DNA of 64,000 bases, from NCBI GenBank assembly GCA_015069495.1, contig SVIN01000007.1, positions 1 to 64,000 of the forward strand, read 5' to 3'. The translations under genes and the position numbers were made by a program. Below, in pieces: positions 1-64,000 of the stretch (positions within the stretch are counted from its first letter, which is position 1; each line of letters starts with the position of its first letter). This stretch comes from Clostridiales bacterium (GTDB taxonomy: Bacteria; Bacillota; Clostridia; Christensenellales; Borkfalkiaceae). The notes below the pieces were generated by a model, which did no database searches, was not told the DNA's origin, and worked only from the letters and a program-made list of their open reading frames with translations.

Positions 1-118
1 AAACCTAAAAAATAAGGAAACAGCTTGCTTGTGTGCAGTCGCAGTTTTAGACGGTACTTGAGTACCTGCTGGTATAATGCCCTTTAGGGCAAAGTAAAGC
101 CCCCACTTCTAGTGGGGG
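1..118 (+). mobile_element. Probable right end of an IS200/IS605-type element (tnpB tail and omegaRNA-like scaffold), truncated by window edge
   Basis: The first 15 bases read K-P-K-K-stop, a plausible C-terminal tail of a gene lying left of the window. They are followed by compact hairpins: GGTACTTGAGTACC at 54-67, GCCCTTTAGGGC at 79-90 and CCCCCACTTCTAGTGGGGG at 100-118. A basic tail followed by an AAAG-CCCCCAC..GTGGGGG hairpin is how I remember the ends of Clostridial IS200/IS605 (TnpB) elements, where this part is the omegaRNA scaffold. The end lies within a few bases of the stop codon of the Xre gene. The last hairpin also works as a terminator for that leftward gene. TnpB itself is not visible, so this is inference. 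Confidence 0.35.
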
Positions 119-122
119 ATAC

Positions 123-332
123 TTACTCTATCAAATCATCCAATGAGATATCAAAAATATCGGCTAAGGCGCACAAGGTGTAAATATTGGGCGTACTGTA
201 ACCGTTTTCGTAATTGGAAACAAGGCTCTTTTTTCCGTTCAATTTTTCGGCAAGCTGTCCTTGTGTAAGTCCCAATTGTTTTCTATAAAATTTTATATTC
301 TCAGCAAGTTTTATTTTTATATCTATTGACAA
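123..332 (-). CDS. Xre/Cro-type HTH transcriptional regulator
   Basis: A 69-residue protein that is essentially one HTH_3 domain: helix-turn-helix GLTQGQLAEKL..KKSLVSNYENG at about residues 21-44, followed by the usual C-terminal YTLCALADIFDISLDDLIE helix pair. Such proteins bind DNA as dimers. The start is uncertain: the only in-frame candidate at the 5' end is TTG at 330-332, with no Shine-Dalgarno, and it overlaps the -35 box of the divergent lipoprotein gene. Two similar inverted repeats in the divergent region (335-351 and 365-381) are plausible operators, so autoregulation and control of the neighbour are likely. Low-GC composition marks this end of the window as accessory. Confidence 0.8.
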   Translation of the reverse strand: MSIDIKIKLAENIKFYRKQLGLTQGQLAEKLNGKKSLVSNYENGYSTPNIYTLCALADIFDISLDDLIE

Positions 333-354
333 AAGTATAACGTTCTTGTATAAT
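326..354 (+). promoter_or_regulatory. Sigma-A promoter of lipoprotein gene
   Basis: -35 TTGACA (326-331), 17 bp spacer, -10 TATAAT (349-354); both boxes perfect. It drives the lipoprotein starting at 410 and overlaps the 5' end of the divergent Xre gene. Confidence 0.85.
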
Positions 355-381
355 TGTGTTAAAAGTACAAGAATATTGTAC
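335..381. promoter_or_regulatory. Two candidate Xre operators
   Basis: GTACAA-GAATA-TTGTAC (365-381) is a perfect 6 bp inverted repeat with 5 bp spacing. GTATAA-CGTTC-TTGTAT (335-351) is a degenerate copy with the same spacing, lying on the -10 box of the rightward promoter. Two similarly spaced palindromes 30 bp apart between an Xre gene and its divergent neighbour are typical of Xre operators. The assignment is inferred from position and symmetry. Confidence 0.5.
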
Positions 382-409
382 TACATATTTTGATTGGAGA
401 TATAATTAT

Positions 410-2083
410 ATGAAAAAGCGTGTGGCGTCAATTTTGCTTGCATTGGCAAGTGTAAGTTGTTTCATGTTTACGAGTTGTGGAACAGGGAAAACGGATTCAT
501 CTTTGGACGATAGTTTAACTAATTTTTCGAGTAGCGGACTTAGCTTCACAGAAGAGGAGAAAGCTATCAATACGGTTCAAATGTTTGTTCGAAAATATAA
601 CGATGGGGATTTTGAAGGAATGCTGGCTTGTTTAGAACCTAAGTTGGCAAATACTACTCGTGCTTTATTTAATACGTTAAGCGGTATCGCAGGCGGTCAA
701 CTTGGCGTGGACATTTCCTTTGCGGATTTATTTACATTGGGGATTGGCGTGCAAGGTGCAGGTGATGTTTTAAGTGTGGACATTGTAAAGGTGGAACTGG
801 GTGAAGACCGCGCGAATGTAATTACCCAAGCAACGTTTTCGGGAGATACGGAAACAACCTATTTCTATATGGTCAAAGAAGGGGATTCTTGGTTGATTGG
901 CAATATCACAGAAACAAAACCGTCCATTGTTCCAGTTGCAGGGATGACGGTTACTCCTGGAGGTCAATTTGTGGGTGGTATCTGTAGAGTTCGTTATACT
1001 CTTGACGGACAAGAATATGGCGGTTTTATGAATACGAATGGGGAAATTGTATATACGTTTGTACTTGGAACGGAATATATAATGAATCAGGGCAATTATA
1101 TGGGCGATGGTTCTGTGATTATGGAAGAAGCATCCTCTGGTACGAAAAAAATTGTCAACTATCAAGGTAAAGTTGTTGCTACCTTTGAGAAAAATGCTTT
1201 TGATACAGTATGTAGCGTAGGGGATGAGCATGCGCTCGTATATAAAGAAGAAAACGGGATTCAGGGGATTTTTCATTATTATGGGATTATCAACAGCAAG
1301 GGCGATTGGGTAATGCCCATGCGCAAAATGGATTCCGCAAATTTGGGTGGTATTTTCCTTGGTTCAGATTTTATGATTTCCTGTGAAGGCACTAAATACT
1401 GGGGCTATGATTATGTCATTTACAATTTAAATACAAAGCAAGAACTTACTTTGCACGCGGAAACTGGGATGCGTGATTTAACTTACGGGATTAGCAATGG
1501 ATGTTTATATATTCTAAACGAAGAATTTAAATATGTGGAAGGCGGGGAAAAGGTTAATACGAATTTTAAAATTAACCCCGATTGTACCATTGCGAACTTT
1601 GAAATGAACGCATCGGATATAACGATTACGGGAGATTATTTTGTATATCAAGACGAGGATAAAGGGTGTACAATTTTTGAAAATATCGCAACTGGAAATA
1701 AAATTGAGTACAACGATTATGCTGAAATGCAAAAAACGGTGACGAATGTTGGGGATTATTTCTTACTTAGAATTGAGGGTTTAAACGGAAAGAAATATGC
1801 TACATTACTTGATTTGAGCGGGATACAGCAGTTTGAGCCAGTAGAACTGAAGGATTATGATGGCAGTGTTACATATGCAAATGGATTGTTTATGTATAGC
1901 GAGCAAGGCATATGTATAGATACTGTTTTGGATGCAAAAGGCAATGTTGTTTTAAATAATGTTGAGTTACGGTCGATTTTCTATAACGGTGTGGCAATTG
2001 CAAAGGATTTGGAAACGGGTGACTGGATATTTATTAATCAAAAGGGAGAACCTGCTTTTGAGAATTTTTACGTGAATGAATGA
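410..2083 (+). CDS. Secreted lipoprotein with NTF2-like and WG-repeat-like regions
   Basis: Start chosen at the ATG at 410, preceded by GGAG at 396-399; an upstream in-frame start at 356 would spoil the signal peptide. The 557-residue product begins MKKRVASILLALASVSC and has a lipobox ending FTSC at Cys23, so it should be lipid-anchored outside the membrane. Residues of about 50-165 resemble an NTF2/DUF4878-like fold (AINTVQMFVRKYNDGDFEGML...EGDSWLIGN). The remainder has spaced N-x-G/K-G-x-W/I-V units (FMNTNGEIVY, VNYQGKVVATF, IINSKGDWVMP, FINQKGEPAF) that look like degenerate WG/beta-propeller repeats. Function unknown. A perfect terminator follows at 2113-2150. Confidence 0.75.
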   Translation: MKKRVASILLALASVSCFMFTSCGTGKTDSSLDDSLTNFSSSGLSFTEEEKAINTVQMFVRKYNDGDFEGMLACLEPKLANTTRALFNTLSGIAGGQLGVDISFADLFTLGIGVQGAGDVLSVDIVKVELGEDRANVITQATFSGDTETTYFYMVKEGDSWLIGNITETKPSIVPVAGMTVTPGGQFVGGICRVRYTLDGQEYGGFMNTNGEIVYTFVLGTEYIMNQGNYMGDGSVIMEEASSGTKKIVNYQGKVVATFEKNAFDTVCSVGDEHALVYKEENGIQGIFHYYGIINSKGDWVMPMRKMDSANLGGIFLGSDFMISCEGTKYWGYDYVIYNLNTKQELTLHAETGMRDLTYGISNGCLYILNEEFKYVEGGEKVNTNFKINPDCTIANFEMNASDITITGDYFVYQDEDKGCTIFENIATGNKIEYNDYAEMQKTVTNVGDYFLLRIEGLNGKKYATLLDLSGIQQFEPVELKDYDGSVTYANGLFMYSEQGICIDTVLDAKGNVVLNNVELRSIFYNGVAIAKDLETGDWIFINQKGEPAFENFYVNE

Positions 2084-2112
2084 GGGATAATGAAATCAAG
2101 ATAAAGATTGTG

Positions 2113-2150
2113 AAATTCCCCCTTTTGCTACTTGCCAAAAGGGGGAATTT
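2113..2150 (+). terminator. Rho-independent terminator of lipoprotein gene
   Basis: Perfect 15 bp stem, AAATTCCCCCTTTTG / CAAAAGGGGGAATTT, with an 8 nt loop and a short T-rich tail. The loop and 3' arm also carry the -35 region of the pcrA promoter. Confidence 0.85.
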
Positions 2151-2161
2151 TATGTTATAAT
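2132..2161 (+). promoter_or_regulatory. pcrA promoter overlapping upstream terminator; leaderless
   Basis: -35 TTGCCA (2132-2137), 18 bp spacer, -10 TATAAT (2156-2161). The ATG of pcrA at 2171 is only 9 bp after the -10 box, leaving 0-4 nt of leader, and no Shine-Dalgarno is present. Confidence 0.65.
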
Positions 2162-2170
2162 AACTCCGTT

Positions 2171-4612
2171 ATGGCACAGATAGACGAAATTTTAGAACAA
2201 TTGAATGACGAACAAATCAAACCCGTTTTACAAACGGAAGGTCCCGTGTTGGTTTTGGCGGGCGCGGGCAGTGGGAAAACCCGTGTTTTGACCTCGCGTA
2301 TCGCTTATCTTGTGGATGAATTGGGCGTGCCTGCGGACGCCATTTTGTCCATTACCTTCACCAACAAAGCCGCCAATGAAATGAAAGAACGTCTTGGTCG
2401 AATTGTGGACGTTTCCCGCTCGTGGGTTTGCACTATCCATAGTATGTGCGTGCGCATTTTGCGTATGTATCCCGAAGAAGTCGGCATTCAGTCCAACTTC
2501 TCCATTTACAGCGAAGTGGAACGCAACAACATCATCAAAAAATCCTTCCAAGAATGTGATTTTGACGATGAAAAATTGCTCAAAAACATCAAATGGCACA
2601 TCGGCAATGCGAAAATGTTGGGGCTTGACCCCGAACGCTATGCTGAAGAATACGCAGACGAACGCCAAATTGATGAAATCGTAAAAGTATACGCGCGTTA
2701 TCAAAAGCACTTGCGTGAAAACAACGCGCTCGATTTCGACGATTTGCTCAACGAAACCCGCAACCTTTTGAGAAAGAGCCAAGAGGTTCGCGAATATCTC
2801 GGCGGACGTTTCCGTTATATCCTCGTGGACGAGTTCCAAGACACCAACGAAGTACAATATGAAATCGTCAAATTGCTCGCTTCCGTACATGGCAATTTGT
2901 TCGTGGTAGGGGACGACGACCAGTCCATTTACGGCTGGCGCGGGGCAAAAATTGAAAACATTTTGCATTTTGAAAAGGATTATAGAAATGCGAAAGTGTT
3001 CAAATTGGAGCGAAATTACCGCTCCACCAAAAACATTTTGAAGCTTGCCAACACCGTTATCCGCAACAACGGCAGACGTAAGAGCAAAACCCTTTGGACG
3101 GAAAACGAAGAAGGCGCGCCTGCGAAAGTGCATGAGGCGGACGAGGAAAGCGGGGAAGCGCGCTTTATCGCGCACACCATTGCGGGGTTGATTCGACAGG
3201 GGTATTCCTACTCCGATTTTGCCATTTTGATGCGTTTAAACGCACTCACCCGCTCGTTCGAACAAGAGTTCACGGGGGATGGTATCCCCTACAAAGTGTT
3301 TGGCGGGTTCAAGTTCTTCGAACGTAAGGAAATCAAGGATTTGTTGGCGTATTTGCGCTTAATCAACAACCCTTTTGACAGTGAAGCGGCGGTGCGTATC
3401 ATCAACTTCCCCAAGCGCGGTATCGGTGCGAAGACGGTGGAAACCTTGCAAAATTATGCGTATGAAACGGAAACTTCCGTATACGATGCATTGATTGATT
3501 TGGACGAAATTGGCTTTACAGCAGGTACGAAACAGAAATTGGTCGAATTTAGAGACCTTGTCAAAACGTGGATTATTGACAGCCAAGAAATGGCAGTCAA
3601 CGAGCTGGTGAAGAAAATTGTTACCGACACAAAAATGCGCGAGGCGTATGCCGATGATTCCGACGAAAGTATCAACAAGCGCGCGAACATTGAAGAATTT
3701 ATCAATTCGGTGGAAGAATACAGCCGTTTGAATCCCGAAGCGACCTTGACCGATTATCTCAATCAGGTCACTTTGTCCTCGGATACGGACGATATGGATG
3801 ATGGCAATTACGTTACGCTTGCGACCGTCCATTCGGTAAAGGGGTTGGAATTTACCTGCGTGTTTGTGTGCGGATTGGAAGAAAATATTTTACCCGTCTC
3901 CCGCGCAGTGGAAAACGACGATGATATGGAAGAAGAACGCCGTTTGATGTACGTAGCCATTACACGTGCGAAGGAGCGGTTGTATTTGACCCGCTCTAAG
4001 AGTAGATATTTGTACGGAAAACGCGAACCGACAGCGCGTTCGAGGTTCTTGAAAGAGCTTTCGGACGAGTTGGAAATGCCCAAAGAAACCCGTCCTGCAT
4101 TCCGCGGTTACAGCGATTGGGACGATCCTGAAAGTTATGGAAATTCTGCATACGGCGGGGGCAGGTATGCGTCGAATGATGATTTTGGCAGTAGAAAAAC
4201 CAATTACGGCGGGTATGGCAGTTACGGCGATTCGTCCAGACAGAACTCTACTGCGACCCGTTCTGCGTGGAATGGAAACAGTTATGGTTCGTCATCGTTT
4301 GGCGGTAACAGCTATGGCGCGAGCTCGTACGGTTCGACTTCGTATGGTTCGACCTCGTATGGCGGTCAAAGCGCGCAAAAGAAGAACAGCGGTTTTGTGT
4401 ACGGCGGGGTAGGCAAGGCGGTAAAACCCACGGCGGGGGGCAAGGATTTATCCGCGTTCAAAAGCGGGGTAAGCGTGAAACACCCGAAATTTGGTGTGGG
4501 GATGATTGTTGCCGTACGCGGTACGGGCGCGAACATGATTGTGGATATTGCGTTTGAGGGGATTGGCATTAAGCAGTTGTCGGCAACCCTTGCGCCGTTG
4601 ACGATAGTATAA
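2171..4612 (+). CDS. pcrA: ATP-dependent DNA helicase PcrA/UvrD
   Basis: UvrD/Rep superfamily 1A 3'-5' helicase of 813 residues, acting in repair and in clearing RecA and stalled replication complexes. Motif I AGAGSGKT at 30-37, motif II DEFQDTN from residue 220, motif III GDDDQSIYGWRGA, motif IV NYRS, motif V TVHSVKGLEF and motif VI YVAITRAKERL are all present. Start at ATG 2171 (MAQIDEILEQLN) because it precedes the conserved N-terminus; the upstream extension comes from the terminator hairpin. Between the core and a conserved C-terminal module (VKHPKFGVGMIV..) lies an unusual Gly/Ser/Tyr-rich tract at about residues 655-735. The start appears leaderless. A mini-hairpin array follows the stop. 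Confidence 0.95.
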   Translation: MAQIDEILEQLNDEQIKPVLQTEGPVLVLAGAGSGKTRVLTSRIAYLVDELGVPADAILSITFTNKAANEMKERLGRIVDVSRSWVCTIHSMCVRILRMYPEEVGIQSNFSIYSEVERNNIIKKSFQECDFDDEKLLKNIKWHIGNAKMLGLDPERYAEEYADERQIDEIVKVYARYQKHLRENNALDFDDLLNETRNLLRKSQEVREYLGGRFRYILVDEFQDTNEVQYEIVKLLASVHGNLFVVGDDDQSIYGWRGAKIENILHFEKDYRNAKVFKLERNYRSTKNILKLANTVIRNNGRRKSKTLWTENEEGAPAKVHEADEESGEARFIAHTIAGLIRQGYSYSDFAILMRLNALTRSFEQEFTGDGIPYKVFGGFKFFERKEIKDLLAYLRLINNPFDSEAAVRIINFPKRGIGAKTVETLQNYAYETETSVYDALIDLDEIGFTAGTKQKLVEFRDLVKTWIIDSQEMAVNELVKKIVTDTKMREAYADDSDESINKRANIEEFINSVEEYSRLNPEATLTDYLNQVTLSSDTDDMDDGNYVTLATVHSVKGLEFTCVFVCGLEENILPVSRAVENDDDMEEERRLMYVAITRAKERLYLTRSKSRYLYGKREPTARSRFLKELSDELEMPKETRPAFRGYSDWDDPESYGNSAYGGGRYASNDDFGSRKTNYGGYGSYGDSSRQNSTATRSAWNGNSYGSSSFGGNSYGASSYGSTSYGSTSYGGQSAQKKNSGFVYGGVGKAVKPTAGGKDLSAFKSGVSVKHPKFGVGMIVAVRGTGANMIVDIAFEGIGIKQLSATLAPLTIV

Positions 4613-4614
4613 AA

Positions 4615-4873
4615 GTGAATTGCCTAACGGCGTGAATTGGCGATGCCGTGAATTGCACCACAGCGCGTGAATTGCGTTGCAAAGCAACGCGTTATTGAAA
4701 TAATAGCCACAACGCAACGCGAAGCGTTGCAATTCACGAAAACCAAGCTGAGCTTGGAGGCAGTAAGGTGTGTTTTCATGCGTTTTTGCAGGAGATTTCG
4801 CGCATTCACGAAAATATGGTTTTCAATTCACGTTGCAGAGCAACAATTCACGACCGCGTAGCGGTCAATTCAC
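4615..4873. repeat. Mini-hairpin array A (GTGAATT linkers)
   Basis: Fills the pcrA-ligA gap. Forward units are GTGAATT plus a mini-hairpin: GCC-taac-GGC (4622-4631), GGC-gat-GCC (4639-4647), an imperfect GCACCACAGCGC, and GCGTTGC-aaa-GCAACGC (4674-4690). A core GTTATTG..AATAATAGCCACAAC follows, then reversed units: a hairpin GCAACGC-gaa-GCGTTGC followed by AATTCAC, then GTTGC-aga-GCAAC and GACCGC-gta-GCGGTC each followed by AATTCAC. A GCAGTAA element (4741-4808) is embedded. Open reading frames here are artefacts. Confidence 0.85.
4741..4808 (+). repeat. GCAGTAA element, copy 1
   Basis: Starts with the hairpin CCAAGC-tga-GCTTGG, then AGGCAGTAAGGTGTGTTTTC, and ends TTTCGCGCATTCAC. The same layout recurs after rlmN (17144-17208) and twice in the leuC-ilvD gap. 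Confidence 0.6.
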
Positions 4874-4888
4874 TCTTAAGGAGTAACC

Positions 4889-6832
4889 ATGAACAGAAAA
4901 AGAGAACTTGTAGACATTCTCAATAAATGGGCGCACGAATATTACGTGTTAGATAATCCCACGGTATCGGACAAAGAATACGACGATTTGTATGACGAAT
5001 TGCGCCGATTGGAAGAGGAAAGCGGTGAGGTATACCCCGATAGTCCGACGAGACGGGTAGGAGGTGAGCCCATCAAAGGGTTTGAAAAGCATACTCATAT
5101 CGCGCGCTTATTCAGCTTGGATAAGGCGGTTTCTGCAGAGGAATTAACCGCGTTTTTGACCCGAGTACAGAAGCTTGCCGATGGCAAGCCGTGTGATTAC
5201 ACCGTGGAATACAAATTCGACGGTTTGACCGTGTGTTTGACCTATGACAAGGGGCAGTTCGTGCGCGCGACTACGCGCGGTAACGGTACGGTGGGCGAAG
5301 ACGTAACGGCGCAGGTTTTGACCATTCGCTCCTTCCCTTTAAAAATCAATTATCAAGGCACGTTGGAGGTGCGCGGTGAAGCGGTCATTCGCTTGTCCGT
5401 GTTGGATGCGTACAACCAAACGGCGGCGGAACCTTTGAAAAATGCGCGCAACGCAGTGGCGGGCGCAATCCGTAATTTAGACCCCAAAGTAACCGAAACA
5501 CGTAAGCCTGATATTTACTTCTACGACGTCAATTATATCTCGGACGGGGCACCCATGTCTCAAACGAACGCTCATGATTTCCTCATGCAAGAGGGATTCA
5601 AGGTGTTCCCATACTTCCGTGTGTGCCATACGGCAGAAGAGGTTTCCGCGGCGATTGCGGAGATTGAAGTGGAACGTAAAGCCTTGGACGTTTTGACGGA
5701 TGGCGCGGTCATTAAATTAAACGATGCCGAACTTCGCGAGGAGTTGGGTTTTACCGATAAATTCCCCCGTTGGGCGCTCGCGTACAAGTTCGAGGCGGAA
5801 GAAGTGACAACCTTGTTGAAAGAGGTGATTTGGCAGGTGGGCAGAACGGGAAAATTGACCCCGCTTGCCTTGCTTGACCCTGTGGAATTGGGGGGTGCGA
5901 CCGTATCGCGCGCAACTTTGAACAATTATGGCGACATAGTGCGTAAAGACGTGAAACTCGGTTCGCGTGTGCTTGTGCGTCGTTCCAATGAAGTTATCCC
6001 CGAAATTTTGGGGGCGACGGAACATTACGAACATAGTTCCGAGGTGGAAAAACCGACCGTTTGTCCTGCTTGCGGACAGGAGTTGGTAGAAAACGGCGCG
6101 CATTTGTTCTGCCCGAATAAGGGTTGTACACCGCGCATCGTGGCAATGTTAGATCATTACGCAAGTAAAAATGCGATGAATATCGACGGTTTTTCCGAGA
6201 GTACCGCTTTGCAGTTGAATGAACAGAAAAACGTGACGAAATTTTCCGATTTATACCGTTTGACAGCGGAAGATTTGGCGGACTTGGAAGGGTTCAAGGA
6301 TAAGAAAATCAAAAACCTTTTGACCGCGATTGAGAAGAGCAAGACCCCTACCATGGATGCGTTCATTTACGCAATCGGTATCGGCGGGGTGGGCAGAGTG
6401 GCGGCTAAAGACCTCGCGGCTCGATTCCAAACCATGGACAATTTAAAGGCGGCAACCTTGGAGGATTTGTTGGCTTTGGAAAACGTGGGGGAGATCACAG
6501 CAAAGGCGATTTTGGATTACTTTACCGATGAAGATAACCTTGCCGAATTGACCGCTTTGACCGAAGCAGGGGTTACGCCCGTGTGGTCGAACGAGAAAAA
6601 GGAAGGGATTTTCTCGGGGGAATCGGTGGTGCTGACGGGTACGCTGACCCATTTTAAGCGCAGTGAAGCGCAGAAATTGATTGAAGAGCGGGGCGGAGTG
6701 TGTCAATCTTCCGTCACAGCGAAAACCACGTTGGTGTTGGCGGGTGAAGAAGCGGGCAGTAAGCTTGCCAAGGCGCAGAAATTGGGGATTCGTATCATCG
6801 ATGAAGCGACTTTTCAAGATATGTTGCAATAA
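4889..6832 (+). CDS. ligA: NAD-dependent DNA ligase LigA
   Basis: 647 residues, normal for LigA; seals nicks with NAD+ in replication and repair. The N-terminal Ia domain starts KRELVDILNKWAHEYYVLDNPTVSDKEYDDL. The adenylated lysine is K109 in the KFDG motif. A Cys4 zinc finger (C392, C395, C408, C413), helix-hairpin-helix repeats (about 430-560) and a C-terminal BRCT domain (about 570-647) follow in the usual order. TAAGGAG gives a good ribosome-binding site before ATG 4889. It is separated from pcrA by a 276 bp repeat-filled gap; pcrA-ligA order is common in Firmicutes. Confidence 0.97.
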   Translation: MNRKRELVDILNKWAHEYYVLDNPTVSDKEYDDLYDELRRLEEESGEVYPDSPTRRVGGEPIKGFEKHTHIARLFSLDKAVSAEELTAFLTRVQKLADGKPCDYTVEYKFDGLTVCLTYDKGQFVRATTRGNGTVGEDVTAQVLTIRSFPLKINYQGTLEVRGEAVIRLSVLDAYNQTAAEPLKNARNAVAGAIRNLDPKVTETRKPDIYFYDVNYISDGAPMSQTNAHDFLMQEGFKVFPYFRVCHTAEEVSAAIAEIEVERKALDVLTDGAVIKLNDAELREELGFTDKFPRWALAYKFEAEEVTTLLKEVIWQVGRTGKLTPLALLDPVELGGATVSRATLNNYGDIVRKDVKLGSRVLVRRSNEVIPEILGATEHYEHSSEVEKPTVCPACGQELVENGAHLFCPNKGCTPRIVAMLDHYASKNAMNIDGFSESTALQLNEQKNVTKFSDLYRLTAEDLADLEGFKDKKIKNLLTAIEKSKTPTMDAFIYAIGIGGVGRVAAKDLAARFQTMDNLKAATLEDLLALENVGEITAKAILDYFTDEDNLAELTALTEAGVTPVWSNEKKEGIFSGESVVLTGTLTHFKRSEAQKLIEERGGVCQSSVTAKTTLVLAGEEAGSKLAKAQKLGIRIIDEATFQDMLQ

Positions 6833-6838
6833 GAAAAA

Positions 6839-6863
6839 GGGCCGAAAATTTCGGTCCTTTTTT
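6839..6863 (+). terminator. ligA terminator
   Basis: GGGCCGAAA-a-TTTCGGTCC stem (6839-6857) followed by six Ts. Confidence 0.85.
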
Positions 6864-6878
6864 CGTGAGTGCTCCTGT

Positions 6879-7451
6879 TTATTTGGCGGTGAAACCAATA
6901 CAATTTTTAATGATGAAAATTAATTGGTTGATTTCCGTTTCACAATCAAGCTCTATCCATTGGTTCACAATGGCGGAAACTCCGCCTGTGAAAAATGCCA
7001 AGTTGTAAATTTTTTCCGTTTCCTGCGTTAGAAATTGGGAAATGGCGGGGTAGAAGATTTCATCATACATTTTTTGATACGTTTGTTTTGCGTGGAACAA
7101 GTGGGGTTTTTGATGGATTAACTGAAAAACCCGTTTGTTGCGTTTTACAAAGGTAAGATAGGCATGCAATAACTCGTCCGTCAATAAAAACGCATCCTCT
7201 TTGCAAGTGATGTTCGTTGGCGGTTTTATCTTAAAAGAGTCGGTAAATTGTTTGTTGATATTTTCTATCGTTTCTTCTAACAATTCATCCACGCTGTCAT
7301 AATGCAGGTAAAAGGTGGAACGGTTCACCCCTGCTTTTCTTGTGATTTCGGTGACGGTAATAAATTCGAAATCCTTTTTTTCCAGTAAGGCTAAAAGAGC
7401 TGAATTCATCAGTTCTGCCGTATAAAAATATTTACTCTCGTTATTTTTCAT
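6879..7451 (-). CDS. TetR/AcrR family transcriptional regulator
   Basis: 190 residues. The N-terminal TetR helix-turn-helix is clear (FITVTEITRKAGVNRSTFYLHY, about residues 30-51), followed by a helical ligand domain without recognisable specificity; the C-terminal part resembles the TetR_C_7/DhaS-like group. It is the last gene of a three-gene leftward operon and overlaps the end of the membrane-protein gene by 11 bp, so it probably senses a compound tied to those proteins or represses its own operon. Confidence 0.85.
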   Translation of the reverse strand: MKNNESKYFYTAELMNSALLALLEKKDFEFITVTEITRKAGVNRSTFYLHYDSVDELLEETIENINKQFTDSFKIKPPTNITCKEDAFLLTDELLHAYLTFVKRNKRVFQLIHQKPHLFHAKQTYQKMYDEIFYPAISQFLTQETEKIYNLAFFTGGVSAIVNQWIELDCETEINQLIFIIKNCIGFTAK

Positions 7452-8091
7452 GATTTAACACCTTCAAATCTAAGTATGCCCTACATATCATATACACCGC
7501 GCAAACGGTAATGAAACAAGCCACGGCAATGCATAAGATGGGAAATAGGGTATTTCGCAAGCGAGCGGTATCTTCGCCAAAGGTGGTCAACATGGTATTG
7601 GTCAATGGCAGTAAAGATACGCTGGCGGAAATCAAAGAAAATACTTTTGCGCAGGAAAATAGATAATCCTGTCGTTTGAAAAACTTCACACAACCGATAA
7701 TGGCAACGGTTAACGCTGAAAAGGTGTAAGTAGCTAAGGCAATCACGGTGATTTCATGCTGTTTGGTTTGTGGATTGTGAAACAGCAAAAGAAAGCTTAT
7801 GGTGGAAATGGCAAGGTTGATTACCAATAAAAAAACACCGCAGGTAAATAGGGTATAGATTTTGGCGCGTTGCATTGTCGTAAAGCATATTTGCGTAAAG
7901 AGGAAACATCGTGCGGTTGCCAATAAAATATAATATATCGCTAATGATAAAAACCAGTTAGAGGAAGATAGTTGGCTTACGGTAAACAAAAAACACGCGT
8001 AAGCGAGGTTGCAGATGAACGATAAAGCCAAAAACAGCTTTACACGAAACATTGTGTTTTCTTTTATTTGTTCAAAAAGGTTATGAAGCAT
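7441..8091 (-). CDS. Polytopic membrane protein, unknown function
   Basis: 216 residues with about six hydrophobic segments (for example LFLALSFICNLAYACFLFTV, LALATYTFSALTVAIIGCV). No recognisable motif. ATG at 8091 lies 3 bp after the stop of the upstream gene, so translation is probably coupled; a second ATG 13 codons in is an alternative start, with only a weak purine-rich upstream sequence. It sits between a small two-helix membrane protein and a TetR regulator. Confidence 0.65.
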   Translation of the reverse strand: MLHNLFEQIKENTMFRVKLFLALSFICNLAYACFLFTVSQLSSSNWFLSLAIYYILLATARCFLFTQICFTTMQRAKIYTLFTCGVFLLVINLAISTISFLLLFHNPQTKQHEITVIALATYTFSALTVAIIGCVKFFKRQDYLFSCAKVFSLISASVSLLPLTNTMLTTFGEDTARLRNTLFPILCIAVACFITVCAVYMICRAYLDLKVLNHEK

Positions 8092-8094
8092 GGC

Positions 8095-8451
8095 TTAGTT
8101 TTCGTTAGCAATTTCATTGGCAAGGCGTAAAATATCCGACGCGTATTTATTTTTACCCTTCGTCAATATTTTTTTATACAAAGGATAATTGATGCATGCG
8201 CCTAAGATACCGATACAGCCGATGGCGATGCCCAACGCCATCGTTAGGGTGTTTCCCGCGCCGATAACGCCCATGCATAAAGACATGCCCGTTCCAAGGA
8301 TAAGGCTGGAGGTGATACCAAATACCAACGAAAAAATCATGGCAGGATTTTTTGCCTTTGCGTCTAATTTTTTCAACGCTTTCACTTTCGAAGTTTGTTT
8401 GGGTGCGTATTGGTTTGCAATTTGCTCTGCGTAAATTTTATCTGTGTTCAT
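8095..8451 (-). CDS. Small two-helix membrane protein, unknown function
   Basis: 118 residues. A charged N-terminus rich in Lys (about 1-35) is followed by two hydrophobic helices (MIFSLVFGITSSLILGTGMS and TLTMALGIAIGCIGILGACI) and a basic C-terminal tail. The start is supported by AAAGGAG nine bases before ATG. First gene of the leftward operon; a -10 TATAAT (minus strand, 8499-8504) lies about 50 bp upstream, but I see no convincing -35. I do not recognise a function. Confidence 0.7.
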   Translation of the reverse strand: MNTDKIYAEQIANQYAPKQTSKVKALKKLDAKAKNPAMIFSLVFGITSSLILGTGMSLCMGVIGAGNTLTMALGIAIGCIGILGACINYPLYKKILTKGKNKYASDILRLANEIANEN

Positions 8452-8669
8452 TGTTTTTTCTCCTTTAATGAAAGTTTTTTATTTGCTCAAGCAAGAGAAT
8501 TATACCATAGAAAAAGTGGAAAACGCTACAACAAAAAAAGAGGAAAATGTCGATTTTTAAAATGGGAGGCGGAAATAGACAATGCGGGTAAAAAGTGTCG
8601 AATTGAATATCTCTTTTATAATTTATTATAAAAAATATAAAAAAGTAAGAAAAAGTTGGCGGTGGGGGC

Positions 8670-8698
8670 TTGAAATTTTTGAAAAGGTGTGCTATAAT
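8670..8698 (+). promoter_or_regulatory. Promoter of the yicC-gmk-rpoZ block
   Basis: -35 TTGAAA (8670-8675), 17 bp spacer, -10 TATAAT (8693-8698). The rest of the 8452-8743 gap is AT-rich and shows nothing else I can name. Confidence 0.8.
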
Positions 8699-8743
8699 GG
8701 TACGGCTTAGAATTTGGCAGTACGAAAGAGAGGATAAAAACCT

Positions 8744-9619
8744 ATGCTGAGTATGACGGGTTATGGAAAAGGCGAATACGCAGAAGGCGGTTTGGAACTG
8801 ACCTGCGAAATCAAAACGGTGAACAACCGTTATTTGGACGTTTCGATTAAAGCACCCCGCATTTTCGCGGCGTACGAAGACGTTGTGAGAAATACCATCA
8901 GGAAGAAAATGACACGCGGGCACGCGGACGTATATATTTCCCTGAAAGATAAGCGTGAAAAGGAAAGTGCGTTGACCACCGATTTGGCATTGGCGGCATC
9001 CTACGTGGCGGCGGCAAAGGCTTTGCGTGAAGCATTCCCCGATTTAACCGACGACGTAACCCTTTCTTCGGTGCTTCGTTATCCCGAAGTGTTAAAGCAG
9101 GAAGATTCGGTGAGTCTTGACGAGGAAATGACCCATGCTTTGGACGTTGCATTGAATACTGCGCTGGACAACTTGAATGAAATGCGCCTTGTGGAAGGTG
9201 AAAAACTCAAGGCGGATATGCTTGCGAGGGTGGCAACGATTGAGGGCTTGGTCAACGAAGTGCAAACCCGTGCGCCGTTGGTTGCGGCGGAATACCGCGA
9301 GAAATTGACGGCTCGCGTGAAGGACTATCTCGCGGACGTGAAGATGGACGAGGGGAGATTGCTGACAGAAGTTGCCGTATTTACGGATAAGAGCAATATC
9401 GATGAGGAATTGACGAGATTGCACTCTCACATCGAACAATTCAGAAGCATTGCGGAAGAAGGGATTGTGGGCAGAAAGTTGGATTTCTTGATTCAAGAAT
9501 TTAACCGCGAAGCCAACACGACCTGTTCTAAAAGTAACGACGTAACGATTACCCGCGCAGGGCTTGCGTTGAAAAACGAAATCGAAAAGATTCGCGAACA
9601 AGTGCAAAATATTGAGTGA
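8744..9619 (+). CDS. yicC: YicC family endoribonuclease
   Basis: 291 residues, the usual YicC length. Starts MLSMTGYG, the family signature, with NNRYLD soon after, and ends with the conserved region around FLIQEFNREANTTCSKSND. YicC proteins are reported to act as endoribonucleases. AGAGAGG gives a ribosome-binding site. It is the first gene of the conserved yicC-gmk-rpoZ-priA group; remA, often between yicC and gmk in Bacilli and Clostridia, is absent. The stop is directly followed by gmk. Confidence 0.92.
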   Translation: MLSMTGYGKGEYAEGGLELTCEIKTVNNRYLDVSIKAPRIFAAYEDVVRNTIRKKMTRGHADVYISLKDKREKESALTTDLALAASYVAAAKALREAFPDLTDDVTLSSVLRYPEVLKQEDSVSLDEEMTHALDVALNTALDNLNEMRLVEGEKLKADMLARVATIEGLVNEVQTRAPLVAAEYREKLTARVKDYLADVKMDEGRLLTEVAVFTDKSNIDEELTRLHSHIEQFRSIAEEGIVGRKLDFLIQEFNREANTTCSKSNDVTITRAGLALKNEIEKIREQVQNIE

Positions 9620-9627
9620 GGAAGCGT

Positions 9628-10176
9628 ATGAAACATGTATTGATGGCGGTGTCAGGGCCTTCGGGTGTTGGGAAAGGCACGATTGTGAAAACCATTTTAC
9701 AGCGTCGCGAAGACGTGGTGGAATCCGTTTCCTGTACCACCCGCGAACCGCGCGAAGGAGAAGTGAACGGTAAACACTACTTTTTCATTTCCAAGGAAGA
9801 ATTTTTGCGCCGTATCGATGAAAACGACTTTTTAGAATACGATGAACATTTTGGCAATTACTACGGTACGCCGAAATCGTTTGTGGAAGAGACCTTAAAA
9901 ACCAAATCGGTGATTATGGAAATCGACGTAGTGGGCGCGTTGAACGCGAAGAAATTTTTCCCCGACTGTGTGTTGGTGATGATTTTACCCCCGTCTTTGG
10001 AAGAATTGAAAAACCGTTTGGTGGGGCGCGGTACGGAAGGTAAGGACGAAATTGAAAACCGTCTTTCCCGTCTTGAGTATGAAGTATCGCAAAAAGACAA
10101 ATATGATTATCTTATCGTTAATGATGATTTGGAAACCGCGATTGCGGACGTTTGCAAAATTATCGACGGTGAATAA
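9628..10176 (+). CDS. gmk: Guanylate kinase
   Basis: 182 residues. Phosphorylates GMP to GDP with ATP. P-loop GPSGVGKGT near the N-terminus, GMP-binding SCTTREPREGEVNGKHYFF, and the lid R-G-T-E motif (VGRGTEGKDEIENRLSR). ATG 9628 is chosen because TGAGG lies six bases upstream; a GTG four codons earlier overlaps the yicC stop. Translation is likely coupled to yicC. A 77 bp TIR element sits 7 bp after its stop codon. Confidence 0.95.
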   Translation: MKHVLMAVSGPSGVGKGTIVKTILQRREDVVESVSCTTREPREGEVNGKHYFFISKEEFLRRIDENDFLEYDEHFGNYYGTPKSFVEETLKTKSVIMEIDVVGALNAKKFFPDCVLVMILPPSLEELKNRLVGRGTEGKDEIENRLSRLEYEVSQKDKYDYLIVNDDLETAIADVCKIIDGE

Positions 10177-10182
10177 TAGATA

Positions 10183-10259
10183 GGCTCTGTCACTTCACCT
10201 GGTTGATTTTTCTCGTCATTGCTTGAATGCTAAAATCAACCATTCTCTGTGCCACAGCC
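10183..10259. mobile_element. 77 bp non-autonomous TIR element (ISL3-like ends), copy 1
   Basis: Ends are GGCTCTGTCAC..GGTTGATTTT on the left and the complement of GGCTGTGGCAC..GGTTGATTTT on the right. It is nearly the ends of the 453 bp element at 25305-25757 (opposite orientation) joined together, so it is an internal deletion derivative. The flanking 8-mers AATAGATA and TAAAGATA match at 6 of 8 positions. The ends and an 8 bp duplication recall ISL3-family elements; no transposase is present. Confidence 0.7.
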
Positions 10260-10318
10260 TAAAGATAAATAAAAAAATTAAACAAGAAAAAAATACATAG
10301 TAAAAGGAGTATAGAGAT

Positions 10319-10540
10319 ATGATTAATGAACCTTCTGTTGACGTAATGATCAGAAAATTGGGTACGGAGGAGGATCCGATCAGCCGTTACGCGCTTTGCA
10401 CCATTGCAGCAAAACGCGCGCGCCAAATCATTGAAACGGAAAGAAACCTTGGTATCCGTACCACTACGGGTAAAGACAAGGAATTGTTGTCTGCTTGCAA
10501 GGATATTGCAGACGGTAAAGTAGTTGTTGCAAAAGACTAA
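10319..10540 (+). CDS. rpoZ: DNA-directed RNA polymerase subunit omega
   Basis: 73 residues, typical for Gram-positive omega. The conserved YALCTIAAKRARQI segment (Y-x-L-x-x-x-A-x-K-R-A-R-Q-I) folds on the C-terminal tail of beta-prime and helps assemble polymerase. A strong AAAAGGAG lies upstream. The gap from gmk is 142 bp because of the TIR element insertion; the gene is 55 bp before priA. Confidence 0.93.
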   Translation: MINEPSVDVMIRKLGTEEDPISRYALCTIAAKRARQIIETERNLGIRTTTGKDKELLSACKDIADGKVVVAKD

Positions 10541-10595
10541 ACGTGGTTGCCTCGGTATTTGCCGAGGCAATTATTCACAAGGAAAGAGGTAGGGC

Positions 10596-12770
10596 ATGAT
10601 AGCGGAAGTAATCGTCGATATCGCGGCGAGTGAAACGGACAGAATATACGATTATCTCTGCGGCGAGGATACCATCGTCGGCAGTCGGGTCCGCGCGCCT
10701 TTTGGCGGGAAAATCGTACCTGGGTTCGTCATGCGCTTGAAAGAGAAATCGGATGTGCCCTTGGAACGCTTGAAAAAGGTATTGCCCTGCGGGGATGAAT
10801 TGCCCGCATTAAATGCCGAATGTCTTGCTTTGGCTGAGAAATTAACGGCGCGCTACCGTGTGCCGAAGGCGTTGACTTTGCGGTTGTTTTTGCCTGCGGA
10901 AATGCGCACGGGGAAGGTGCGGGAACTTTACCGTAACTATGCCGTGTTAAGCGTACCTTTGGAAGATATGAAACTCGCCAAAACAGCGAAAAACCAATGG
11001 GGTGCGGCGGCCTATCTTGCGGAAAACGGAAAAACCGATTGCGCATACCTCAACAACGTATACCCTGGCGGGGTATCGGCTTTGGAAAAGAAAGGGTACG
11101 TAACCGTCACGAAAGAACAGCTGTTGCGCGACCCGTACAAAACGGTGACAGCGGAAAAGGTGGACCGCACCTTGACCTTCGATCAACAGCGCGCGGTGGA
11201 TACCGTGTGGAATGATGGGCGAACCGTACAGCTTTTACACGGTGTAACGGGCAGTGGAAAAACCGAGGTGTATTTGACCTTGATTGCCAAATGTTTGCGC
11301 GAGGGGAAGAGTTCGATTTTTCTTGTGCCTGAAATTTCTTTAACCCCGCAAATGCTGTCACAGCTTCGCGCGCGGTTTGGGAAGAATGCGGCGATTTTGC
11401 ACAGCGGTTTGTCCGCGGGGGAACGTTTTGATGAGTGGTGGCGCTTGCGTACGGGCGAGGCGAAAATCGCCATCGGCGCGCGTAGTGCGATATTCGCGCC
11501 CTTGGAAAATATCGGGGTGATTATCGTAGATGAGGAACACGATTCCAGTTATTGCAGTGAAACGGCACCCCGATACAACACCTTTGACGTGGCGTTGTTG
11601 CGTGCGAAGAGAAACGGTTGCAAATTGGTTTTGGGGAGTGCGACGCCTTCGGTAGATACCTACAAGCGGGCGCAAGAGGGAGAATTTTCCTTGATTCGCA
11701 TGGATAAGCGTATCAACAAACGCCCCTTACCCGAAATTATCATTGCGGATATGCGACGTGAAGTCCGCCGAGGAAACAATTCTGCTTTTTCAGGTGCATT
11801 GAAAGAGGAGATTGAAAAGTGTCTGGCTGAGGACAAACAAGCGATTTTGTTTTTGAATCGGCGCGGGTATTCGCAAACGGTGATTTGTAAGGAATGCGGG
11901 TACGTGGCAAAGTGCGAGGCGTGCGACGTGTCCTTGACCTATCACCGCGACGAAGGGTGTTTGAAGTGCCATTACTGTGGGATGAAATACAACATGCTGT
12001 CCGCTTGTCCCGATTGCGGGGGGAAGAAACTTTCCTACGCGGGTACGGGTACACAAAGGATTGCGGCGGATTTGGAAAAGCTGTATCCCACTGCGCGGAT
12101 TTTGCGTATGGATAACGACACGACCAGCGGGAAAGAGGGACATTATAAAATTCTTAAAACGTTTGCAGAAAAGAAGGCGGATATCTTGGTCGGAACGCAG
12201 ATGATTGCCAAAGGGCATGATTTTCCTGCGGTGACGTTGGTGGGGATTTTGGATGCGGATATGAGTCTGCATTTCTCCGATTACCGAAGCGGGGAGCGCA
12301 CCTTCCAGCTGATTACGCAGGTAGCAGGACGAAGCGGGCGCGCGGAAGAGCAAGGCAAGGTGGTTTTACAGACGTTTGACCCTGAAAATGAAGTGTTGCG
12401 GTTTGCGACGAGATATGATTACGAGGGATTTTACCAAAACGAAGTATCTTTGCGCGCGGCGATGGCTTTCCCGCCGTTTTCGAAAATCGTGCGGGTAATG
12501 GTGACGGGCGAGGATGATAAAAAATGTATTGAGGCGCTTAGGGAAGTGTACGTGGAATTGGAAAGGCTGTACACGGAAAACCCTGACAAGTTCTTGTTCT
12601 TTAATAAGATGCGTGCGCCGATTAAGCGGATACAAAATAAGTTCCGTTATCAGATATTGATGCGGCTTTGCGATACCTCGATTTTACCGCAGATATACGG
12701 GATTTGCGCGGAAGCGCGGAACCGTGATGCGTTGGTGAGTGTAGAAGAAAACCCGTCGAATCTGAGCTAA
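10596..12770 (+). CDS. priA: Primosomal replication restart helicase PriA
   Basis: 724 residues. Recognises abandoned forks and reloads the replicative helicase. N-terminal DNA-binding domain (MIAEVIVDIAASETDRIYDY), Walker [16 protein letters not shown] box, and a zinc-binding region with the CxxC..CxxC pattern (CKECG, CEAC, CHYCG, CPDCGG), then helicase motifs V/VI (VTLVGILDADMSLHFSDYRSGER, QVAGRSGR). GAAAGAGGTAGGGC precedes ATG. coaBC, usually just upstream in this block, is missing. Its stop codon lies inside the first hairpin of array B. Confidence 0.96.
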   Translation: MIAEVIVDIAASETDRIYDYLCGEDTIVGSRVRAPFGGKIVPGFVMRLKEKSDVPLERLKKVLPCGDELPALNAECLALAEKLTARYRVPKALTLRLFLPAEMRTGKVRELYRNYAVLSVPLEDMKLAKTAKNQWGAAAYLAENGKTDCAYLNNVYPGGVSALEKKGYVTVTKEQLLRDPYKTVTAEKVDRTLTFDQQRAVDTVWNDGRTVQLLHGVTGSGKTEVYLTLIAKCLREGKSSIFLVPEISLTPQMLSQLRARFGKNAAILHSGLSAGERFDEWWRLRTGEAKIAIGARSAIFAPLENIGVIIVDEEHDSSYCSETAPRYNTFDVALLRAKRNGCKLVLGSATPSVDTYKRAQEGEFSLIRMDKRINKRPLPEIIIADMRREVRRGNNSAFSGALKEEIEKCLAEDKQAILFLNRRGYSQTVICKECGYVAKCEACDVSLTYHRDEGCLKCHYCGMKYNMLSACPDCGGKKLSYAGTGTQRIAADLEKLYPTARILRMDNDTTSGKEGHYKILKTFAEKKADILVGTQMIAKGHDFPAVTLVGILDADMSLHFSDYRSGERTFQLITQVAGRSGRAEEQGKVVLQTFDPENEVLRFATRYDYEGFYQNEVSLRAAMAFPPFSKIVRVMVTGEDDKKCIEALREVYVELERLYTENPDKFLFFNKMRAPIKRIQNKFRYQILMRLCDTSILPQIYGICAEARNRDALVSVEENPSNLS

Positions 12771-12900
12771 ACCGCAAGGTTTAGCGGTGAAATTGCACCT
12801 ATGGTGCAGTGAAATTGTGGCGTTGCCACAGTGAAATTGTATCCTCGATACAGTGAAATTTTTTACCTGCGGTAAAAAGTTGTGGCTGTGATTTAATAAG
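12767..12900 (+). repeat. Mini-hairpin array B (GTGAAATT linkers)
   Basis: Begins with CTAAACC-gcaa-GGTTTAG (12767-12784), which contains the priA stop codon. Then four units of GTGAAATT plus a hairpin plus A: GCACC-tat-GGTGC (12795), GTGGC-gtt-GCCAC (12817), GTATC-ctc-GATAC (12839) and TTTTACC-tgc-GGTAAAA (12861). The first three have 5 bp perfect stems and 3 nt loops at exact 22 bp periodicity. A degenerate core, GTTGTGGCTGTGATTTAATAA, follows. Confidence 0.9.
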
Positions 12901-12942
12901 GGTGCAAAGTAATATAGATGTACTTTAAGGAGAATAGATAAA

Positions 12943-13395
12943 ATGGCGATTAGGAATGTTGTGCAAGTGGGTGACGACGTATTAAGACAAAAATGTTTTC
13001 CCGTAGAGGAATTTGACGAAAAGTTGTGGGCGTTGCTCAACGATATGAAAGATACCGTGAAAAAGGAGCAGGGTGCAGGGCTTGCGGCTCCGCAGGTGGG
13101 CGTGTTGCGCCGTCTTGCCGTAGTGGACGTGGAAGAAGGATATTTTGAACTCATCAACCCTGTGATTGTACAACAAAAAGGGGAACAAACGGGTTGGGAA
13201 GGCTGTCTTTCCGTACGCGGTAAAAGCGGTGTGGTTTCCCGTCCCATGAAGGTGACCGTGACCTATCAAGACAGAAACGGTGAAAAACAGCTTATCAAGG
13301 CGAAAGGATTCTTTGCGCGCGCGATTTGTCATGAGCTCGACCACTTAGATGGGGTGTTGTATATTGATAAGGTAACTCATATCGAGAAAAACTAA
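12943..13395 (+). CDS. def: Peptide deformylase
   Basis: 150 residues, the shorter class of bacterial deformylases. Removes the N-formyl group from nascent proteins. Motif 1 GAGLAAPQVG (44-53), motif 2 EGCLSV (metal-binding Cys) and motif 3 HELDHLDG (metal-binding His pair and catalytic Glu) are intact. TTTAAGGAG gives a strong ribosome-binding site. The pairing with fmt downstream is conserved: Fmt adds and Def removes the formyl group. A 405 bp repeat-filled gap separates the two here. Confidence 0.96.
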   Translation: MAIRNVVQVGDDVLRQKCFPVEEFDEKLWALLNDMKDTVKKEQGAGLAAPQVGVLRRLAVVDVEEGYFELINPVIVQQKGEQTGWEGCLSVRGKSGVVSRPMKVTVTYQDRNGEKQLIKAKGFFARAICHELDHLDGVLYIDKVTHIEKN

Positions 13396-13398
13396 GAT

Positions 13399-13519
13399 TT
13401 AAGCGCGGATATACTTCGTAATACTGCGTTACAGATGCGCTTTTCTCGCTCACGTACGTCTTGTACGCTCCCGTCGAAAATGCTCCTGCGCCTTGTCTTA
13501 CTCGTATCTGCGCGCTTAA
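13399..13519. repeat. TAAGCG element, copy 1 (121 bp, TIR)
   Basis: Ends are TTAAGCGCG (13399-13407) and CGCGCTTAA (13511-13519), perfect 9 bp inverted repeats. Internal features shared with the copies at 35473-35592 and 41839-41960 are ATATACTTCG near the left end, TCACGTACGTCT.TGTACGCTCCCGTCG in the middle and CTCGTATCT near the right end. It starts four bases after the def stop codon. No gene is encoded. Confidence 0.8.
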
Positions 13520-13567
13520 GGGGGCGGACGGATTTCGTGGTATTGTGTTGCAGAGGCGCTTTTTAGA

Positions 13568-13774
13568 GTGAATTGAAGCGCAAGCGCTTCGTGAATTGGC
13601 GATGCCGTGAATTGTACCTGCGGTACGTGAATTGCAAGCCAAGGGCTTGCGTTATTGCAGTTATTTATAATAGCCACAACGCAAAATGAAATTTTGCAAT
13701 TCACGACGGTGAAACAGTCAATTCACGAATATACTATATTCAATTCACGCAAAGCAAAAAGCTTTGCAATTCAC
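13568..13774. repeat. Mini-hairpin array C (GTGAATT linkers, symmetrical)
   Basis: Best preserved two-sided array. Four forward units, GTGAATT plus GAAGCG-caag-CGCTTC, GGC-gat-GCC, GTACC-tgc-GGTAC and GCAAGCC-aag-GGCTTGC; then a core GTTATTG..ATAATAGCCACAAC; then four reversed units, each a hairpin followed by AATTCAC: GCAAAAT-gaa-ATTTTGC, GAC..GTC, GAATATA-c-TATATTC and GCAAAGC-aaaaa-GCTTTGC. The def-fmt gap from 13396 to 13800 is almost entirely this array plus the TAAGCG element. Confidence 0.9.
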
Positions 13775-13800
13775 AAGCGAAGCTTCTAGAGGTTTATAAT

Positions 13801-14751
13801 ATGAAAATTATCTATGCGGGGACTCCTGATTTTGCAGTAGCTCCTTTACAAAAATTGATAGAAAACGGCGCGGAAATCGTGGGGGTAATTACACAGATTG
13901 ATAAACCGCAAGGGAGAAAAGGGATATTGACTCCGCCCCCCGTGAAAACGGCGGCGGAAGGGTGGAATATCCCCGTTTTTCAGCCTGAAAAAATTCGTGA
14001 TTTCGTGGAAGAAATCCGTGCGCTGAACGTCGATTTGATGATTACCTGCGCATACGGACAGATTTTAACCCAAGCGGTGTTGGATTCTTTCCCCAAAGGG
14101 GTGTGGAATATCCACGCGGGGTTATTGCCCAAATACCGCGGAGCATCGCCCATTCAAAGCTGTATTTTAAATGGGGAAACGATAACGGGCGTGTCTATCA
14201 TGAAAACGGAACTTGGCTTGGATTGCGGGGACGTATTGTGCGTGGAAGAAACGGCAATCACGGAAACGGAAACTTATGGCGAATTGTCCGACCGATTGTC
14301 CTTGCTGGGTGCGGATTTGATTGTAAAGGCAGTGAAAATGCTGACTTCGGGGGATTATACTTTGACTCCGCAGTCGGAAGAAGGCGTGGGCGTGGTGCGT
14401 AAAATCAACAAGGATCATGCGAAAATCGATTTCACCAAATCGATGGCGGAAATCGTCAATCTTATCCGCGGGATGAATCCTGCCCCGATTGCGTATACGG
14501 AACTTGACGGCAATAAAATCAACGTATACCGCGCGGAAAAGGCGGTGTTGACCGAGGAAGAAATTGTATACGCGCAGGATGCGGTTTGCGGGCAGGTGTT
14601 GTCTGATAAACCCAAGCGCGGTTTGCTTGTGAAATGCGCGGACGGCGCGGTGAAACTGACCGAAGTGCAGGCGGCAGGCGGTAAAAGAATTTCAGGCGGG
14701 GATTTTGTCAACGGCAGAAAGGCTCGCCAAGGGCAGGTATTTACATGTTAA
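13801..14751 (+). CDS. fmt: Methionyl-tRNA formyltransferase
   Basis: 316 residues. Formylates Met-tRNA(fMet) from 10-formyl-THF. Rossmann start MKIIYAGTPDFAV, catalytic HAGLLPKYRGASPIQ (His and the SLLP-like loop) at about 105-120, then the C-terminal OB-like Formyl_trans_C domain. AGAGG lies upstream of ATG. It overlaps the start of rsmB by 7 bp, indicating coupled translation. Confidence 0.96.
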   Translation: MKIIYAGTPDFAVAPLQKLIENGAEIVGVITQIDKPQGRKGILTPPPVKTAAEGWNIPVFQPEKIRDFVEEIRALNVDLMITCAYGQILTQAVLDSFPKGVWNIHAGLLPKYRGASPIQSCILNGETITGVSIMKTELGLDCGDVLCVEETAITETETYGELSDRLSLLGADLIVKAVKMLTSGDYTLTPQSEEGVGVVRKINKDHAKIDFTKSMAEIVNLIRGMNPAPIAYTELDGNKINVYRAEKAVLTEEEIVYAQDAVCGQVLSDKPKRGLLVKCADGAVKLTEVQAAGGKRISGGDFVNGRKARQGQVFTC

Positions 14752-15977
14752 GCAATCCCGTATACGATCCCTTTCAAATTTTGACGAGAATTTATTCGGA
14801 CGGGGCGCACGTCAAGCAAGCCATTGCGGACGTGTATATTGAAGAACAATACCGTTCCCGTACTGTGAAAATTGTATATGGCGTATTGGAAAACGATGGG
14901 TATTTTGATTTCTGTATCCGTCATTACGCCCCCAAAGCCCCCAAATTGGCGGTGCGTATTTTACTGAAAATATCTTTGTACATGTTGCTGTTCATGGATA
15001 AGAAACGTTACATGGTGACCGATTGCGCCGTTAGTTTGTGTAAAAAGCTTGGTAAAAGCGGGGTAAGCGGGTTTGTGAACGCGTTTTTGCGCCGTTTTGA
15101 CCGCGCGGAAGCGGACGGGGCATTGCCTAAGGGCATCGAGGGAGAAGCGATTGCGCTGTCCTATCCTTTGTACGCTTACCGCATGCTGAAAAAGGAATAC
15201 GGCGAACGGGCGAAAGATATTGCCTCGGCAAAGTCCGCGGGGGTGTCCGTACGCTTTGAAAAAAATGCAGATAAATACCTGACGAAAACGCATGTCAAAA
15301 CGCCGTTTGCGGATAATTATATATTTGAAAATTTCGTGCGGGACGAGGGGTTTGACGAGGGGGATTATACCTTTCAATCGGTGGGCAGTATCGCCATTTG
15401 CGATTGCGTAAAACCTTGTGAAAACCTTTTGGACGCATGCGCCGCACCCGGCGGAAAATCGGTGTTGTTGGCGAAAAAGTGCGCGCAGGTGACTTCGTTT
15501 GAATTGCACGCGCACCGCGCGGAACTCATACGCCAATATAAGAAGCGTATGGGTGTGGAAAACGTGACGGAGTACGTAAAAAACAGCGCGGAATTTGACC
15601 CGCAATACGAGGAAAAATTCGACGCGGTGCTTTGTGATGCGCCTTGTTCGGGGTTTGGCACAATCAGTGAAAATCCCGATATCAAGCTGTTTAGAAAGAC
15701 GGAAGATTTCGTGGGTTTGAAAAAGGCGCAGATGGATATTTTGTCCAACGTGGCGCGTTACGTGAAGAAGGGCGGGGCGTTGTATTATTCGACCTGCTCG
15801 CTGTTCGAGTGTGAAAACGACGGGGTTGTGCAGGCGTTTTTAAAGGCGCATCCCGAATATACCGTCGAGGGAATTGACAGTCCTTTGGTGCATGAGAAGA
15901 AGGCGTGCGGGTTGCAATTTTTACCCGATACCGCTTACGGCGCAGGGTTTTACGTGTGTAAAATGGTGAAAGGTTAA
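14745..15977 (+). CDS. rsmB: 16S rRNA (cytosine967-C5)-methyltransferase RsmB
   Basis: 410 residues. N-terminal NusB-like domain (about 1-130: DGAHVKQAIADVYIEEQYR, ILLKISLYMLLFMDK, FVNAFLRR) and a C-terminal SAM methyltransferase with motif I DACAAPGGKS, motif IV CDAPCSGFG (catalytic Cys) and motif VI YYSTCS (second Cys). Methylates C967 of 16S rRNA. It follows fmt with a 7 bp overlap, as in most Firmicutes. Confidence 0.94.
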   Translation: MLSNPVYDPFQILTRIYSDGAHVKQAIADVYIEEQYRSRTVKIVYGVLENDGYFDFCIRHYAPKAPKLAVRILLKISLYMLLFMDKKRYMVTDCAVSLCKKLGKSGVSGFVNAFLRRFDRAEADGALPKGIEGEAIALSYPLYAYRMLKKEYGERAKDIASAKSAGVSVRFEKNADKYLTKTHVKTPFADNYIFENFVRDEGFDEGDYTFQSVGSIAICDCVKPCENLLDACAAPGGKSVLLAKKCAQVTSFELHAHRAELIRQYKKRMGVENVTEYVKNSAEFDPQYEEKFDAVLCDAPCSGFGTISENPDIKLFRKTEDFVGLKKAQMDILSNVARYVKKGGALYYSTCSLFECENDGVVQAFLKAHPEYTVEGIDSPLVHEKKACGLQFLPDTAYGAGFYVCKMVKG

Positions 15978-15979
15978 TC

Positions 15980-16031
15980 TTGCCTCCCTTGTAAAGGGAG
16001 GAGGCGCGGCATAGCCGTGACGGAGGGATTT
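15980..16031 (+). repeat. CCTCCC..GGGAGG / GGCATAGCC dispersed repeat
   Basis: The hairpin CCTCCC-ttgtaaa-GGGAGG is followed by GCGGC-ata-GCCGTGACGGAGGGATTTT. From memory, very similar sequences occur in many copies between genes of gut Clostridia. Only one copy is in this window. Confidence 0.55.
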
Positions 16032-16068
16032 TACAACGATAGTAAGTAAAAAATAAAAGCGGTGAATT

Positions 16069-17133
16069 ATGAAAAAGATTTTACAAGACCTTTCCTATGC
16101 GGAATTGGAAGCCTTGGTATTAGAGCTTGGCGAGAAGAAATTCCGCGCCAAACAGCTGTATGACGGCTTGATGCAGGGGAAGACGATTTTGGGGATAACT
16201 TCCCTTTCCAAAGCTTTTAAAGAACGGTTGTTGGAAGAATACGAAAATGAGCCCGTACGAATCAAGGAGACCTATCAATCCTCGGACGGAACGGAGAAAT
16301 ATCTGTTTGAGTATGCGGATGGGAACTTGGTCGAGGGTGTATTGATGAAATACAAATACGGCTATACGCAATGCGTTTCCACGCAAGTTGGATGCCGTAT
16401 GGGGTGCAAGTTTTGTGCTTCCACCTTGGGCGGTTTGATCCGCAACCTCACCGCGGGGGAAATTTTATCCCAAATTCTTGTGGTAAACGCTTTGCATAAG
16501 GCGGAAGTGGCAGGGCAAGGCAAAGAGGCGCGCGCCGTCACCAACGTGGTGTTGATGGGGAGCGGCGAACCGCTTGACAATTATGATGAGGTGTTGAAAT
16601 TTTTGCGCAACGTAACCGCTGAGGGCGGTGTGTGTATCAGCGCGCGGAATATTTCTCTTTCCACCTGCGGGATTGTGCCGAAAATGTATAAACTTGCGGA
16701 CGAGGGGATTGCCCTGAATTTGACCGTATCGTTGCATGCGACGGATGATGAGTCGCGTGCACGGACTATGCCTGTTGCCAAGGCGTATAAAATCAGTGAA
16801 ATTTTAAAAGCCTGCGATTACTATTTCAAGAAAACGGGCAGAAGATATTATTTTGAATATACCCTGATTGAGGGTGAAAATTGCGACGAGGAACACGCGC
16901 GCGCGTTGGTGCAGTTGTTAAAGGGCAAGCCTTGTCACGTGAATTTGATTCGCTTGAATGAAGTGAAAGAACGCGACCTTAAATCGACGGGGGATAAAGA
17001 CGCGTATCGGTTTTTGGGGTATTTGGAAAAGGGCGGTTTATCTGCCACTTTGCGCCGTCAAATCGGGGTGGATATTGGTGGGGCGTGCGGGCAGCTCCGC
17101 GCAAGCTACTTAGAAGAAACGAAACGCGTATAG
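16069..17133 (+). CDS. rlmN: Dual-specificity 23S rRNA/tRNA adenine-C2 methyltransferase RlmN
   Basis: 354 residues. Radical SAM enzyme methylating A2503 of 23S rRNA and A37 of tRNAs. The CRMGCKFC motif (CxxxCxxC for the 4Fe-4S cluster) follows VSTQVG; GSGEPLDNYDEV, NISLSTCGIVPKM and the C-terminal catalytic Cys region (GVDIGGACGQL) are present. The ribosome-binding site is weak (GCGGTG). In most Firmicutes prpC, prkC and rsgA follow rlmN; here the next gene is rpe, 170 bp downstream. Confidence 0.95.
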   Translation: MKKILQDLSYAELEALVLELGEKKFRAKQLYDGLMQGKTILGITSLSKAFKERLLEEYENEPVRIKETYQSSDGTEKYLFEYADGNLVEGVLMKYKYGYTQCVSTQVGCRMGCKFCASTLGGLIRNLTAGEILSQILVVNALHKAEVAGQGKEARAVTNVVLMGSGEPLDNYDEVLKFLRNVTAEGGVCISARNISLSTCGIVPKMYKLADEGIALNLTVSLHATDDESRARTMPVAKAYKISEILKACDYYFKKTGRRYYFEYTLIEGENCDEEHARALVQLLKGKPCHVNLIRLNEVKERDLKSTGDKDAYRFLGYLEKGGLSATLRRQIGVDIGGACGQLRASYLEETKRV

Positions 17134-17143
17134 CACGGCAAGC

Positions 17144-17208
17144 TGAGCTTGCAGGCAGTAATGTGTCTTATCGTGCGTGTTTGTAGTTGGTTTCGCGCAT
17201 TCACTATC
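17144..17208 (+). repeat. GCAGTAA element, copy 2
   Basis: GCAAGC-tga-GCTTGC hairpin, then AGGCAGTAATGTGTCTTATC, ending TTTCGCGCATTCAC. Close to the copy in array A. It occupies the position where prpC-prkC-rsgA would be expected. Confidence 0.6.
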
Positions 17209-17303
17209 GTGTTTGAGGATAAATTGTGTATTTACAGGATGGATAATCCGTGTTTTAGAAAGCATTCTTAAAATTAAATAATAATTCGTAAGAGGTTTTA
17301 GAT

Positions 17304-17957
17304 ATGAAAGAAGTAAAAATTGCACCGTCGATTTTATCGGCGGATTTTGCAAAAATGGGTGAGGAAGTGCAATCCTTGCAAGCGTGCGGTGCGGATATGG
17401 TGCATTGTGACGTTATGGACGGGGTATTTGTCAACAATATCACTTTTGGTATTAAAATGGTAGAAGATATCCGTAAGTTGACAACGTTGCCTTTGGATTG
17501 CCATTTGATGATTGTGCATCCTGAAAAGTACGTGGAACGTTTTGCGAAGGCGGGGGCAGATATCATTACCGTACACTATGAAGCGTGTCAAGACAACCTT
17601 GAAAACGTGTTGCGCTTGATTAAGAGTACGGGTGTAAAGTGCGGGGCGGTGATTAATCCCGATACGCCCGTGGAGAAAATTAAGGACGTGATTTTACTGT
17701 GTGATATGGTATTGGTGATGAGCGTCTTCCCTGGGTTTGGCGGGCAGGCGTTTATTCCGTCCGTGTTGGATAAAGTGCGCGAAATCCGCGCTATCATAGA
17801 CGAGAGCGGTAAGGAGATTGACCTGCAAATTGACGGCGGTATCACAGCGGAAAACGTTTCAACGGTTAAAGAAGCGGGGGCAAACGTAATCGTTGCGGGC
17901 AGTGCCGTGTTTAAGGCAAGCGACCGCGCGGAAATGATTGCTAAGTTGAAGGCGTAA
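17304..17957 (+). CDS. rpe: Ribulose-phosphate 3-epimerase
   Basis: 217 residues, full-length TIM barrel. Interconverts ribulose-5-P and xylulose-5-P in the pentose phosphate pathway. Signature segments: APSILSADFAKMGEEV at the start, HCDVMDGVFVNNITFG (metal-binding His and catalytic Asp), DCHLMIVHPE, MSVFPGFGGQAF and DGGITAENV. AGAGG lies upstream. Its stop is two bases before the MATE start. Confidence 0.96.
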   Translation: MKEVKIAPSILSADFAKMGEEVQSLQACGADMVHCDVMDGVFVNNITFGIKMVEDIRKLTTLPLDCHLMIVHPEKYVERFAKAGADIITVHYEACQDNLENVLRLIKSTGVKCGAVINPDTPVEKIKDVILLCDMVLVMSVFPGFGGQAFIPSVLDKVREIRAIIDESGKEIDLQIDGGITAENVSTVKEAGANVIVAGSAVFKASDRAEMIAKLKA

Positions 17958-17959
17958 CT

Positions 17960-19390
17960 ATGCAAAAAACAAAAAGAAAAATTGACTTTACCAATGGTAA
18001 AATCTTTTTGAAAATCATATGGTTTGTCTTACCGATTGTGGCAAGCAACCTTTTACAGATGTTGTACAATGCGGCTGACATGATGGTGGTCAGCCTTTCG
18101 CATGAGCAAAATGCGGTAGGGGCGATTGGGACAACCACTTCGTTTGTACATTTGGTGGTCAACCTTTTTATCGGGTTTGCGGTCGGGGCGAACGTCGTCG
18201 TAGCGCGTGAAATTGGCGCGGGGGATGGTGAGCGTACGCAAAACGCGGTGCATACTTCTCTCATTATGGCGGTTATTTTTGGCGTTGTAGGTTGTGTGGT
18301 TGGCGTGGCGATTTCCAAACCCGTTTTAAGAGCGATGGGTAACACTGGCAATCTGTTGTCTTTGGCGGTAACCTACACTTCGCTGTATTTCCTTGGGGTA
18401 CCTTTTCTTGCTGTGACGAATTACCTGATGGCAATTTTTCGCGCGAAAGGGGATGCGAAAACGCCTTTAATCGTGTTGGCTTGTACGGGCGTTTTAAACG
18501 TGGTGATGAATTTGTTTTTTGTCTTAGCGGTAGGTTTGTCCGTGGAAGGGGTTGCAATTGCGACTGCGATTGCGAACGTTGCCTCGGCGGTGATTTTACT
18601 GGTAAGATTACAAAGAAGCGGTGACGAAACGGCTTTTTCGTGGAAAAAACTGAAGGTGGATAGGGACGCGTTTTGGGATATCGTTGTGAACGGTTTGCCT
18701 GCGGGTATACAGAGTGCGTTGTTTTCCTTATCCAATATGTTGATACAATCCTCGGTCGTGACGGTAAACAACAATATTTGCCCGCCCGAAACTTTCGATT
18801 ATGCGCCTATTGTCAGCGGAAATTCGGCGTCGGCGAACTTGGAAGGATTTGTCTATACGGCAATGAATGCGGTATATCAAGGGGCGATTACTTTTACCAG
18901 CCAAAATATAGGCGCGAAAAAACCGCAAAGAGTGAAACGTATCATGTATTGCTGTTTTGGGATTACCACCATGATCGGGGTATTTATGTCGGGGATTGTG
19001 TTGTTGTTGCATAACCCGCTGTTGGCGTTGTACGGTATCGTGGAAGGAGAAGCAGGCAGTTTAGAAGCGCTTGCAATGGATGCGGCGATTACAAGATTGT
19101 GGTTTATTTGCGCACCCTATTTCTTGTGCGGGTGTATGGAAGTTTGCACGGGTGTATTGCGCGGACTTGGGAAATCGTTGACTTCTACCGTGATATCCTT
19201 GATAGGCGCATGTTTTTTGCGTGTGGTTTGGATATGGACGGTGTTCCCCGCTTCGCAGACTTTGGAAACGATTTTTCTGTCCTATCCTATTACGTGGATA
19301 GCAACCACCTTGACAGCGTTTATCGTGATACAAGTGCTGTTGAGGAAGATTTTGAAAAAAACGGAAGAATCCGAAGTTATGGAATATTAA
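17960..19390 (+). CDS. MATE family multidrug/cation efflux transporter
   Basis: 476 residues with about 12 hydrophobic helices in two homologous halves (MatE domains starting IWFVLPIVASNLLQMLYNAAD and FWDIVVNGLPAGIQSALFSLSN). Probably an Na+ or H+ antiporter expelling small molecules; the substrate cannot be predicted. It starts two bases after the rpe stop without an independent ribosome-binding site, so it is translated with rpe. It stands where thiN lies in Bacillus. Confidence 0.9.
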   Translation: MQKTKRKIDFTNGKIFLKIIWFVLPIVASNLLQMLYNAADMMVVSLSHEQNAVGAIGTTTSFVHLVVNLFIGFAVGANVVVAREIGAGDGERTQNAVHTSLIMAVIFGVVGCVVGVAISKPVLRAMGNTGNLLSLAVTYTSLYFLGVPFLAVTNYLMAIFRAKGDAKTPLIVLACTGVLNVVMNLFFVLAVGLSVEGVAIATAIANVASAVILLVRLQRSGDETAFSWKKLKVDRDAFWDIVVNGLPAGIQSALFSLSNMLIQSSVVTVNNNICPPETFDYAPIVSGNSASANLEGFVYTAMNAVYQGAITFTSQNIGAKKPQRVKRIMYCCFGITTMIGVFMSGIVLLLHNPLLALYGIVEGEAGSLEALAMDAAITRLWFICAPYFLCGCMEVCTGVLRGLGKSLTSTVISLIGACFLRVVWIWTVFPASQTLETIFLSYPITWIATTLTAFIVIQVLLRKILKKTEESEVMEY

Positions 19391-19433
19391 ATAATGTATA
19401 CGCGTGCGCGTGTGTAGAGCACTAATGAAGAAA

Positions 19434-19460
19434 CCCCGAACGAGGACAACTCGGTCGGGG
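19434..19460 (+). terminator. Terminator after MATE gene
   Basis: CCCCGA..GAG / CTC..TCGGGG hairpin, followed by TCGATTTTTA. Confidence 0.7.
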
Positions 19461-19490
19461 TCGATTTTTACTATGTATAGAAAACGCAAA

Positions 19491-19519
19491 AAACCGATTT
19501 TCGGGATGAAAATCGGTTT
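19491..19519 (-). terminator. rpmB terminator (possibly bidirectional)
   Basis: AAACCGATTTTC / GAAAATCGGTTT perfect 12 bp stem; on the minus strand it is followed by TTTTGCGTTTT. Confidence 0.85.
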
Positions 19520-19546
19520 CATGACATAATTACAAAGGGGACGAAA

Positions 19547-19738
19547 TTATTCAGCGTCCGCTTTCTTAAGGGTTCTGATGCATCTTGCGCAAACGTAACC
19601 GTTCGTTTCCTTACCGTCTTCTACGTAGGAAATCTTCTGTACGTTTACCTTGAAAGTTCTTCTCGTTTTACGGTTCGAGTGGCTTACGTTGTTACCCGAC
19701 GCTTGACCTTTACCGCAAATATTGCATACTCTGGACAT
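19547..19738 (-). CDS. rpmB: 50S ribosomal protein L28
   Basis: 63 residues starting [14 protein letters not shown] at 19738 is chosen because GGAGGTG lies seven bases upstream; the GTG at 19747 overlaps that site. Has two Cys pairs (CNIC and CARC), so it is the zinc-binding C+ form, with the [11 protein letters not shown] motif typical of L28. The opposite orientation to neighbouring fakA matches other Firmicutes. Confidence 0.95.
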
Positions 19739-19829
19739 ATTAAACACCTCCGTTTTTGGGTTATTTTTTTCTAAGGTTTATATGCTTGCGGACATGCGAA
19801 AAGTGCGTTGCCTCAAAACAAGCATAAAT

Positions 19830-19858
19830 AATATACCATTTCTTTTAAGAAAAAGCAA
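19830..19858 (-). promoter_or_regulatory. rpmB promoter
   Basis: On the minus strand: -35 TTGCTT (19853-19858), 17 bp spacer, -10 TATATT (19830-19835). Confidence 0.65.
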
Positions 19859-19918
19859 TTAAAAACGGGTCGAAAAAGCATAAAAATTAAAAAATTTAAG
19901 AAAAAATTGAAAAAGTGC

Positions 19919-19947
19919 TTGCCAAACTGCAATAAATAGTGTACAAT
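19919..19947 (+). promoter_or_regulatory. yloU promoter
   Basis: -35 TTGCCA (19919-19924), 17 bp spacer, -10 TACAAT (19942-19947). Divergent from the rpmB promoter. Confidence 0.75.
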
Positions 19948-19970
19948 GAATAAGTAAATGGAGAATGATT

Positions 19971-20309
19971 ATGTCAGTTAATACAAATAACGCATACGGA
20001 AAAATTTCCATATCTGACCTTGCAATTGCAAAGGTCGCTTCGCACACGGCGATGGAATCGTACGGGATTGTCGAAATGGTATCCCGCCGTTTCACCGATA
20101 GTCTGAGAAAAGACAGTGCGGGCCGAGGTATCAAGGTAACAACGTCAGGAAACCGTATTTACGTGGACGTGTACGTCATCATGAAATACGGTGTATCCAT
20201 CAACGCTGTTGCTGAATCGTTAAAGGAAGCCATCAAGTATAAGGTAGAGGTGTTTACCGGTATGCTTGTGGATACTGTGAACGTAAACGTACTGGGGATC
20301 AAATTATAA
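19971..20309 (+). CDS. yloU: Asp23/Gls24 family protein (YloU-like)
   Basis: 112 residues. Asp23 domain signatures: GKISISDLAIAKVASHTAME at the N-terminus, GNRIYVDVYVIMKYGVSI in the middle and VNVNVLGIKL at the end. These proteins are envelope-associated and the function is poorly defined; yloU is nearly always next to the fatty-acid kinase gene. ATG 19971 is preferred over the ATG at 19965 because GGAG is at 19960-19963. The 135 bp gap to fakA has T-runs but no clear terminator. Confidence 0.9.
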   Translation: MSVNTNNAYGKISISDLAIAKVASHTAMESYGIVEMVSRRFTDSLRKDSAGRGIKVTTSGNRIYVDVYVIMKYGVSINAVAESLKEAIKYKVEVFTGMLVDTVNVNVLGIKL

Positions 20310-20444
20310 GAGCACGCAGCGCGGTCTTTTTTGGCATGCGCTTTTTTGTGTTGCGGCCTTTTCCAACACCACTCCTTTAAGCTCAACACAATATATACGC
20401 CCGTGTGTCGGGTAAATAAACAAAGGTAGAAGGAGCATTTTCTA

Positions 20445-22091
20445 ATGCATAAAACAATCAACAGTACCGATTTGAGAAATATGATTCTCGTCGGGGCAAA
20501 ACAACTTGAAATCAATCGCGCGAAAGTAGATGCTTTGAACGTATTCCCCGTTCCCGACGGCGATACGGGTACAAATATGTCCTTGACGATGCAATCGTGC
20601 GTGAAAGAAATGACGGCTTGCCAGTCGAGTTCGTTCGCCGAAGTATGCGACAGCATTTCCAAAGGTGCATTAAAAGGCGCCCGCGGGAACTCGGGCGTTA
20701 TCTTATCCCAAATTTTGAAAGGGCTTTGTACCATAATCAGAAAGGCGGAAAAAGAGGTAGACGTTAAGACTTTTGCAAAGGCTTTTGAATCCGCTACGAA
20801 AGTGGCTTACGGGGCAGTATCCGTACCTAAAGAAGGGACGATTTTGACCGTTATCCGCATGATGAGCGAATACGCTGTGAAAATTGCGGCGAAAAAGAAG
20901 AATATCGAAACGTTTTTGGAAGACGTTATCAAAGAAGGCGATCGCGCTTTGTCGTTGACCCCTGAAATGTTACCCGTATTGAAAAAAGCGGGCGTTGTAG
21001 ACAGCGGCGGTGTTGGTTTAATGACCATCATCAAGGGGTTCCTTTCCGCTTTGACTGGGGAAGAAATTGCCGACGATTATGCTGATATGGAAGCTTCTGC
21101 ATCGGAAGATGGGGAATTTGGCGACAACTCTGCAATTTTGAACATGGATATCGGTGAAATTCAGTTCGCGTACTGCACCGAATTTTTCATCATCAACATG
21201 AAGAAGAGTACCACCCTTTCCGCAATCGACCGTTTGCGTGAAAAATTGATGTCGATTGGCGACAGCGTCATCTGTATTGGGGATTTGGAATTCGTCAAAG
21301 TGCACGTGCATACCAACCAGCCCGGTAAGGCGTTGACGTACGCATTGGAACTTGGTGAACTTGACAGACTCAAAATTGAAAACATGTTGGAACAGAACCG
21401 TCAGTTGAAGGCGAAGATGGATGCGGAAAGAAAGGAGATGGGTATGCTTGCGATCTGTACGGGCGCAGGGCTTTCCGAAATCTTCAAGGAATTGTTGGTA
21501 GATCGTATCATCGAAGGCGGTCAGACCATGAACCCTTCCGCAAACGATATCGCAAATGCGGCGCAGAAAATCAACGCAGACCACATTTTTGTGTTCCCTA
21601 ACAATAAAAACATTATTTTGGCGGCTGAACAGGCAAAGAACCTTGTGGAAAACAAGACTTTGCACGTTATCCCCACCAAAAACGTACCGCAGGGGTTTGC
21701 AGCGGCGCTTGAATTCTCCACCGATTGTAGCGCGGAAGAAAACAAGACGAATATGATTCACGCCCTCGACAACGTAAAGGTTGGTCAAGTTACCTATGCG
21801 GTAAGAAATACTACCTTGAACGGCTTCTCCATCAAGGAAGGGGATATCATCGGTTTGGATGATAAGAAGATTTTGGCAAAATCCCATTCGTTGGAAGAAA
21901 CCGTCTTGAAATTAATCGGTAAGATGAAGGAAGAATTCCATCAGGTAATCACCTTATATTATGGTGAAGACGTGAAGGAAGAAGAAGCGGAAGAACTTTG
22001 CGCGGTTATCGCGGAGAAATATCCTGACTGCGACGTGGATTTCCACAACGGTGGTCAAGCGGTATACTACTATATCATGGCATTGGAATAA
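20445..22091 (+). CDS. fakA: DAK2 domain fatty acid kinase subunit FakA (YloV-like)
   Basis: 548 residues. N-terminal DAK2/Dak phosphatase-like domain with the metal/ATP-binding NVFPVPDGDTGTNM segment (about 26-39) and GARGNSGVILSQ, a middle domain and a C-terminal FakA domain. With a DegV-like FakB it phosphorylates fatty acids for phospholipid synthesis; no fakB is in the window. GAAGGAG lies upstream. The sdaAB-sdaAA genes that sit between yloV and recG in Bacillus are absent. Confidence 0.93.
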   Translation: MHKTINSTDLRNMILVGAKQLEINRAKVDALNVFPVPDGDTGTNMSLTMQSCVKEMTACQSSSFAEVCDSISKGALKGARGNSGVILSQILKGLCTIIRKAEKEVDVKTFAKAFESATKVAYGAVSVPKEGTILTVIRMMSEYAVKIAAKKKNIETFLEDVIKEGDRALSLTPEMLPVLKKAGVVDSGGVGLMTIIKGFLSALTGEEIADDYADMEASASEDGEFGDNSAILNMDIGEIQFAYCTEFFIINMKKSTTLSAIDRLREKLMSIGDSVICIGDLEFVKVHVHTNQPGKALTYALELGELDRLKIENMLEQNRQLKAKMDAERKEMGMLAICTGAGLSEIFKELLVDRIIEGGQTMNPSANDIANAAQKINADHIFVFPNNKNIILAAEQAKNLVENKTLHVIPTKNVPQGFAAALEFSTDCSAEENKTNMIHALDNVKVGQVTYAVRNTTLNGFSIKEGDIIGLDDKKILAKSHSLEETVLKLIGKMKEEFHQVITLYYGEDVKEEEAEELCAVIAEKYPDCDVDFHNGGQAVYYYIMALE

Positions 22092-22146
22092 TGTATAAAT
22101 ATGCATAAAATGGCGCATAATTATACAAAATAAAGAGCAAAGTAAG

Positions 22147-22175
22147 TGGGAAGGCGGCGGCGCTTTCCCATTTTT
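22147..22175 (+). terminator. Probable fakA terminator
   Basis: TGGGAA..GCGGCGGCGC..TTTCCCA followed by TTTTT. Confidence 0.65.
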
Positions 22176-22211
22176 GCATCACTTTTATGATACGCGCGGG
22201 CGGTTATGGTC

Positions 22212-22397
22212 GCAAGGTAAAACCTTGCTTGTAAAGGGCTAAGTGTGCGAGGGCTCTGCCCACTCGGACAATGCAATGTAAACATTGTCCTCGGACACCG
22301 CAAACGCCGACATATGCGTTTGCTCATCTCGTCCCTAAAAGGCATTATCAATGCCTTTCTTAACGGGCAACTCGTCCCGCAAGGGATTGTATCCCTT
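22212..22397 (+). repeat. Mini-hairpin array F (CTCG-type linkers)
   Basis: Hairpins separated by linkers containing CTCGG or CTCGTCCC: GCAAGG-taaaa-CCTTGC (22212), GGGC-tct-GCCC (22251), an ACAATG..CATTGT stem-loop, GCAAACGC-cgacatat-GCGTTTGC (22310), AAAGGCATT-atc-AATGCCTTT (22337) and AAGGGAT-tgt-ATCCCTT (22381). Same architecture as the GTGAATT arrays but a different linker. It fills the fakA-recG gap. Confidence 0.7.
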
Positions 22398-22429
22398 GAC
22401 CCTAACTTTGGGGCGGGAAAGGAGAAAAT

Positions 22430-24436
22430 ATGAAATTGTCAACGTTGCGTTCGATTGGTGAGAAACGCGAAAAGGATTTTCAAAAATTAGGAATTTACGA
22501 GGTCGAGGATCTCGTAAGGTTTTATCCGCGCGCGTATTTGGATTTGACCGAGCGTTCTTCCCTCAAAACCGCTTACCACAACGATATGGTTTTGGTCGCT
22601 TGCGAAGTCAACCGCGTCGTGCCTGTCAATTACGGGACGAAACGGAAAATGGTCAAAGCTTTTTGTTCGCAGGACGGGTTTCCCTTTACCGTCGTGTGGT
22701 TTAACCAACCGTACGTCATTCAAAAACTCAAGGCGGGTGAATACCTTTTCTATGGCCGTGTGCAAAATAAGTTTGGGCAAATTTCTCTTGTCAATCCTAC
22801 CTTTGAGGAATTGGATAAAAATTACCGCTTGAAGGGCATCGTACCCATTTACCCCTTAAAGGGTGCACTTAGTCAAAAGGTGGTGCGTTCTGCGGTCAAG
22901 GAAGCGTTGCAAAAATGCGACCTTTCCACCGTGATTCCTTGGCAAATTACACAAAAATACGATTTGCCGTCCTTGGAAAAAGCCTACTACCAAGTACACA
23001 ACCCCGTCGATATCAAACAAAAAGACAATGCGTCCGAACGGATTGCTTTGGAAGAATATTTTATCCTCATTTCCGCATTCAAAATCATCAAGGGCGGGAA
23101 AGAGGACGTGCGATTGCATAATTATACAGTCAAAGCCAGCGACGTGAAAGAGTTCGCTTCTCGGTTTGGTTTTGAATTTACAGACGGGCAGAAACACGCG
23201 GTCAATGCGATTTTTGAGAACTTATACGAGCCCACGCGCATGAACCGTTTGGTGCAAGGGGACGTAGGCAGCGGTAAAACGGCCGTTGCGCTGTGCGGTA
23301 TTTTCATGGCGGTAAAAAGCGGATTTTCCGCGGCATACCTTTCTCCGACGGAAGTGCTTGCGGCGCAAAATTACGCTGTGTTACAAAAATATTTTCCCGA
23401 TTACCGCGTTGGATATTTGGCGGGCGGTATGACGGCGAAAGAAAAACGGGAGATGAAAACCGCATTGAAAAACGGAGAAATCGATATCCTGTGCGGGACG
23501 CATGCGATTTTCCAAAACGACGTGGAAATCCCCAACCTTTCCTTCATTGTCTGCGACGAACAACACCGTTTCGGCGTGGCACAACGCAATGCGTTGGCGG
23601 AGAAAGGGGAAGGGGTGGACATGCTGGTTATGAGCGCAACGCCCATACCTCGAACGCTCTCTTTGATATTCTACGGGGATTTGGACGTAACGACGATTAC
23701 CGACAAGCCGAAGGCGCGTCAGGAAATTTCCACAGGTATCATCCCCGAAAGTAAGTATGACGACATGTTAGAATACGTGCGCCGTGAAACGGCGGCGGGT
23801 AAGCAAGCCTACTTCGTTTGCGCGAAGATTGACGATGATGAGGAAGGCTCGATCATGAGCGTCACCGAAGTGTACGAGGAACTGCAAAACCGTTTGCCGA
23901 CGGTGCGTTTTGCGTTACTTCACGGGCGTATGAAAGATAAAGAAAAATCGGAAATTATGGCTGCGTTCAAAGCGCGGGAATACGATTGTTTGGTGTCTAC
24001 CACCGTTATCGAAGTCGGGGTGGACGTACCCAACGCGACCATCATGATTATTTACAATGCCGAACGCTTTGGACTGTCGCAATTGCATCAGCTTCGCGGG
24101 CGCGTAGGGCGCGGTGCGGAAAAGAGTTACTGTTTCCTTTTGATGGGGTCGGACGGGGAGACCGCGCGGGAGCGTTTGCTCACCTTAAAAGAAAATACGG
24201 ACGGGTTCAAAATTGCGGAAAAGGATTTGGAAATGCGCGGCAGCGGGGACTTTTTCGGGACAAGACAATCGGGGAAAATGCTGTCCGATATCAAGAATCT
24301 CAAATACCCCACGCAGGTGATTTTTGCGGCGAAGCGGTTGTCCGACGATGCATTCGATGGACAATACGCGGACGAGCGTTTGCGGACGGCGGCATTGAAA
24401 AAATATGACAGTTTGAAGGACGTTGTACTCAACTAA
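22430..24436 (+). CDS. recG: ATP-dependent DNA helicase RecG
   Basis: 668 residues. Remodels stalled forks and Holliday junctions. N-terminal wedge (OB) domain about 50-150, Walker A QGDVGSGKT, DEQHRFGV (DExH box), SATPIPRTL, TTVIEVGVDVPNA and QLRGRVGRG motifs are complete. AAAGGAG precedes ATG 22430. It closes the housekeeping block; fapR-plsX, frequent next genes, are not present. Confidence 0.96.
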   Translation: MKLSTLRSIGEKREKDFQKLGIYEVEDLVRFYPRAYLDLTERSSLKTAYHNDMVLVACEVNRVVPVNYGTKRKMVKAFCSQDGFPFTVVWFNQPYVIQKLKAGEYLFYGRVQNKFGQISLVNPTFEELDKNYRLKGIVPIYPLKGALSQKVVRSAVKEALQKCDLSTVIPWQITQKYDLPSLEKAYYQVHNPVDIKQKDNASERIALEEYFILISAFKIIKGGKEDVRLHNYTVKASDVKEFASRFGFEFTDGQKHAVNAIFENLYEPTRMNRLVQGDVGSGKTAVALCGIFMAVKSGFSAAYLSPTEVLAAQNYAVLQKYFPDYRVGYLAGGMTAKEKREMKTALKNGEIDILCGTHAIFQNDVEIPNLSFIVCDEQHRFGVAQRNALAEKGEGVDMLVMSATPIPRTLSLIFYGDLDVTTITDKPKARQEISTGIIPESKYDDMLEYVRRETAAGKQAYFVCAKIDDDEEGSIMSVTEVYEELQNRLPTVRFALLHGRMKDKEKSEIMAAFKAREYDCLVSTTVIEVGVDVPNATIMIIYNAERFGLSQLHQLRGRVGRGAEKSYCFLLMGSDGETARERLLTLKENTDGFKIAEKDLEMRGSGDFFGTRQSGKMLSDIKNLKYPTQVIFAAKRLSDDAFDGQYADERLRTAALKKYDSLKDVVLN

Positions 24437-24513
24437 TAAAAAAATAGATGCTTTCAATCGAAAATGTCATATAAATTTATGATAAAATCGGTGATTTTTT
24501 TTAGGTTTACCTA

Positions 24514-24542
24514 TTGACGAGGAACAAAATTTATTGTATAAT
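24514..24542 (+). promoter_or_regulatory. hisIE promoter
   Basis: -35 TTGACG (24514-24519), 17 bp spacer, -10 TATAAT (24537-24542). Confidence 0.85.
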
Positions 24543-24606
24543 AGAATTGGAATAACCGATCGTGAGGCAGGGGGAACTGTATTCGCGGAGGATGCGGAGG
24601 TATGCT

Positions 24607-25245
24607 ATGGCAGGGAAAAAGGCAACCATGGAAGTGAAAAATGTGAAATTTGCAAAGGACGGGACGGTACCCGTAATCGTGCAGGATTATGAAAGCGGTG
24701 AAGTGTTGATGTTGGCATATGCCAACCAAGAAGCTTTGACCGCAACGTTGGAAAGCGGTTACGCGCATTATTATTGCCGTACGAAAAAGGAAGTGTATAA
24801 ATTTGGCGAAGAATGGGGCAATACGCAGAAATTGCGCGCGGCGTTTGCGGAAGACGGCGGCGCATGCATTTTGTTTAAGGTAGATCAACGCTTTAAGGCG
24901 GATCCTGAAAAGGAAACCTTTACCAAATTCAGCGAACAGTTCGTCGGCGAATATAACAATATCGGCAGTGAAATGTTCGGACGTTTGCAACGTATCATTG
25001 CAGACGTGAAAAAGAACCCCGAAAACGGCGCATACACCAGTTTCTTGTTCGTGCGCGGTGTAGACCGTATTGGTAAAAAAGTGGGTGAAGAAGCGGTGGA
25101 ATTGGTCATCGCAGCGAAAAACGACGACAAGAAAATTGTCGTCAGCGAAGCTGCGGATTTGTTGTACCACGTGATGGTATTGCTGAACGCTAAGGGCGTG
25201 AAAATTTCCGAAGTGTGCGAAGAACTTTGCAAACGCAATAGATAA
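24607..25245 (+). CDS. hisI: HisIE-like bifunctional protein with degenerate HisI half
   Basis: 212 residues from ATG 24607, which has GGAGG at 24594-24599. The C-terminal half (about 115-212) is a good PRA-pyrophosphohydrolase/MazG-like HisE domain: FGRLQRIIADVKKN, RVGEEAVELVIAAK-type segment, EAADLLYHVMVLL. The N-terminal half aligns with PRA-cyclohydrolase HisI (MLAYANQEALTATLESGYAHYY, WGNTQKLR) but lacks its metal sites: the DCDxD motif reads AEDGG and the ACHTGxxSCF motif reads ADPEKETF, with no Cys. HisI activity is therefore probably lost. No other his genes are nearby and the gene has its own promoter and terminator. It could be repurposed or could complement a separate HisI elsewhere. 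Confidence 0.8.
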   Translation: MAGKKATMEVKNVKFAKDGTVPVIVQDYESGEVLMLAYANQEALTATLESGYAHYYCRTKKEVYKFGEEWGNTQKLRAAFAEDGGACILFKVDQRFKADPEKETFTKFSEQFVGEYNNIGSEMFGRLQRIIADVKKNPENGAYTSFLFVRGVDRIGKKVGEEAVELVIAAKNDDKKIVVSEAADLLYHVMVLLNAKGVKISEVCEELCKRNR

Positions 25246-25263
25246 ACATGATATCTTGATAGA

Positions 25264-25301
25264 AAACCCGATTTTGGCTTGGTCAAAGTCGGGTTTTTTT
25301 T
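25264..25301 (+). terminator. hisIE terminator
   Basis: AAACCCGA..TCGGGTTT stem with a run of eight Ts. Confidence 0.85.
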
Positions 25302-25304
25302 CAT

Positions 25305-25757
25305 GGCTATGTCACAGAGAATGGTTGATTTTAGCTGAAATTTTTTTCAGCGACTTGACGAGAAAGATACAAGAAAGACAAGTGTTTTGTGAGGGCGCAT
25401 ACCCTGAAGCCTGACAAAGGTCAAAACAAACAAGATTGTAACGAGCGAAAAGGTGTTGATACTTCGTCAACCTCTCTTATAATACGCTGTATTATTGCAT
25501 TCGTTTTCCTTGTCTAAACTTCCTTTTCGCTCGTTACAATTGCCTTGCACCTTAAACCTTAGATTGTTTAGCAGATTTTGCCATAATGGCGCGACCGCGT
25601 ATAACATACGCCGAGCGTAAGTATGGCGGAAGATTCAAACAAGATTTGTTTAAGGCTTGTTCGGTTTAACCCTTGTCAGGCTTTTGTAACCGAGTAAAAC
25701 ACGAAGTATTTCGTAGTATTTTACCGTCAAAAATCAACCAAGTGATGTGACAGAGCC
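25305..25757. mobile_element. 453 bp non-autonomous TIR element (ISL3-like ends), copy 2
   Basis: Left end GGCTATGTCACAGAG..GGTTGATTTT; the right end is the complement of GGCTCTGTCACATCAC..GGTTGATTTT. Flanks TTTTTCAT and TTTTTTAT match at 7 of 8 positions, consistent with an 8 bp target duplication. Inside is a perfect 19 bp inverted repeat (25435-25453 with 25522-25540) enclosing further small hairpins, itself nested in GCCTGACAA..TTGTCAGGC. No open reading frame of note. The 77 bp element at 10183 is its deletion derivative. Confidence 0.75.
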
Positions 25758-25970
25758 TTTTTTATAAATGAATGATATCATGCGATGTACACCCAAAGTA
25801 CACCAAAAAAAATATTTTTTTATATTTTTTAGTCCACATGATTACACAGAAGCATAGAAAAACGCTCCTCTATATAATATTGTATCATACTAACAACAAC
25901 AAAAACTACAACAAATTAAATTTTTCGTGGAAAAATATATATTTTTTTTAATAAGTATCCGCATCAAAAA
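25758..25970. other. AT-rich gap with no recognisable gene
   Basis: Very AT-rich between the TIR element and the flavin reductase terminator. Contains TGTACACCCAAAGTACACC near the start. I see no coding region or clear promoter. Confidence 0.5.
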
Positions 25971-26000
25971 CCGCGGAGTGAAACGTGTTTCACTCCGCGG
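25971..26000 (-). terminator. Terminator of HAD/flavin reductase operon
   Basis: CCGCGGAGTGAAAC / GTTTCACTCCGCGG perfect 14 bp stem; on the minus strand TTTTTGATG follows. Confidence 0.85.
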
Positions 26001-26016
26001 CCATTTGTACCTTTTA

Positions 26017-26577
26017 TTATTTTAATTTTAAACCGTCGGAAAAGGCGTTGCCTACCTTTTTCCCAAGCGTATAATATCCGCGCACTTCGCTGGCGTAACA
26101 AAGCGGTTGCAATTTCTCCACGTCAATTTTACCGTTGTCACTTATAATCGTTTCGTCCGCAGAAACGTTGACCACTTCCCCGATGCAAATTTCCGTATCC
26201 GTGTCATAACTCACCAATTTACACTCTAACACCAGCGGAAAATTCTCTATCACGGGTGCGTTGACAAACTCACTTTTCGCGATGCGCCAACCTGTCTTCG
26301 CCAACTTATCGGGTTCTTTATTTCCCGAAACCAACCCGACGTAATCCGCCGCCGCGACGTTTTTCTCATCGGCAATCGCCACCGTGAATGCCTTTGTTTT
26401 CAAAAGGTTTTGCACCGTTTTATGTCCAAAACTTAAACAAATTGCCACCTGCGCCGTATCGCAAACCGTACCCCACGCCGCGTTCATGGCGTTGGGCATT
26501 CCGTCTTCATCGTAAGTCCCCACAATCAACACGGGTAAGGGATAAATATATGCTTTGGGTTTTAAATTCTTTCTCAT
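26017..26577 (-). CDS. Flavin reductase (flavoredoxin-like) family protein
   Basis: 186 residues of the FMN-binding split-barrel flavin_reduct family. Starts KPKAYIYPLPVLIVGTYDEDGMPNAMNAAWGTVCDTAQ, the usual FMN-phosphate-binding region (P-x-P-V-x-I-V-G-T), with the S-G-N-K-E-P-D-K segment. Likely reduces or carries FMN; partner unknown. ATG overlaps the stop of the upstream HAD gene by 4 bp (ATGA), so the two are translated together. Confidence 0.88.
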   Translation of the reverse strand: MRKNLKPKAYIYPLPVLIVGTYDEDGMPNAMNAAWGTVCDTAQVAICLSFGHKTVQNLLKTKAFTVAIADEKNVAAADYVGLVSGNKEPDKLAKTGWRIAKSEFVNAPVIENFPLVLECKLVSYDTDTEICIGEVVNVSADETIISDNGKIDVEKLQPLCYASEVRGYYTLGKKVGNAFSDGLKLK

Positions 26578-27443
26578 ACTTTCACCTCAGGTTTTACCTT
26601 TTTCGATTCGCGCGAGCGTTGTTGTTTTTGTTTTAACAGCAAAGTATGCGACAGCTTCATTTCCTGAATGATACATTTCACCAAGCTGTCCAAATCACTG
26701 CCTTCTTGATAATCGGCAGGACAAATATAATTTACACGGTCGTCAAGCAACAAATTGGTCACCTTGTTCTTTTTCCCTTTCGGGTACAAAGCAATCGAGA
26801 TACCGCCCTGCTTTTTCACAAACGTCATACAAGGAATGTCCGTAATCCCATCCCCGAAATATACCATGTTTTGGTAAGCAACCACACGGTCAGTCATTTT
26901 TTCATTGACCTTTTTATTTTCCGTTTCATCGTAAATCCCTTTGGAAATACGGAAAATATACTGCGTTTTTTGGGTGTAGTTGATGGCTACGCTCGGCCAC
27001 ACCGCTTCCCCGCTCTTTTCATCGAAATAATACTGACAAGCGAATACTTTTTTAAATTCGTCCTTAATTGCCGACCCATCGATGATATCCTTTAAACCGC
27101 TGGAAATCACGTAGTGTTCGATTTTCACCCCAATCGATTCGCCATACTGATTGATGCGCTTGAACCAATTTTGCACACCCTTGTAGAAGTTGATATTCTG
27201 CCCAAGCGACTGCAAATATTCCCGCGTGAACGGAATCCCTTTTTCACGGCATTTGTACATCATGTAGTACATATAACCAAGAATCCCTTCCATGTAATTC
27301 TTTTTGCGGAATGCCTCGGTTTCGCCCCAAAACTCCTCACTTTTCATATTCAAATTGGGTATGAAGGCATAATCCTGCATATCCTGATCGCACAGAGTTT
27401 TATCAAAATCATACATAAATGCGATGGTGGGTATTTTACGCAT
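26574..27443 (-). CDS. HAD family phosphatase
   Basis: 289 residues from ATG 27443, with AAAGGAG upstream; a further 20 upstream codons are not needed. HAD motif I is DFDKTLCD, the motif III lysine region is around residues 190-205 and motif IV is FGDGITDIPCM. The overall layout resembles phosphoserine phosphatase-like enzymes with a helical cap. Substrate not predictable. The C-terminal 30 residues are strongly basic. Operon with the flavin reductase. Confidence 0.82.
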   Translation of the reverse strand: MRKIPTIAFMYDFDKTLCDQDMQDYAFIPNLNMKSEEFWGETEAFRKKNYMEGILGYMYYMMYKCREKGIPFTREYLQSLGQNINFYKGVQNWFKRINQYGESIGVKIEHYVISSGLKDIIDGSAIKDEFKKVFACQYYFDEKSGEAVWPSVAINYTQKTQYIFRISKGIYDETENKKVNEKMTDRVVAYQNMVYFGDGITDIPCMTFVKKQGGISIALYPKGKKNKVTNLLLDDRVNYICPADYQEGSDLDSLVKCIIQEMKLSHTLLLKQKQQRSRESKKVKPEVKV

Positions 27444-27515
27444 AGCGTTTTCTCCTTTGTAAGTTTCTTGATTTATTGTAACATATTTGTATATAAAAGT
27501 CAACCCTTAATTTTT

Positions 27516-27586
27516 CGCGCCACAGGCGTATATCGTACACTATAGGTGTATATCGCGCGCCGTCAGGCGCATATCGCGTTTGCGAT
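27516..27586. repeat. Mini-hairpin array G (TATATCG linkers)
   Basis: CGCC-aca-GGCG, then TATATCG, TACAC-tatag-GTGTA, TATCG, CGCGCC-gtca-GGCGC, ATATCG, CG-ttt-GCG. Short array lying just downstream of the uvrA stop codon when read in the uvrA direction (minus-strand linkers read CGATATA). Confidence 0.7.
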
Positions 27587-27596
27587 AGTAAACATC

Positions 27597-30413
27597 TCAC
27601 AGGACTTTTTTCAAGAATTGCCCCGTGTAACTTTCTTCCACTTGCGCCACTTCTTCAGGCGTGCCTTCGCAAACGACCGTACCCCCGCCGTTACCGCCCT
27701 CGGGACCCAAATCCACGATATAATCCGCCGTCTTTATCACGTCTAAATTATGTTCGATAACAATGACGGTATTTCCGCCCTCGCGAAGCTGTAACAAAAT
27801 TTTAATCAGCTTATCCACGTCGTAACTATGCAACCCCGTGGTCGGTTCGTCCAAAATATAGCAGGTCTTCCCCGTCGAACGCTTGGCAAGCTCGGTCGCA
27901 AGCTTCACGCGTTGCGCTTCCCCGCCCGAAAGGGTGGTAGAACTCTGCCCAAGCTTGATATACCCCAAACCCACTTCGTTCAGCGTCCTGATTTTGTTGT
28001 AAATGGTCGGAACTGCCGAGAAAAACTCGCACGCATCTTCCACCGTCATATCCAAGACGTCCGCAATGCTCTTACCCTTGTATTTTACCTCTAACGTTTC
28101 ACGGTTGTAACGCTTACCCCCGCACACTTCACAGGGCACGAAAATATCGGGTAAGAAGTGCATTTCAATCTTAATGATACCGTCCCCGCAACAATGTTCG
28201 CATCTACCCCCCGACACGTTAAACGAGAACCTGCCCGCCTTATAACCGCGCTCTTTCGCGTCGGGCGTCATGGCAAACAAATCACGAATCGCGTTGAATA
28301 CCCCCGTATAGGTTGCGGGGTTACTGCGAGGCGTTCTGCCGATGGGCGATTGGTCAATGTCAATCACTTTGTCGAAATATTCCACACCGTCCGCGCGGGT
28401 ATATTTCCCCAACGCATGCTTTGAACCATTGTGGGTATTGGAAAGCATGGGGTATACGATTTCGTTGACCAAACTTGATTTTCCGCTCCCCGATACCCCC
28501 GTTACAGCCGTAATCAACCCAACGGGTAACTTCACGTCGATATTTTTTAAGTTATTTTGGTGACAGCCGTACACTTTCAGCCATTTATCTGTGGGAGTTT
28601 TGCGCACCAACGGTGTCTCAATTTTCCGTCTGCCCGCCAAATAATCCCCCGTAATCGAACGAGGTTCCGCCATGATATCCGCCTGCGTACCGCACGCCAC
28701 GACTTCACCGCCGTGAACACCCGCTTTCGGACCGATATCGACGATATAATCCGCCGCCTTCATCGTGTCTTCGTCGTGCTCCACCACGATTAAGGTATTT
28801 CCTAAATCACGCAACCCTTTCAGCGAGTTGAGCAATTTTTCATTGTCGCGTTGGTGCAAACCGATGCTCGGTTCGTCCAAAATATACAAAACCCCCGTCA
28901 GCGCACTGCCGATTTGGGTCGCCAAACGAATACGCTGGCTTTCACCGCCCGACAGCGTCACAGCCGTGCGGGTCAAGGTCAAATAATTCAACCCTACATT
29001 GCGCAAGAAACCCAAACGGCAATTGATTTCCTTAATAATCGCATCTGCAATCAAGTGTTCGGTATGGGTCAGTTTAGCGGTCAGCTCGTCCATGAAATCG
29101 CACAGCTTATCCACCGACATGTCGCACACGTCCCAAATATTTTTACCGCCCACACGCACGGCAAGCGCTTCCCTACGTAAACGCTTCCCATTGCAGGTAT
29201 CGCAAGGTGCGTTGCGCATCAAGCGTTCGATATCGCTCTTCACGCCGTCCGAAGTCGAAGTCGCATAACGGCGTTGTAAATTGTGGACATAGCCTTCCCA
29301 CGTCTTTTTGAAACTGCCCGAAAAGGAGCGGGTTTCATATTGCATATCCACCTGCTTGTCCGCACCATACATCAAGATATGGTAAATATCCGCGGGCAAA
29401 TCCTGCACGGGCACGTCCAACGAGAAATGGTACGCCTTGGCAAGCGCGCTCATTTCCATCAACGCCATGGATGAGGAACCCAAATTCCACCCCGTTACTT
29501 TCATCGCGCCCTCGCGCAAAGTTTTCGTCTTGTCAGGGCAAATCAAATCGGGGTCAACGAACTGTTTCAACCCCAAACCCGAACAAGTCGGACACGCACC
29601 GTATACGGTGTTGAACGAGAACATTCTCGGTTCGATTTCTTCCAAGGAAATTCCGCAATCGGGACAAGCGTAGTTGACCGAATACAATTCTTCCCGCCCG
29701 TCGCAATCAATCACAACCAAGCCTTCGGCAAGCTTCAACGCCGTTTCCAAACTGTCCGTCAAACGCTTCTGCACCGTAGGCTTGACAATCAAACGGTCAA
29801 CAACCACGGAAATGTTATGCTTGATGTTTTTTTCCAGCTTGATATCTTCTTGTAAATCGTATACGATGCCGTCGATTTTGACTCTGCCGTAACCGCTCTT
29901 TCGGAAACCGTTCAATTCCTTGACGTATTCCCCTTTACGCCCGCGCACTACGGGCGCGTTGACGAGGATTTTACTTCCCTCGGGCAACGCCATGACACGA
30001 TCGCAAATTTCATCCACCGTCTGACGGCGGATTTCACGGTCGCATTTCGGGCAATGCGGTATACCGATACGCGCAAACAGCAAACGGAAATAATCGTAAA
30101 TTTCCGTCACCGTACCCACCGTGGAACGAGGGTTGCGCGAAGTGGTCTTTTGGTCAATGGAAATGGCAGGGGATAAGCCGTCGATACTTTCCACGTCAGG
30201 TTTTTCCATCTGCCCTAAAAATTGGCGGGCGTAGGACGACAAACTCTCCACGTACCGCCTTTGCCCTTCCGCGAAAATGGTGTCGAAAGCAAGGGTGGAT
30301 TTTCCACTGCCCGACAACCCTGTCAACACCGTCAATTTATTACGCGGAATGGTAACGCTGACGTTTTTTAAATTGTTCTCTTTTGCGCCTTTTACAACGA
30401 TTTCTTCTTGCAT
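27597..30413 (-). CDS. uvrA: Excinuclease ABC subunit A
   Basis: 938 residues. Damage-recognition ATPase of nucleotide excision repair. Two ABC modules (Walker A GLSGSGKST at the N-terminus and GVSGSGKSS near 630), two ABC signatures (LSGGESQR and LSGGEAQR) and zinc fingers including CEHCCGDG..CEVCGGKRY. Starts 38 bp after uvrB in the same direction, so uvrBA is one operon. UvrC is not in the window. Confidence 0.97.
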   Translation of the reverse strand: MQEEIVVKGAKENNLKNVSVTIPRNKLTVLTGLSGSGKSTLAFDTIFAEGQRRYVESLSSYARQFLGQMEKPDVESIDGLSPAISIDQKTTSRNPRSTVGTVTEIYDYFRLLFARIGIPHCPKCDREIRRQTVDEICDRVMALPEGSKILVNAPVVRGRKGEYVKELNGFRKSGYGRVKIDGIVYDLQEDIKLEKNIKHNISVVVDRLIVKPTVQKRLTDSLETALKLAEGLVVIDCDGREELYSVNYACPDCGISLEEIEPRMFSFNTVYGACPTCSGLGLKQFVDPDLICPDKTKTLREGAMKVTGWNLGSSSMALMEMSALAKAYHFSLDVPVQDLPADIYHILMYGADKQVDMQYETRSFSGSFKKTWEGYVHNLQRRYATSTSDGVKSDIERLMRNAPCDTCNGKRLRREALAVRVGGKNIWDVCDMSVDKLCDFMDELTAKLTHTEHLIADAIIKEINCRLGFLRNVGLNYLTLTRTAVTLSGGESQRIRLATQIGSALTGVLYILDEPSIGLHQRDNEKLLNSLKGLRDLGNTLIVVEHDEDTMKAADYIVDIGPKAGVHGGEVVACGTQADIMAEPRSITGDYLAGRRKIETPLVRKTPTDKWLKVYGCHQNNLKNIDVKLPVGLITAVTGVSGSGKSSLVNEIVYPMLSNTHNGSKHALGKYTRADGVEYFDKVIDIDQSPIGRTPRSNPATYTGVFNAIRDLFAMTPDAKERGYKAGRFSFNVSGGRCEHCCGDGIIKIEMHFLPDIFVPCEVCGGKRYNRETLEVKYKGKSIADVLDMTVEDACEFFSAVPTIYNKIRTLNEVGLGYIKLGQSSTTLSGGEAQRVKLATELAKRSTGKTCYILDEPTTGLHSYDVDKLIKILLQLREGGNTVIVIEHNLDVIKTADYIVDLGPEGGNGGGTVVCEGTPEEVAQVEESYTGQFLKKVL

Positions 30414-30451
30414 ATTTTTTACCTCAACACATACATGGTATGGGCTTTTCT

Positions 30452-32413
30452 CTATTTTTGCGCCTTTCTTAACTTCATTTTCAGCTCGGCAATTTTTTCA
30501 CGGATTTCGATAGCGCGTTCAAAATCCAACTGCCCGCTTGCCACCTTCATCAACGCTTTCAGTTTCTCGATTTCATCAGGAATATCCTGCATCTTGATAT
30601 CGTCATCCGTCTTTTTCTTCGTGATGTTGAGGGTGGATTTTACCTCTTTGATGATGGTTTTCGGCACAATGCCGTGTTTCTTGTTATATTCGTCCTGCAC
30701 CTTGCGCCTGCGCTCGGTTTCCCCGATGGCACGTTTCATACTGTCCGTGATAACGTCTGCGTACATAATTACCCGCCCTTCGCTGTTACGCGCCGCGCGC
30801 CCTATCGTTTGAATCAGCGAAGTATCACTGCGCAAGAAACCTTCCTTATCCGCGTCCAAAATCGCCACCAGCTTCACCTCAGGCAAGTCCAACCCTTCGC
30901 GGAGTAAGTTGATACCGCAAAGCACGTCAAATTCCCCAAGGCGCAAGCCGTTCACAATATCGATACGTTCCAAGGTATCAATATCGCTGTGCATGTATTT
31001 TACCCGCACACCATGTTCTTTCAAATAATCGGTCAATTCTTCCGCCATACGCTTGGTGAGGGTTGTAATCAAAACCCTGCCCCCTTCGTTTGTCACGTTA
31101 CGTACCTCGGAAAGCAGGTCGTCGATTTGCCCTTTCGTGGGCTTCACCGTGGTTTCAGGGTCCAACAAACCCGTGGGACGAATCAGCTGTTCCACCCTTT
31201 GCCCTGCTTGTTCTAATTCATACGGAGCAGGGGTTGCGGACACGCAAACCATCTGTGGAACGCGCGCGTCAAATTCTGCAAAAGTCAAAGGTCGGTTGTC
31301 GTAGGCGGAGTTCATGCGGAAGCCGTACTCCACCAAATTTTTCTTTCGGGAAAGGTCACCGTGATACATGGCGCGGATTTGCGGTATGGTCATGTGGCTT
31401 TCGTCAATGAACACCAAAAAGTTGCCCGACGGAAAGTAGTCAAGCAAGGTAAAAGACGGTTCGCCCGGTTGTCTGCCGTCGAAATAACGGCTGTAATTTT
31501 CAATACCGCTGCAATACCCGATTTCACGCATCATTTCCAAATCATGCTCGGTGCGCTGTTTCAAGCGTTGCGCTTCCAAAATTTTCCCGCTTTCTTCGAA
31601 AGCGCGCACTTCACCGCGTAAATCTTCCTCGATCATGGACAATGCGCCTTTCAATTTTTCCGTACCGACCGCGTATTGGCTGGCGGGAAAAATCGCCACG
31701 TGCGACAACTCGTTCAAGCGTTTCCCTGTCAAGGCTTCCACTTCGTAAATCTTTTCAATTTCGTCCCCGAAAAATTCCAAACGGATTGCCACCTCCGAAT
31801 TGGACGCAGGGAAAATTTCCAACGAATCCCCCCGCACACGGAAGGTCGAGCGCTTGAAATCCACGTCATTGCGCGCGTATTGCAATTCGATGAGCTTCCG
31901 CATCAAATCGTTACGTTCCCACTCCATACCAGGACGCAGGGACAAGGACAAACGGAAATATTCCTCAGGCGCGCCCAAACCGTAAATGCAGGACACCGAC
32001 GCCACCACCAATACGTCCTCGCGTTCCATCAGCGAACCCGTCGCACTGTTACGCAGTTTGTCGATTTCATCGTTCATGCTCAGGTCTTTTTCAATGTAAG
32101 TATCCGTGGACGGAATGTAACTTTCGGGTTGGTAATAATCGTAGTAAGACACGAAATATTCCACACGGTTTTCGGGAAAAAATTCTCGAAATTCGTTACA
32201 AAGCTGCGCGGCAAGCGTCTTATTGTGGGCAATCACCAAGGTCGGGCGGTTGACGTTTTTGATGACGTTTGCCATGGTAAACGTTTTCCCGCTGCCCGTA
32301 ACCCCCACCAAAACTTGGGTGCGGACACCGTCCAAAATCCCTTCCGTCAATTTTTCAATCGCTTGCGGTTGATCCCCCGTCGGCGAGAACGGTGCGTGTA
32401 ATTTAAAATCCAT
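30452..32413 (-). CDS. uvrB: Excinuclease ABC subunit B
   Basis: 653 residues. Helicase-like subunit that verifies damage and recruits UvrC. Walker A GVTGSGKT at 37-44, beta-hairpin region [18 protein letters not shown] (DExH box), [10 protein letters not shown] (motif VI) and a C-terminal UVR domain ([17 protein letters not shown]). GAGGGAGG before ATG. The promoter region carries a SOS-box-like palindrome (32433-32444), fitting the damage-inducible control known for uvrB. Confidence 0.97.
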
Positions 32414-32432
32414 GATATTCCCTCCCTCGGGT

Positions 32433-32444
32433 AAACAAATGTTT
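32433..32444. promoter_or_regulatory. Candidate LexA (SOS) box upstream of uvrB
   Basis: AAAC-AAAT-GTTT, a perfect palindrome between the -10 box and the ATG. It resembles the Gram-positive LexA consensus GAAC-N4-GTTC with one change in each half. Confidence 0.5.
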
Positions 32445-32450
32445 GTTTGT

Positions 32451-32479
32451 ATTATACCACAATTTTACCCAAAAGTAAA
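32451..32479 (-). promoter_or_regulatory. uvrBA promoter
   Basis: On the minus strand: -35 TTTACT (32474-32479), 17 bp spacer, -10 TATAAT (32451-32456). Confidence 0.6.
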
Positions 32480-32497
32480 CAACTTGGACGGATATTT

Positions 32498-32854
32498 TTA
32501 AAATATCCGTTTCAATAATAACCCAACCAAAAACGCCACCACGGCGGACGTGACCGCCCACAGCAATTTCACCGCGATTTTTCGTTTTTCCTGCAAAGCG
32601 CAACGCTTGTAGGCATAGCCGTTGGCACGCAGGGAAATGACGTACATTTTCTCCCCTTTACGGTCGGATGACAGCAATTCGAAATAATCATCAAAAGCAA
32701 GCTGGTTGAGGATATCTTCCAATTTTTCCAAATTCATTTTTCTGCGGGATGGTAAAATATCCGCCAATTCGGCGGGCGAAACGAGGCATATCCCCTTTTC
32801 ATGGCAAAGGGAATACACCGCATTCATCACCTCGTTTTCCTGCCGATTCAACAT
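32498..32854 (-). CDS. Small protein with winged-helix-like N-terminus and C-terminal membrane anchor
   Basis: 118 residues. The first 75 (MLNRQENEVMNAVYSLCHEK, SPAELADILP, LEKLEDILNQLAFDDYFELL, DRKGEKMYVISL) look like a winged helix built on a helix-turn-helix. The C-terminus is one hydrophobic helix (LLWAVTSAVVAFLVGLLL) with a short basic tail. I recall similar hypothetical proteins in Clostridia but no function. GGAGGGT upstream supports the ATG. It lies directly upstream of uvrB in the same direction, but uvrB has its own promoter. Confidence 0.7.
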   Translation of the reverse strand: MLNRQENEVMNAVYSLCHEKGICLVSPAELADILPSRRKMNLEKLEDILNQLAFDDYFELLSSDRKGEKMYVISLRANGYAYKRCALQEKRKIAVKLLWAVTSAVVAFLVGLLLKRIF

Positions 32855-32865
32855 TTTACCCTCCG

Positions 32866-32914
32866 TTTCAACGCGTACATGCCTGCCACTTAGCTATTTC
32901 AACGCGTACATGCC
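32866..32914. repeat. 18 bp direct repeat
   Basis: TTTCAACGCGTACATGCC occurs at 32866-32883 and again at 32897-32914, 31 bp apart, just upstream of the leftward gene. The rest of the gap to 33116 is AT-rich with a -10-like TATACT at 33057-33062. Confidence 0.75.
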
Positions 32915-33116
32915 CCGCACCTTTTCCGTTTTAGTATTCTTCTTTTTCGCCCCTTTCATTCATACCGTAAATCTAAGGACTGTATACACATTTAACATTC
33001 TTTGTGAAAAAAATAACTTTTTACTGTTTTTTCCTTTCCTTTTTTGAAATTTTATGGTATACTAATAAAAAAGTATTGTCGCGCACGCGTGCTACGTGTG
33101 TTGATAGGAGAGGATT

Positions 33117-33956
33117 ATGCCTGCGCTTTACGCTCATTTGCGCCTTGGCGAGGAAGTTTACAAACTCCTACCCAACGCTTACAAAAAGTATATAGACCGT
33201 TATCCCGAGGCTTTTATCTTGGGAACGCAAGGTCCCGATATTTTATTTTACCACACCCCGACCAAACCCAACGAAATCCGAAAACGCGCCAGTGATTTAC
33301 ACATGATTTCAGGTGAAGAATTTTTCTTGGAACAAGGTAATAAGCTGTTGCAAACGGCAAACGGCGGGGACGTGTGGGCGGAAAACGGTGCGTTTGCCCC
33401 GTATATCTGCGGATTTTTGTGCCACTTCACCTTGGATGCGACTTGCCATTCCTACATTGGCGAGCATACAAACGAAGCTGTTTCCCACGGAAAAATTGAA
33501 TCGGAATTTGACAAGTATCTGCGCCGCAAGGACGGCATACCCATCCGCGGTTACAATGCCGCTACCCCCATCCTTGACACCGACGACACGCGGGAAGCGG
33601 TGGTAAAAACCTTTGGTGTGCCCGAGGAGAAAGTTGCGCTTTGCATCAAAACCATACGCAAATACACAGGTTGGTTTTCGAAAAAATGCGAACTGTTCCA
33701 CGCGCTTGTGCATACAGTCTTGAAACTGTCGGGGCATGAACGAAAATTCGGGGATATGTTTTTACACAAAAAAGACGATCCTCTGTGCGTTGAACATAAC
33801 GCGGTATTGTGGGAAAAATGGCAAAATGCGATCCCCAAAGCGAAAGAGGTGATTGAAACCTATTTCGAGCGTTTGACCGAATGGGTACAAACCAAAAGAA
33901 TTCATATGGAATTATTCCGCTATAATTTTGACGGTTTAATAAATACAAAGGAGTAA
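33117..33956 (+). CDS. Zinc-dependent phospholipase C family protein
   Basis: 279 residues, intracellular by sequence (no signal peptide). Starts MPALYAHLRLGEEVY and contains GTQGPDILFYH and FLCHFTLDATCHSYI, the His/Asp metal ligands of the Zn_dep_PLPC family. True enzymes of this group hydrolyse phosphatidylcholine; the cytoplasmic Clostridial relatives have no assigned substrate. ATAGGAGAGG before ATG. Seven bases upstream of the MFS gene, so the two form an operon. Confidence 0.85.
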   Translation: MPALYAHLRLGEEVYKLLPNAYKKYIDRYPEAFILGTQGPDILFYHTPTKPNEIRKRASDLHMISGEEFFLEQGNKLLQTANGGDVWAENGAFAPYICGFLCHFTLDATCHSYIGEHTNEAVSHGKIESEFDKYLRRKDGIPIRGYNAATPILDTDDTREAVVKTFGVPEEKVALCIKTIRKYTGWFSKKCELFHALVHTVLKLSGHERKFGDMFLHKKDDPLCVEHNAVLWEKWQNAIPKAKEVIETYFERLTEWVQTKRIHMELFRYNFDGLINTKE

Positions 33957-33963
33957 ATCATTT

Positions 33964-35298
33964 ATGCAAAAAACACGCTTTACCAAAAAGGAGAAGAGTT
34001 GGATATTGTATGACGTAGCAAATTCCGCTTACGTTATGTTGGCGACAGCACTGTTAGCCCTTTATTTCGAATATCTTTCCCCTTCTGAAAATCTGATGTC
34101 TGTTTGGGGTTTCACAAACGTCATCGTCACCATTATCTCCGTGATTCTTTGTCCTATTCTTGGTACGTATGCCGATTTCAGTCAAAAGAAAGGCGTCTTC
34201 CTCGTCTTTGCAAGTATCGGGATTACCGCTTGCGGCTTACTTTCTATATTCTCCCTACTTTCTAAATTTGCCATTGCAGGACTTTTATTCTTGATTATGT
34301 ATATTATCACGGAAGTTGGCTTTGCAGCGTCAAACGTATTTTACGATTCGATGTTAAACGACGTCACCACGGACGAAAATATGCACAACGTATCCGCAAA
34401 CGGCTATGCGTGGGGTTATATTTGCAGTTGTATTCCTTTTGCATTCTGCTTACTTGCGTATGTACTCGGTTCGATGGTACCCGGAATGGAATGGTTTAAA
34501 GGCTATGCATTTACCATCGGTTGTTTGATTACGGCGGCTTGGTGGTTGTTCTTTACCCTGCCCCTTTTAAAGAATTACGAACAGACAAACTTTTTACCCC
34601 GTCCTGAAAAACCTGTTAAGGAAACTTTCAGACGTATCGGTTCTATTTTCAAGGAATTTAAAACAAATAAAAAAGCGTTGTTGTTCTTGATTGCATTCTT
34701 CTTCTATATTGACGGTGTACATACCATCATCAAAATGGCGACCGCATTGGGCAGAAGCCTTGGATTTGACGACGTAAAACTTGTTATTATGTTGTTTGTA
34801 ACGCAGTTTGTTGCATTCCCTTGCGCTTTGATTTTCGGTAAGTTGGCTTCGAAAGTAGCTTGTGAAAAGTTGTTATTGGTTGCTATCTTTGCTTATACCG
34901 CCATCGGCGTGTTTACCTTATTCCTTACATACGAATGGCAATGCTGGATTTTGGTTGTTTCGGTAGGTATGTTCCAAGGCGGTATACAAGCCATGTCCCG
35001 TTCTTACTTCACCAAGCTTATCCCTACTGATAAAACGGGTGAGTTCTTTGGCATTTACGATATTTTCGGTAAGAGTGCCGCCATCCTTGGTTTGGGATTG
35101 ACCGCTCTTTTAGGGATTTTCTATCCCCTCTCTGAATCCAACGGATTTAACATCAGTCTTTTGCCCTTGCCCGTCCTCTTTACTATCGGTTTAGTGATAT
35201 TCCTTATCGCAATGAAAGTGCCCGCCGTCAATGAGGAACGCCTGCTTACAAGTGAAACTTCTATCCAAGAAGAAAATACGGAAGATGAAGAAGAATAA
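33964..35298 (+). CDS. MFS transporter (UMF1-like)
   Basis: 444 residues with about 12 hydrophobic helices and an acidic cytoplasmic tail (EENTEDEEE). Start KKEKSWILYDVANSAYVMLATALLALYF with the W-x-x-Y-D-x-A-N-S-A motif is typical of the UMF1/Atg22-like MFS group. The substrate is unknown; Atg22 relatives in yeast export amino acids from the vacuole. AAAGGAG upstream. Terminator at 35307. Confidence 0.88.
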   Translation: MQKTRFTKKEKSWILYDVANSAYVMLATALLALYFEYLSPSENLMSVWGFTNVIVTIISVILCPILGTYADFSQKKGVFLVFASIGITACGLLSIFSLLSKFAIAGLLFLIMYIITEVGFAASNVFYDSMLNDVTTDENMHNVSANGYAWGYICSCIPFAFCLLAYVLGSMVPGMEWFKGYAFTIGCLITAAWWLFFTLPLLKNYEQTNFLPRPEKPVKETFRRIGSIFKEFKTNKKALLFLIAFFFYIDGVHTIIKMATALGRSLGFDDVKLVIMLFVTQFVAFPCALIFGKLASKVACEKLLLVAIFAYTAIGVFTLFLTYEWQCWILVVSVGMFQGGIQAMSRSYFTKLIPTDKTGEFFGIYDIFGKSAAILGLGLTALLGIFYPLSESNGFNISLLPLPVLFTIGLVIFLIAMKVPAVNEERLLTSETSIQEENTEDEEE

Positions 35299-35306
35299 TG
35301 GATAGC

Positions 35307-35340
35307 AAAAAACGTCCTTGGCTCATGCCAAGGGCGTTTT
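35307..35340 (+). terminator. MFS gene terminator
   Basis: AAAACGtCCTTGG..CCAAGGgCGTTTT hairpin followed by CTTTAT. Confidence 0.8.
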
Positions 35341-35365
35341 CTTTATACCTTAATGGATATGGATA

Positions 35366-35453
35366 CGGCTTTGTTGCAGGGAGTGTACATAGACGTACAC
35401 GACCAAACCGCGCGGAAACGCAACGCCGAAATGCGAAGTATATACACGCTTAC
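35366..35453 (-). repeat. TAAGCG element, copy 2 (partial)
   Basis: Reads TAAGCGTGTATATACTTCGC on the minus strand from 35453, with a GTACGTCTATGTACACTCCC core. The distal end is divergent. It is in tandem with copy 3. Confidence 0.65.
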
Positions 35454-35472
35454 CCGATTCAGTACGAAGCTG

Positions 35473-35592
35473 TAAGCGGGTAGATACGAGCAGTTCAAGG
35501 AGCCGCGAGTATGCCGACGGGAGCGTACAGAGACGTACGTGAGCGAGGCACACGGAGCGGCGACGCAGAAATGCGAAGTATATACACGCTTA
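35473..35592 (-). repeat. TAAGCG element, copy 3 (120 bp) ending in the ridA stop codon
   Basis: On the minus strand runs from TAAGCGTGTATATACTTCGC (35592 down) through TCACGTACGTCTCTGTACGC to CTCGTATCTACCCGCTTA (35473). Its first three bases are the TAA stop codon of ridA. Confidence 0.8.
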
Positions 35593-35967
35593 CAAAACAG
35601 CGATGACTTCTACTTCGACCAATACGTTCTTGGGTAAGGTTTTGACGGCTACGCAACTTCTCGCGGGGTTGGTGGTAAAATACTTTGCATATACCCCGTT
35701 AAACGCCGCAAAATCCCCCATGTCCGCCAAAAAACAAGTCGTCTTCACTGCATTTTCAAAGGACGTTCCTGCGGCAGAAAGCACTTCGCCAAGGTTCTTC
35801 ATGACTTGTTCCGCTTGCGCTTCAATCGTGGTTGTTTCCACGTTGCCCGTTGCGGGATTGATGGGGATTTGCCCCGAAGTGAACACCATGTTTCCGCATA
35901 CGATTGCTTGTGAATACGGTCCAATCGCCGCAGGCGCTTTATCAGTTGCTACTTTTTTTAATTCCAT
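35590..35967 (-). CDS. ridA: RidA family reactive enamine/imine deaminase
   Basis: 125 residues from ATG 35967 with AAGGAG upstream. Hydrolyses 2-aminoacrylate and 2-aminocrotonate, the toxic enamines released by PLP-dependent dehydratases. Signatures: AIGPYSQAI, FTSGQIPINP, AGTSFENAVKTTCFL, NPARSCVAVKTLP (catalytic-site Arg) and the VEVEVIAVL end. It follows ilvA by 10 bp, so the enzyme that makes the enamine and the one that clears it are made together. Confidence 0.95.
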   Translation of the reverse strand: MELKKVATDKAPAAIGPYSQAIVCGNMVFTSGQIPINPATGNVETTTIEAQAEQVMKNLGEVLSAAGTSFENAVKTTCFLADMGDFAAFNGVYAKYFTTNPARSCVAVKTLPKNVLVEVEVIAVL

Positions 35968-35977
35968 AATCTTCTCC

Positions 35978-37171
35978 TTATAATAACTTAAATCCAAAAT
36001 CCTTGAGGGCTTGGCGGATGCTGTGGATATGTTCGTAGTTTCGCGTTTCCAACTCTATATGCAAATAACATCCGTTGATATCCGCCGCCTCGTTGGCGCG
36101 TTCATGGTGAACGGAAATCACATTACCGCCCAAATCCGCAATGATGCGGGAAACGTCTTTCAACTGACCGGGTTTATCCTGCAACTCAATGAGGAGTTGA
36201 CAGCTTCTGCCTGACATCAACAAACCGCGCTTAATCACGCGGGATAAAATATTTACGTCGATATTTCCGCCCGATAACAAGCACACTGCTTTTTTGTCGG
36301 TGAGGTCGACTTTTCCAAACATCGCCGCCGCTACCCCGACTGCGCCCGCCCCCTCGGTGACAAGTTTGTGTTTTTCCATCAATGCCAAAATCGCCGCGGA
36401 AATTTCATCTTCCGATACCGTAACAATTTCATCCACGTATTGACGGCAAAGTTCATAGGTCAAGTTCCCAGGTTTTTTCACCGCGATACCGTCTGCAATC
36501 GTGGAAACCGAAGGCAACTCCTCAATTGCACCGTTATCCACAGAATTTTTCATGGATGGCGCGCCAAGGGCTTGCACCCCGTATACTTTGATGTTAGGCT
36601 TGATGGTTTTGAGGGTAAAGGCAATCCCCGAAATCAAACCGCCCCCGCCAATGGGCACAAGAACGGCATCCAAATCGGGCAATTGTTCTATCAGTTCTAA
36701 AGCAATCGTGCCCTGTCCTGCGATAACGTCTTCATCGTTGAAGGGGTGGATAAAGGTATAGCCCATTTCGTCGCGAAGTTGCAATGCCTTTTGGTAAGCA
36801 TCATCGTAAACCCCTTCCACAAGACAAACCTCTGCCCCATAGCTTTTGGTTGCTTCCACCTTGGAAATAGGTGCGCCGTCAGGTAAACAGATGACTGATT
36901 TAATACCATTTTTCTGTGCAGCCAAAGCAACCCCTTGCGCATGGTTCCCCGCAGAGCATGCAATCACGCCGCGTGCCTTTTCCTCTTCGGAAAGCTTTGA
37001 CATTTTATAATATGCACCGCGGACCTTGAACGAACCCGTAATTTGCAGGTTTTCCGTCTTTAAGTACAACTGTGCACCCGCCTTTAATTTGGGCGCGTAA
37101 ATTACGTCCGTCTTACGCGCAACGCCTTTTAATACCTCTTGCGCGCGATATACATTGTCAATGGTCAACAT
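35978..37171 (-). CDS. ilvA: Threonine ammonia-lyase with ACT domain
   Basis: 397 residues. Converts threonine to 2-oxobutanoate, the first step to isoleucine. The PLP lysine lies in GSFKVRGAYYK, the nucleotide-loop in SAGNHAQGVA, and GGGGLISGIA binds the PLP phosphate. One C-terminal ACT domain (about 325-397; IELQDKPGQLKDVSRIIADLGGNV) places it in the short, TdcB-like group. AAGGAAG upstream. Part of leuB-DUF815-ilvA-ridA. Confidence 0.93.
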   Translation of the reverse strand: MLTIDNVYRAQEVLKGVARKTDVIYAPKLKAGAQLYLKTENLQITGSFKVRGAYYKMSKLSEEEKARGVIACSAGNHAQGVALAAQKNGIKSVICLPDGAPISKVEATKSYGAEVCLVEGVYDDAYQKALQLRDEMGYTFIHPFNDEDVIAGQGTIALELIEQLPDLDAVLVPIGGGGLISGIAFTLKTIKPNIKVYGVQALGAPSMKNSVDNGAIEELPSVSTIADGIAVKKPGNLTYELCRQYVDEIVTVSEDEISAAILALMEKHKLVTEGAGAVGVAAAMFGKVDLTDKKAVCLLSGGNIDVNILSRVIKRGLLMSGRSCQLLIELQDKPGQLKDVSRIIADLGGNVISVHHERANEAADINGCYLHIELETRNYEHIHSIRQALKDFGFKLL

Positions 37172-37198
37172 AATATATTCTTCCTTGTTGTAATTTTT

Positions 37199-38386
37199 TT
37201 ATCTAAGACTGTTGATAAACTGTTCCGCCGCACGTGCCGAGCGATTGCCTTTACGAAGTGCAAAAGCTTCCGCTTGTACTTCCAAATCCTTTTCGTCAAT
37301 CGTAATCTCGAAACGCTTGGCAAGTTCTTTGACAATGTTCAAGTACAACTGCTTGTTGGGTTTGGAGAACAGCACGGTCAAACCGAAACGTTCGGACAAA
37401 GACAGCGTTTCCTGCAAGGTATCGTTGCGGTGTACGTCATCGCCGTCGCGGTCCGAAAAACTTTCCTTGATGATGTGACGGCGGTTGCTGGTTGCATAAA
37501 TCACCGCATTGTCCGCCATCGCACTTGCCGAACCTTCCAACGCCGCCTTTAACATGCTGAAATTGTCGTCGTTTTGGTTAAAGGATAAGTCATCGATAAA
37601 AATGATGAATTTCAGCGGATTACCATTGATTTTCGCCATCACTTCGGGCAAATAGCGAAGCTGGTCTTTGCGGAGCTCAATCAAGCGCACCCCTTCGTTG
37701 AAAAAGGCGTTTGCCACCGCTTTGACGGTGGACGATTTTCCCGCACCCGCATCCCCGCAAAGCAACGTATTTGCCGCGGGTCTGCCCTCGATAAACGCGC
37801 GGGTGTTATCCACTACTTTCGCACGCTCTTCTTCATACCCGACAAATTGAGAAAGCTGAATTTGATCGGCGCTGGCAATCCCTTCGATTTCGCGTTCGTC
37901 CGTCAAACGGAACATCACGTTGGCGGAGAAAATTCCATACCCGTATTTGTCTACGTTTTGCAAACGTTCCGCATACAAGGCACCCATGTCTGCGTTGAAC
38001 GAGCTAAACGCAGGCAATTCCACCGCCGCCACGTCCATATCTAACGCAAAATCTTTCACCGTCAAGGATGCAAAAACGGACAAAATTTCCAATTCCCGTT
38101 TCGCTGAACGCAGGATATTTTCATCCAGCGTTTTCTTCAACGCCGTACCTTTGATATACACGTTTTCATCTTCAAAAACAATCTTTTTAACCATTTCGGT
38201 CAAGTTCCCGCCGCCCTTATACAAAGCGGCAACAAAATCCGCATACGCATCAATACGTTCTATTTCACCGCATTCTTTCGTGTATACGTAATTGCCGAAC
38301 CGTTCGAACAGTTCGGTCTGCAATACACCGCGGAATACTGCGCATGAAGCCAAGCCACGGAAAATACTGGTCATATCTCTTTTCAT
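37199..38386 (-). CDS. DUF815 family AAA+ ATPase
   Basis: 395 residues. About 190 N-terminal residues of unknown fold, then a DUF815-type P-loop ATPase: Walker A CGDAGAGKSS, RLIELRKDQLRYLPEV, Walker B FIIFIDDLSF, sensor YATSNRRHIIKESF and a C-terminal lid (GNRSARAAEQFINSL). Molecular role unknown; I know it as a widely conserved uncharacterised ATPase. Start two bases after the leuB stop, so it is translationally coupled to leucine biosynthesis here. Confidence 0.85.
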   Translation of the reverse strand: MKRDMTSIFRGLASCAVFRGVLQTELFERFGNYVYTKECGEIERIDAYADFVAALYKGGGNLTEMVKKIVFEDENVYIKGTALKKTLDENILRSAKRELEILSVFASLTVKDFALDMDVAAVELPAFSSFNADMGALYAERLQNVDKYGYGIFSANVMFRLTDEREIEGIASADQIQLSQFVGYEEERAKVVDNTRAFIEGRPAANTLLCGDAGAGKSSTVKAVANAFFNEGVRLIELRKDQLRYLPEVMAKINGNPLKFIIFIDDLSFNQNDDNFSMLKAALEGSASAMADNAVIYATSNRRHIIKESFSDRDGDDVHRNDTLQETLSLSERFGLTVLFSKPNKQLYLNIVKELAKRFEITIDEKDLEVQAEAFALRKGNRSARAAEQFINSLR

Positions 38387-38388
38387 AA

Positions 38389-39462
38389 TCAGTTTAACGC
38401 CTCGATAATTTTATCTGTCATTTCCATTGTGGAAAGCGCGGGCGCGCCGTGGGCAAGGTCTGCCGTACGATAACCCGCTTCCAATACTTTATCCACAGCC
38501 AACACGATGGCGTTGGATGCTTCTGTTTCATTGAATGCATACAGCAACATCATCGCCGCCGATAAAACGGTCGCGATGGGGTTGGCTTTGTTTTGACCTG
38601 CGATATCGGGCGCGGAGCCGTGGATAGGTTCGTACAGGCCGCGCGTTCCTTCGTTTAAGGACGCCGAAGGCAACATACCGATAGAACCCGTGATTTGCGA
38701 AGCTTCGTCGGAAAGAATATCCCCGAACATGTTGCTGGTCACGATGACGTCAAATTGAGACGGATTGCGTACAAGTTGCATTGCCGCGTTATCTACCAGC
38801 ATATCGCTAACTTCCACGTCGGGGTATTCCACCGCGATTTCATGGACGATTTTACGCCATAAGCGGGAAGTTTCCAAGACGTTCGCTTTGTCGATGCTGG
38901 TTAATTTTTTGCGGCGTTTTCTTGCCGTTTCGAAGGCTACACGCACGATACGTTCGATTTCCATACGGCTGTAACTTTCGGTGTCGTAGGCTTCTTCCCC
39001 GTATTTTCCCTCACGGTAACCGCGTTCGCCGAAATAAATACCGCCCGTCAATTCACGTACAATCATGATATCGAACCCATTCGCCACGATATCCTCACGC
39101 AAAGGGCATTCCCCTTTCAATGCAGGGTAAAGTTTCGCAGGACGTAAGTTGGTGAACAGCCCCATCGCCTCGCGAATCCCCAAGAGCGCCTTTTCAGGGC
39201 GGATATTACCAGGTAAAGTATCCCACTTCGGACCGCCGACCGCACCCAACAGTACACTGTCGGATGCAAGACAGCCTGCCACCGTTTCGTCGGGCAGGGG
39301 CTTTCCGCAAACATCAATCGCCACCCCGCCGATGAGGTAGGGCGTAAAAGTGAAACTAAGGTTGTACTTTTGACCAACCGCTTCCAATACGCGGACTGCG
39401 CTGTCTACGATTTCAGGACCGATACCGTCCCCTTTTAATAAACCGATTTTATATGTTTTCAT
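38389..39462 (-). CDS. leuB: 3-isopropylmalate dehydrogenase
   Basis: 357 residues. Oxidative decarboxylation of 3-isopropylmalate with NAD+. [18 protein letters not shown] start, [26 protein letters not shown] (catalytic Lys), [25 protein letters not shown] and [19 protein letters not shown] are all present. AGGAG upstream. A 190 bp gap from leuD holds mini-hairpin array D. Confidence 0.97.
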
Positions 39463-39487
39463 AATGTTTCTCCTGGCAATTATATAA

Positions 39488-39657
39488 GTGAATTGCGCTG
39501 TTTGCGCGCGAATTGCAACGCTATGCGTTGCATTTTTGGCTATTATTCAATAACGACGGCAAAGCCGTCAATTCACGAAAACGTCTGTTTTTAATTCACT
39601 GAGCGTGAGCGAAAATTCACGAAGCATTTACGCTTCAATTCACTATATACGCGCTTA
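39488..39657. repeat. Mini-hairpin array D joined to a TAAGCG end
   Basis: GTGAATT plus GCGC-tgttt-GCGC, GCGAATT plus GCAACGC-tat-GCGTTGC, core GGCTATTATTCAATAAC (39538-39554), then hairpins followed by AATTCAC: GACGGC-aaa-GCCGTC, GAAAACGTCTGTTTT, a degenerate unit and GAAGC-attta-cGCTTC. The right edge TATATACGCGCTTA has the TAAGCG-element end, whose TAA is the leuD stop codon. Confidence 0.85.
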
Positions 39658-40149
39658 CCTTATATTCCCACGTTTAATAGAGGCAATTAATCCCCCATTG
39701 TTGATAATTGTTTGAATAAACGCAGGGAAGGGTTGGGTGGTAAATTGCTTACCCGTGGTACGGTTGTAGATAATACCGTTATCCAAATCCGCTTCCACAA
39801 TATCCCCTTCGGAAATTCCGTCTACCGCTTCGTCGCATTCAACAATCGCAAGCCCGATGTTGATGGAATTGCGGTAGAAAATACGCGCAAAGCTACGCGC
39901 AATGACAAGGGAAATACCGCTTTCCTTGATGGCAATCGGCGCGTGTTCACGAGAAGAACCGCAACCGAAATTGTAGCCCGCAATCATGATATCCCCCGCT
40001 TGGACTTTGTTGACAAAGTTCTTGTCAATATCTTCCATGCAATGGGACGCCAATTCTTTTTTATCAATGGTATTGAGGTAACGCGCGGGAATGATTACGT
40101 CCGTATCCACGTTATCACCGTATTTGATTGCTTTTCCGTTGAATATCAT
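39655..40149 (-). CDS. leuD: 3-isopropylmalate dehydratase small subunit
   Basis: 164 residues, the short LeuD type that pairs with a roughly 420-residue LeuC. Swivel domain with [16 protein letters not shown] and [22 protein letters not shown] inside the leuC end serves as ribosome-binding site and ATG overlaps the leuC TGA (ATGA), so subunits are produced in step. Confidence 0.96.
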
Positions 40150-41411
40150 TTCATCACCTCCGCAGGGTCCGCAATTTTACCCGCAATTGCACTTGCCGCC
40201 GCTACCGTAGGCGAAGCCAAATACACTTCACTCTCCACGTGCCCCATACGGCCGACAAAGTTACGGTTGGTCGTTGCCACGGCGCGTTCCCCCGCCGCCA
40301 AAATACCCATATACCCGCCTAAGCAAGGTCCGCAGGTCGGGGTGGAAACGATACAGCCTGCTTCGATGAAAATTTTCAGAAGCCCATTTTCCATCGCTTT
40401 CATATAGATATCCTGCGTAGCAGGGATGATGATGGCGCGGACGCGCTTTGCAACTTTTTTACCCTTGAAAATTTCCGCCGCTTCCGCGAGGTCTTTGTAT
40501 TGACCGTTGGTACACGAACCGATCACGACTTGATCGATTTTGATATCCCCAATTTCGTCAAAGGTTTTCGTGTTTTCAGGTAAGTGCGGGAAGGCTACGG
40601 TGGATTTGATTTCGGATAAATCGATTTCATAGGTCTCGTCATATACCGCGTCTTCGTCCGCTTTGTAGATGGGGAAATCGCGGTCGCTGCGTTCTTTTAC
40701 GTAGGCAATCGTCTGTTCGTCGACTTCGAAAATCCCGTTTTTCGCGCCCGCCTCGATTGCCATATTGGAAATGGTCAAACGGTCGAAAATAGTCAAGGAT
40801 TGCACGCCTTCACCCGTGAATTCCATGGACTTGTATAATGCACCGTCCACACCGATTTTACCGATGATGTGTAAAATGACGTCCTTGCCCGATACGTATT
40901 TGTTGAGTTTGCCTTTGAGGATAAACTTAATGGCGGAAGGCACTTTAAACCAAGCCTTGCCCGTCGCCATACCGCACGCCATGTCGGTAGAACCCACGCC
41001 CGTAGAGAACGCACCAAGTGCTCCGTACGTGCAGGTGTGAGAGTCTGCGCCGATAACTACGTCACCAGGCACAACCAAGCCTTTTTCGGGCAATAATGCA
41101 TGTTCAATACCCATTTGACCGACGTCGTAGAAATGGGTTACTTCGTGCTTATCGCAAAAATCACGGCACATTTTACATTGCGTTGCCGCTTTGATGTCTT
41201 TGTTCGGAGCAAAGTGGTCCATAACCATGGTGACTTTGTCCTTATCGTAAACGGCTGTTGCACCGATTTTTTCAAATTCCTTAATCGCTACGGGCGACGT
41301 GATATCGTTGCCCAAAACACGGTCGAGGTTGACCAAAATCAATTGGCCTGCCTCTACCTTGTCCAATCCCGCGTGCGCCGCGAGGATTTTTTGTGTCATT
41401 GTCATGGACAT
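40146..41411 (-). CDS. leuC: 3-isopropylmalate dehydratase large subunit
   Basis: 421 residues of the aconitase superfamily; isomerises 2- to 3-isopropylmalate. Three 4Fe-4S cysteines lie in the IGSCTNGQ region and in [44 protein letters not shown] is the substrate-binding segment. AATAGGAG upstream. It begins after the 546 bp repeat-filled gap from ilvD. Confidence 0.97.
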
Positions 41412-41433
41412 AGTTTACTCCTATTGATATATG

Positions 41434-41534
41434 GTGAATTGCCTAACGGCGTGAATCACCCTTCGGGCGTGAATCGCGCTGTTTGCGCGTAAATTGCAAC
41501 GCTATGCGTTGCGTTGTGGTAATTATTCAATAAC
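41434..41534 (+). repeat. Mini-hairpin array E (GTGAATT linkers)
   Basis: GTGAATT plus GCC-taac-GGC (identical to the first unit of array A), GTGAATC plus a CCCttCGGG hairpin, GTGAATC plus GCGC-tgttt-GCGC (identical to array D), GTAAATT plus GCAACGC-tat-GCGTTGC (identical to array D), then the core GTTGTGGTAATTATTCAATA. The right half is missing. Confidence 0.85.
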
Positions 41535-41592
41535 ACAGGTACCGTACGCAAACTCATCGTAAATTCATAGATACAAGTAGTTCAAGGCGCGC

Positions 41593-41706
41593 CAACCTGA
41601 CGTTGGACGCAGTAAGATGTCTTTTCGCACACTTGAAAGATTGCTACACTCATACCCGACCAACCTGACGTTGGACGCAGTTTTAGTGTCTTTTCACTCG
41701 TGTTTT
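41593..41706 (+). repeat. GCAGTAA elements, copies 3 and 4 (tandem)
   Basis: CAAC-ctgac-GTTGGACGCAGTAAGATG at 41593 and CAAC-ctgac-GTTGGACGCAGTTTTAGTG at 41661. Both have the hairpin-then-GCAGT layout of copies 1 and 2 but a different stem sequence. Confidence 0.6.
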
Positions 41707-41748
41707 TAGAAAACTTCGTGCTTACCCGATACAGATTCAGTACGAAGC

Positions 41749-41842
41749 CGTAAGCGCGGAGATACGAGCAGTTCGAGGAGCCACGAGCACGACGATGGGA
41801 GTGTACATAAGCGTACACGCCCCCACGCAAACCCGTCGTAAG
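41749..41842 (-). repeat. TAAGCG element, copy 4 (partial)
   Basis: Contains CGTGTACGCTTATGTACACTCCC and ends CTCGTATCTCCGCGCTTA (minus strand). It abuts copy 5. Confidence 0.65.
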
Positions 41843-41960
41843 CACGGAGATACGAGCAGTTCGAGGAGAACGCGGCTTTGTTGCAGGGAGTGTACAGAGA
41901 CGTACACGACCAAAACAAAACGCAAGTTCGACGACGAAATGCGACGTATATACGTGCTTA
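41839..41960 (-). repeat. TAAGCG element, copy 5 (122 bp) ending in the ilvD stop codon
   Basis: Minus strand from TAAGCACGTATATACGTCGC through TGTACGTCTCTGTACACTCC to CTCGTATCTCCGTGCTTA. The first TAA is the stop codon of ilvD. Together with array E, the GCAGTAA copies and copy 4, it fills the whole leuC-ilvD gap (41412-41957). Confidence 0.8.
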
Positions 41961-43616
41961 CTTATTGATAATTGCGCCTTTGTCGGCAGAAGATACCTGC
42001 TCCGCATACCGCTTCAAATACCCGCTGACTTGCTTCTTCTTTAAGGGCATTTCTGCTTTACGCTTTGCAATTTCCTCATCGGAAACGTTTAACTGAATCG
42101 AATAGTTGGGGATATCGATGGAAATGATATCCCCATCTTTTACATAGGCAATCATACCGCCCGAAACAGCTTCGGGAGAAACGTGACCGATGGATGCGCC
42201 ACGGGTTGCCCCCGAGAATCTACCGTCCGTAATCAACGCTACGTCTTTATCCAAACCCATCCCTGCAATTGCAGAAGTAGGCGAAAGCATTTCACGCATA
42301 CCAGGACCGCCTGCAGGGCCTTCGTAACGAATTACCACAACGTCCCCTTTCACAATTTTACCGCCGTAAATCGCCGCGATGCATTCTTCCTCGCTTTCAA
42401 AGACTTTGGCAGGGCCTTCATGTACCAACATTTCAGGCGCAACCGCCGCACGTTTCACTACACAGCCATCGGGCGCAAGATTGCCTTTCAACACCGCAAT
42501 ACCGCCCGTTTTACCAAATGCGTTGTCGGGTTTTCTGATGACTTCGTCATCCAAGTTGACAATGCCTTCCAGATTTTCTTTCATGGTCTTGCCTGTACAA
42601 GTCATCACCGACGTATCCAACAAGTCCAACGTTTCCAATTCTTTCAACACAGCATGAACCCCGCCAGCTTCGTTGAGGTCTTCCATGTACGTAGGGCCTG
42701 CGGGGGCAAGGTGGCAAAGGTTGGGGGTCTTTTCACTGATTGCGTTGACTTCGTCCAAATCAAAGGGTACTTCGCATTCGTTGGCGATTGCGGGCAAATG
42801 CAACATACTGTTGGTCGAACAACCCAATGCCATGTCTGCCGTGATCGCGTTTTTAATCGCCGCCGCTGTCATGATATCACGGGGACGGATATTCTTTTTC
42901 ACCAAATCCATGACCTGCATACCTGCGTGTTTCGCAAGCTCGATACGCGCGGAATATACCGCGGGAATCGTACCGTTACCCTTTAACCCCATACCAAGGA
43001 CTTCGGTCAAACAGTTCATCGAATTCGCCGTATACATACCCGAACAAGAACCGCAGGTAGGACATACCTTACGTTCGAATTCAGTCAGCTGTTCTTCGTT
43101 GATTTTCCCTGCCGTGTATGCACCAACCGCTTCAAACATGCTGGAAAGCGAACGCTTTTTGCCGTTTACACGGCCTGCCAACATAGGCCCGCCGCTTACG
43201 AATACGGTGGGGATGTTCAAACGCGCTGCCGCCATCAAAAGCCCAGGAACGTTTTTATCGCAGTTGGGGATCATGACCAAACCGTCAAAGCCGTGTGCGC
43301 GCACCATTGCTTCGGTAGAATCCGCAATCAAATCGCGGGTAACGAGGGAGTATTTCATACCCGTATGCCCCATGGCAATCCCATCGCAAACGGTGATTGC
43401 AGGGAACATAATCGGCGTACCGCCCGCCATCGCAACCCCTAATTTTACCGCTTGCGCGATTTTGTCAAGGTTGGTATGTCCAGGCACGATTTCATTGTAC
43501 GAACAAACCACGCCGATGAGCGGACGAGACATTTCCTCTTCCGTCAAACCCAGCGCGTGGTACAGCGATCTATGCGGCGCGTTTTGAAAGCCGTCTACTA
43601 TTGTATCTTTAATCAT
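41958..43616 (-). CDS. ilvD: Dihydroxy-acid dehydratase
   Basis: 552 residues. Dehydrates dihydroxy acids to the 2-keto acids of valine and isoleucine. Cluster and substrate motifs: [66 protein letters not shown] and [16 protein letters not shown]. The ribosome-binding site is weak (AGGT). The stop codon is part of a repeat element. Confidence 0.97.
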
Positions 43617-43742
43617 ATTTTTACCTATTTTTACAAACTCACAACCGAGGCATAGACATCCTCGGTCGCAAGCGTATCGAAATTATATTATTGTATATTG
43701 TCGAAATCCAAGGGATATCCCCTTTCATAATCGTTGGAAAAT

Positions 43743-43846
43743 CCAAACAAAGCAAGACGCAAGAAATACAAGGCGACCCTGAGGGCGCGTACAAGAGGTA
43801 CGTAACCGAAGGTCAACGATGTATTTCGTAACGGATTCTTTGTTTG
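43743..43846 (-). repeat. AAACAAAG TIR element between ilvC and ilvD
   Basis: Inverted ends AAACAAAG (43745-43752) and CTTTGTTT (43838-43845), with an inner core TTACGTACCTCTTGTACGCG that resembles the ACGTACGTCTTGTACGC core of the TAAGCG element. One end is a single base from the ilvC stop codon. The rest of the gap to 43617 holds CCGAGG-catagacat-CCTCGG (43648-43668) and AT-rich sequence. Confidence 0.6.
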
Positions 43847-44884
<1,038 letters not shown>

Positions 44885-44916
44885 TTATTGTAAATTTTTA
44901 TTTTTTTATTGATAAA

Positions 44917-45417
44917 TTATTCGGAGAAAAGGGTCTTATTCCCTCTATCCAAAGCTACGATACCCGTACGGCACATTTCCAAAATTCCAAAAGGTTGCAT
45001 CAATTTTACAAAGGCATCAATTTTCGAAGGACTGCCCGTCACCTCGATACACATGCCATCGTTGGAATAATCAATAACGCTTGCACGGAATACGTCCACA
45101 GCCGTCATAATATCACTGCGGTTTTCCGCTTTGTTGTATACCTTAATCAGCATCAATTCACGCTTGATAGGTTCTTCTTCCAACACTTCCACTTTCTTAA
45201 CAACCAACAGTTTTTTCAACTGATTGATGAGCTGTTCCTTCACGTAAACGTCCCCTTTCATCGCAATGGTAATACGGGAATATTCAGGACGTTCGGTCTC
45301 CGCCACCGTCAAGGCATCGATGTTAAAACCACGGCGGGTGAACATTGCTGTCACGCGGGTCAAAACGCCCGCCGTATTGTCTACGTACACTGCAATTACA
45401 GATTTATTGTTTTCCAT
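44917..45417 (-). CDS. ilvN: Acetolactate synthase small (regulatory) subunit
   Basis: 166 residues with an N-terminal ACT domain (VYVDNTAGVLTRVTAMFTRRGFNIDALTV, valine-binding in the family) and the ALS_ss_C domain after residue 80. Confers feedback inhibition on IlvB. AAGGAGG upstream; 12 bp after ilvB. Confidence 0.95.
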   Translation of the reverse strand: MENNKSVIAVYVDNTAGVLTRVTAMFTRRGFNIDALTVAETERPEYSRITIAMKGDVYVKEQLINQLKKLLVVKKVEVLEEEPIKRELMLIKVYNKAENRSDIMTAVDVFRASVIDYSNDGMCIEVTGSPSKIDAFVKLMQPFGILEMCRTGIVALDRGNKTLFSE

Positions 45418-45429
45418 CTGTCCCCCTCC

Positions 45430-47109
45430 TTATTTCTGAATCATAGTAATCATATCGTCAATCGCACCGCCGGGAGGAAGCATGGGCAATACCAATTCAT
45501 CCTTATCAATGCGTACGTCAATCACCGTGGGTTTATTCGATTTCACCGCTTCCGTGAACGCTTTCTTAAATTCCACCTCGGTTTCCGCCAAATATCCCTC
45601 CGCACCGAACGCCTTTGCAAGCGCCACGAAATCGGTTTTTCTCGACAAAATCGTTTGGGAGTATCTCTGTCCGAAGAAGAGCGTTTGCCACTGTCTTACC
45701 ATACCCAACACACCGTTGTTCATCAAGACGATGACCACGGGGATTTTATACGTAACCGCGGTTGCTAATTCGTTGAGGTTCATACCGAAACTGCCGTCGC
45801 CCGTAATCAACACCACGGGGTCTTTCGTTGCTACGTACGAACCGATTGCCGCGCCAAGCCCGAACCCCATTGTACCCAAACCACCGCTGGATACCATACG
45901 GCGGGGACGGTCGAAGGTGGAATACTGCGCCGCCCACATTTGGTGCTGACCAACGTCCGTTGCCGTAATCGTTGCAGGCAATTTATTTTCGTTGATAATA
46001 TCAAAGACACGCTTGGGGGTCAAGGGCGCCGTTGTCGCCGCCGCGATTTGGTCCGCAAAGCTTTCTTCTTCCTTCTTCAACGCATTCACGCGCAACAACC
46101 ATTCGGGTTTTTCACTTGCGCAACACTTCTGCGCGATACGCTTGAACGAATCCGCTACATCGCCGACCAAACCAAGGTCAACGCGTACGTTTTTATTGAT
46201 TTCAGCCGAATCGGGGTCAAGTTGAATAATCTTGCTCTTCTTAGCAAACTTCGCCACATTCCCCGTTGCGCGGTCGGAGAAACGAACCCCCACCGCCAAA
46301 ATTAAATCCGCTTCGTTTTGTGCCATGGAAGAAGCGTAATGTCCGTGCATACCCTGCATACCAAGGAAACGATCGTCCTGCGGTACGGAGGAAAGCCCCA
46401 TAAACGAACAACCGATTACCGCATCAATCTTCTTGGCGAACGCCAAAATTTCTTCCCCTAAGTCAATCCCTGCTGCGCCGCCGCCTACGTAGAGGTAAGG
46501 TTTCTTCGCTTCAGCAATCATTGCCACCGCCTTGTCAATTAAGTTTTCCTTCACCAAGGGCAAAGGTGTTTTTTCAACCACAGGCTGAGGTTCGTATTCA
46601 TACGAAGCCACCTGCACGTCTTTGGGGATATCCACAAGGACGGGACCAGGTCTGCCCGATTTTGCCACCCTAAACGCTTCGCGTATGGTATCCGCCAAAT
46701 CCTCGATGTTATGTACGAAGTAATTGTGCTTGGTAATCGGCATAGTCACGCCCGTGATATCGATTTCTTGGAAGCTGTCCTTACCAATCAAAGAGCAAGG
46801 CACGTTGCCCGTAATCGCCACCATGGGGATACTGTCAAGCATCGCCGTCGCGATACCCGTCACCAAGTTGGTTGCACCCGGACCGCTGGTCGCAATACAC
46901 ACACCGACCTTACCAGTCGACCGCGAATACCCATCCGCCGCATGCGCCGCACCTTGTTCGTGCGCGGTCAAAATGTGATTGATTTTATCCTTATATTCGT
47001 ACAATGCGTCATAAATATTGATAACCTGCCCGCCAGGATAACCGAATACGTCGGTAACCCCTTGTTCGATCAGGGTTTGTATTACAATTTGAGAACCTTT
47101 CAAAATCAT
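45430..47109 (-). CDS. ilvB: Acetolactate synthase large subunit
   Basis: 559 residues, ThDP-dependent. GYPGGQVINIYDAL, catalytic Glu in TAHEQGAAHAADGY, FAD-binding middle domain, and ThDP motif GDGSFGMNLNELATAVTYKIPVVIVLMNN. Condenses pyruvate with pyruvate or 2-oxobutanoate. ATG overlaps the leuA stop (ATGA). Confidence 0.97.
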   Translation of the reverse strand: MILKGSQIVIQTLIEQGVTDVFGYPGGQVINIYDALYEYKDKINHILTAHEQGAAHAADGYSRSTGKVGVCIATSGPGATNLVTGIATAMLDSIPMVAITGNVPCSLIGKDSFQEIDITGVTMPITKHNYFVHNIEDLADTIREAFRVAKSGRPGPVLVDIPKDVQVASYEYEPQPVVEKTPLPLVKENLIDKAVAMIAEAKKPYLYVGGGAAGIDLGEEILAFAKKIDAVIGCSFMGLSSVPQDDRFLGMQGMHGHYASSMAQNEADLILAVGVRFSDRATGNVAKFAKKSKIIQLDPDSAEINKNVRVDLGLVGDVADSFKRIAQKCCASEKPEWLLRVNALKKEEESFADQIAAATTAPLTPKRVFDIINENKLPATITATDVGQHQMWAAQYSTFDRPRRMVSSGGLGTMGFGLGAAIGSYVATKDPVVLITGDGSFGMNLNELATAVTYKIPVVIVLMNNGVLGMVRQWQTLFFGQRYSQTILSRKTDFVALAKAFGAEGYLAETEVEFKKAFTEAVKSNKPTVIDVRIDKDELVLPMLPPGGAIDDMITMIQK

Positions 47110-48800
47110 CTTTTTTCTCCTTCCTCTGTTATTCCCTTCGTTTGCAGCATTCTATTAACCGCAGAGACCAATGCACAAACCGAAGAGGTCATGATATCAC
47201 TGTGAATACCGCTCCCCCAATAGGTCGCACCGTTGTACACAATGCCAACGTATGCCGCCGCCATGGAAGTAGATTTTTCTTCCAATGCATGTTGCGCATA
47301 TTTTTCCAAGCTGTATTCGATACCTGTGACTTTCTTAATGGCATTGGAAATACAGTCCAAACGACCGTTCCCCGTCACTTCTGCCGCTTGCGTTTTTCCG
47401 TTGTATTCGATTTCTATCCAACCTTGCACCTCACCCTCGTCCACGTCTTCACATCTAACGTTGACAACGTCGAGCTCAGTAGACAGATTGACAAAATCCC
47501 GCAGGAAAATATCATGCACTTCATCAGGGGAAAGTTCTTTATGTGCATGGTCGGAAATACTCTTGACGTGATACCCGAACACCTCGCGCATTTTCGAGGG
47601 CAATACCAGCTTAAACTGTGTTTCGAGGATATACCCGATTCCGCCTTTGCCCGATTGGGAATTGATACGGATAACGTCCGCTTCGTACACTCTGCCAACG
47701 TCGGCAGGATCGAGGGGCAAATACGGTACCGTCCAACAATCCAATCCCTTTTCCGCACGGTATTTCATACCCTTTGCAATCGCATCCTGGTGAGAACCCG
47801 AAAACGCCGCAAACACCAACGAACCGCTATACGGCTGACGTTCGCTGACCTTCATACGGGTCACCCGTTCATACACTTCGGTAACGGCAGGCAGGTTGGA
47901 AAAATCCAAACCAGGCTCCACCCCTTGCGAATACATATTCAACGCCAAGGTAATGATATCGACGTTTCCCGTACGTTCGCCGTTGCCAAACAAGGTGCCT
48001 TCGATTCGATCCCCCCCTGCAAGCAAGCCCATTTCACTGTCCGCAACCGCGCAACCGCGATCGTTGTGGGGATGCAAGGAAATGATAACGTTTTCTCTGT
48101 TTTTTAAATTCTTGCACATGTATTCAACCTGATTCGCGTAAACGTGGGGCATCGAATGTGCCACCGTTACGGGCAGGTTGATAATTGCTTTATCTTCGGG
48201 GGTAGGTTTCCATATATCCAATACCGCGTTGCAAATTTCCGCCGCAAATTCAGGTTCTGTCCCCGTAAAGCTTTCAGGAGAATATTCAAAGGTAATTTTC
48301 CCCTTCGCTTTTTCCTTATATTGTTGACAAAGCTTTGCGCCGAACACCGCGATGTCGATGATTTCCTGTTTTTCCCGCTTAAACACCTGCTGACGCTGCG
48401 CCACCGAGGTGGAATTGTACAAATGCACCACCGCATGTTTCGCGCCTTCCAACGCGGCAAACGTTTTCGCAATGATATGTTCGCGCGATTGGGTCAATAC
48501 CTGAATGGTTACGTCGTCAGGAATTAAGTTGTTTTCAATGAGCCTACGGCAAAATTCATATTCCGTTTCACTGGCGGCGGGGAAACCAATTTCAATTTCC
48601 TTAAACCCGACTTTGCACAGCAATTTGAAAAACTCTAATTTTTCTTCCAAACTCATCGGAATAATCAACGCTTGATTCCCATCGCGCAAATCAACACTGC
48701 ACCATATAGGCGGTTTATCAACGTAGGATTTTTTCACCCAATCCATCGACACCCCCTGCGGTTCGAAATATTGTTTTACGTATTTGTTCGTATTTTTCAT
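47106..48800 (-). CDS. leuA: 2-isopropylmalate synthase (long, LeuA type with regulatory domain)
   Basis: 564 residues from ATG 48800, which has GAGG six bases upstream. A longer open frame to 48950 only reads through the T-box leader and should not be used. HMGL-like barrel with SVDLRDGNQALI (metal Asp), SLHPHNDRGCAVADSE and GNGERTGNVD; C-terminal LeuA allosteric domain, where leucine inhibits. The KNTNKYVKQYFEPQGVSMDWVKKSYVDKPPIW start is that of the long alpha-IPMS-like group. First enzyme gene of the operon. Confidence 0.96.
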   Translation of the reverse strand: MKNTNKYVKQYFEPQGVSMDWVKKSYVDKPPIWCSVDLRDGNQALIIPMSLEEKLEFFKLLCKVGFKEIEIGFPAASETEYEFCRRLIENNLIPDDVTIQVLTQSREHIIAKTFAALEGAKHAVVHLYNSTSVAQRQQVFKREKQEIIDIAVFGAKLCQQYKEKAKGKITFEYSPESFTGTEPEFAAEICNAVLDIWKPTPEDKAIINLPVTVAHSMPHVYANQVEYMCKNLKNRENVIISLHPHNDRGCAVADSEMGLLAGGDRIEGTLFGNGERTGNVDIITLALNMYSQGVEPGLDFSNLPAVTEVYERVTRMKVSERQPYSGSLVFAAFSGSHQDAIAKGMKYRAEKGLDCWTVPYLPLDPADVGRVYEADVIRINSQSGKGGIGYILETQFKLVLPSKMREVFGYHVKSISDHAHKELSPDEVHDIFLRDFVNLSTELDVVNVRCEDVDEGEVQGWIEIEYNGKTQAAEVTGNGRLDCISNAIKKVTGIEYSLEKYAQHALEEKSTSMAAAYVGIVYNGATYWGSGIHSDIMTSSVCALVSAVNRMLQTKGITEEGEKR

Positions 48801-48811
48801 AACTGCCCTCA

Positions 48812-49110
48812 AATAAAAAAATCTCTTTCGCAATTTCGCGCGCAAAAAATACGCCACGATTTTCACGAAAGAGACGAAGAAACTCCGCGGTACCACTCTC
48901 ATTGACGGCAATGCCGTCCACTCATGCCCTAATAAGGACTTCTCTATCACGGGAGAACCCGTCCGAATCTACTAAGCGACATTTTCGCCGTTCTCTCGGA
49001 GGCTCGGGGAGGAGCTATATTCTGTAAAGTTGTATCGGCTCGCACCAAACGCCGACTCTCTGCACAAGCAAACTTTACGGATTTCTTTCCCGTCATAGCC
49101 TTTGTATACA
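48812..49110 (-). promoter_or_regulatory. T-box riboswitch leader of the leuA operon
   Basis: The minus strand contains the conserved T-box AGAGTGGTACCGCGG (complement of 48885-48899). Upstream are stem I features: GGCTAT pairing with ATAGCT at the base, GTAAAGTT/AACTTTAC, AGAGAGTCGG and GGTGCGAG. Uncharged tRNA would stabilise the antiterminator and allow transcription into leuA. The specifier region reads CAGAATATAGCTCC; ATA (Ile) is the most natural BCAA reading, but TAT or CTC cannot be excluded by eye. Confidence 0.9.
48815..48873 (-). terminator. T-box-controlled terminator
   Basis: Stem CTCTTTCG / CGAAAGAG with seven Us, 15 bp before the leuA ATG; mutually exclusive with the antiterminator. 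Confidence 0.85.
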
Positions 49111-49118
49111 ATTGTATT

Positions 49119-49235
49119 TTATTCGTTTGATTTTCTTTTCATTAAGATGCAAGCACCAATCACCATCACGGCGATCAGGACAATACCCAATCCGCCGCCG
49201 ATTACACTGCCGCAACCGCCTGCCACTGTAGCCAT
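49119..49235 (-). CDS. 38-residue single-helix membrane microprotein (or leader peptide) ahead of the T-box
   Basis: Small reading frame MATVAGGCGSVIGGGLG.., then a hydrophobic stretch IVLIAVMVIGACILM and a basic tail KRKSNE. ATG at 49235 is preceded by AAAGGGA. A consensus promoter (TTGACA, 18 bp, TACAAT) lies just upstream and no terminator separates the gene from the T-box, so it should be the first cistron of the leuA transcript. Thirteen of 38 residues are Leu, Ile or Val, so it could be an attenuation-type leader peptide instead of a working membrane protein. It has Cys8 in a GGCGS turn and Cys29 in the helix. I know no homologue. Confidence 0.7.
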   Translation of the reverse strand: MATVAGGCGSVIGGGLGIVLIAVMVIGACILMKRKSNE

Positions 49236-49264
49236 AAAATTCCCTTTTATGTAATAGTGTATAT

Positions 49265-49294
49265 ATTGTACCCTATTTTCCATGAAATTGTCAA
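49265..49294 (-). promoter_or_regulatory. Promoter of the microprotein-T-box-leuA transcript
   Basis: On the minus strand: -35 TTGACA (49289-49294), 18 bp spacer, -10 TACAAT (49265-49270). Confidence 0.85.
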
Positions 49295-49431
49295 CGGATT
49301 GCCACCCGTTTTATCTTGATTTTTCAAGGAAAATTTAGGTTTTTTTTAATTTAACAAGGTATTATAATGACGACAAGCCATAAAAGCGTTCAAAAGACGG
49401 CTTTGAGGCTAGCTCGGTTGTATTGCTTTGG

Positions 49432-50496
49432 TTAATTGATTTTATACACCCAACCGAAGGTATCCTCGCGTTTTCCCCATTGAATTCCCGTCAAGATATC
49501 GTACAAGTTTTGGGTTACTTCCCCAATTGCACCGCCGCCGATAACGTATTCTTTTTCACCGATTGCAAGCTTGCCGATGGGAGAAACGACCGCCGCCGTT
49601 CCGCAGCCCCAGGCTTCTTCCAATTTCCCGCTTTCCATGGCGGAAACCAGCTCGTCTACAGACAATAAACGTTCGCTGACCTTATAGCCAAGCGAGGTCA
49701 AAACCTCGATACAGCTCTTGCGGGTAATACCAGGTAAAATCGAACCCGTCAACATCGGGGTCACAATTTCACCGTCGATTTTGAACATAACGTTCATCGC
49801 GCCCACTTCTTCGATATATTTTCTTTCTACACCGTCCAGCCAAAGCACCTGCGAATACCCCTTTTTCGCAGCGCGTTCGCCTGCGCGGGTACTTGCCGCA
49901 TAGTTACCGCCGCACTTTGCATACCCCGTACCGCCGCGTACGGTGCGCACGTCTTCGTTTTCAATCATGATACTGACGGGGTTGATGCCTTCCTTGTAAT
50001 AACTGCCGCTGGGCGAAGCAATCAACATAAAGGTTGCGTTATGCACCGCGTGTACCCCAAGCGCTTCGTCGTTGCCAAACAGGAAAGGACGAAGATAAAG
50101 GGACGTACCAAAGGATTTGGGTACCCATTTTTCTTCCAATTTCACAAACTCGGTCAAAAGCTGCAACATGTCTTCTTCGGGCATTTCAGGCAAACTCATA
50201 CGCTCTGCCGAACGATTCATACGCTTCACGTTTTCCATAGGACGGAACAACTGCACACCGCCGTCTGCCCGTCTGTACGCTTTCAAACCCTCGAAAATCT
50301 CCGCACCGTAATGCAAAACGGTGGAAGCGGGATGCAAAGAAATGCGCCCGAATGGCTCAATACGCGCGTTGTACCAACCTTTTTCCATATTCCAATCCAC
50401 CAACAACATGTGGTCGGTGAAAACTTTACCAAACCCCAACGTATTTTCCGCAGGCATTACCCCAGGCGTATTCGTTTTCGTGATTTTAATTTCCAT
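49432..50496 (-). CDS. ilvE: Branched-chain amino acid aminotransferase
   Basis: 354 residues from ATG 50496 with GAAGGAG upstream. Fold-type IV PLP enzyme doing the last step of Leu/Ile/Val synthesis. PLP Lys in GTGYAKCGGNYAAS; QVLWLDGVERKYIEEVGAMN and TGSILPGITRKS are typical of the BCAT long form. It has its own promoter and lies upstream of the leuA operon in the same direction. The 49295-49431 gap below it is AT-rich, with only weak hairpins. Confidence 0.96.
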   Translation of the reverse strand: MEIKITKTNTPGVMPAENTLGFGKVFTDHMLLVDWNMEKGWYNARIEPFGRISLHPASTVLHYGAEIFEGLKAYRRADGGVQLFRPMENVKRMNRSAERMSLPEMPEEDMLQLLTEFVKLEEKWVPKSFGTSLYLRPFLFGNDEALGVHAVHNATFMLIASPSGSYYKEGINPVSIMIENEDVRTVRGGTGYAKCGGNYAASTRAGERAAKKGYSQVLWLDGVERKYIEEVGAMNVMFKIDGEIVTPMLTGSILPGITRKSCIEVLTSLGYKVSERLLSVDELVSAMESGKLEEAWGCGTAAVVSPIGKLAIGEKEYVIGGGAIGEVTQNLYDILTGIQWGKREDTFGWVYKIN

Positions 50497-50569
50497 AATC
50501 GACTCCTTCGCGCTGTCATTCATTTTTTGAATGGCGAAAGCGTGTTTTATTAAATAATGTAATGTCATA

Positions 50570-50598
50570 ATCATACCACACGCAATGGATTAAGTCAA
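50570..50598 (-). promoter_or_regulatory. ilvE promoter
   Basis: On the minus strand: -35 TTGACT (50593-50598), 17 bp spacer, -10 TATGAT (50570-50575). Confidence 0.8.
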
Positions 50599-50743
50599 CG
50601 TTTTTTACAAGTAAAAAATAGATTTTTTAAAAACATTTTTTTCTTTTGCTAAATTTCATATTGCATTTTCAACTCCACCACCCATCAAGAAAAATTGAGG
50701 GGAATTTTTTCCTGAAATTTATGAAAAATCACCACACATTTTA

Positions 50744-50773
50744 TTGGATTTTTCTTCCCGCTTATGTTATAAT
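50744..50773 (+). promoter_or_regulatory. galM operon promoter
   Basis: -35 TTGGAT (50744-50749), 18 bp spacer, -10 TATAAT (50768-50773). Confidence 0.7.
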
Positions 50774-50807
50774 ATATATTGCGACATTATATTATAGAGG
50801 TGACGAC

Positions 50808-51839
50808 ATGATTACGAAGACTTATTCGTTTGAAAAAAATGGCAAACAAAACGACGTGTATACTTTACGCAACGCCAATGGGTTGGAAGCGGATATCCTC
50901 ACCTACGGCGCGCGTTTGATCCGTTTGATTGCGCCCGATAAAACGGGATTTTTCAGCGACGTCATCGTCGGTTGTAAGACGCCCGAAGATTACTATGGGG
51001 ATAACCCCTATTTCGGCGCGACCATCGGCAGATTCGGCAACCGTATCGGCGGTGGGCAATTCACCTTGAACGGTAACGTTTACAATATCGAACAAAACGA
51101 GGGCAAAAACACCCTGCACGGCGGGTATTCCGCCAATTTCGACCGCGTAATTTGGGATGCGGAAATCGATGGCGAACGGTTGGTTTTAACCCACGTATCC
51201 CCTGATGGTGCAGGCGGTTTCCCTGGACAATTGACCGTCAACGTATCTTTTACCTTGACCGATCAAAATGAATTAAAAATTGAATACACCGCTACCTCTG
51301 ATAAGGATACCGTGTGCAATTTGACCAACCACAGCTACTTTAACATCGGCTGTCAGCCCACGGTTTTAAATCAAACCTTGATGATTAATTCAAAGCAGAT
51401 TACCCCCGTGGACAGCGAGTTGATTCCGCACGGAGAATTTGAAAATATCGAAGGCACGCCTTACAGCTTCTTACCCGCCAAAAAATTGGGTCAGGATATG
51501 TTTTCAGATGCAAAGCTGATTGCACAATGCAAGGGTTATGATTTCAATTACTGTATCGACCGTTTTGGCAAAGCATTGGAACATTTCGCCACCGTATATG
51601 ATGAAGAAACGGGCAGAAAGATGGATTGCTATACCACCCTGCCCGGGGTACAATTATACACCGCGTGCGCGTTGAACGCATTTGAGGGCAAACGCCATTA
51701 CGAAAGATACTGCGCCCTCTGTTTGGAAACACAGGGGTATCCCAATTCCCCCAATTGCCCGCAATACCCTTCTACGGAATTGAAAGCGGGAGATACTTAC
51801 CACGAAATCACGATTTACCGTTTCTCGGTAAAGAAATAA
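50808..51839 (+). CDS. galM: Aldose 1-epimerase (mutarotase)
   Basis: 343 residues from ATG 50808, AGAGGTG upstream; the longer frame starting at 50646 lies upstream of the promoter. Interconverts alpha and beta aldoses. GARLIRLIAPDKTG start, GRFGNRIGGGQF, NLTNHSYFNIG (catalytic His) and LCLETQGYPNSPN (catalytic Glu). First gene of a rightward operon whose other members are not sugar genes. Confidence 0.94.
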   Translation: MITKTYSFEKNGKQNDVYTLRNANGLEADILTYGARLIRLIAPDKTGFFSDVIVGCKTPEDYYGDNPYFGATIGRFGNRIGGGQFTLNGNVYNIEQNEGKNTLHGGYSANFDRVIWDAEIDGERLVLTHVSPDGAGGFPGQLTVNVSFTLTDQNELKIEYTATSDKDTVCNLTNHSYFNIGCQPTVLNQTLMINSKQITPVDSELIPHGEFENIEGTPYSFLPAKKLGQDMFSDAKLIAQCKGYDFNYCIDRFGKALEHFATVYDEETGRKMDCYTTLPGVQLYTACALNAFEGKRHYERYCALCLETQGYPNSPNCPQYPSTELKAGDTYHEITIYRFSVKK

Positions 51840-51848
51840 GGAAATGGA

Positions 51849-53384
51849 ATGTTAAAAGCTCTTTGGATAAAATTTAAAGAATCCGCGCTGTCGGTTTTGC
51901 CCGTTGCGTTGATTGTACTGATTTTAAACTGTACGCCGTTGATTAACTTTGGTACGACGGAAACGGTTATTTTCGGGTGCTCTGCATTTCTTTTAATCCT
52001 AGGCATTGCTTTATTCAACCTCGGCGCGGACATCGCCATGACCCCTATGGGGGAACAAATCGGGTCGTCCTTACCAAAAGCAGGACGGTTTAAAACCCTT
52101 TTGGCGGTGTGCTTTATCATGGGTATCTTTATCACCATTGCCGAACCCGACCTTGAGGCGTTGGCTTCACAGGTAAAAGCCGTCCTTTCGGGTACGCTGT
52201 TGAAATGGTCGATTGGTTTCGGCGTGGGAATTTTCCTTGTCCTGAGCGTACTGAAAATTGTCTTCCGCGTCAGTCTTTCCCAAATGCTGACCTTCTTTTA
52301 TCTGCTGTTGTTCGCCTTGGTTTCCTTGGTGCTTATCAACGGCAACGAAGCGTTTTTACCCCTTGCGTTCGATTCGGGCGGGGTCACAACGGGGCCTATC
52401 ACCGTACCCTTTATCATGGCGCTTGGTTTGGGTGTCTCCGCAAGTTTAGGGGATAAAAAAGACCGAGAATCCAGTTTCGGTTTCATCGCGCTGTGTTCCA
52501 TTGGCCCTATCCTTGCCGTCATGGCGTTGGGGATTTTCGCCAAAGGCGAAATCGATTACAATATCCCCACCGACAAATACACGATTGTAGCAAACGCAGG
52601 CGAAGTGATGTCCACTCTTTTGCATACGATGAAAGAAGTTGCCGTTGCCCTTCTGCCCATCGTTGCGTGTTTCTTCATTTTACAAATGCTGTTTATGCGT
52701 TTGCCAAGGAAACGTATTTTACAAATCATCATCGGTATCGGGTATACTTTCTTTGGTTTGGTCATTTTCCTAACGGCGGTCAACGTTGGGTTTATGCCCA
52801 TCGGGTACAGTTTAGGCGAACAGCTTGCTCAAGCGCACCCCGCTTTGTTGCTTACTTTGTCCTTTATCCTTGGCTTCACCGTCGTTTTGGCAGAACCTGC
52901 CATTCACGTTTTAAAACGTCAAGTGGAAACGGTGACGGGCGGTGCAGTCAGCAAACGTTCGATGTTGATCGCTTTGTCCGTGGGCGTAGCGGTATCTATT
53001 ACCCTTTCGGTGGTACGTATCATGTTTGGGTTTAGTATTTTGTACTACGTTATCCCTGGATATTTCATCTCCCTCGGCTTGGCGTTTTTCGTACCGAAAC
53101 TTTACACCGCAATCGCATTCGACTCCGGCGGGGTTGCCAGCGGTCCGTTGACTTCCACCTTTATCCTGCCGTTTATCATCGGGGTATGTTTCGTATGGAA
53201 CGGCTATTCGGACACGGCAATTTTGACCGACGCATTTGGGTTGGTGGCAATGGTTGCCATGACCCCGCTTATTACCATTCAAGCGCTTGGCTTTAAGGCA
53301 ATTGCGTCTAAAACGTTACGCGAACGCAACGCAATGAAACGCATTTTGGACGAAGACGACGAACAGATTATTCGGTTTATGTAG
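51849..53384 (+). CDS. DUF1538 polytopic membrane protein (two-repeat, putative transporter)
   Basis: 511 residues, about 14 hydrophobic segments. Two homologous halves are visible: AEPDLEALASQV and AFDSGGVTTGPITVPFIMAL in the first, AEPAIHVLKRQV and AFDSGGVASGPLTSTFILPF in the second. Such inverted or tandem repeats with paired Asp/Gly-rich re-entrant segments suggest an ion or solute transporter. The family has no established substrate as far as I know. It is followed within 10 bp by two P-II-like genes, implying gating by a P-II protein. Confidence 0.85.
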   Translation: MLKALWIKFKESALSVLPVALIVLILNCTPLINFGTTETVIFGCSAFLLILGIALFNLGADIAMTPMGEQIGSSLPKAGRFKTLLAVCFIMGIFITIAEPDLEALASQVKAVLSGTLLKWSIGFGVGIFLVLSVLKIVFRVSLSQMLTFFYLLLFALVSLVLINGNEAFLPLAFDSGGVTTGPITVPFIMALGLGVSASLGDKKDRESSFGFIALCSIGPILAVMALGIFAKGEIDYNIPTDKYTIVANAGEVMSTLLHTMKEVAVALLPIVACFFILQMLFMRLPRKRILQIIIGIGYTFFGLVIFLTAVNVGFMPIGYSLGEQLAQAHPALLLTLSFILGFTVVLAEPAIHVLKRQVETVTGGAVSKRSMLIALSVGVAVSITLSVVRIMFGFSILYYVIPGYFISLGLAFFVPKLYTAIAFDSGGVASGPLTSTFILPFIIGVCFVWNGYSDTAILTDAFGLVAMVAMTPLITIQALGFKAIASKTLRERNAMKRILDEDDEQIIRFM

Positions 53385-53393
53385 GGGGCAGGT

Positions 53394-53801
53394 ATGGGTT
53401 TATTGACAAAAAATACAAAAATTAAGAAAACTGACCCCGCCAAAAAGGATGCTCCTTTTCAGACGGATTTGAAGAAGTTAAAACTGCTTGTTACCGTGGT
53501 CAACCGTAACAAATCAGAATTTTACATGGACTATTTATCAGGTTTTGAAGTCAATCTGCAAACAGCCGTCGCCGCGCAAGGCACCGCGCCGTCGGACGCG
53601 TTGTATCTGCTCGGTTTGGCAAATTCGGATAAGAGTGTCCTTTTCAGTGTGATACGCGAAGACCGCGCGGAAGAAATTATGCAGAGTTTGGATGAAAAAT
53701 TCCACACCGTACGCGGGGGCAAAGGGATTGCGTTTACCATCCCTATGACGGGCGTCATCGGGGTTGCTATTTACCGTTTTTTAAGCAATAATCGTAAGTG
53801 A
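53394..53801 (+). CDS. P-II-like protein A
   Basis: 135 residues with a basic, probably disordered N-terminus of about 28 residues, then a ferredoxin-like P-II fold: KLKLLVTVVNRNKSEFYMDYL, then GGKGIAFTIPMTGVIGVAIY. The segment that would be the T-loop is short and lacks the uridylylated Tyr pattern. Starts 9 bp after the DUF1538 gene. Confidence 0.75.
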   Translation: MGLLTKNTKIKKTDPAKKDAPFQTDLKKLKLLVTVVNRNKSEFYMDYLSGFEVNLQTAVAAQGTAPSDALYLLGLANSDKSVLFSVIREDRAEEIMQSLDEKFHTVRGGKGIAFTIPMTGVIGVAIYRFLSNNRK

Positions 53802-53810
53802 GGTAGTAAA

Positions 53811-54140
53811 GTGAAATACAAACACGAAGCCATATTTTGTATCGTAAACAGCGGGTACAGTGAAATGGTCATGGACGCCGCGAAAAAGTTAGGCGCGCGC
53901 GGAGGTACCGTTATCAATGCGCGCGGTACTGCGCCCAAGGATGCGGAAAGCTTTTTCGGCATCACCATTCAACCCGAAAAGGAAATCGTTATGATTCTCG
54001 TCCCCTCTTCCATCAAGGACGACGTTTTGCACGCCTTGTATCAAGACGCAGGATTGAATACCGCGGGGCAGGGTATTGCGTTTGCATTGCCCGTGGACAG
54101 CGTTGTCGGGCTCAGCGAACAAACCGATAAAAAAGAATAA
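53811..54140 (+). CDS. P-II-like protein B
   Basis: 109 residues from GTG 53811 with GAGGTAG upstream. Starts MKYKHEAIFCIVNSGYSEMV and ends GQGIAFALPVDSVVGLSEQ, matching the P-II beta4 region. GARGGTVINARGT is the characteristic G-A-x-G-G-T-x-I-x-A-R segment of P-II-like proteins, here shared with known transporter-associated P-II homologues. A paralogue of protein A, in which this segment is not conserved. Confidence 0.82.
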   Translation: MKYKHEAIFCIVNSGYSEMVMDAAKKLGARGGTVINARGTAPKDAESFFGITIQPEKEIVMILVPSSIKDDVLHALYQDAGLNTAGQGIAFALPVDSVVGLSEQTDKKE

Positions 54141-54155
54141 TATTGTTGCATATAC

Positions 54156-54189
54156 AGAGAACCGCCCGCAATCCTGCGGGCGGTTCTCT
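54156..54189 (+). terminator. Terminator of the galM-DUF1538-P-II operon
   Basis: AGAGAACCGCCCGCA / TGCGGGCGGTTCTCT, a perfect 15 bp stem; converging with the leftward lipoprotein gene. Confidence 0.85.
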
Positions 54190-54205
54190 GTATATATATT
54201 CAAGG

Positions 54206-56002
54206 TTATTCCCCATAAAACTTGCGAAGTTTTGCGATATTTTCCTTGAATTCATTCTTAATGAAGTCCGCAACCGATTGACCATTTTTAGGAGTATTTC
54301 GTAAACAGTTTTGCATTAAGACACCTACAGCCTCACGCGCCCCTGCTGAACCTATAAAGGCAGGGCTGTAAAACATTGCGTTTTCCTGTGCAATACACTG
54401 TTTCAACGCGGTCATTTGTAAGTTTTGGTTGCCATCTGTCACATCCAACATAGACGCATATTGTTCGCACTTTTCATCCAAGTCCTTGATAACGGACGCA
54501 TATCCACCAAACAACGAAAATTGCGCTTGCAATTCAATGGTTGTCGTCAAAAATTCCATAAACAGCCAAGTCGCCGCCATTTCCTGCGAATCCGCATTTT
54601 TGAACATACAAAGCGAAGGGCCTTGGAAAGTCACTTTGGGGTTATCCACGTTAATTTGAGGAATTTGTGCAACCCCTACTTCAAAGGGATACTCCACTCG
54701 GCCATATGCATTTGTATAAGGTTCAGGACAATTATAATATGCGCCTGCCGACGAAGCGATGGTCATATATGCTTTTCTGCTAGATGGATTGGTTCGCACA
54801 AACAAATCTGAAGTATATCTACCTTCAAGCCCTTCCGTCGTTACCCAGCCATTTTGATACCAATTGCGAAAACGCTGAACGAAACTGTGGTTTTCTTCTA
54901 CGTCAAAGAGAAATTTTTCTCCCTCGACTGTGGAAGTATACGGTGTACCCGACTGTGCACACATCGTGATAAACCAGTTGGATTCTGTATCATACCCAAG
55001 CGGAACGCTGTAAGGGTCAATGGCTTTAATCTGCTCCATCACCGTCTCCATTTCATCCCACGTCTTGGGAACAGTCAAGTTATTTTCTTCAAAGAAGGTT
55101 TTGTTGTAGTACAATACTTCCGTCGATTTCAAGAGCGGAAGCATATACATTTTACCATCGTCACACATACGCCCTTCTTCATAATACACCGATACAAACG
55201 AATCGCTTTGTTCCTGTGTCAAGCCCATTAGCTCGAACGTTCCGTCTCCTCTTTCCACTATACCCACATTTGCAATATAATCATCCAACGTCATCACGAC
55301 ATCATAATCGTTGTAAAGTGCCACGTGGTCGGCATAACAATACGCCAAGTTAGGCAACGTATTTGAAGCAATCCCACTCAAAACGCTGTCGCGAAGTCCG
55401 ACATAATCACCTTGAGACTTATGTTCGATTGTGATGTTGGGATAGAGTTTATTGAATTCTGCAATCCATATATCTAATTCATCACGGAGTACTTTGCCCA
55501 TCGTATGGTAAAAAGTAATGGTTACTTCACAGCCGTCATACGCAACAGCTTCGCCCATCTGACCGCTTTCAATTTCCGACTTGGACTTTCCGCACCAAAA
55601 ACACTTTTCCCCCTCAAGATACGAGTGAGCGCGTGGCTCTTGAATTTCCGTTCCACGGTATTCGCAATTTTTACAGTAAAGTTCAACGAGCCCCGCTTGT
55701 GTACAAGTTGCCTCAGAAACCACTTCACGAATCAGGTCGTGTCCCGCAGGAATCACCTCGCCTTTCACCTCGCCACAAACGCACATCATCAGGGTTTTAC
55801 CATCAGTGGTGCACGTTGCCTCTTCCAAAATCACTTCTTGCCATTTGTGAATATGTCCTTCGGATGAGCCATCCTGCGAAGTGCTGGCGTTCCCCGTTAA
55901 CCCGCCAATCAAGGCATTCATATCACATCCCGATGATAAAATCGTCATACCCATCGTACTAACGCTTAAAGCAACAGCAAAAATGCTTTTCCAGGTTTTC
56001 AT
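54206..56002 (-). CDS. ABC-type extracellular solute-binding lipoprotein with N-terminal Cys/His modules
   Basis: 598 residues. Lipobox LSSGC with Cys26. Residues about 50-150 contain two copies of a short HxW..ATCTTDGKTLMMCVCGE / ATCTQAGLVELYCKNCEYRG module and a CFWCGKSKSE end, the kind of repeat usually seen in Clostridial surface proteins. From about 155 onward is a family 1 solute-binding domain (VTITFYHTMGKVLRDELDIWIAEFNKLYPNITIEHK, WDEMETVMEQIKA), probably for a sugar. No permease or ATPase genes are near. GAGGTG upstream; 11 bp after the cysteine desulfurase. Confidence 0.85.
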   Translation of the reverse strand: MKTWKSIFAVALSVSTMGMTILSSGCDMNALIGGLTGNASTSQDGSSEGHIHKWQEVILEEATCTTDGKTLMMCVCGEVKGEVIPAGHDLIREVVSEATCTQAGLVELYCKNCEYRGTEIQEPRAHSYLEGEKCFWCGKSKSEIESGQMGEAVAYDGCEVTITFYHTMGKVLRDELDIWIAEFNKLYPNITIEHKSQGDYVGLRDSVLSGIASNTLPNLAYCYADHVALYNDYDVVMTLDDYIANVGIVERGDGTFELMGLTQEQSDSFVSVYYEEGRMCDDGKMYMLPLLKSTEVLYYNKTFFEENNLTVPKTWDEMETVMEQIKAIDPYSVPLGYDTESNWFITMCAQSGTPYTSTVEGEKFLFDVEENHSFVQRFRNWYQNGWVTTEGLEGRYTSDLFVRTNPSSRKAYMTIASSAGAYYNCPEPYTNAYGRVEYPFEVGVAQIPQINVDNPKVTFQGPSLCMFKNADSQEMAATWLFMEFLTTTIELQAQFSLFGGYASVIKDLDEKCEQYASMLDVTDGNQNLQMTALKQCIAQENAMFYSPAFIGSAGAREAVGVLMQNCLRNTPKNGQSVADFIKNEFKENIAKLRKFYGE

Positions 56003-56013
56003 GCTTCACCTCG

Positions 56014-57153
56014 TTAAAATTTTCTTAAATCATTCACCGCTTCGACAAAGGCGTTCGCCGCGAAACGGATTTCCTCTTCCGTATTCTCTTTCCCAAAACT
56101 GATACGCACGCATTCGCGGGCTTCCGCCTCGGTCAACCCCATCGCAAGCAATACGTGGCTGGGTTTGACGGACGCGCTGGCGCATGCCGAACCCACCGCT
56201 ACGCAAACCCCTTTGAGGTCTAATTTATACAGCAAATCCACGTTACTAACCCCTTCTACCCGCAGATTCAAAATCGCAGGTAAACGCGGTTCTTGCCCGT
56301 TGATACTGACACCGTTCAACGAGGAAATCCCTTCCATGAACAGTTGCGAAAGTCGGTCGATTTTTTCGTTGACGGCAGGCATATCCTTTACGTTTTGTAA
56401 AAATGCCTCGGCAAGCCCTACCACCGCGGGCACGTTGGTCGTACCCCCGCGAAGTCCTCGTTCCTGCTCCCCGCCGCCGATAAAGCGGTCGATTTTGACT
56501 CCGTTTTTCACGTACAACACACCACAGCCTTTCGGCCCGTAGAATTTATGCGAGGATATGGACAGCATATCCACCCCCCAACCTTTGATATCCAAGGGTA
56601 TATGGGGCGCGGCTTGCACCGCATCCGTAAAGAATAATGCACCGCGCGCGTGCGCGAGGTCAGCCAAAGCCTTAATGGGCTGTATAACCCCCGTTTCGTT
56701 GTTCACCGACATCACGGCAACCAATCCCGTACGCTCTGTCAAGGCGTTTTGCAAAGCGGTTTCTTCCACCAGCCCCCCTGTATTCACAGGCAAATAGGTC
56801 ACTGTAAAGCCTTCCTTCTCCAAACGCTCTCCAGCATACAACGCAGCGTGGTGTTCGATGGCGGACACAATCACGTGGTCTTTCCCCTTCGCTTTTTGCG
56901 CGTACGCCCCGCCGATGATTGCCCAATTGTCCGCTTCCGTACCGCCCGAGGTGAAATACAACTCGTTCGCCCGCACCCCCAAGGCTTGCGCCAAATCGTC
57001 GCGCGCGCAATCCACGGCGTTTACCGCTCTGCGCCCGATGGCGTGGGGAGAATCCGCATTCCCGAAAAATTCGGTAAAGTACGGCGTCATCTTTTCCAAT
57101 ACTTTTTTATCCAAGGGCGTCGTCGCCGCATGGTCAAGATAAATTCTGTTCAT
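56014..57153 (-). CDS. Cysteine desulfurase (NifS/IscS-like)
   Basis: 379 residues from ATG 57153. Class V aminotransferase fold: YLDHAATTP, FTSGGTEADNWAI, SSHKFYGPKGCGVLYV (PLP Lys) and GSACASASVKPSHVL (catalytic Cys loop). The loop and length fit the IscS/NifS group (type I). Supplies sulfur for Fe-S clusters or thiolated tRNA. Its own promoter is perfect. Iron-sulfur scaffold genes are not adjacent; mnmA often follows in Clostridia but not here. Confidence 0.93.
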   Translation of the reverse strand: MNRIYLDHAATTPLDKKVLEKMTPYFTEFFGNADSPHAIGRRAVNAVDCARDDLAQALGVRANELYFTSGGTEADNWAIIGGAYAQKAKGKDHVIVSAIEHHAALYAGERLEKEGFTVTYLPVNTGGLVEETALQNALTERTGLVAVMSVNNETGVIQPIKALADLAHARGALFFTDAVQAAPHIPLDIKGWGVDMLSISSHKFYGPKGCGVLYVKNGVKIDRFIGGGEQERGLRGGTTNVPAVVGLAEAFLQNVKDMPAVNEKIDRLSQLFMEGISSLNGVSINGQEPRLPAILNLRVEGVSNVDLLYKLDLKGVCVAVGSACASASVKPSHVLLAMGLTEAEARECVRISFGKENTEEEIRFAANAFVEAVNDLRKF

Positions 57154-57185
57154 ATACAAGCCTTTTTACTGTCTGATTTGTCCAC

Positions 57186-57214
57186 ATTATATATATTTTC
57201 TGCTATTTTGTCAA
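57186..57214 (-). promoter_or_regulatory. Cysteine desulfurase promoter
   Basis: On the minus strand: -35 TTGACA (57209-57214), 17 bp spacer, -10 TATAAT (57186-57191); both boxes perfect. Confidence 0.88.
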
Positions 57215-57296
57215 GCAAAGCCAACCTTCCCAGCCTCTTTTTACCCTATCTTTGAAAAAAAATTTAAAAAAATGGTAACTTTTTTCGAAAAACCCC

Positions 57297-57325
57297 TTGA
57301 AAAATGTGAAAAAGTATAATATAAT
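57297..57325 (+). promoter_or_regulatory. Promoter of EF-G-like gene
   Basis: -35 TTGAAA (57297-57302), 17 bp spacer, -10 TATAAT (57320-57325). About 115 bp of leader follows, with AGTTCGGTTAAG..AAGCCGACCAGTTCCGC, which I cannot assign. Confidence 0.75.
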
Positions 57326-57440
57326 GGTAGCAATTATCGGTTTTGTAGCGGTAAAGTTCGGTTAAGAGAGAAGCCGACCAGTTCCGCACCCCAAAATTCG
57401 ACCGATAAAAATTCGTTTATTACAAGGGGGATTTACTATC

Positions 57441-59498
57441 ATGAGTATCAATGGCGAAAACATCCGCAATATTGCGATTGTCGGACACAGTGGCGAGGGC
57501 AAAACGACGCTTTGCGAAGCAATGTTGTTTAACGGCGGCGTAATCGATCGTATGGGCAAAGTACCCGATGGAACGACGGTAAGCGATTACGACGATCTTG
57601 AAAAAGCAAAGAAAATGTCCATTTATACGTCTTGCGCAAATTTGACGTGGAAAGACGTTAAGGTGAACATCCTCGATTTGCCCGGCTATTATGATTTTGA
57701 AGGCGAACGCAACGAAGGTTTGCGCGCGGCAGGCGGCGCTTGCTTGGTTATCGGCGCGAACGGCGTATTGCCCATCGGTGCTGAATCCATCATCGAATAC
57801 TGTATGAAACTCGGTAAACCGTTGATTATTTTCATCAACGGCATGGATAAGGACAATGCAGATTACCTCGGCACGGTGCAAGCACTCCGCGCGAAATATG
57901 CAGGTAAAATCGCTCCCATCCAAATTCCTATCATGGAAGGCGGTAAGATGCAAGGCTGTATCAACGCTTTGCAGGAACGCGCATACTTGTTCAAGGAAGG
58001 CGGGCCTCAGGAAATCGCTATCCCCGACAATATGAAAGACCAAGTGGAAGAAATGAAAGCTTCCCTTATGGAAACAGCGGCTGAAAACGACGAATTCTTG
58101 TTGGATAAATTCTTCGAATCGGGCGAATTGACCCGCGAAGAAACCATCCGCGGTATCCGTATCGGTATCGCAGGCGTTAATACCATCCCCATCATGGCGG
58201 GTTCTGCCCTTCAAAACCGCGGTGTTATTAACCTTTTGAACGAAATCGTTACCTACATGCCTCAGGCACGCGAACGTTTGAACACCCTTGCGGATGAAAT
58301 CGGTACCAATAAGATGATCAGCATCCGTACGGATGAAGACGCACCTTTTGCAGCGCAGGTTTTCAAAACCGTTATTGATCCTTTCTCGGGTAAACTTAGC
58401 TACATCAAGAGCTTCCGCGGTGTTTTGAAGAGCGGTTCGACCGTATGGAACGCAAACACCGAATGTGAAGAACGTATCGGTCAAGTATACGTATTGCGCG
58501 GTAAGAAGATGGAACCCGTTGACCAGTTGGCGGCAGGCGATATCGGTGCGGTAAACAAGCTGAGCAACACCAATACGGGCGACACCCTTTGCGATCCTTC
58601 CGCAAAGATTCGTTTCACCCCCATCCACTTCCCGAAACCCACCTTGTTCATGTCCGTTGCGGCTGAAAAGAAGGGAGAAGAAGACAAAGTGTTTGCAGGG
58701 CTTGCGAAGTTGAAGGAAGAAGATTACACCTTCTCGATTGAAAAGAACGCAGAAACGGGCGAAATGATTATCGGCGGTCAAGGCGACGTGCAGATTGAAA
58801 TGCTCGCGAAGAAAGTGAAAGCACGCTATGGCGTGGACATGAAATTGTCCGAACCGAAGATTGCTTACCGTGAAACCATTCGCGGTACCGCAGAAGCGGA
58901 AGGCAAACACAAGAAACAATCGGGCGGCCATGGTCAATACGGACATTGTAAGATTCGTTTCTCCCCTAGCGAAGAAGAATTTGTATTCGAAGAAGAAGTT
59001 GTCGGCGGCGCAGTACCCAAGAACTACTTCCCCGCAGTTGAAAAAGGCTTGCGTGAATCGATGGAACACGGTCCTTTGGCAGGTTATCCCGTAACTGGTT
59101 TGAAAGCCGTATTGTACGATGGTAGCTACCATGACGTTGACTCGAACGAACTTTCCTTCAAGATGGCGGCTTCGATTGCGTTTAAGGAAGGCTTGAAGAA
59201 TGCGAAACCCGTATTGTTGGAACCCATTTACAGCTTGAAGATTGCGATTCCCGCGGACTACCTCGGAGACGTAATGGGCGATATCAACAAACGCCGCGGC
59301 CGCATCATGGGTACGGACACCGAAGGCGATAAGTCGATTATCACCGCAGAAGTTCCCCTTTCGGAAATCAAAACTTATACCATGGAACTTCGTTCCTTGA
59401 CCCGCGGCAGCGGTAAATTCGTATCCGAATTCTTGGGTTACGAAGACGTTCCCCCCATGTTGGTGGATAAAATTGTTGCAGAGGCTCACAAAGAATAA
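57441..59498 (+). CDS. Elongation factor G-like GTPase (EF-G2-like paralogue)
   Basis: 685 residues, all five EF-G-like domains. G1 GHSGEGKTTL; G3 reads DLPGYYDF where canonical EF-G has DTPGH, so the catalytic His is replaced by Tyr; G4 reads NGMDKDNAD instead of NKMD. Domain IV GQYGHCKIRF and domain V PADYLGDVMGDINKRRGRIMG are intact. This pattern fits the FusA2/EF-G-like paralogues of Firmicutes, whose cellular role is not settled; it is not the main translocase. AAGGGGG upstream, own promoter and terminator. Confidence 0.9.
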   Translation: MSINGENIRNIAIVGHSGEGKTTLCEAMLFNGGVIDRMGKVPDGTTVSDYDDLEKAKKMSIYTSCANLTWKDVKVNILDLPGYYDFEGERNEGLRAAGGACLVIGANGVLPIGAESIIEYCMKLGKPLIIFINGMDKDNADYLGTVQALRAKYAGKIAPIQIPIMEGGKMQGCINALQERAYLFKEGGPQEIAIPDNMKDQVEEMKASLMETAAENDEFLLDKFFESGELTREETIRGIRIGIAGVNTIPIMAGSALQNRGVINLLNEIVTYMPQARERLNTLADEIGTNKMISIRTDEDAPFAAQVFKTVIDPFSGKLSYIKSFRGVLKSGSTVWNANTECEERIGQVYVLRGKKMEPVDQLAAGDIGAVNKLSNTNTGDTLCDPSAKIRFTPIHFPKPTLFMSVAAEKKGEEDKVFAGLAKLKEEDYTFSIEKNAETGEMIIGGQGDVQIEMLAKKVKARYGVDMKLSEPKIAYRETIRGTAEAEGKHKKQSGGHGQYGHCKIRFSPSEEEFVFEEEVVGGAVPKNYFPAVEKGLRESMEHGPLAGYPVTGLKAVLYDGSYHDVDSNELSFKMAASIAFKEGLKNAKPVLLEPIYSLKIAIPADYLGDVMGDINKRRGRIMGTDTEGDKSIITAEVPLSEIKTYTMELRSLTRGSGKFVSEFLGYEDVPPMLVDKIVAEAHKE

Positions 59499-59518
59499 CT
59501 TTCTTTTCATACACTAGG

Positions 59519-59550
59519 AAAAAACCTACGGACCCCCTCCGTAGGTTTTT
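59519..59550 (+). terminator. Terminator of EF-G-like gene
   Basis: AAAAACCTACGGA / TCCGTAGGTTTTT stem, 13 bp. Confidence 0.88.
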
Positions 59551-59587
59551 CTTCATGGAGAAAGTGCCCGCAATTTCATAAAACCAC

Positions 59588-59616
59588 TTGAATTTTCTTT
59601 TCCTTTATGGTATAAT
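59588..59616 (+). promoter_or_regulatory. PAP2 promoter, leaderless
   Basis: -35 TTGAAT (59588-59593), 17 bp spacer, -10 TATAAT (59611-59616). ATG begins at 59623, six bases after the -10 box, where transcription would be expected to start; no Shine-Dalgarno can fit. Confidence 0.7.
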
Positions 59617-59622
59617 CATCTC

Positions 59623-60141
59623 ATGAAATACGATTATGTGACACTTTATAATAAAAGCGCAGACTTTTACAATGCGCGTCCAATTGCAAAACGATTGCTG
59701 ATTGTCGGAAACCTTGTTTTGACCTTACTGTTTTTCACTTGCTACGGCGGGTTGTGGGCTTACACGCTGTTGCTTGCGCCCTTGGAAATAAAGGAATTGG
59801 TGAAAATTCTATTCGTACCCCTTTTGGCATTACTCGCCGTCACGGTCTTGCGAATCGCCATCGACCGCAAGCGTCCATATGCGGAAGCGGGCGCGGGGAT
59901 CGACCCCTTGATTGCGAAGAAAAACACGGAAGGTCAATCCTTCCCTAGCCGTCATTTGGCGTGCGCTTCCGTAATTGCCATGACCTTTTTACCCTTTTAT
60001 CCTGCCTTGGGATATGCGTTACTTGGAGCAAGCGTGTTGCTCGGCTATACCCGCTTTGCCTTGGGGGTGCACTATCCGTCCGACCTCGTCGCAGGCTGGA
60101 GTTTGGGGATTTGTATTGGGTATTTGATTTTTATTTTGTAA
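59623..60141 (+). CDS. PAP2 superfamily membrane phosphatase
   Basis: 172 residues, about five membrane helices. Phosphatase signature C1 IDRKRPYAE, C2 PSRHLACA (catalytic His) and C3 GYTRFALGVHYPSDLVAGWSLG are complete. Probably dephosphorylates a membrane lipid phosphate such as undecaprenyl diphosphate or phosphatidic acid. Appears to be translated from a leaderless transcript. Confidence 0.9.
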   Translation: MKYDYVTLYNKSADFYNARPIAKRLLIVGNLVLTLLFFTCYGGLWAYTLLLAPLEIKELVKILFVPLLALLAVTVLRIAIDRKRPYAEAGAGIDPLIAKKNTEGQSFPSRHLACASVIAMTFLPFYPALGYALLGASVLLGYTRFALGVHYPSDLVAGWSLGICIGYLIFIL

Positions 60142-60196
60142 AGTTTCAATTTAGCGAATAGGGCGCGCAACTTTCGTTGCGCGCCCCTTGATTTTA

Positions 60197-60694
60197 CTAT
60201 GCATCCCACTCATAAAAATATAAAATATTCTCGTCTATATCCAATATAGCAAAATCCCAATTCATCGCTCCTGTTGCGATATAATACCAATACCCGTTGG
60301 CAATTTCAGGGATTACCTTTTCCCCCGTTTCGGGATGTTCAAATAATCCGCCCCAGTCATAATAATACGCGTATGCCGTACCCGTCAATGGCATGGGAGT
60401 CCAGCCCTCGCCAACTTTCCCCTCCACAGCTTCCCCGATTGCAAGTTCCGTTTCAAACCCATCAGGCACAGCCAGTTTCAAAAACGCTTCTCCATCGCCA
60501 TGGAAACCGCCGTGCGTATCCCATTCCTCTAATACTTCCGCTGAGGATAAATCCAACGATAACCGCTCTCCGACAATCTCTTTGAATGTTTTCTTAGGCT
60601 CTAACAACTTCGATATCCCCCTTGCAACCAATCCGCAACTGCTCATGGTGGTTGCACACGCAACCGACAATACTACTACCGCTAATTTTCTCAT
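60197..60694 (-). CDS. Small lipoprotein, unknown function
   Basis: 165 residues from ATG 60694 with GAGGAG upstream. Signal peptide MRKLAVVVLSVACATTMSSC with lipobox Cys20. Remainder acidic and aromatic, ending in a WDFAILDIDENILYFYEWDA segment. No domain recognised. Last gene of the DUF2975-Xre-lipoprotein operon, two bases after Xre. Confidence 0.72.
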   Translation of the reverse strand: MRKLAVVVLSVACATTMSSCGLVARGISKLLEPKKTFKEIVGERLSLDLSSAEVLEEWDTHGGFHGDGEAFLKLAVPDGFETELAIGEAVEGKVGEGWTPMPLTGTAYAYYYDWGGLFEHPETGEKVIPEIANGYWYYIATGAMNWDFAILDIDENILYFYEWDA

Positions 60695-60696
60695 CC

Positions 60697-60903
60697 TTAT
60701 TTCTCCTCTATATATTCTAAAATATCCCCTGGCTGACATTGAAGCACTTCACAAATTTTATTCAATGTAGAAAGCTTGATGGCTTTCACTTTGCCGTTTT
60801 TCAACAAAGATATATTCGCCATGGTTAATCCAACCTTTTCCGTTAATTCGGTAACGCTCATCTTGCGCTTTGCTAACATGACGTCTACGTGTATTATAAT
60901 CAT
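60697..60903 (-). CDS. Xre family regulator (YozG-like)
   Basis: 68 residues. HTH_26-type domain: DVMLAKRKMSVTELTEKVGLTMANISLLKNGKVKAIKLSTLNKICEVLQCQPGDILEY, the very compact group to which Bacillus YozG belongs. ATG overlaps the end of the DUF2975 gene by 4 bp. DUF2975 and this Xre type are a recurrent pair. Confidence 0.88.
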   Translation of the reverse strand: MIIIHVDVMLAKRKMSVTELTEKVGLTMANISLLKNGKVKAIKLSTLNKICEVLQCQPGDILEYIEEK

Positions 60904-61385
60904 ATCGTTGCATCACTCTCCTCTTGCAATTCTGCAGCACGCGATAAATAATGCGACACTACGCCCAAAAATACGGTCACAATCAAACCGATTAAGGCCA
61001 CCAATAAGTAGACCATGTAGCATGTATTCCAACACAGCAACGCAAACAGCGTATGCCCTAATAAAAACAACAATAAATCTCCTGCCAAAATCCATGTCGC
61101 ATATTTAACGCGGGAAGAGTTTTCAAATATAAACAGCCGACCTTTTTTCATATCCTCAGTTACTTGCCATGCAAGCCACAGCAGATAAAAACAAGGTAAG
61201 GATACTATCCAATGAAAAACAATTTGCGCCCAAAATTCTTTTACTTGACCTTCCAACAGCCATACATCCCCCATCTTCCAGCCGAATTCCCCCATGGGCA
61301 CCCAAAGCAGGCAAATAGCCATCCCGCATACCGCAATAAGAATAATGGATGCTCGTATTAAAGAACTCAATTTTTTATCTTGCAC
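60900..61385 (-). CDS. DUF2975 family membrane protein
   Basis: 161 residues with four hydrophobic segments (SLIRASIILIAVCGMAICLL, IVSLPCFYLLWLAWQV, WILAGDLLLFLLGHTLFAL, VYLLVALIGLIVTVFLGVV) and the F-x-x-E-N-S-x-R-V-K/R-x-x motif (FIFENSSRVKYA) typical of DUF2975. Starts at GTG 61385 with GGGGGA upstream. Role unknown; likely modulates or is controlled by the partner Xre protein. Confidence 0.85.
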   Translation of the reverse strand: MQDKKLSSLIRASIILIAVCGMAICLLWVPMGEFGWKMGDVWLLEGQVKEFWAQIVFHWIVSLPCFYLLWLAWQVTEDMKKGRLFIFENSSRVKYATWILAGDLLLFLLGHTLFALLCWNTCYMVYLLVALIGLIVTVFLGVVSHYLSRAAELQEESDATI

Positions 61386-61445
61386 CTTATCAAATCCCCC
61401 TTTTTTGATTTAATTTTGTATTGTAAGATGATTTACCATATCAGG

Positions 61446-61474
61446 ATTATAGCACATATTTTGTTGCTTGTCAA
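61446..61474 (-). promoter_or_regulatory. Promoter of DUF2975-Xre-lipoprotein operon
   Basis: On the minus strand: -35 TTGACA (61469-61474), 17 bp spacer, -10 TATAAT (61446-61451). Confidence 0.88.
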
Positions 61475-61634
61475 TATATTTTTATTGTTTTACGATAAAT
61501 TCTTTAATGAAATTGCTAAAAAATTCCCTATTTCCCGCAAAAACTTTTCTCATTATTGCGAAGGAGGAAATGCAATAACCATTCATACTTTTTTTAAAAA
61601 AACTAATTTTTTTCAAAAAATGGTCAAAAATAAG

Positions 61635-61663
61635 TTGACAAAGCTATGATATTGATATATAAT
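61635..61663 (+). promoter_or_regulatory. tRNA-Leu promoter
   Basis: -35 TTGACA (61635-61640), 17 bp spacer, -10 TATAAT (61658-61663); perfect consensus. Confidence 0.9.
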
Positions 61664-61675
61664 AGCTATGTTAAT

Positions 61676-61760
61676 GCGGTCGTGGCGGAACTGGCAGACG
61701 CGCAAGACTAAGGATCTTGTGGGTAACTCCATGCAGGTTCAATTCCTGTCGACCGCACCA
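61676..61760 (+). tRNA. tRNA-Leu, anticodon AAG
   Basis: Acceptor GCGGTCG pairs with CGACCGC, discriminator A and encoded CCA. Anticodon stem CAAGA/TCTTG with loop CTAAGGA gives anticodon AAG (reads CUU/CUC). The long variable arm GTGGGTAACTCCAT marks a class II tRNA, and GGTTCAATTCC is the T arm. The 3' end points to the integrase, so it may be the attachment site. Confidence 0.93.
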
Positions 61761-61807
61761 AAATCGGGTAATTATGCGAAATGAGCGTATAAATACCCGA
61801 TTTTTTT
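61761..61807 (+). terminator. tRNA-Leu terminator
   Basis: AAATCGGGTA / TACCCGATTT stem followed by Ts. Confidence 0.85.
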
Positions 61808-61951
61808 GTATATTTGACATGTTTATGCAGTTGGCTTGGACAAAAATTCACGTTTTCGCCCTTCATTGGGAACAAATTTGGGGACTTAAATCAATCGCCT
61901 CAATCCCTTTAAAATAATAGAGTTCGCGGTTGCGCTTTTTCCACAAAAAAA

Positions 61952-61986
61952 TCCACCCTATACAGATTTATTTCTGTTAGAGTGGA
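61952..61986 (-). terminator. Integrase terminator
   Basis: TCCACcCTA..TAGaGTGGA hairpin with A-run on the left (61945-61951) that is a U-run on the minus strand. Confidence 0.75.
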
Positions 61987-62003
61987 ATTTTTTATTTTAT
62001 GCG

Positions 62004-63224
62004 TTAGATTTCAAATACAACGTTTTGCATTTGCTCAATCATAAATTTATCGGGGAAGTGTGTATATACTCTTCCCACCAATCTTTCAGAGCTGTCTCCC
62101 ATCCAAATATCCACAATATCAGGACGAACATACTGTTGACAAACGGTTGCAAATGTATGGCGCAGGAAATATTGCGTTACTTCTTCATCGTCCATAATTC
62201 GCTTGAAAATACGATTTAATACGTCCGTTCTATGTAAGGATTCCACGGGCGCATTCAAATCTAACATTTCGCGCGCTTGACAACAAATAGGTATCTTCTT
62301 ATATTCGATTTTACCGTTTTTACGTTTTGCGTTCCGAGCGATTAAGAAATCGCCTTCAAAACGAGCATCTTCCAACTCGCAAGGTCGAAGCCCGAAGAAT
62401 AACAAAATCAAAAACGTGCGCTTATAATCATTGTATTCGTCCATATTTAAGCGTTCTATCATCTTCTTGACTTCGTCTTCAGTTAAAGCTCGACGGCTAT
62501 TTCTTTCCGCTTTTTTGAATGGAATTAAAAGCATAGGATTGTGGGTAATAATACCACTTGCCAGCGCGTATTTGAATACGGAATTCAAGATAACTCGTAA
62601 ATCTTCATATACACGCCCTTCCACCTGCGACATAATTTTATTAATGTCAATCGTTTTAATTTGCGAAATCATCAAATCACCAAGCACAGGATACAAATAA
62701 CGCATAGAATAACTTTCATAATTTTTATGCGTGCGTGGATTCAGCTTGTCTTTCTTAAATTCCAACCACTCGTTTGTAATAAAACGGAAGGAATTTTTTG
62801 CGCCTGCGTAATTCTTTTTACGATGATTCTCTAACTCATCAGGCATCGTCATTTTTAAGAAACGACGTTTTGCTTCGTCGAGATTGGCAGAAGTGGCACT
62901 AATATCAAATCCGTTTCTGCGATAACGAATCTCATAAACGATAGCATTTTTACCGCGTTTGCGCTTGATGACGTGCGCCACCATTCCGTTGGCGATAAAT
63001 TCCTTTCTAAATGTTTTATCCATTTTAGAAATCTCCTTTTGTGAAAATGTAATAATGGAAGAAACGGCTTTCACTTTTTCCGTTTCTTGAGCAGGAAAAT
63101 CACTCCCTTTCCCATAAGAAGCGAAAAGGGATTGCAATAGCATTTTGATTTTCTCGGTTGCATTGGGTTCAGACGCCAATGCGGTTACATAGGTTGCAGT
63201 TAAGTTTAATTCAGCAGTTGTCAT
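62004..63224 (-). CDS. Tyrosine recombinase/integrase
   Basis: 406 residues. N-terminal extension, AP2-like arm-binding region (VYEIRYRRNGFDISATSANLDEAKRRFL), SAM-like core-binding domain (FITNEWLEFKKDKLNPRTHKNY) and a catalytic domain. Catalytic Arg in FGLRPCEL, second Arg in FLRHTFAT and Tyr in GRVYTHF are present. The usual first His of HxLR is Tyr here and the LGH motif reads MGD, a variant I associate with some Clostridial integrases. AAGGAGG upstream. Lies beside tRNA-Leu; with the next gene it forms the border of a probable integrated element. Confidence 0.9.
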   Translation of the reverse strand: MTTAELNLTATYVTALASEPNATEKIKMLLQSLFASYGKGSDFPAQETEKVKAVSSIITFSQKEISKMDKTFRKEFIANGMVAHVIKRKRGKNAIVYEIRYRRNGFDISATSANLDEAKRRFLKMTMPDELENHRKKNYAGAKNSFRFITNEWLEFKKDKLNPRTHKNYESYSMRYLYPVLGDLMISQIKTIDINKIMSQVEGRVYEDLRVILNSVFKYALASGIITHNPMLLIPFKKAERNSRRALTEDEVKKMIERLNMDEYNDYKRTFLILLFFGLRPCELEDARFEGDFLIARNAKRKNGKIEYKKIPICCQAREMLDLNAPVESLHRTDVLNRIFKRIMDDEEVTQYFLRHTFATVCQQYVRPDIVDIWMGDSSERLVGRVYTHFPDKFMIEQMQNVVFEI

Positions 63225-63419
63225 TATCCTCCTTTTTGAAAATTTTGGTCAACTTCCCCGTCGGGAAGCATAAACGCGTTTACTTTTACCTGATTTTCTG
63301 TTGGCTTTCAAGCCGTAAAAGTGGATTTGCCTGAAAGCGATTGTATCTTATCATATCCACGATGATTTGAAAACGACTAAGTTTGTCTAAGACAGATTTT
63401 GTCGTATGGCTTGTAGTTT
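63225..63419. other. Integrase upstream region
   Basis: Contains CTTCCCC-gt-CGGGAAG-like hairpin at 63255-63269 and little else. Could hold arm-type integrase sites, but I cannot show any. Confidence 0.35.
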
Positions 63420-63965
63420 TTAGAAAAATAACGTTTTGTATTTTACCTGCGCACGAGTTCTTCTGCGCCATACGGTAATGCGGCTAATATCGAGAAATTC
63501 TGCGATTTCATTACAGGTCATACCTGCCATATAGCAATCTAATACAGTACGGTCACGAGGTTTTAATCCCAAGCGTTCGATTTTGTTATCCACTTCCGTG
63601 TAATCTTTTTCTTGATAATGGTCGATTTCCACGGACAATTCTTCCGTATAATCGTTGATGTCGCAGTGTCGAGCGATATGTCTGCTCATTCTATCGATGT
63701 TACGACTTACCAGTGAATACGTGGCTTGTTTAATCGTGATTTCTTGACCGTTTTTTACCATATAAACGTCAGTCAATTTTTTACCTATAAATTCGCACAA
63801 GAAACAAACAGCAGTCTGCACGAAGTCATACGCATCCGAAAACACGTGTTCGGTGTCATTACCACGATTCAAGTCTTTTACAAGACCAACGTAGAGCCAA
63901 TCTAAACCTTGGCGAGCATACGCATAACGACCGCGCAGAGTTTTCAGAGTGATCATTTCACTCAT
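63420..63965 (-). CDS. Sigma-70 region 4-like HTH protein of mobile element
   Basis: 181 residues. The C-terminal 60 residues (IERLGLKPRDRTVLDCYMAGMTCNEIAEFLDISRITVWRRRTRAQ) form a sigma-70 region 4 type helix-turn-helix. The N-terminal 115 are helical with no clear region 2. Comparable sigma-like regulators sit next to the integrase module in conjugative elements such as Tn916. Two nearby ATGs (63965 and 63956) are possible starts; the gene is complete. Confidence 0.7.
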   Translation of the reverse strand: MSEMITLKTLRGRYAYARQGLDWLYVGLVKDLNRGNDTEHVFSDAYDFVQTAVCFLCEFIGKKLTDVYMVKNGQEITIKQATYSLVSRNIDRMSRHIARHCDINDYTEELSVEIDHYQEKDYTEVDNKIERLGLKPRDRTVLDCYMAGMTCNEIAEFLDISRITVWRRRTRAQVKYKTLFF

Positions 63966-64000
63966 GAGTTGAACGTTCTCAAAAGAGATAGTTTCCGATA

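Follow-up and report, generated by a model that had tools for sequence, protein, structure and literature searches.

IVP/S23 proteins (PF05635, TIGR02436) are four-helix-bundle proteins that were first known from insertions in rRNA genes. Cyanobacterial heptanucleotide repeats (STRR) are known as tandem repeats. Passages in two papers still call S23/IVP proteins functionally uncharacterised (PMC11270868, PMC4990558), and the latter describes a run of tandem heptamers preceding the IVP ORF in Coxiella. A figure legend on CRISPR-linked proteins names the 23S rRNA IVP (PMC10910872), the Avd protein of diversity-generating retroelements is given a homologous four-helix fold (PMC10053308), and Gut-1 (Rfam RF01706) is listed as a noncoding RNA from the human gut (PMC2864571). 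Here, we describe hairpin arrays in a 64,000-nt stretch of a Clostridiales genome, hereafter the window. These arrays probably derive, as MITE-like copies that are not autonomous, from small mobile elements; a complete element carries a single IVP/S23 (PF05635, TIGR02436) gene.

Array layout and genomic position

All five arrays listed in the earlier note were recovered on rereading the sequence, together with a further short array absent from that list. The features of the window are:

4615..4873, + strand: two-armed compact element; four GTGAATT linkers, core GTTATTG..CCACAAC at 4691-4713, AATTCAC right arm interrupted at about 4744-4808
12769..12900, + strand: one-armed array; four GTGAAATT linkers, then core GTTGTGG at 12879; Gut-1 match at 12785-12864
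13568..13774, + strand: two-armed compact element; four GTGAATT and four AATTCAC linkers, core at 13651-13680
27495..27576 (about), no strand assigned: short array of the other linker class of this genome (ATATCGC/ATATCGT)
39488..39643, - strand: two-armed compact element; degenerate GTGAATT arm, reverse-oriented core, four AATTCAC linkers
41434..41534, - strand: one-armed array; GTGAATT and variants, core GTTGTGGTAATTATTCAATAAC at 41513-41534

The regular element consists of four GTGAATT linkers with hairpins, a short core, and four AATTCAC linkers with hairpins, and its two arms are therefore complementary. The two-sided layout proposed previously applies to such regular elements; the arrays starting at 12767 and 41434 have one arm. 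Other details also required amendment, as the linkers at 12787-12860 read GTGAAATT, the 39488 element has a degenerate left arm, and a different repeat breaks into the first array.

The first element lies between a pcrA-like helicase gene and ligA; in the two nearest relatives, this gap spans 10 and 15 bp. The second array sits between priA and def, and the third between def and fmt. Such positions bear on the proposal that the arrays are cis-acting RNA of the neighbouring genes, either a conserved regulatory leader or a terminator. Complete fishbones located 5' of IVP genes, and the many copies placed between operon genes right before the ribosome-binding site, agree with it. However, the same-gene gap spans just 10-25 bp in many relatives (12/28 and 10/28 in two comparisons), and linkers at the same gene vary by species, so that a cis-regulatory role appears quite improbable.

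Self-pairing of the segments between linkers

The alternation of linkers with self-complementary mini-hairpins was confirmed quantitatively. Successive exact GTGAATT or AATTCAC copies in the window and 15 further stretches of this genome enclose 128 segments (100 distinct). Perfect palindromes, defined as pairing from the segment ends with a stem of at least 3 Watson-Crick pairs and a loop of at most 6, account for 109 of them, compared with 23 of 2560 shuffled segments (0.9%); the other 19 are imperfect. Pairing is indeed kept while the stems differ, with 57 different 5' halves among the 128 segments. Genome-wide, the pattern GTGAATTG-N6..24-GTGAATT gave 70 + 65 matches and its reversed control 0. 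A pattern with an 8-nt linker, searched over the genus, proved too strict for use. A GGGCGGTC hairpin considered as an element part was rejected, since just some of its 12 sites lie beside arms. The arrays are not CRISPR, as had been stated before: their linkers measure 7-8 nt and the intervals are palindromic, whereas CRISPR arrays have repeats some 20-40 nt long and spacers that are not palindromic.

Stem pairs in this genome are Watson-Crick in 610 of 635 cases, with 6 G.T and 7 A.C. Near-duplicate copies rarely differ by directly compensated changes, of which 2 were counted, alongside 7 one-sided G.T changes, 2 one-sided A.C changes, and 101 unchanged pairs. The near-complete Watson-Crick pairing is what would be expected if no element existed and the arrays were a mutational by-product, in which intrastrand template switching perfects hairpins and slippage amplifies them. 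The amplification of a two-hairpin unit at L062:6254-6460 and the inversion of inner blocks between related copies also fit this scenario. Nevertheless, it leaves unexplained why the arms are complementary and number 4 + 4 linkers, why each element has its own linker class, and why an IVP gene is present, and we consider it very improbable as a full account. Template switching and slippage may well act on top of an element.

Association with IVP/S23 genes

The window copies contain no PF05635 or TIGR02436 gene. This genome also has a longer copy, with the same class of linker, that carries a PF05635 (23S-rRNA-IVP/S23) gene between its arms. The window copies would be derivatives of this longer form. 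Hairpin arrays occur within 700 bp of 43 of 111 IVP loci in one set and 54 of 80 in a second set, compared with 0/96 and 4/128 control windows. The 111 loci are the better-scoring places among the profile matches, with L083 and L094 left out. The profile for the second set was built from 20 IVPs, many of them picked for their arrays, and its rate is thus not a blind estimate. Seven loci occur twice, 6 of them across both sets, which are therefore not fully independent. After removal of the 7 duplicates, 93 of 184 PF05635 loci have a hairpin array within 700 bp. Either a hairpin array or a heptamer run is present at 128/184 loci versus 11/218 control windows, and the detectors used here returned neither at 56/184.

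No recurrent partner gene emerged among the nearest neighbours at the 59 loci scanned, where no Pfam family appeared in more than 4 of 99, and the returned IVP family names include no known DNA-cutting domain. Viral carriage was considered and rejected: 9 IVP loci lie in viral contigs (arrays were detected in 2, one of them near-certain), and 2 phage records contain IVP. On two plasmids, the IVP gene lies between cas2 and cas1. The element nature of IVP may explain why a figure legend on CRISPR-linked proteins names it (PMC10910872).

Gut-1 RNA as a probable single arm

The earlier note knew of no named element of this design. That statement holds for the second arm and the IVP gene, which lie outside the Gut-1 model, and fails for one arm, which Rfam already names. 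In a covariance-model search, 12785-12864 scored 57.4 bits, above the gathering score of 50, and 13566-13638 scored 30.4 bits, below it; none of the remaining window arrays reached the gathering score. The refutation named in the earlier note, that the arrays match a known RNA family, thus applies in part, and the design is already partly named, but as a one-armed noncoding RNA. Gut-1 likewise comprises three hairpins joined by UGAAAU linkers. It differs in being described as a free noncoding RNA, with no second arm, IVP gene, or other linker classes.

Each array could accordingly be a gene for a structured noncoding RNA acting in trans, as Gut-1 is annotated. The existing Rfam model and the noncoding RNA listing (PMC2864571) speak for this interpretation, as does an excess of G.T over A.C pairs in stems read in the IVP sense (18 to 6, p 0.023; 13 to 4 by locus). 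A larger excess of 32 to 6 was rejected because the detector favoured G.T, and 18 to 6 is the symmetric count. Against it, the model ignores the second, complementary arm or the IVP gene that most copies possess. G.T pairs are rare among the 635 pairs of this genome and no more frequent than A.C, the gene contexts of the arrays differ, and arrays are absent from the same gap in neighbouring species. Taken together, a trans-acting RNA is very unlikely. Among 20 Gut-1-positive genomes, several of them incomplete assemblies, 7 have no PF05635 match and an eighth has an Avd-like match alone, which counts against the IVP-element interpretation. The genome-level association between Gut-1 and IVP reached p 9e-4 over 41 genomes and 0.088 within the genus, the latter not significant; G005 was not counted as IVP-positive, its match being Avd-like.

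Heptamer arms beyond the hairpins

At least three repeated 7-mers on one side and at least three reverse complements on the other flank 19/109 IVP loci versus 0/193 controls. Adjacent arrays have complementary linkers in 31/37 pairs, compared with 16% between loci. IVP genes without hairpin arrays bear plain tandem heptamers in 31/91 cases versus 11/684, and such runs have a complementary run nearby in 31/36 cases versus 90/1102. The linker therefore corresponds to the heptamer, with hairpins inserted between its copies. Heptamers with their reverse complement also occur at 12/16 plasmid IVP loci from cyanobacteria and other phyla. Nostoc and relatives supply 11 of 25 plasmid records with IVP, and their IVP genes have heptamer arms. 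STRR share the tandem heptamers of these Nostoc-group genes and may be linked to IVP elements.

Linker class is inherited along the IVP tree (190 of 191 loci; L084, with an internal stop, left out), requiring 18 changes against a shuffled minimum of 56. The tRNA site is not, with 45 changes against a shuffled mean of 49.5. Folding predicts rungs for 45/55 linker pairs as RNA and 47/55 as DNA. Position-wise compensation of linkers within elements was not detected: 560 matches were obtained with spurious 2-mismatch end linkers included, against a permutation mean of 564 (4968/5000 permutations at least as high), and a stricter test on 18 equal-armed of 31 two-armed elements gave 505/518 Watson-Crick pairs nested versus 507 parallel. 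Covariation therefore gives no proof of rungs.

The proposed element and related systems

As the sequences show, an arm generally has four copies of a 7-8-nt unit specific to the element, and the opposite arm carries the reverse complement of that unit. Successive units in this lineage are separated by a hairpin, which is usually perfect. In complete copies, the IVP gene lies either between the two arms or on the 3' side of both; compact copies have just a short core instead. The earlier interpretation is partly upheld, as regards the alternation of linkers and hairpins, the central core, and the preserved pairing; the arrays themselves are probably the ends of heptamer-based IVP elements.

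One strand may fold like a ladder, its linkers forming rungs flanked by hairpins on either side, with four-way junctions, consistent with the predicted fishbone. Hairpin shape and linker sequence would be the features that matter, leaving the stems free to vary. An IVP oligomer may recognise the repeated heptamers and help the element move, acting in trans on compact copies as well; cutting and joining would fall to IVP or to host enzymes. Elements would insert into gaps within operons and on the 3' side of tRNA genes. Arrays are present or absent at the same gap between congeners, and no insertion event within a strain was seen. Duplication of the tRNA 3' end downstream of IVP was found at 3/63 sites for at least 12 exact nt and at 0/63 for 17 of 22.

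As in rRNA intervening sequences, the protein family is S23/IVP, the ends are able to pair, and inverted heptamer arms are present. The elements differ in lying outside rRNA genes (the window copies are between protein genes), in bearing hairpins between heptamers, and in their many compact copies per genome. MITEs and REP/BIME repeats are similarly short, noncoding, intergenic, and partly palindromic. Unlike in these repeats, the stem sequence is free, the linker is fixed, and no transposase is tied to the arrays. Related longer copies exist here, and no target-site duplication was found. Palindromes with conserved linkers in intergenic gaps, and a Y1_Tnp gene in this genome (C34:72159), would suit an origin as REP/BIME-type repeats that a Y1 (RAYT) transposase mobilises. 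Yet Y1_Tnp occurs in 12/41 genomes and is missing from the element-rich G033, G036, and G039, a distribution that disfavours Y1 as the mobility enzyme. The stem sequence is also not conserved and the arms hold IVP, not Y1, and we give this origin hardly any credence.

Diversity-generating retroelements differ by their reverse transcriptase, which was found in just 8/41 genomes, among them neither G000, G033, nor G039, and not in this genome; this distribution disfavours it as the mobility enzyme. The Avd-like locus L083 lies about 430 bp from a reverse transcriptase match and has no array in its flanks.

Significance

A broader proposal is tentative, and we regard it as possible rather than probable. 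IVP/S23 genes could define bacteria-wide mobile elements that lack a transposase and end in about four heptamers, specific to each element, with the corresponding reverse complements. An IVP oligomer would read these heptamers. Clostridia arms with a hairpin per heptamer would form a four-way-junction ladder as the substrate for movement. Such elements would include Gut-1 and rRNA intervening sequences as parts, and perhaps the heptanucleotide repeats of cyanobacteria too; a tRNA-seated branch would have a Shine-Dalgarno/ATGA junction at its end, through which varying downstream genes are expressed.

By a simple rule, that the heptamers of one arm reappear reverse-complemented in the other, the IVP protein is placed in a recognisable element and the Rfam RNA Gut-1 is recast as one arm of it. 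The heptamer arms offer defined ligands for tests of IVP binding and mobility, and the arrays show what this unexplained protein travels with.

Hairpin arrays in the window and its genome

The earlier note described five gaps in which GTGAATT linkers alternate with mini-hairpins, and all five arrays (starting at 4615, 12767, 13568, 39488 and 41434) are present in the window as described. In this genome the regular form has four GTGAATT linkers, then a core, then four AATTCAC linkers, the linkers of both arms alternating with hairpins, over about 180-210 bp. The reported self-complementarity of the stems also held: across the window and 15 further stretches of the same genome (an assembly of 1.74 Mb in 50 contigs, 76% complete), 109 of 128 linker-to-linker segments are perfect palindromes, compared with 0.9% of shuffles. 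Stem pairs counted from the segment ends comprise 610 Watson-Crick, 6 G.T, 7 A.C and 12 other.

Elsewhere in this genome, one-armed copies stand in tandem at L060:3780-4009, with GTGAATTT linkers and a GTTGTGG core, and resemble the array at 12787. In stretch L062 a two-hairpin unit has been amplified, and the element at L062:16240 shares its outer hairpins with the elements of stretch L063, with the inner block inverted and matches on mixed strands. Local rearrangement acts on the elements as well.

Other features of the window

41592-41700, 17138-17205 and 4744-4808: dispersed repeat in which GGCAGTAAGGTGTCTT follows a hairpin (for example CCAAGCTGAGCTTGG); also in stretches L051, L055 and L058
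13400-13518 and 35452-35592: second dispersed repeat, about 120 bp, with a CGTACG hairpin
48867-49105, minus strand: ordinary T-box leader
61676-61757, plus strand: ordinary tRNA gene

One copy of the first repeat interrupts the element at 4615. The two window copies of the second are 77% identical, and it also occurs in several other stretches and species gaps.

Association with the IVP gene

A longer copy on contig C40 of the same genome (L062:6254-6953) consists of a left arm, GTTGTGG, an ORF and a complementary right arm. The ORF, on the opposite strand between the arms, encodes 117 aa and matches PF05635 at 93 bits, as well as TIGR02436 ('four helix bundle protein'); this is the 23S-rRNA-IVP/S23 family, here IVP. 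A family profile built from 20 sequences matches PDB entries 2rld (3.5e-39) and 2gsc (1.6e-5). Of 41 relatives, 15 have PF05635 (14 above the cut-off), as do 61 of the 247 genomes searched in the order (57 above it).

In a first set of 111 of the PF05635 places listed, hairpin arrays lie within 700 bp of IVP at 43 loci, versus none of 96 equally large control windows from those contigs and none of 111 shuffles. In a second set of 80 loci, from a scan of named genomes, 54 have arrays versus 4 of 128 controls; the array is 5' of the IVP gene in 50 cases and 3' in 9. With 7 duplicate loci removed, arrays occur at 93 of 184 loci, and either an array or a heptamer run at 128 of 184, versus 11 of 218 control windows; these detectors found neither at the other 56. 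Most of the data come from metagenome assemblies, where misassembly of repeats is possible. A 7-mer present at least three times on one side, with its reverse complement at least three times on the other, was found at 19 of 109 IVP loci versus 0 of 193 controls; the direct-repeat version (at least three times on each side) gave 2 of 109 and 1 of 193. Among the open-access papers that our literature searches listed, no title or abstract mentions free-standing IVP genes flanked by arms of hairpins or heptamers.

Linker classes and predicted fold

Other linkers in relatives include GTGAAAT, GTGAAGTT, GTTATATT, GCGATAT, ATGATAT, GCTAAAT and GTGATGT. Of 37 adjacent array pairs, 31 have linkers that are reverse complements of each other (213 of 1332 between different loci), and the number of 4 + 4 linkers holds exactly in 17 of 31 two-armed elements. 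In predicted folds a left linker pairs with a right one in 45 of the 55 possible combinations for RNA and 47 of 55 for DNA, and 12 of 14 two-armed elements form two rungs or more; folding of the element at 13568 beats 200 of 200 shuffles in both forms. The arms may adopt a ladder. Positional covariation was sought in the linkers of the rungs and not found. Linkers within one element are near-identical, with no one-by-one compensation, and this fits a trans-acting linker reader no worse than it fits base pairing alone.

The heptamer unit

At IVP loci lacking hairpin arrays, a 5-mer occurs three or more times at exact period 7 in the 400 bp upstream of the gene in 31 of 91 cases, versus 11 of 684 control windows. 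The same count at periods 5, 6, 8 and 9 gave 0, 0, 1 and 0 of 91, and IVP loci with arrays gave no period-7 runs (0 of 95). When both flanks are taken, 36 of 95 IVP loci have heptamer runs, and 31 of those 36 also have a reverse-complement run, versus 90 of 1102 control pairings.

Plasmid loci extend this pattern. Among 16 of the 25 plasmid records found with IVP (from Nostoc and other cyanobacteria, Bernardetia, Treponema, Monoglobus and Chlorohelix), 12 carry heptamer runs, versus 5 of 128 windows, and none of the 16 has a hairpin array. L347, L350 and L352 show four heptamers, the IVP gene and four reverse-complement heptamers. Gene sites on plasmids include the hsdS/hsdR and cas2/cas1 intervals; in the cyanobacterial plasmid loci L355 and L356, a heptamer-armed IVP gene is inserted between cas2 and cas1. 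The Coxiella intervening sequence is described as having tandem heptamers upstream of an S23 ORF in strain-variable copy number (PMC4990558), an arrangement like that of the IVP loci here, and the same source carries an older proposal that such intervening sequences are mobile. From all this it follows that the window arrays are heptamer arms whose units are set apart by hairpins.

Gut-1 as a named fragment

The earlier note knew of no named element of this design and held that a match to a described RNA family would speak against it. One window array gives such a match, scoring above the Rfam gathering cut-off for Gut-1 (RF01706), listed by Weinberg et al. 2010 (PMC2864571) as a noncoding RNA from the human gut only. 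At E <= 0.001, Gut-1 was found in 20 of the 41 genomes searched in the genus and order, 11 of them over the cut-off, and in 1 of 14 control genomes, below the cut-off. Eight of the 20 positive genomes lack a strict IVP: seven give no match, and G005 gives an Avd-like one only. Uncorrected for kinship, the per-genome tie between Gut-1 and IVP has p 9e-4 when all 41 genomes are counted and p 0.088 when the genus alone is. In G005, locus L083 (contig C10), where an Avd-like PF05635 relative adjoins a reverse transcriptase, is probably a diversity-generating retroelement.

Presence, absence and tRNA sites

Several comparisons bear signs that the elements have moved. The def-fmt gap holds a compact copy in the window's genome, an IVP element with GTGAAGTT arms in genomes G068 and G006, and other compact copies in G008, G024 and G067; of its 30 loci 28 were measured, and in 12 of them it spans no more than 25 bp. 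Between pcrA and ligA, the two genomes most closely related to this one, G068 and G061, have 10 and 15 bp, and 10 of the 28 loci read (of 30) have at most 16 bp.

Mapped on a FastTree tree of 190 IVPs, linker class (95 rows) switches 18 times, against a mean of 62.8 and a minimum of 56 in shuffles, whereas tRNA kind (63 rows, 17 kinds) switches 45 times, against a mean of 49.5 and a minimum of 43. At 38 of 111 and 26 of 80 loci, a tRNA gene has its end no more than 500 bp 5' of the IVP gene (expected per window 0.06 and 0.05), and 63 of these 64 point the same way as IVP. In 8 of 14 pairs compared, IVP blocks at tRNA genes of different kinds are 77-87% identical. These eight alignments start in the 3' part of the tRNA or the hairpin after it, with one exception starting before the tRNA, and their far ends lie 2-42 bp beyond the IVP match, at the stop codon in most cases.

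In the tRNA-seated branch the IVP stop often overlaps a start codon (AAGGAG..ATGA). An ATGA-coupled ORF of at least 60 aa follows 25 of 190 IVP genes, versus 31 of 873 other ORFs; Pfam matches of 24 coupled ORFs include NUDIX, ASCH, nucleotidyltransferase, HAD, tRNA methyltransferase and DUF or immunity families. The overlap involves changing genes downstream, cassette-like, at L139, L154, L166, L254, L257, L259 and L268, and likewise at L271, L276, L277, L279, L288 and L290. The coupled genes may be cargo or neighbours. At L136, L155, L164, L257, L270 and L283, inserts of about 120-260 bp separate the tRNA from the fishbone (the predicted fold of rungs and hairpins) and close with 20-24 nt that match the tRNA 3' end exactly, as if a further class of small element integrates at this site.

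Proposed mechanism

The anatomy of the elements, their association with IVP and their presence or absence between species are established. IVP may recognise the heptamers, and the elements would move in trans. Reverse transcriptase occurs in 8 of 41 genomes and a Y1 transposase in 12 of 41 (one in the window's genome), and each is missing from several element-rich genomes; no recurrent gene family other than IVP itself was found among the nearest neighbours of the 59 IVP loci scanned. Given these absences, the chemistry of movement would have to be supplied by IVP or by the host.
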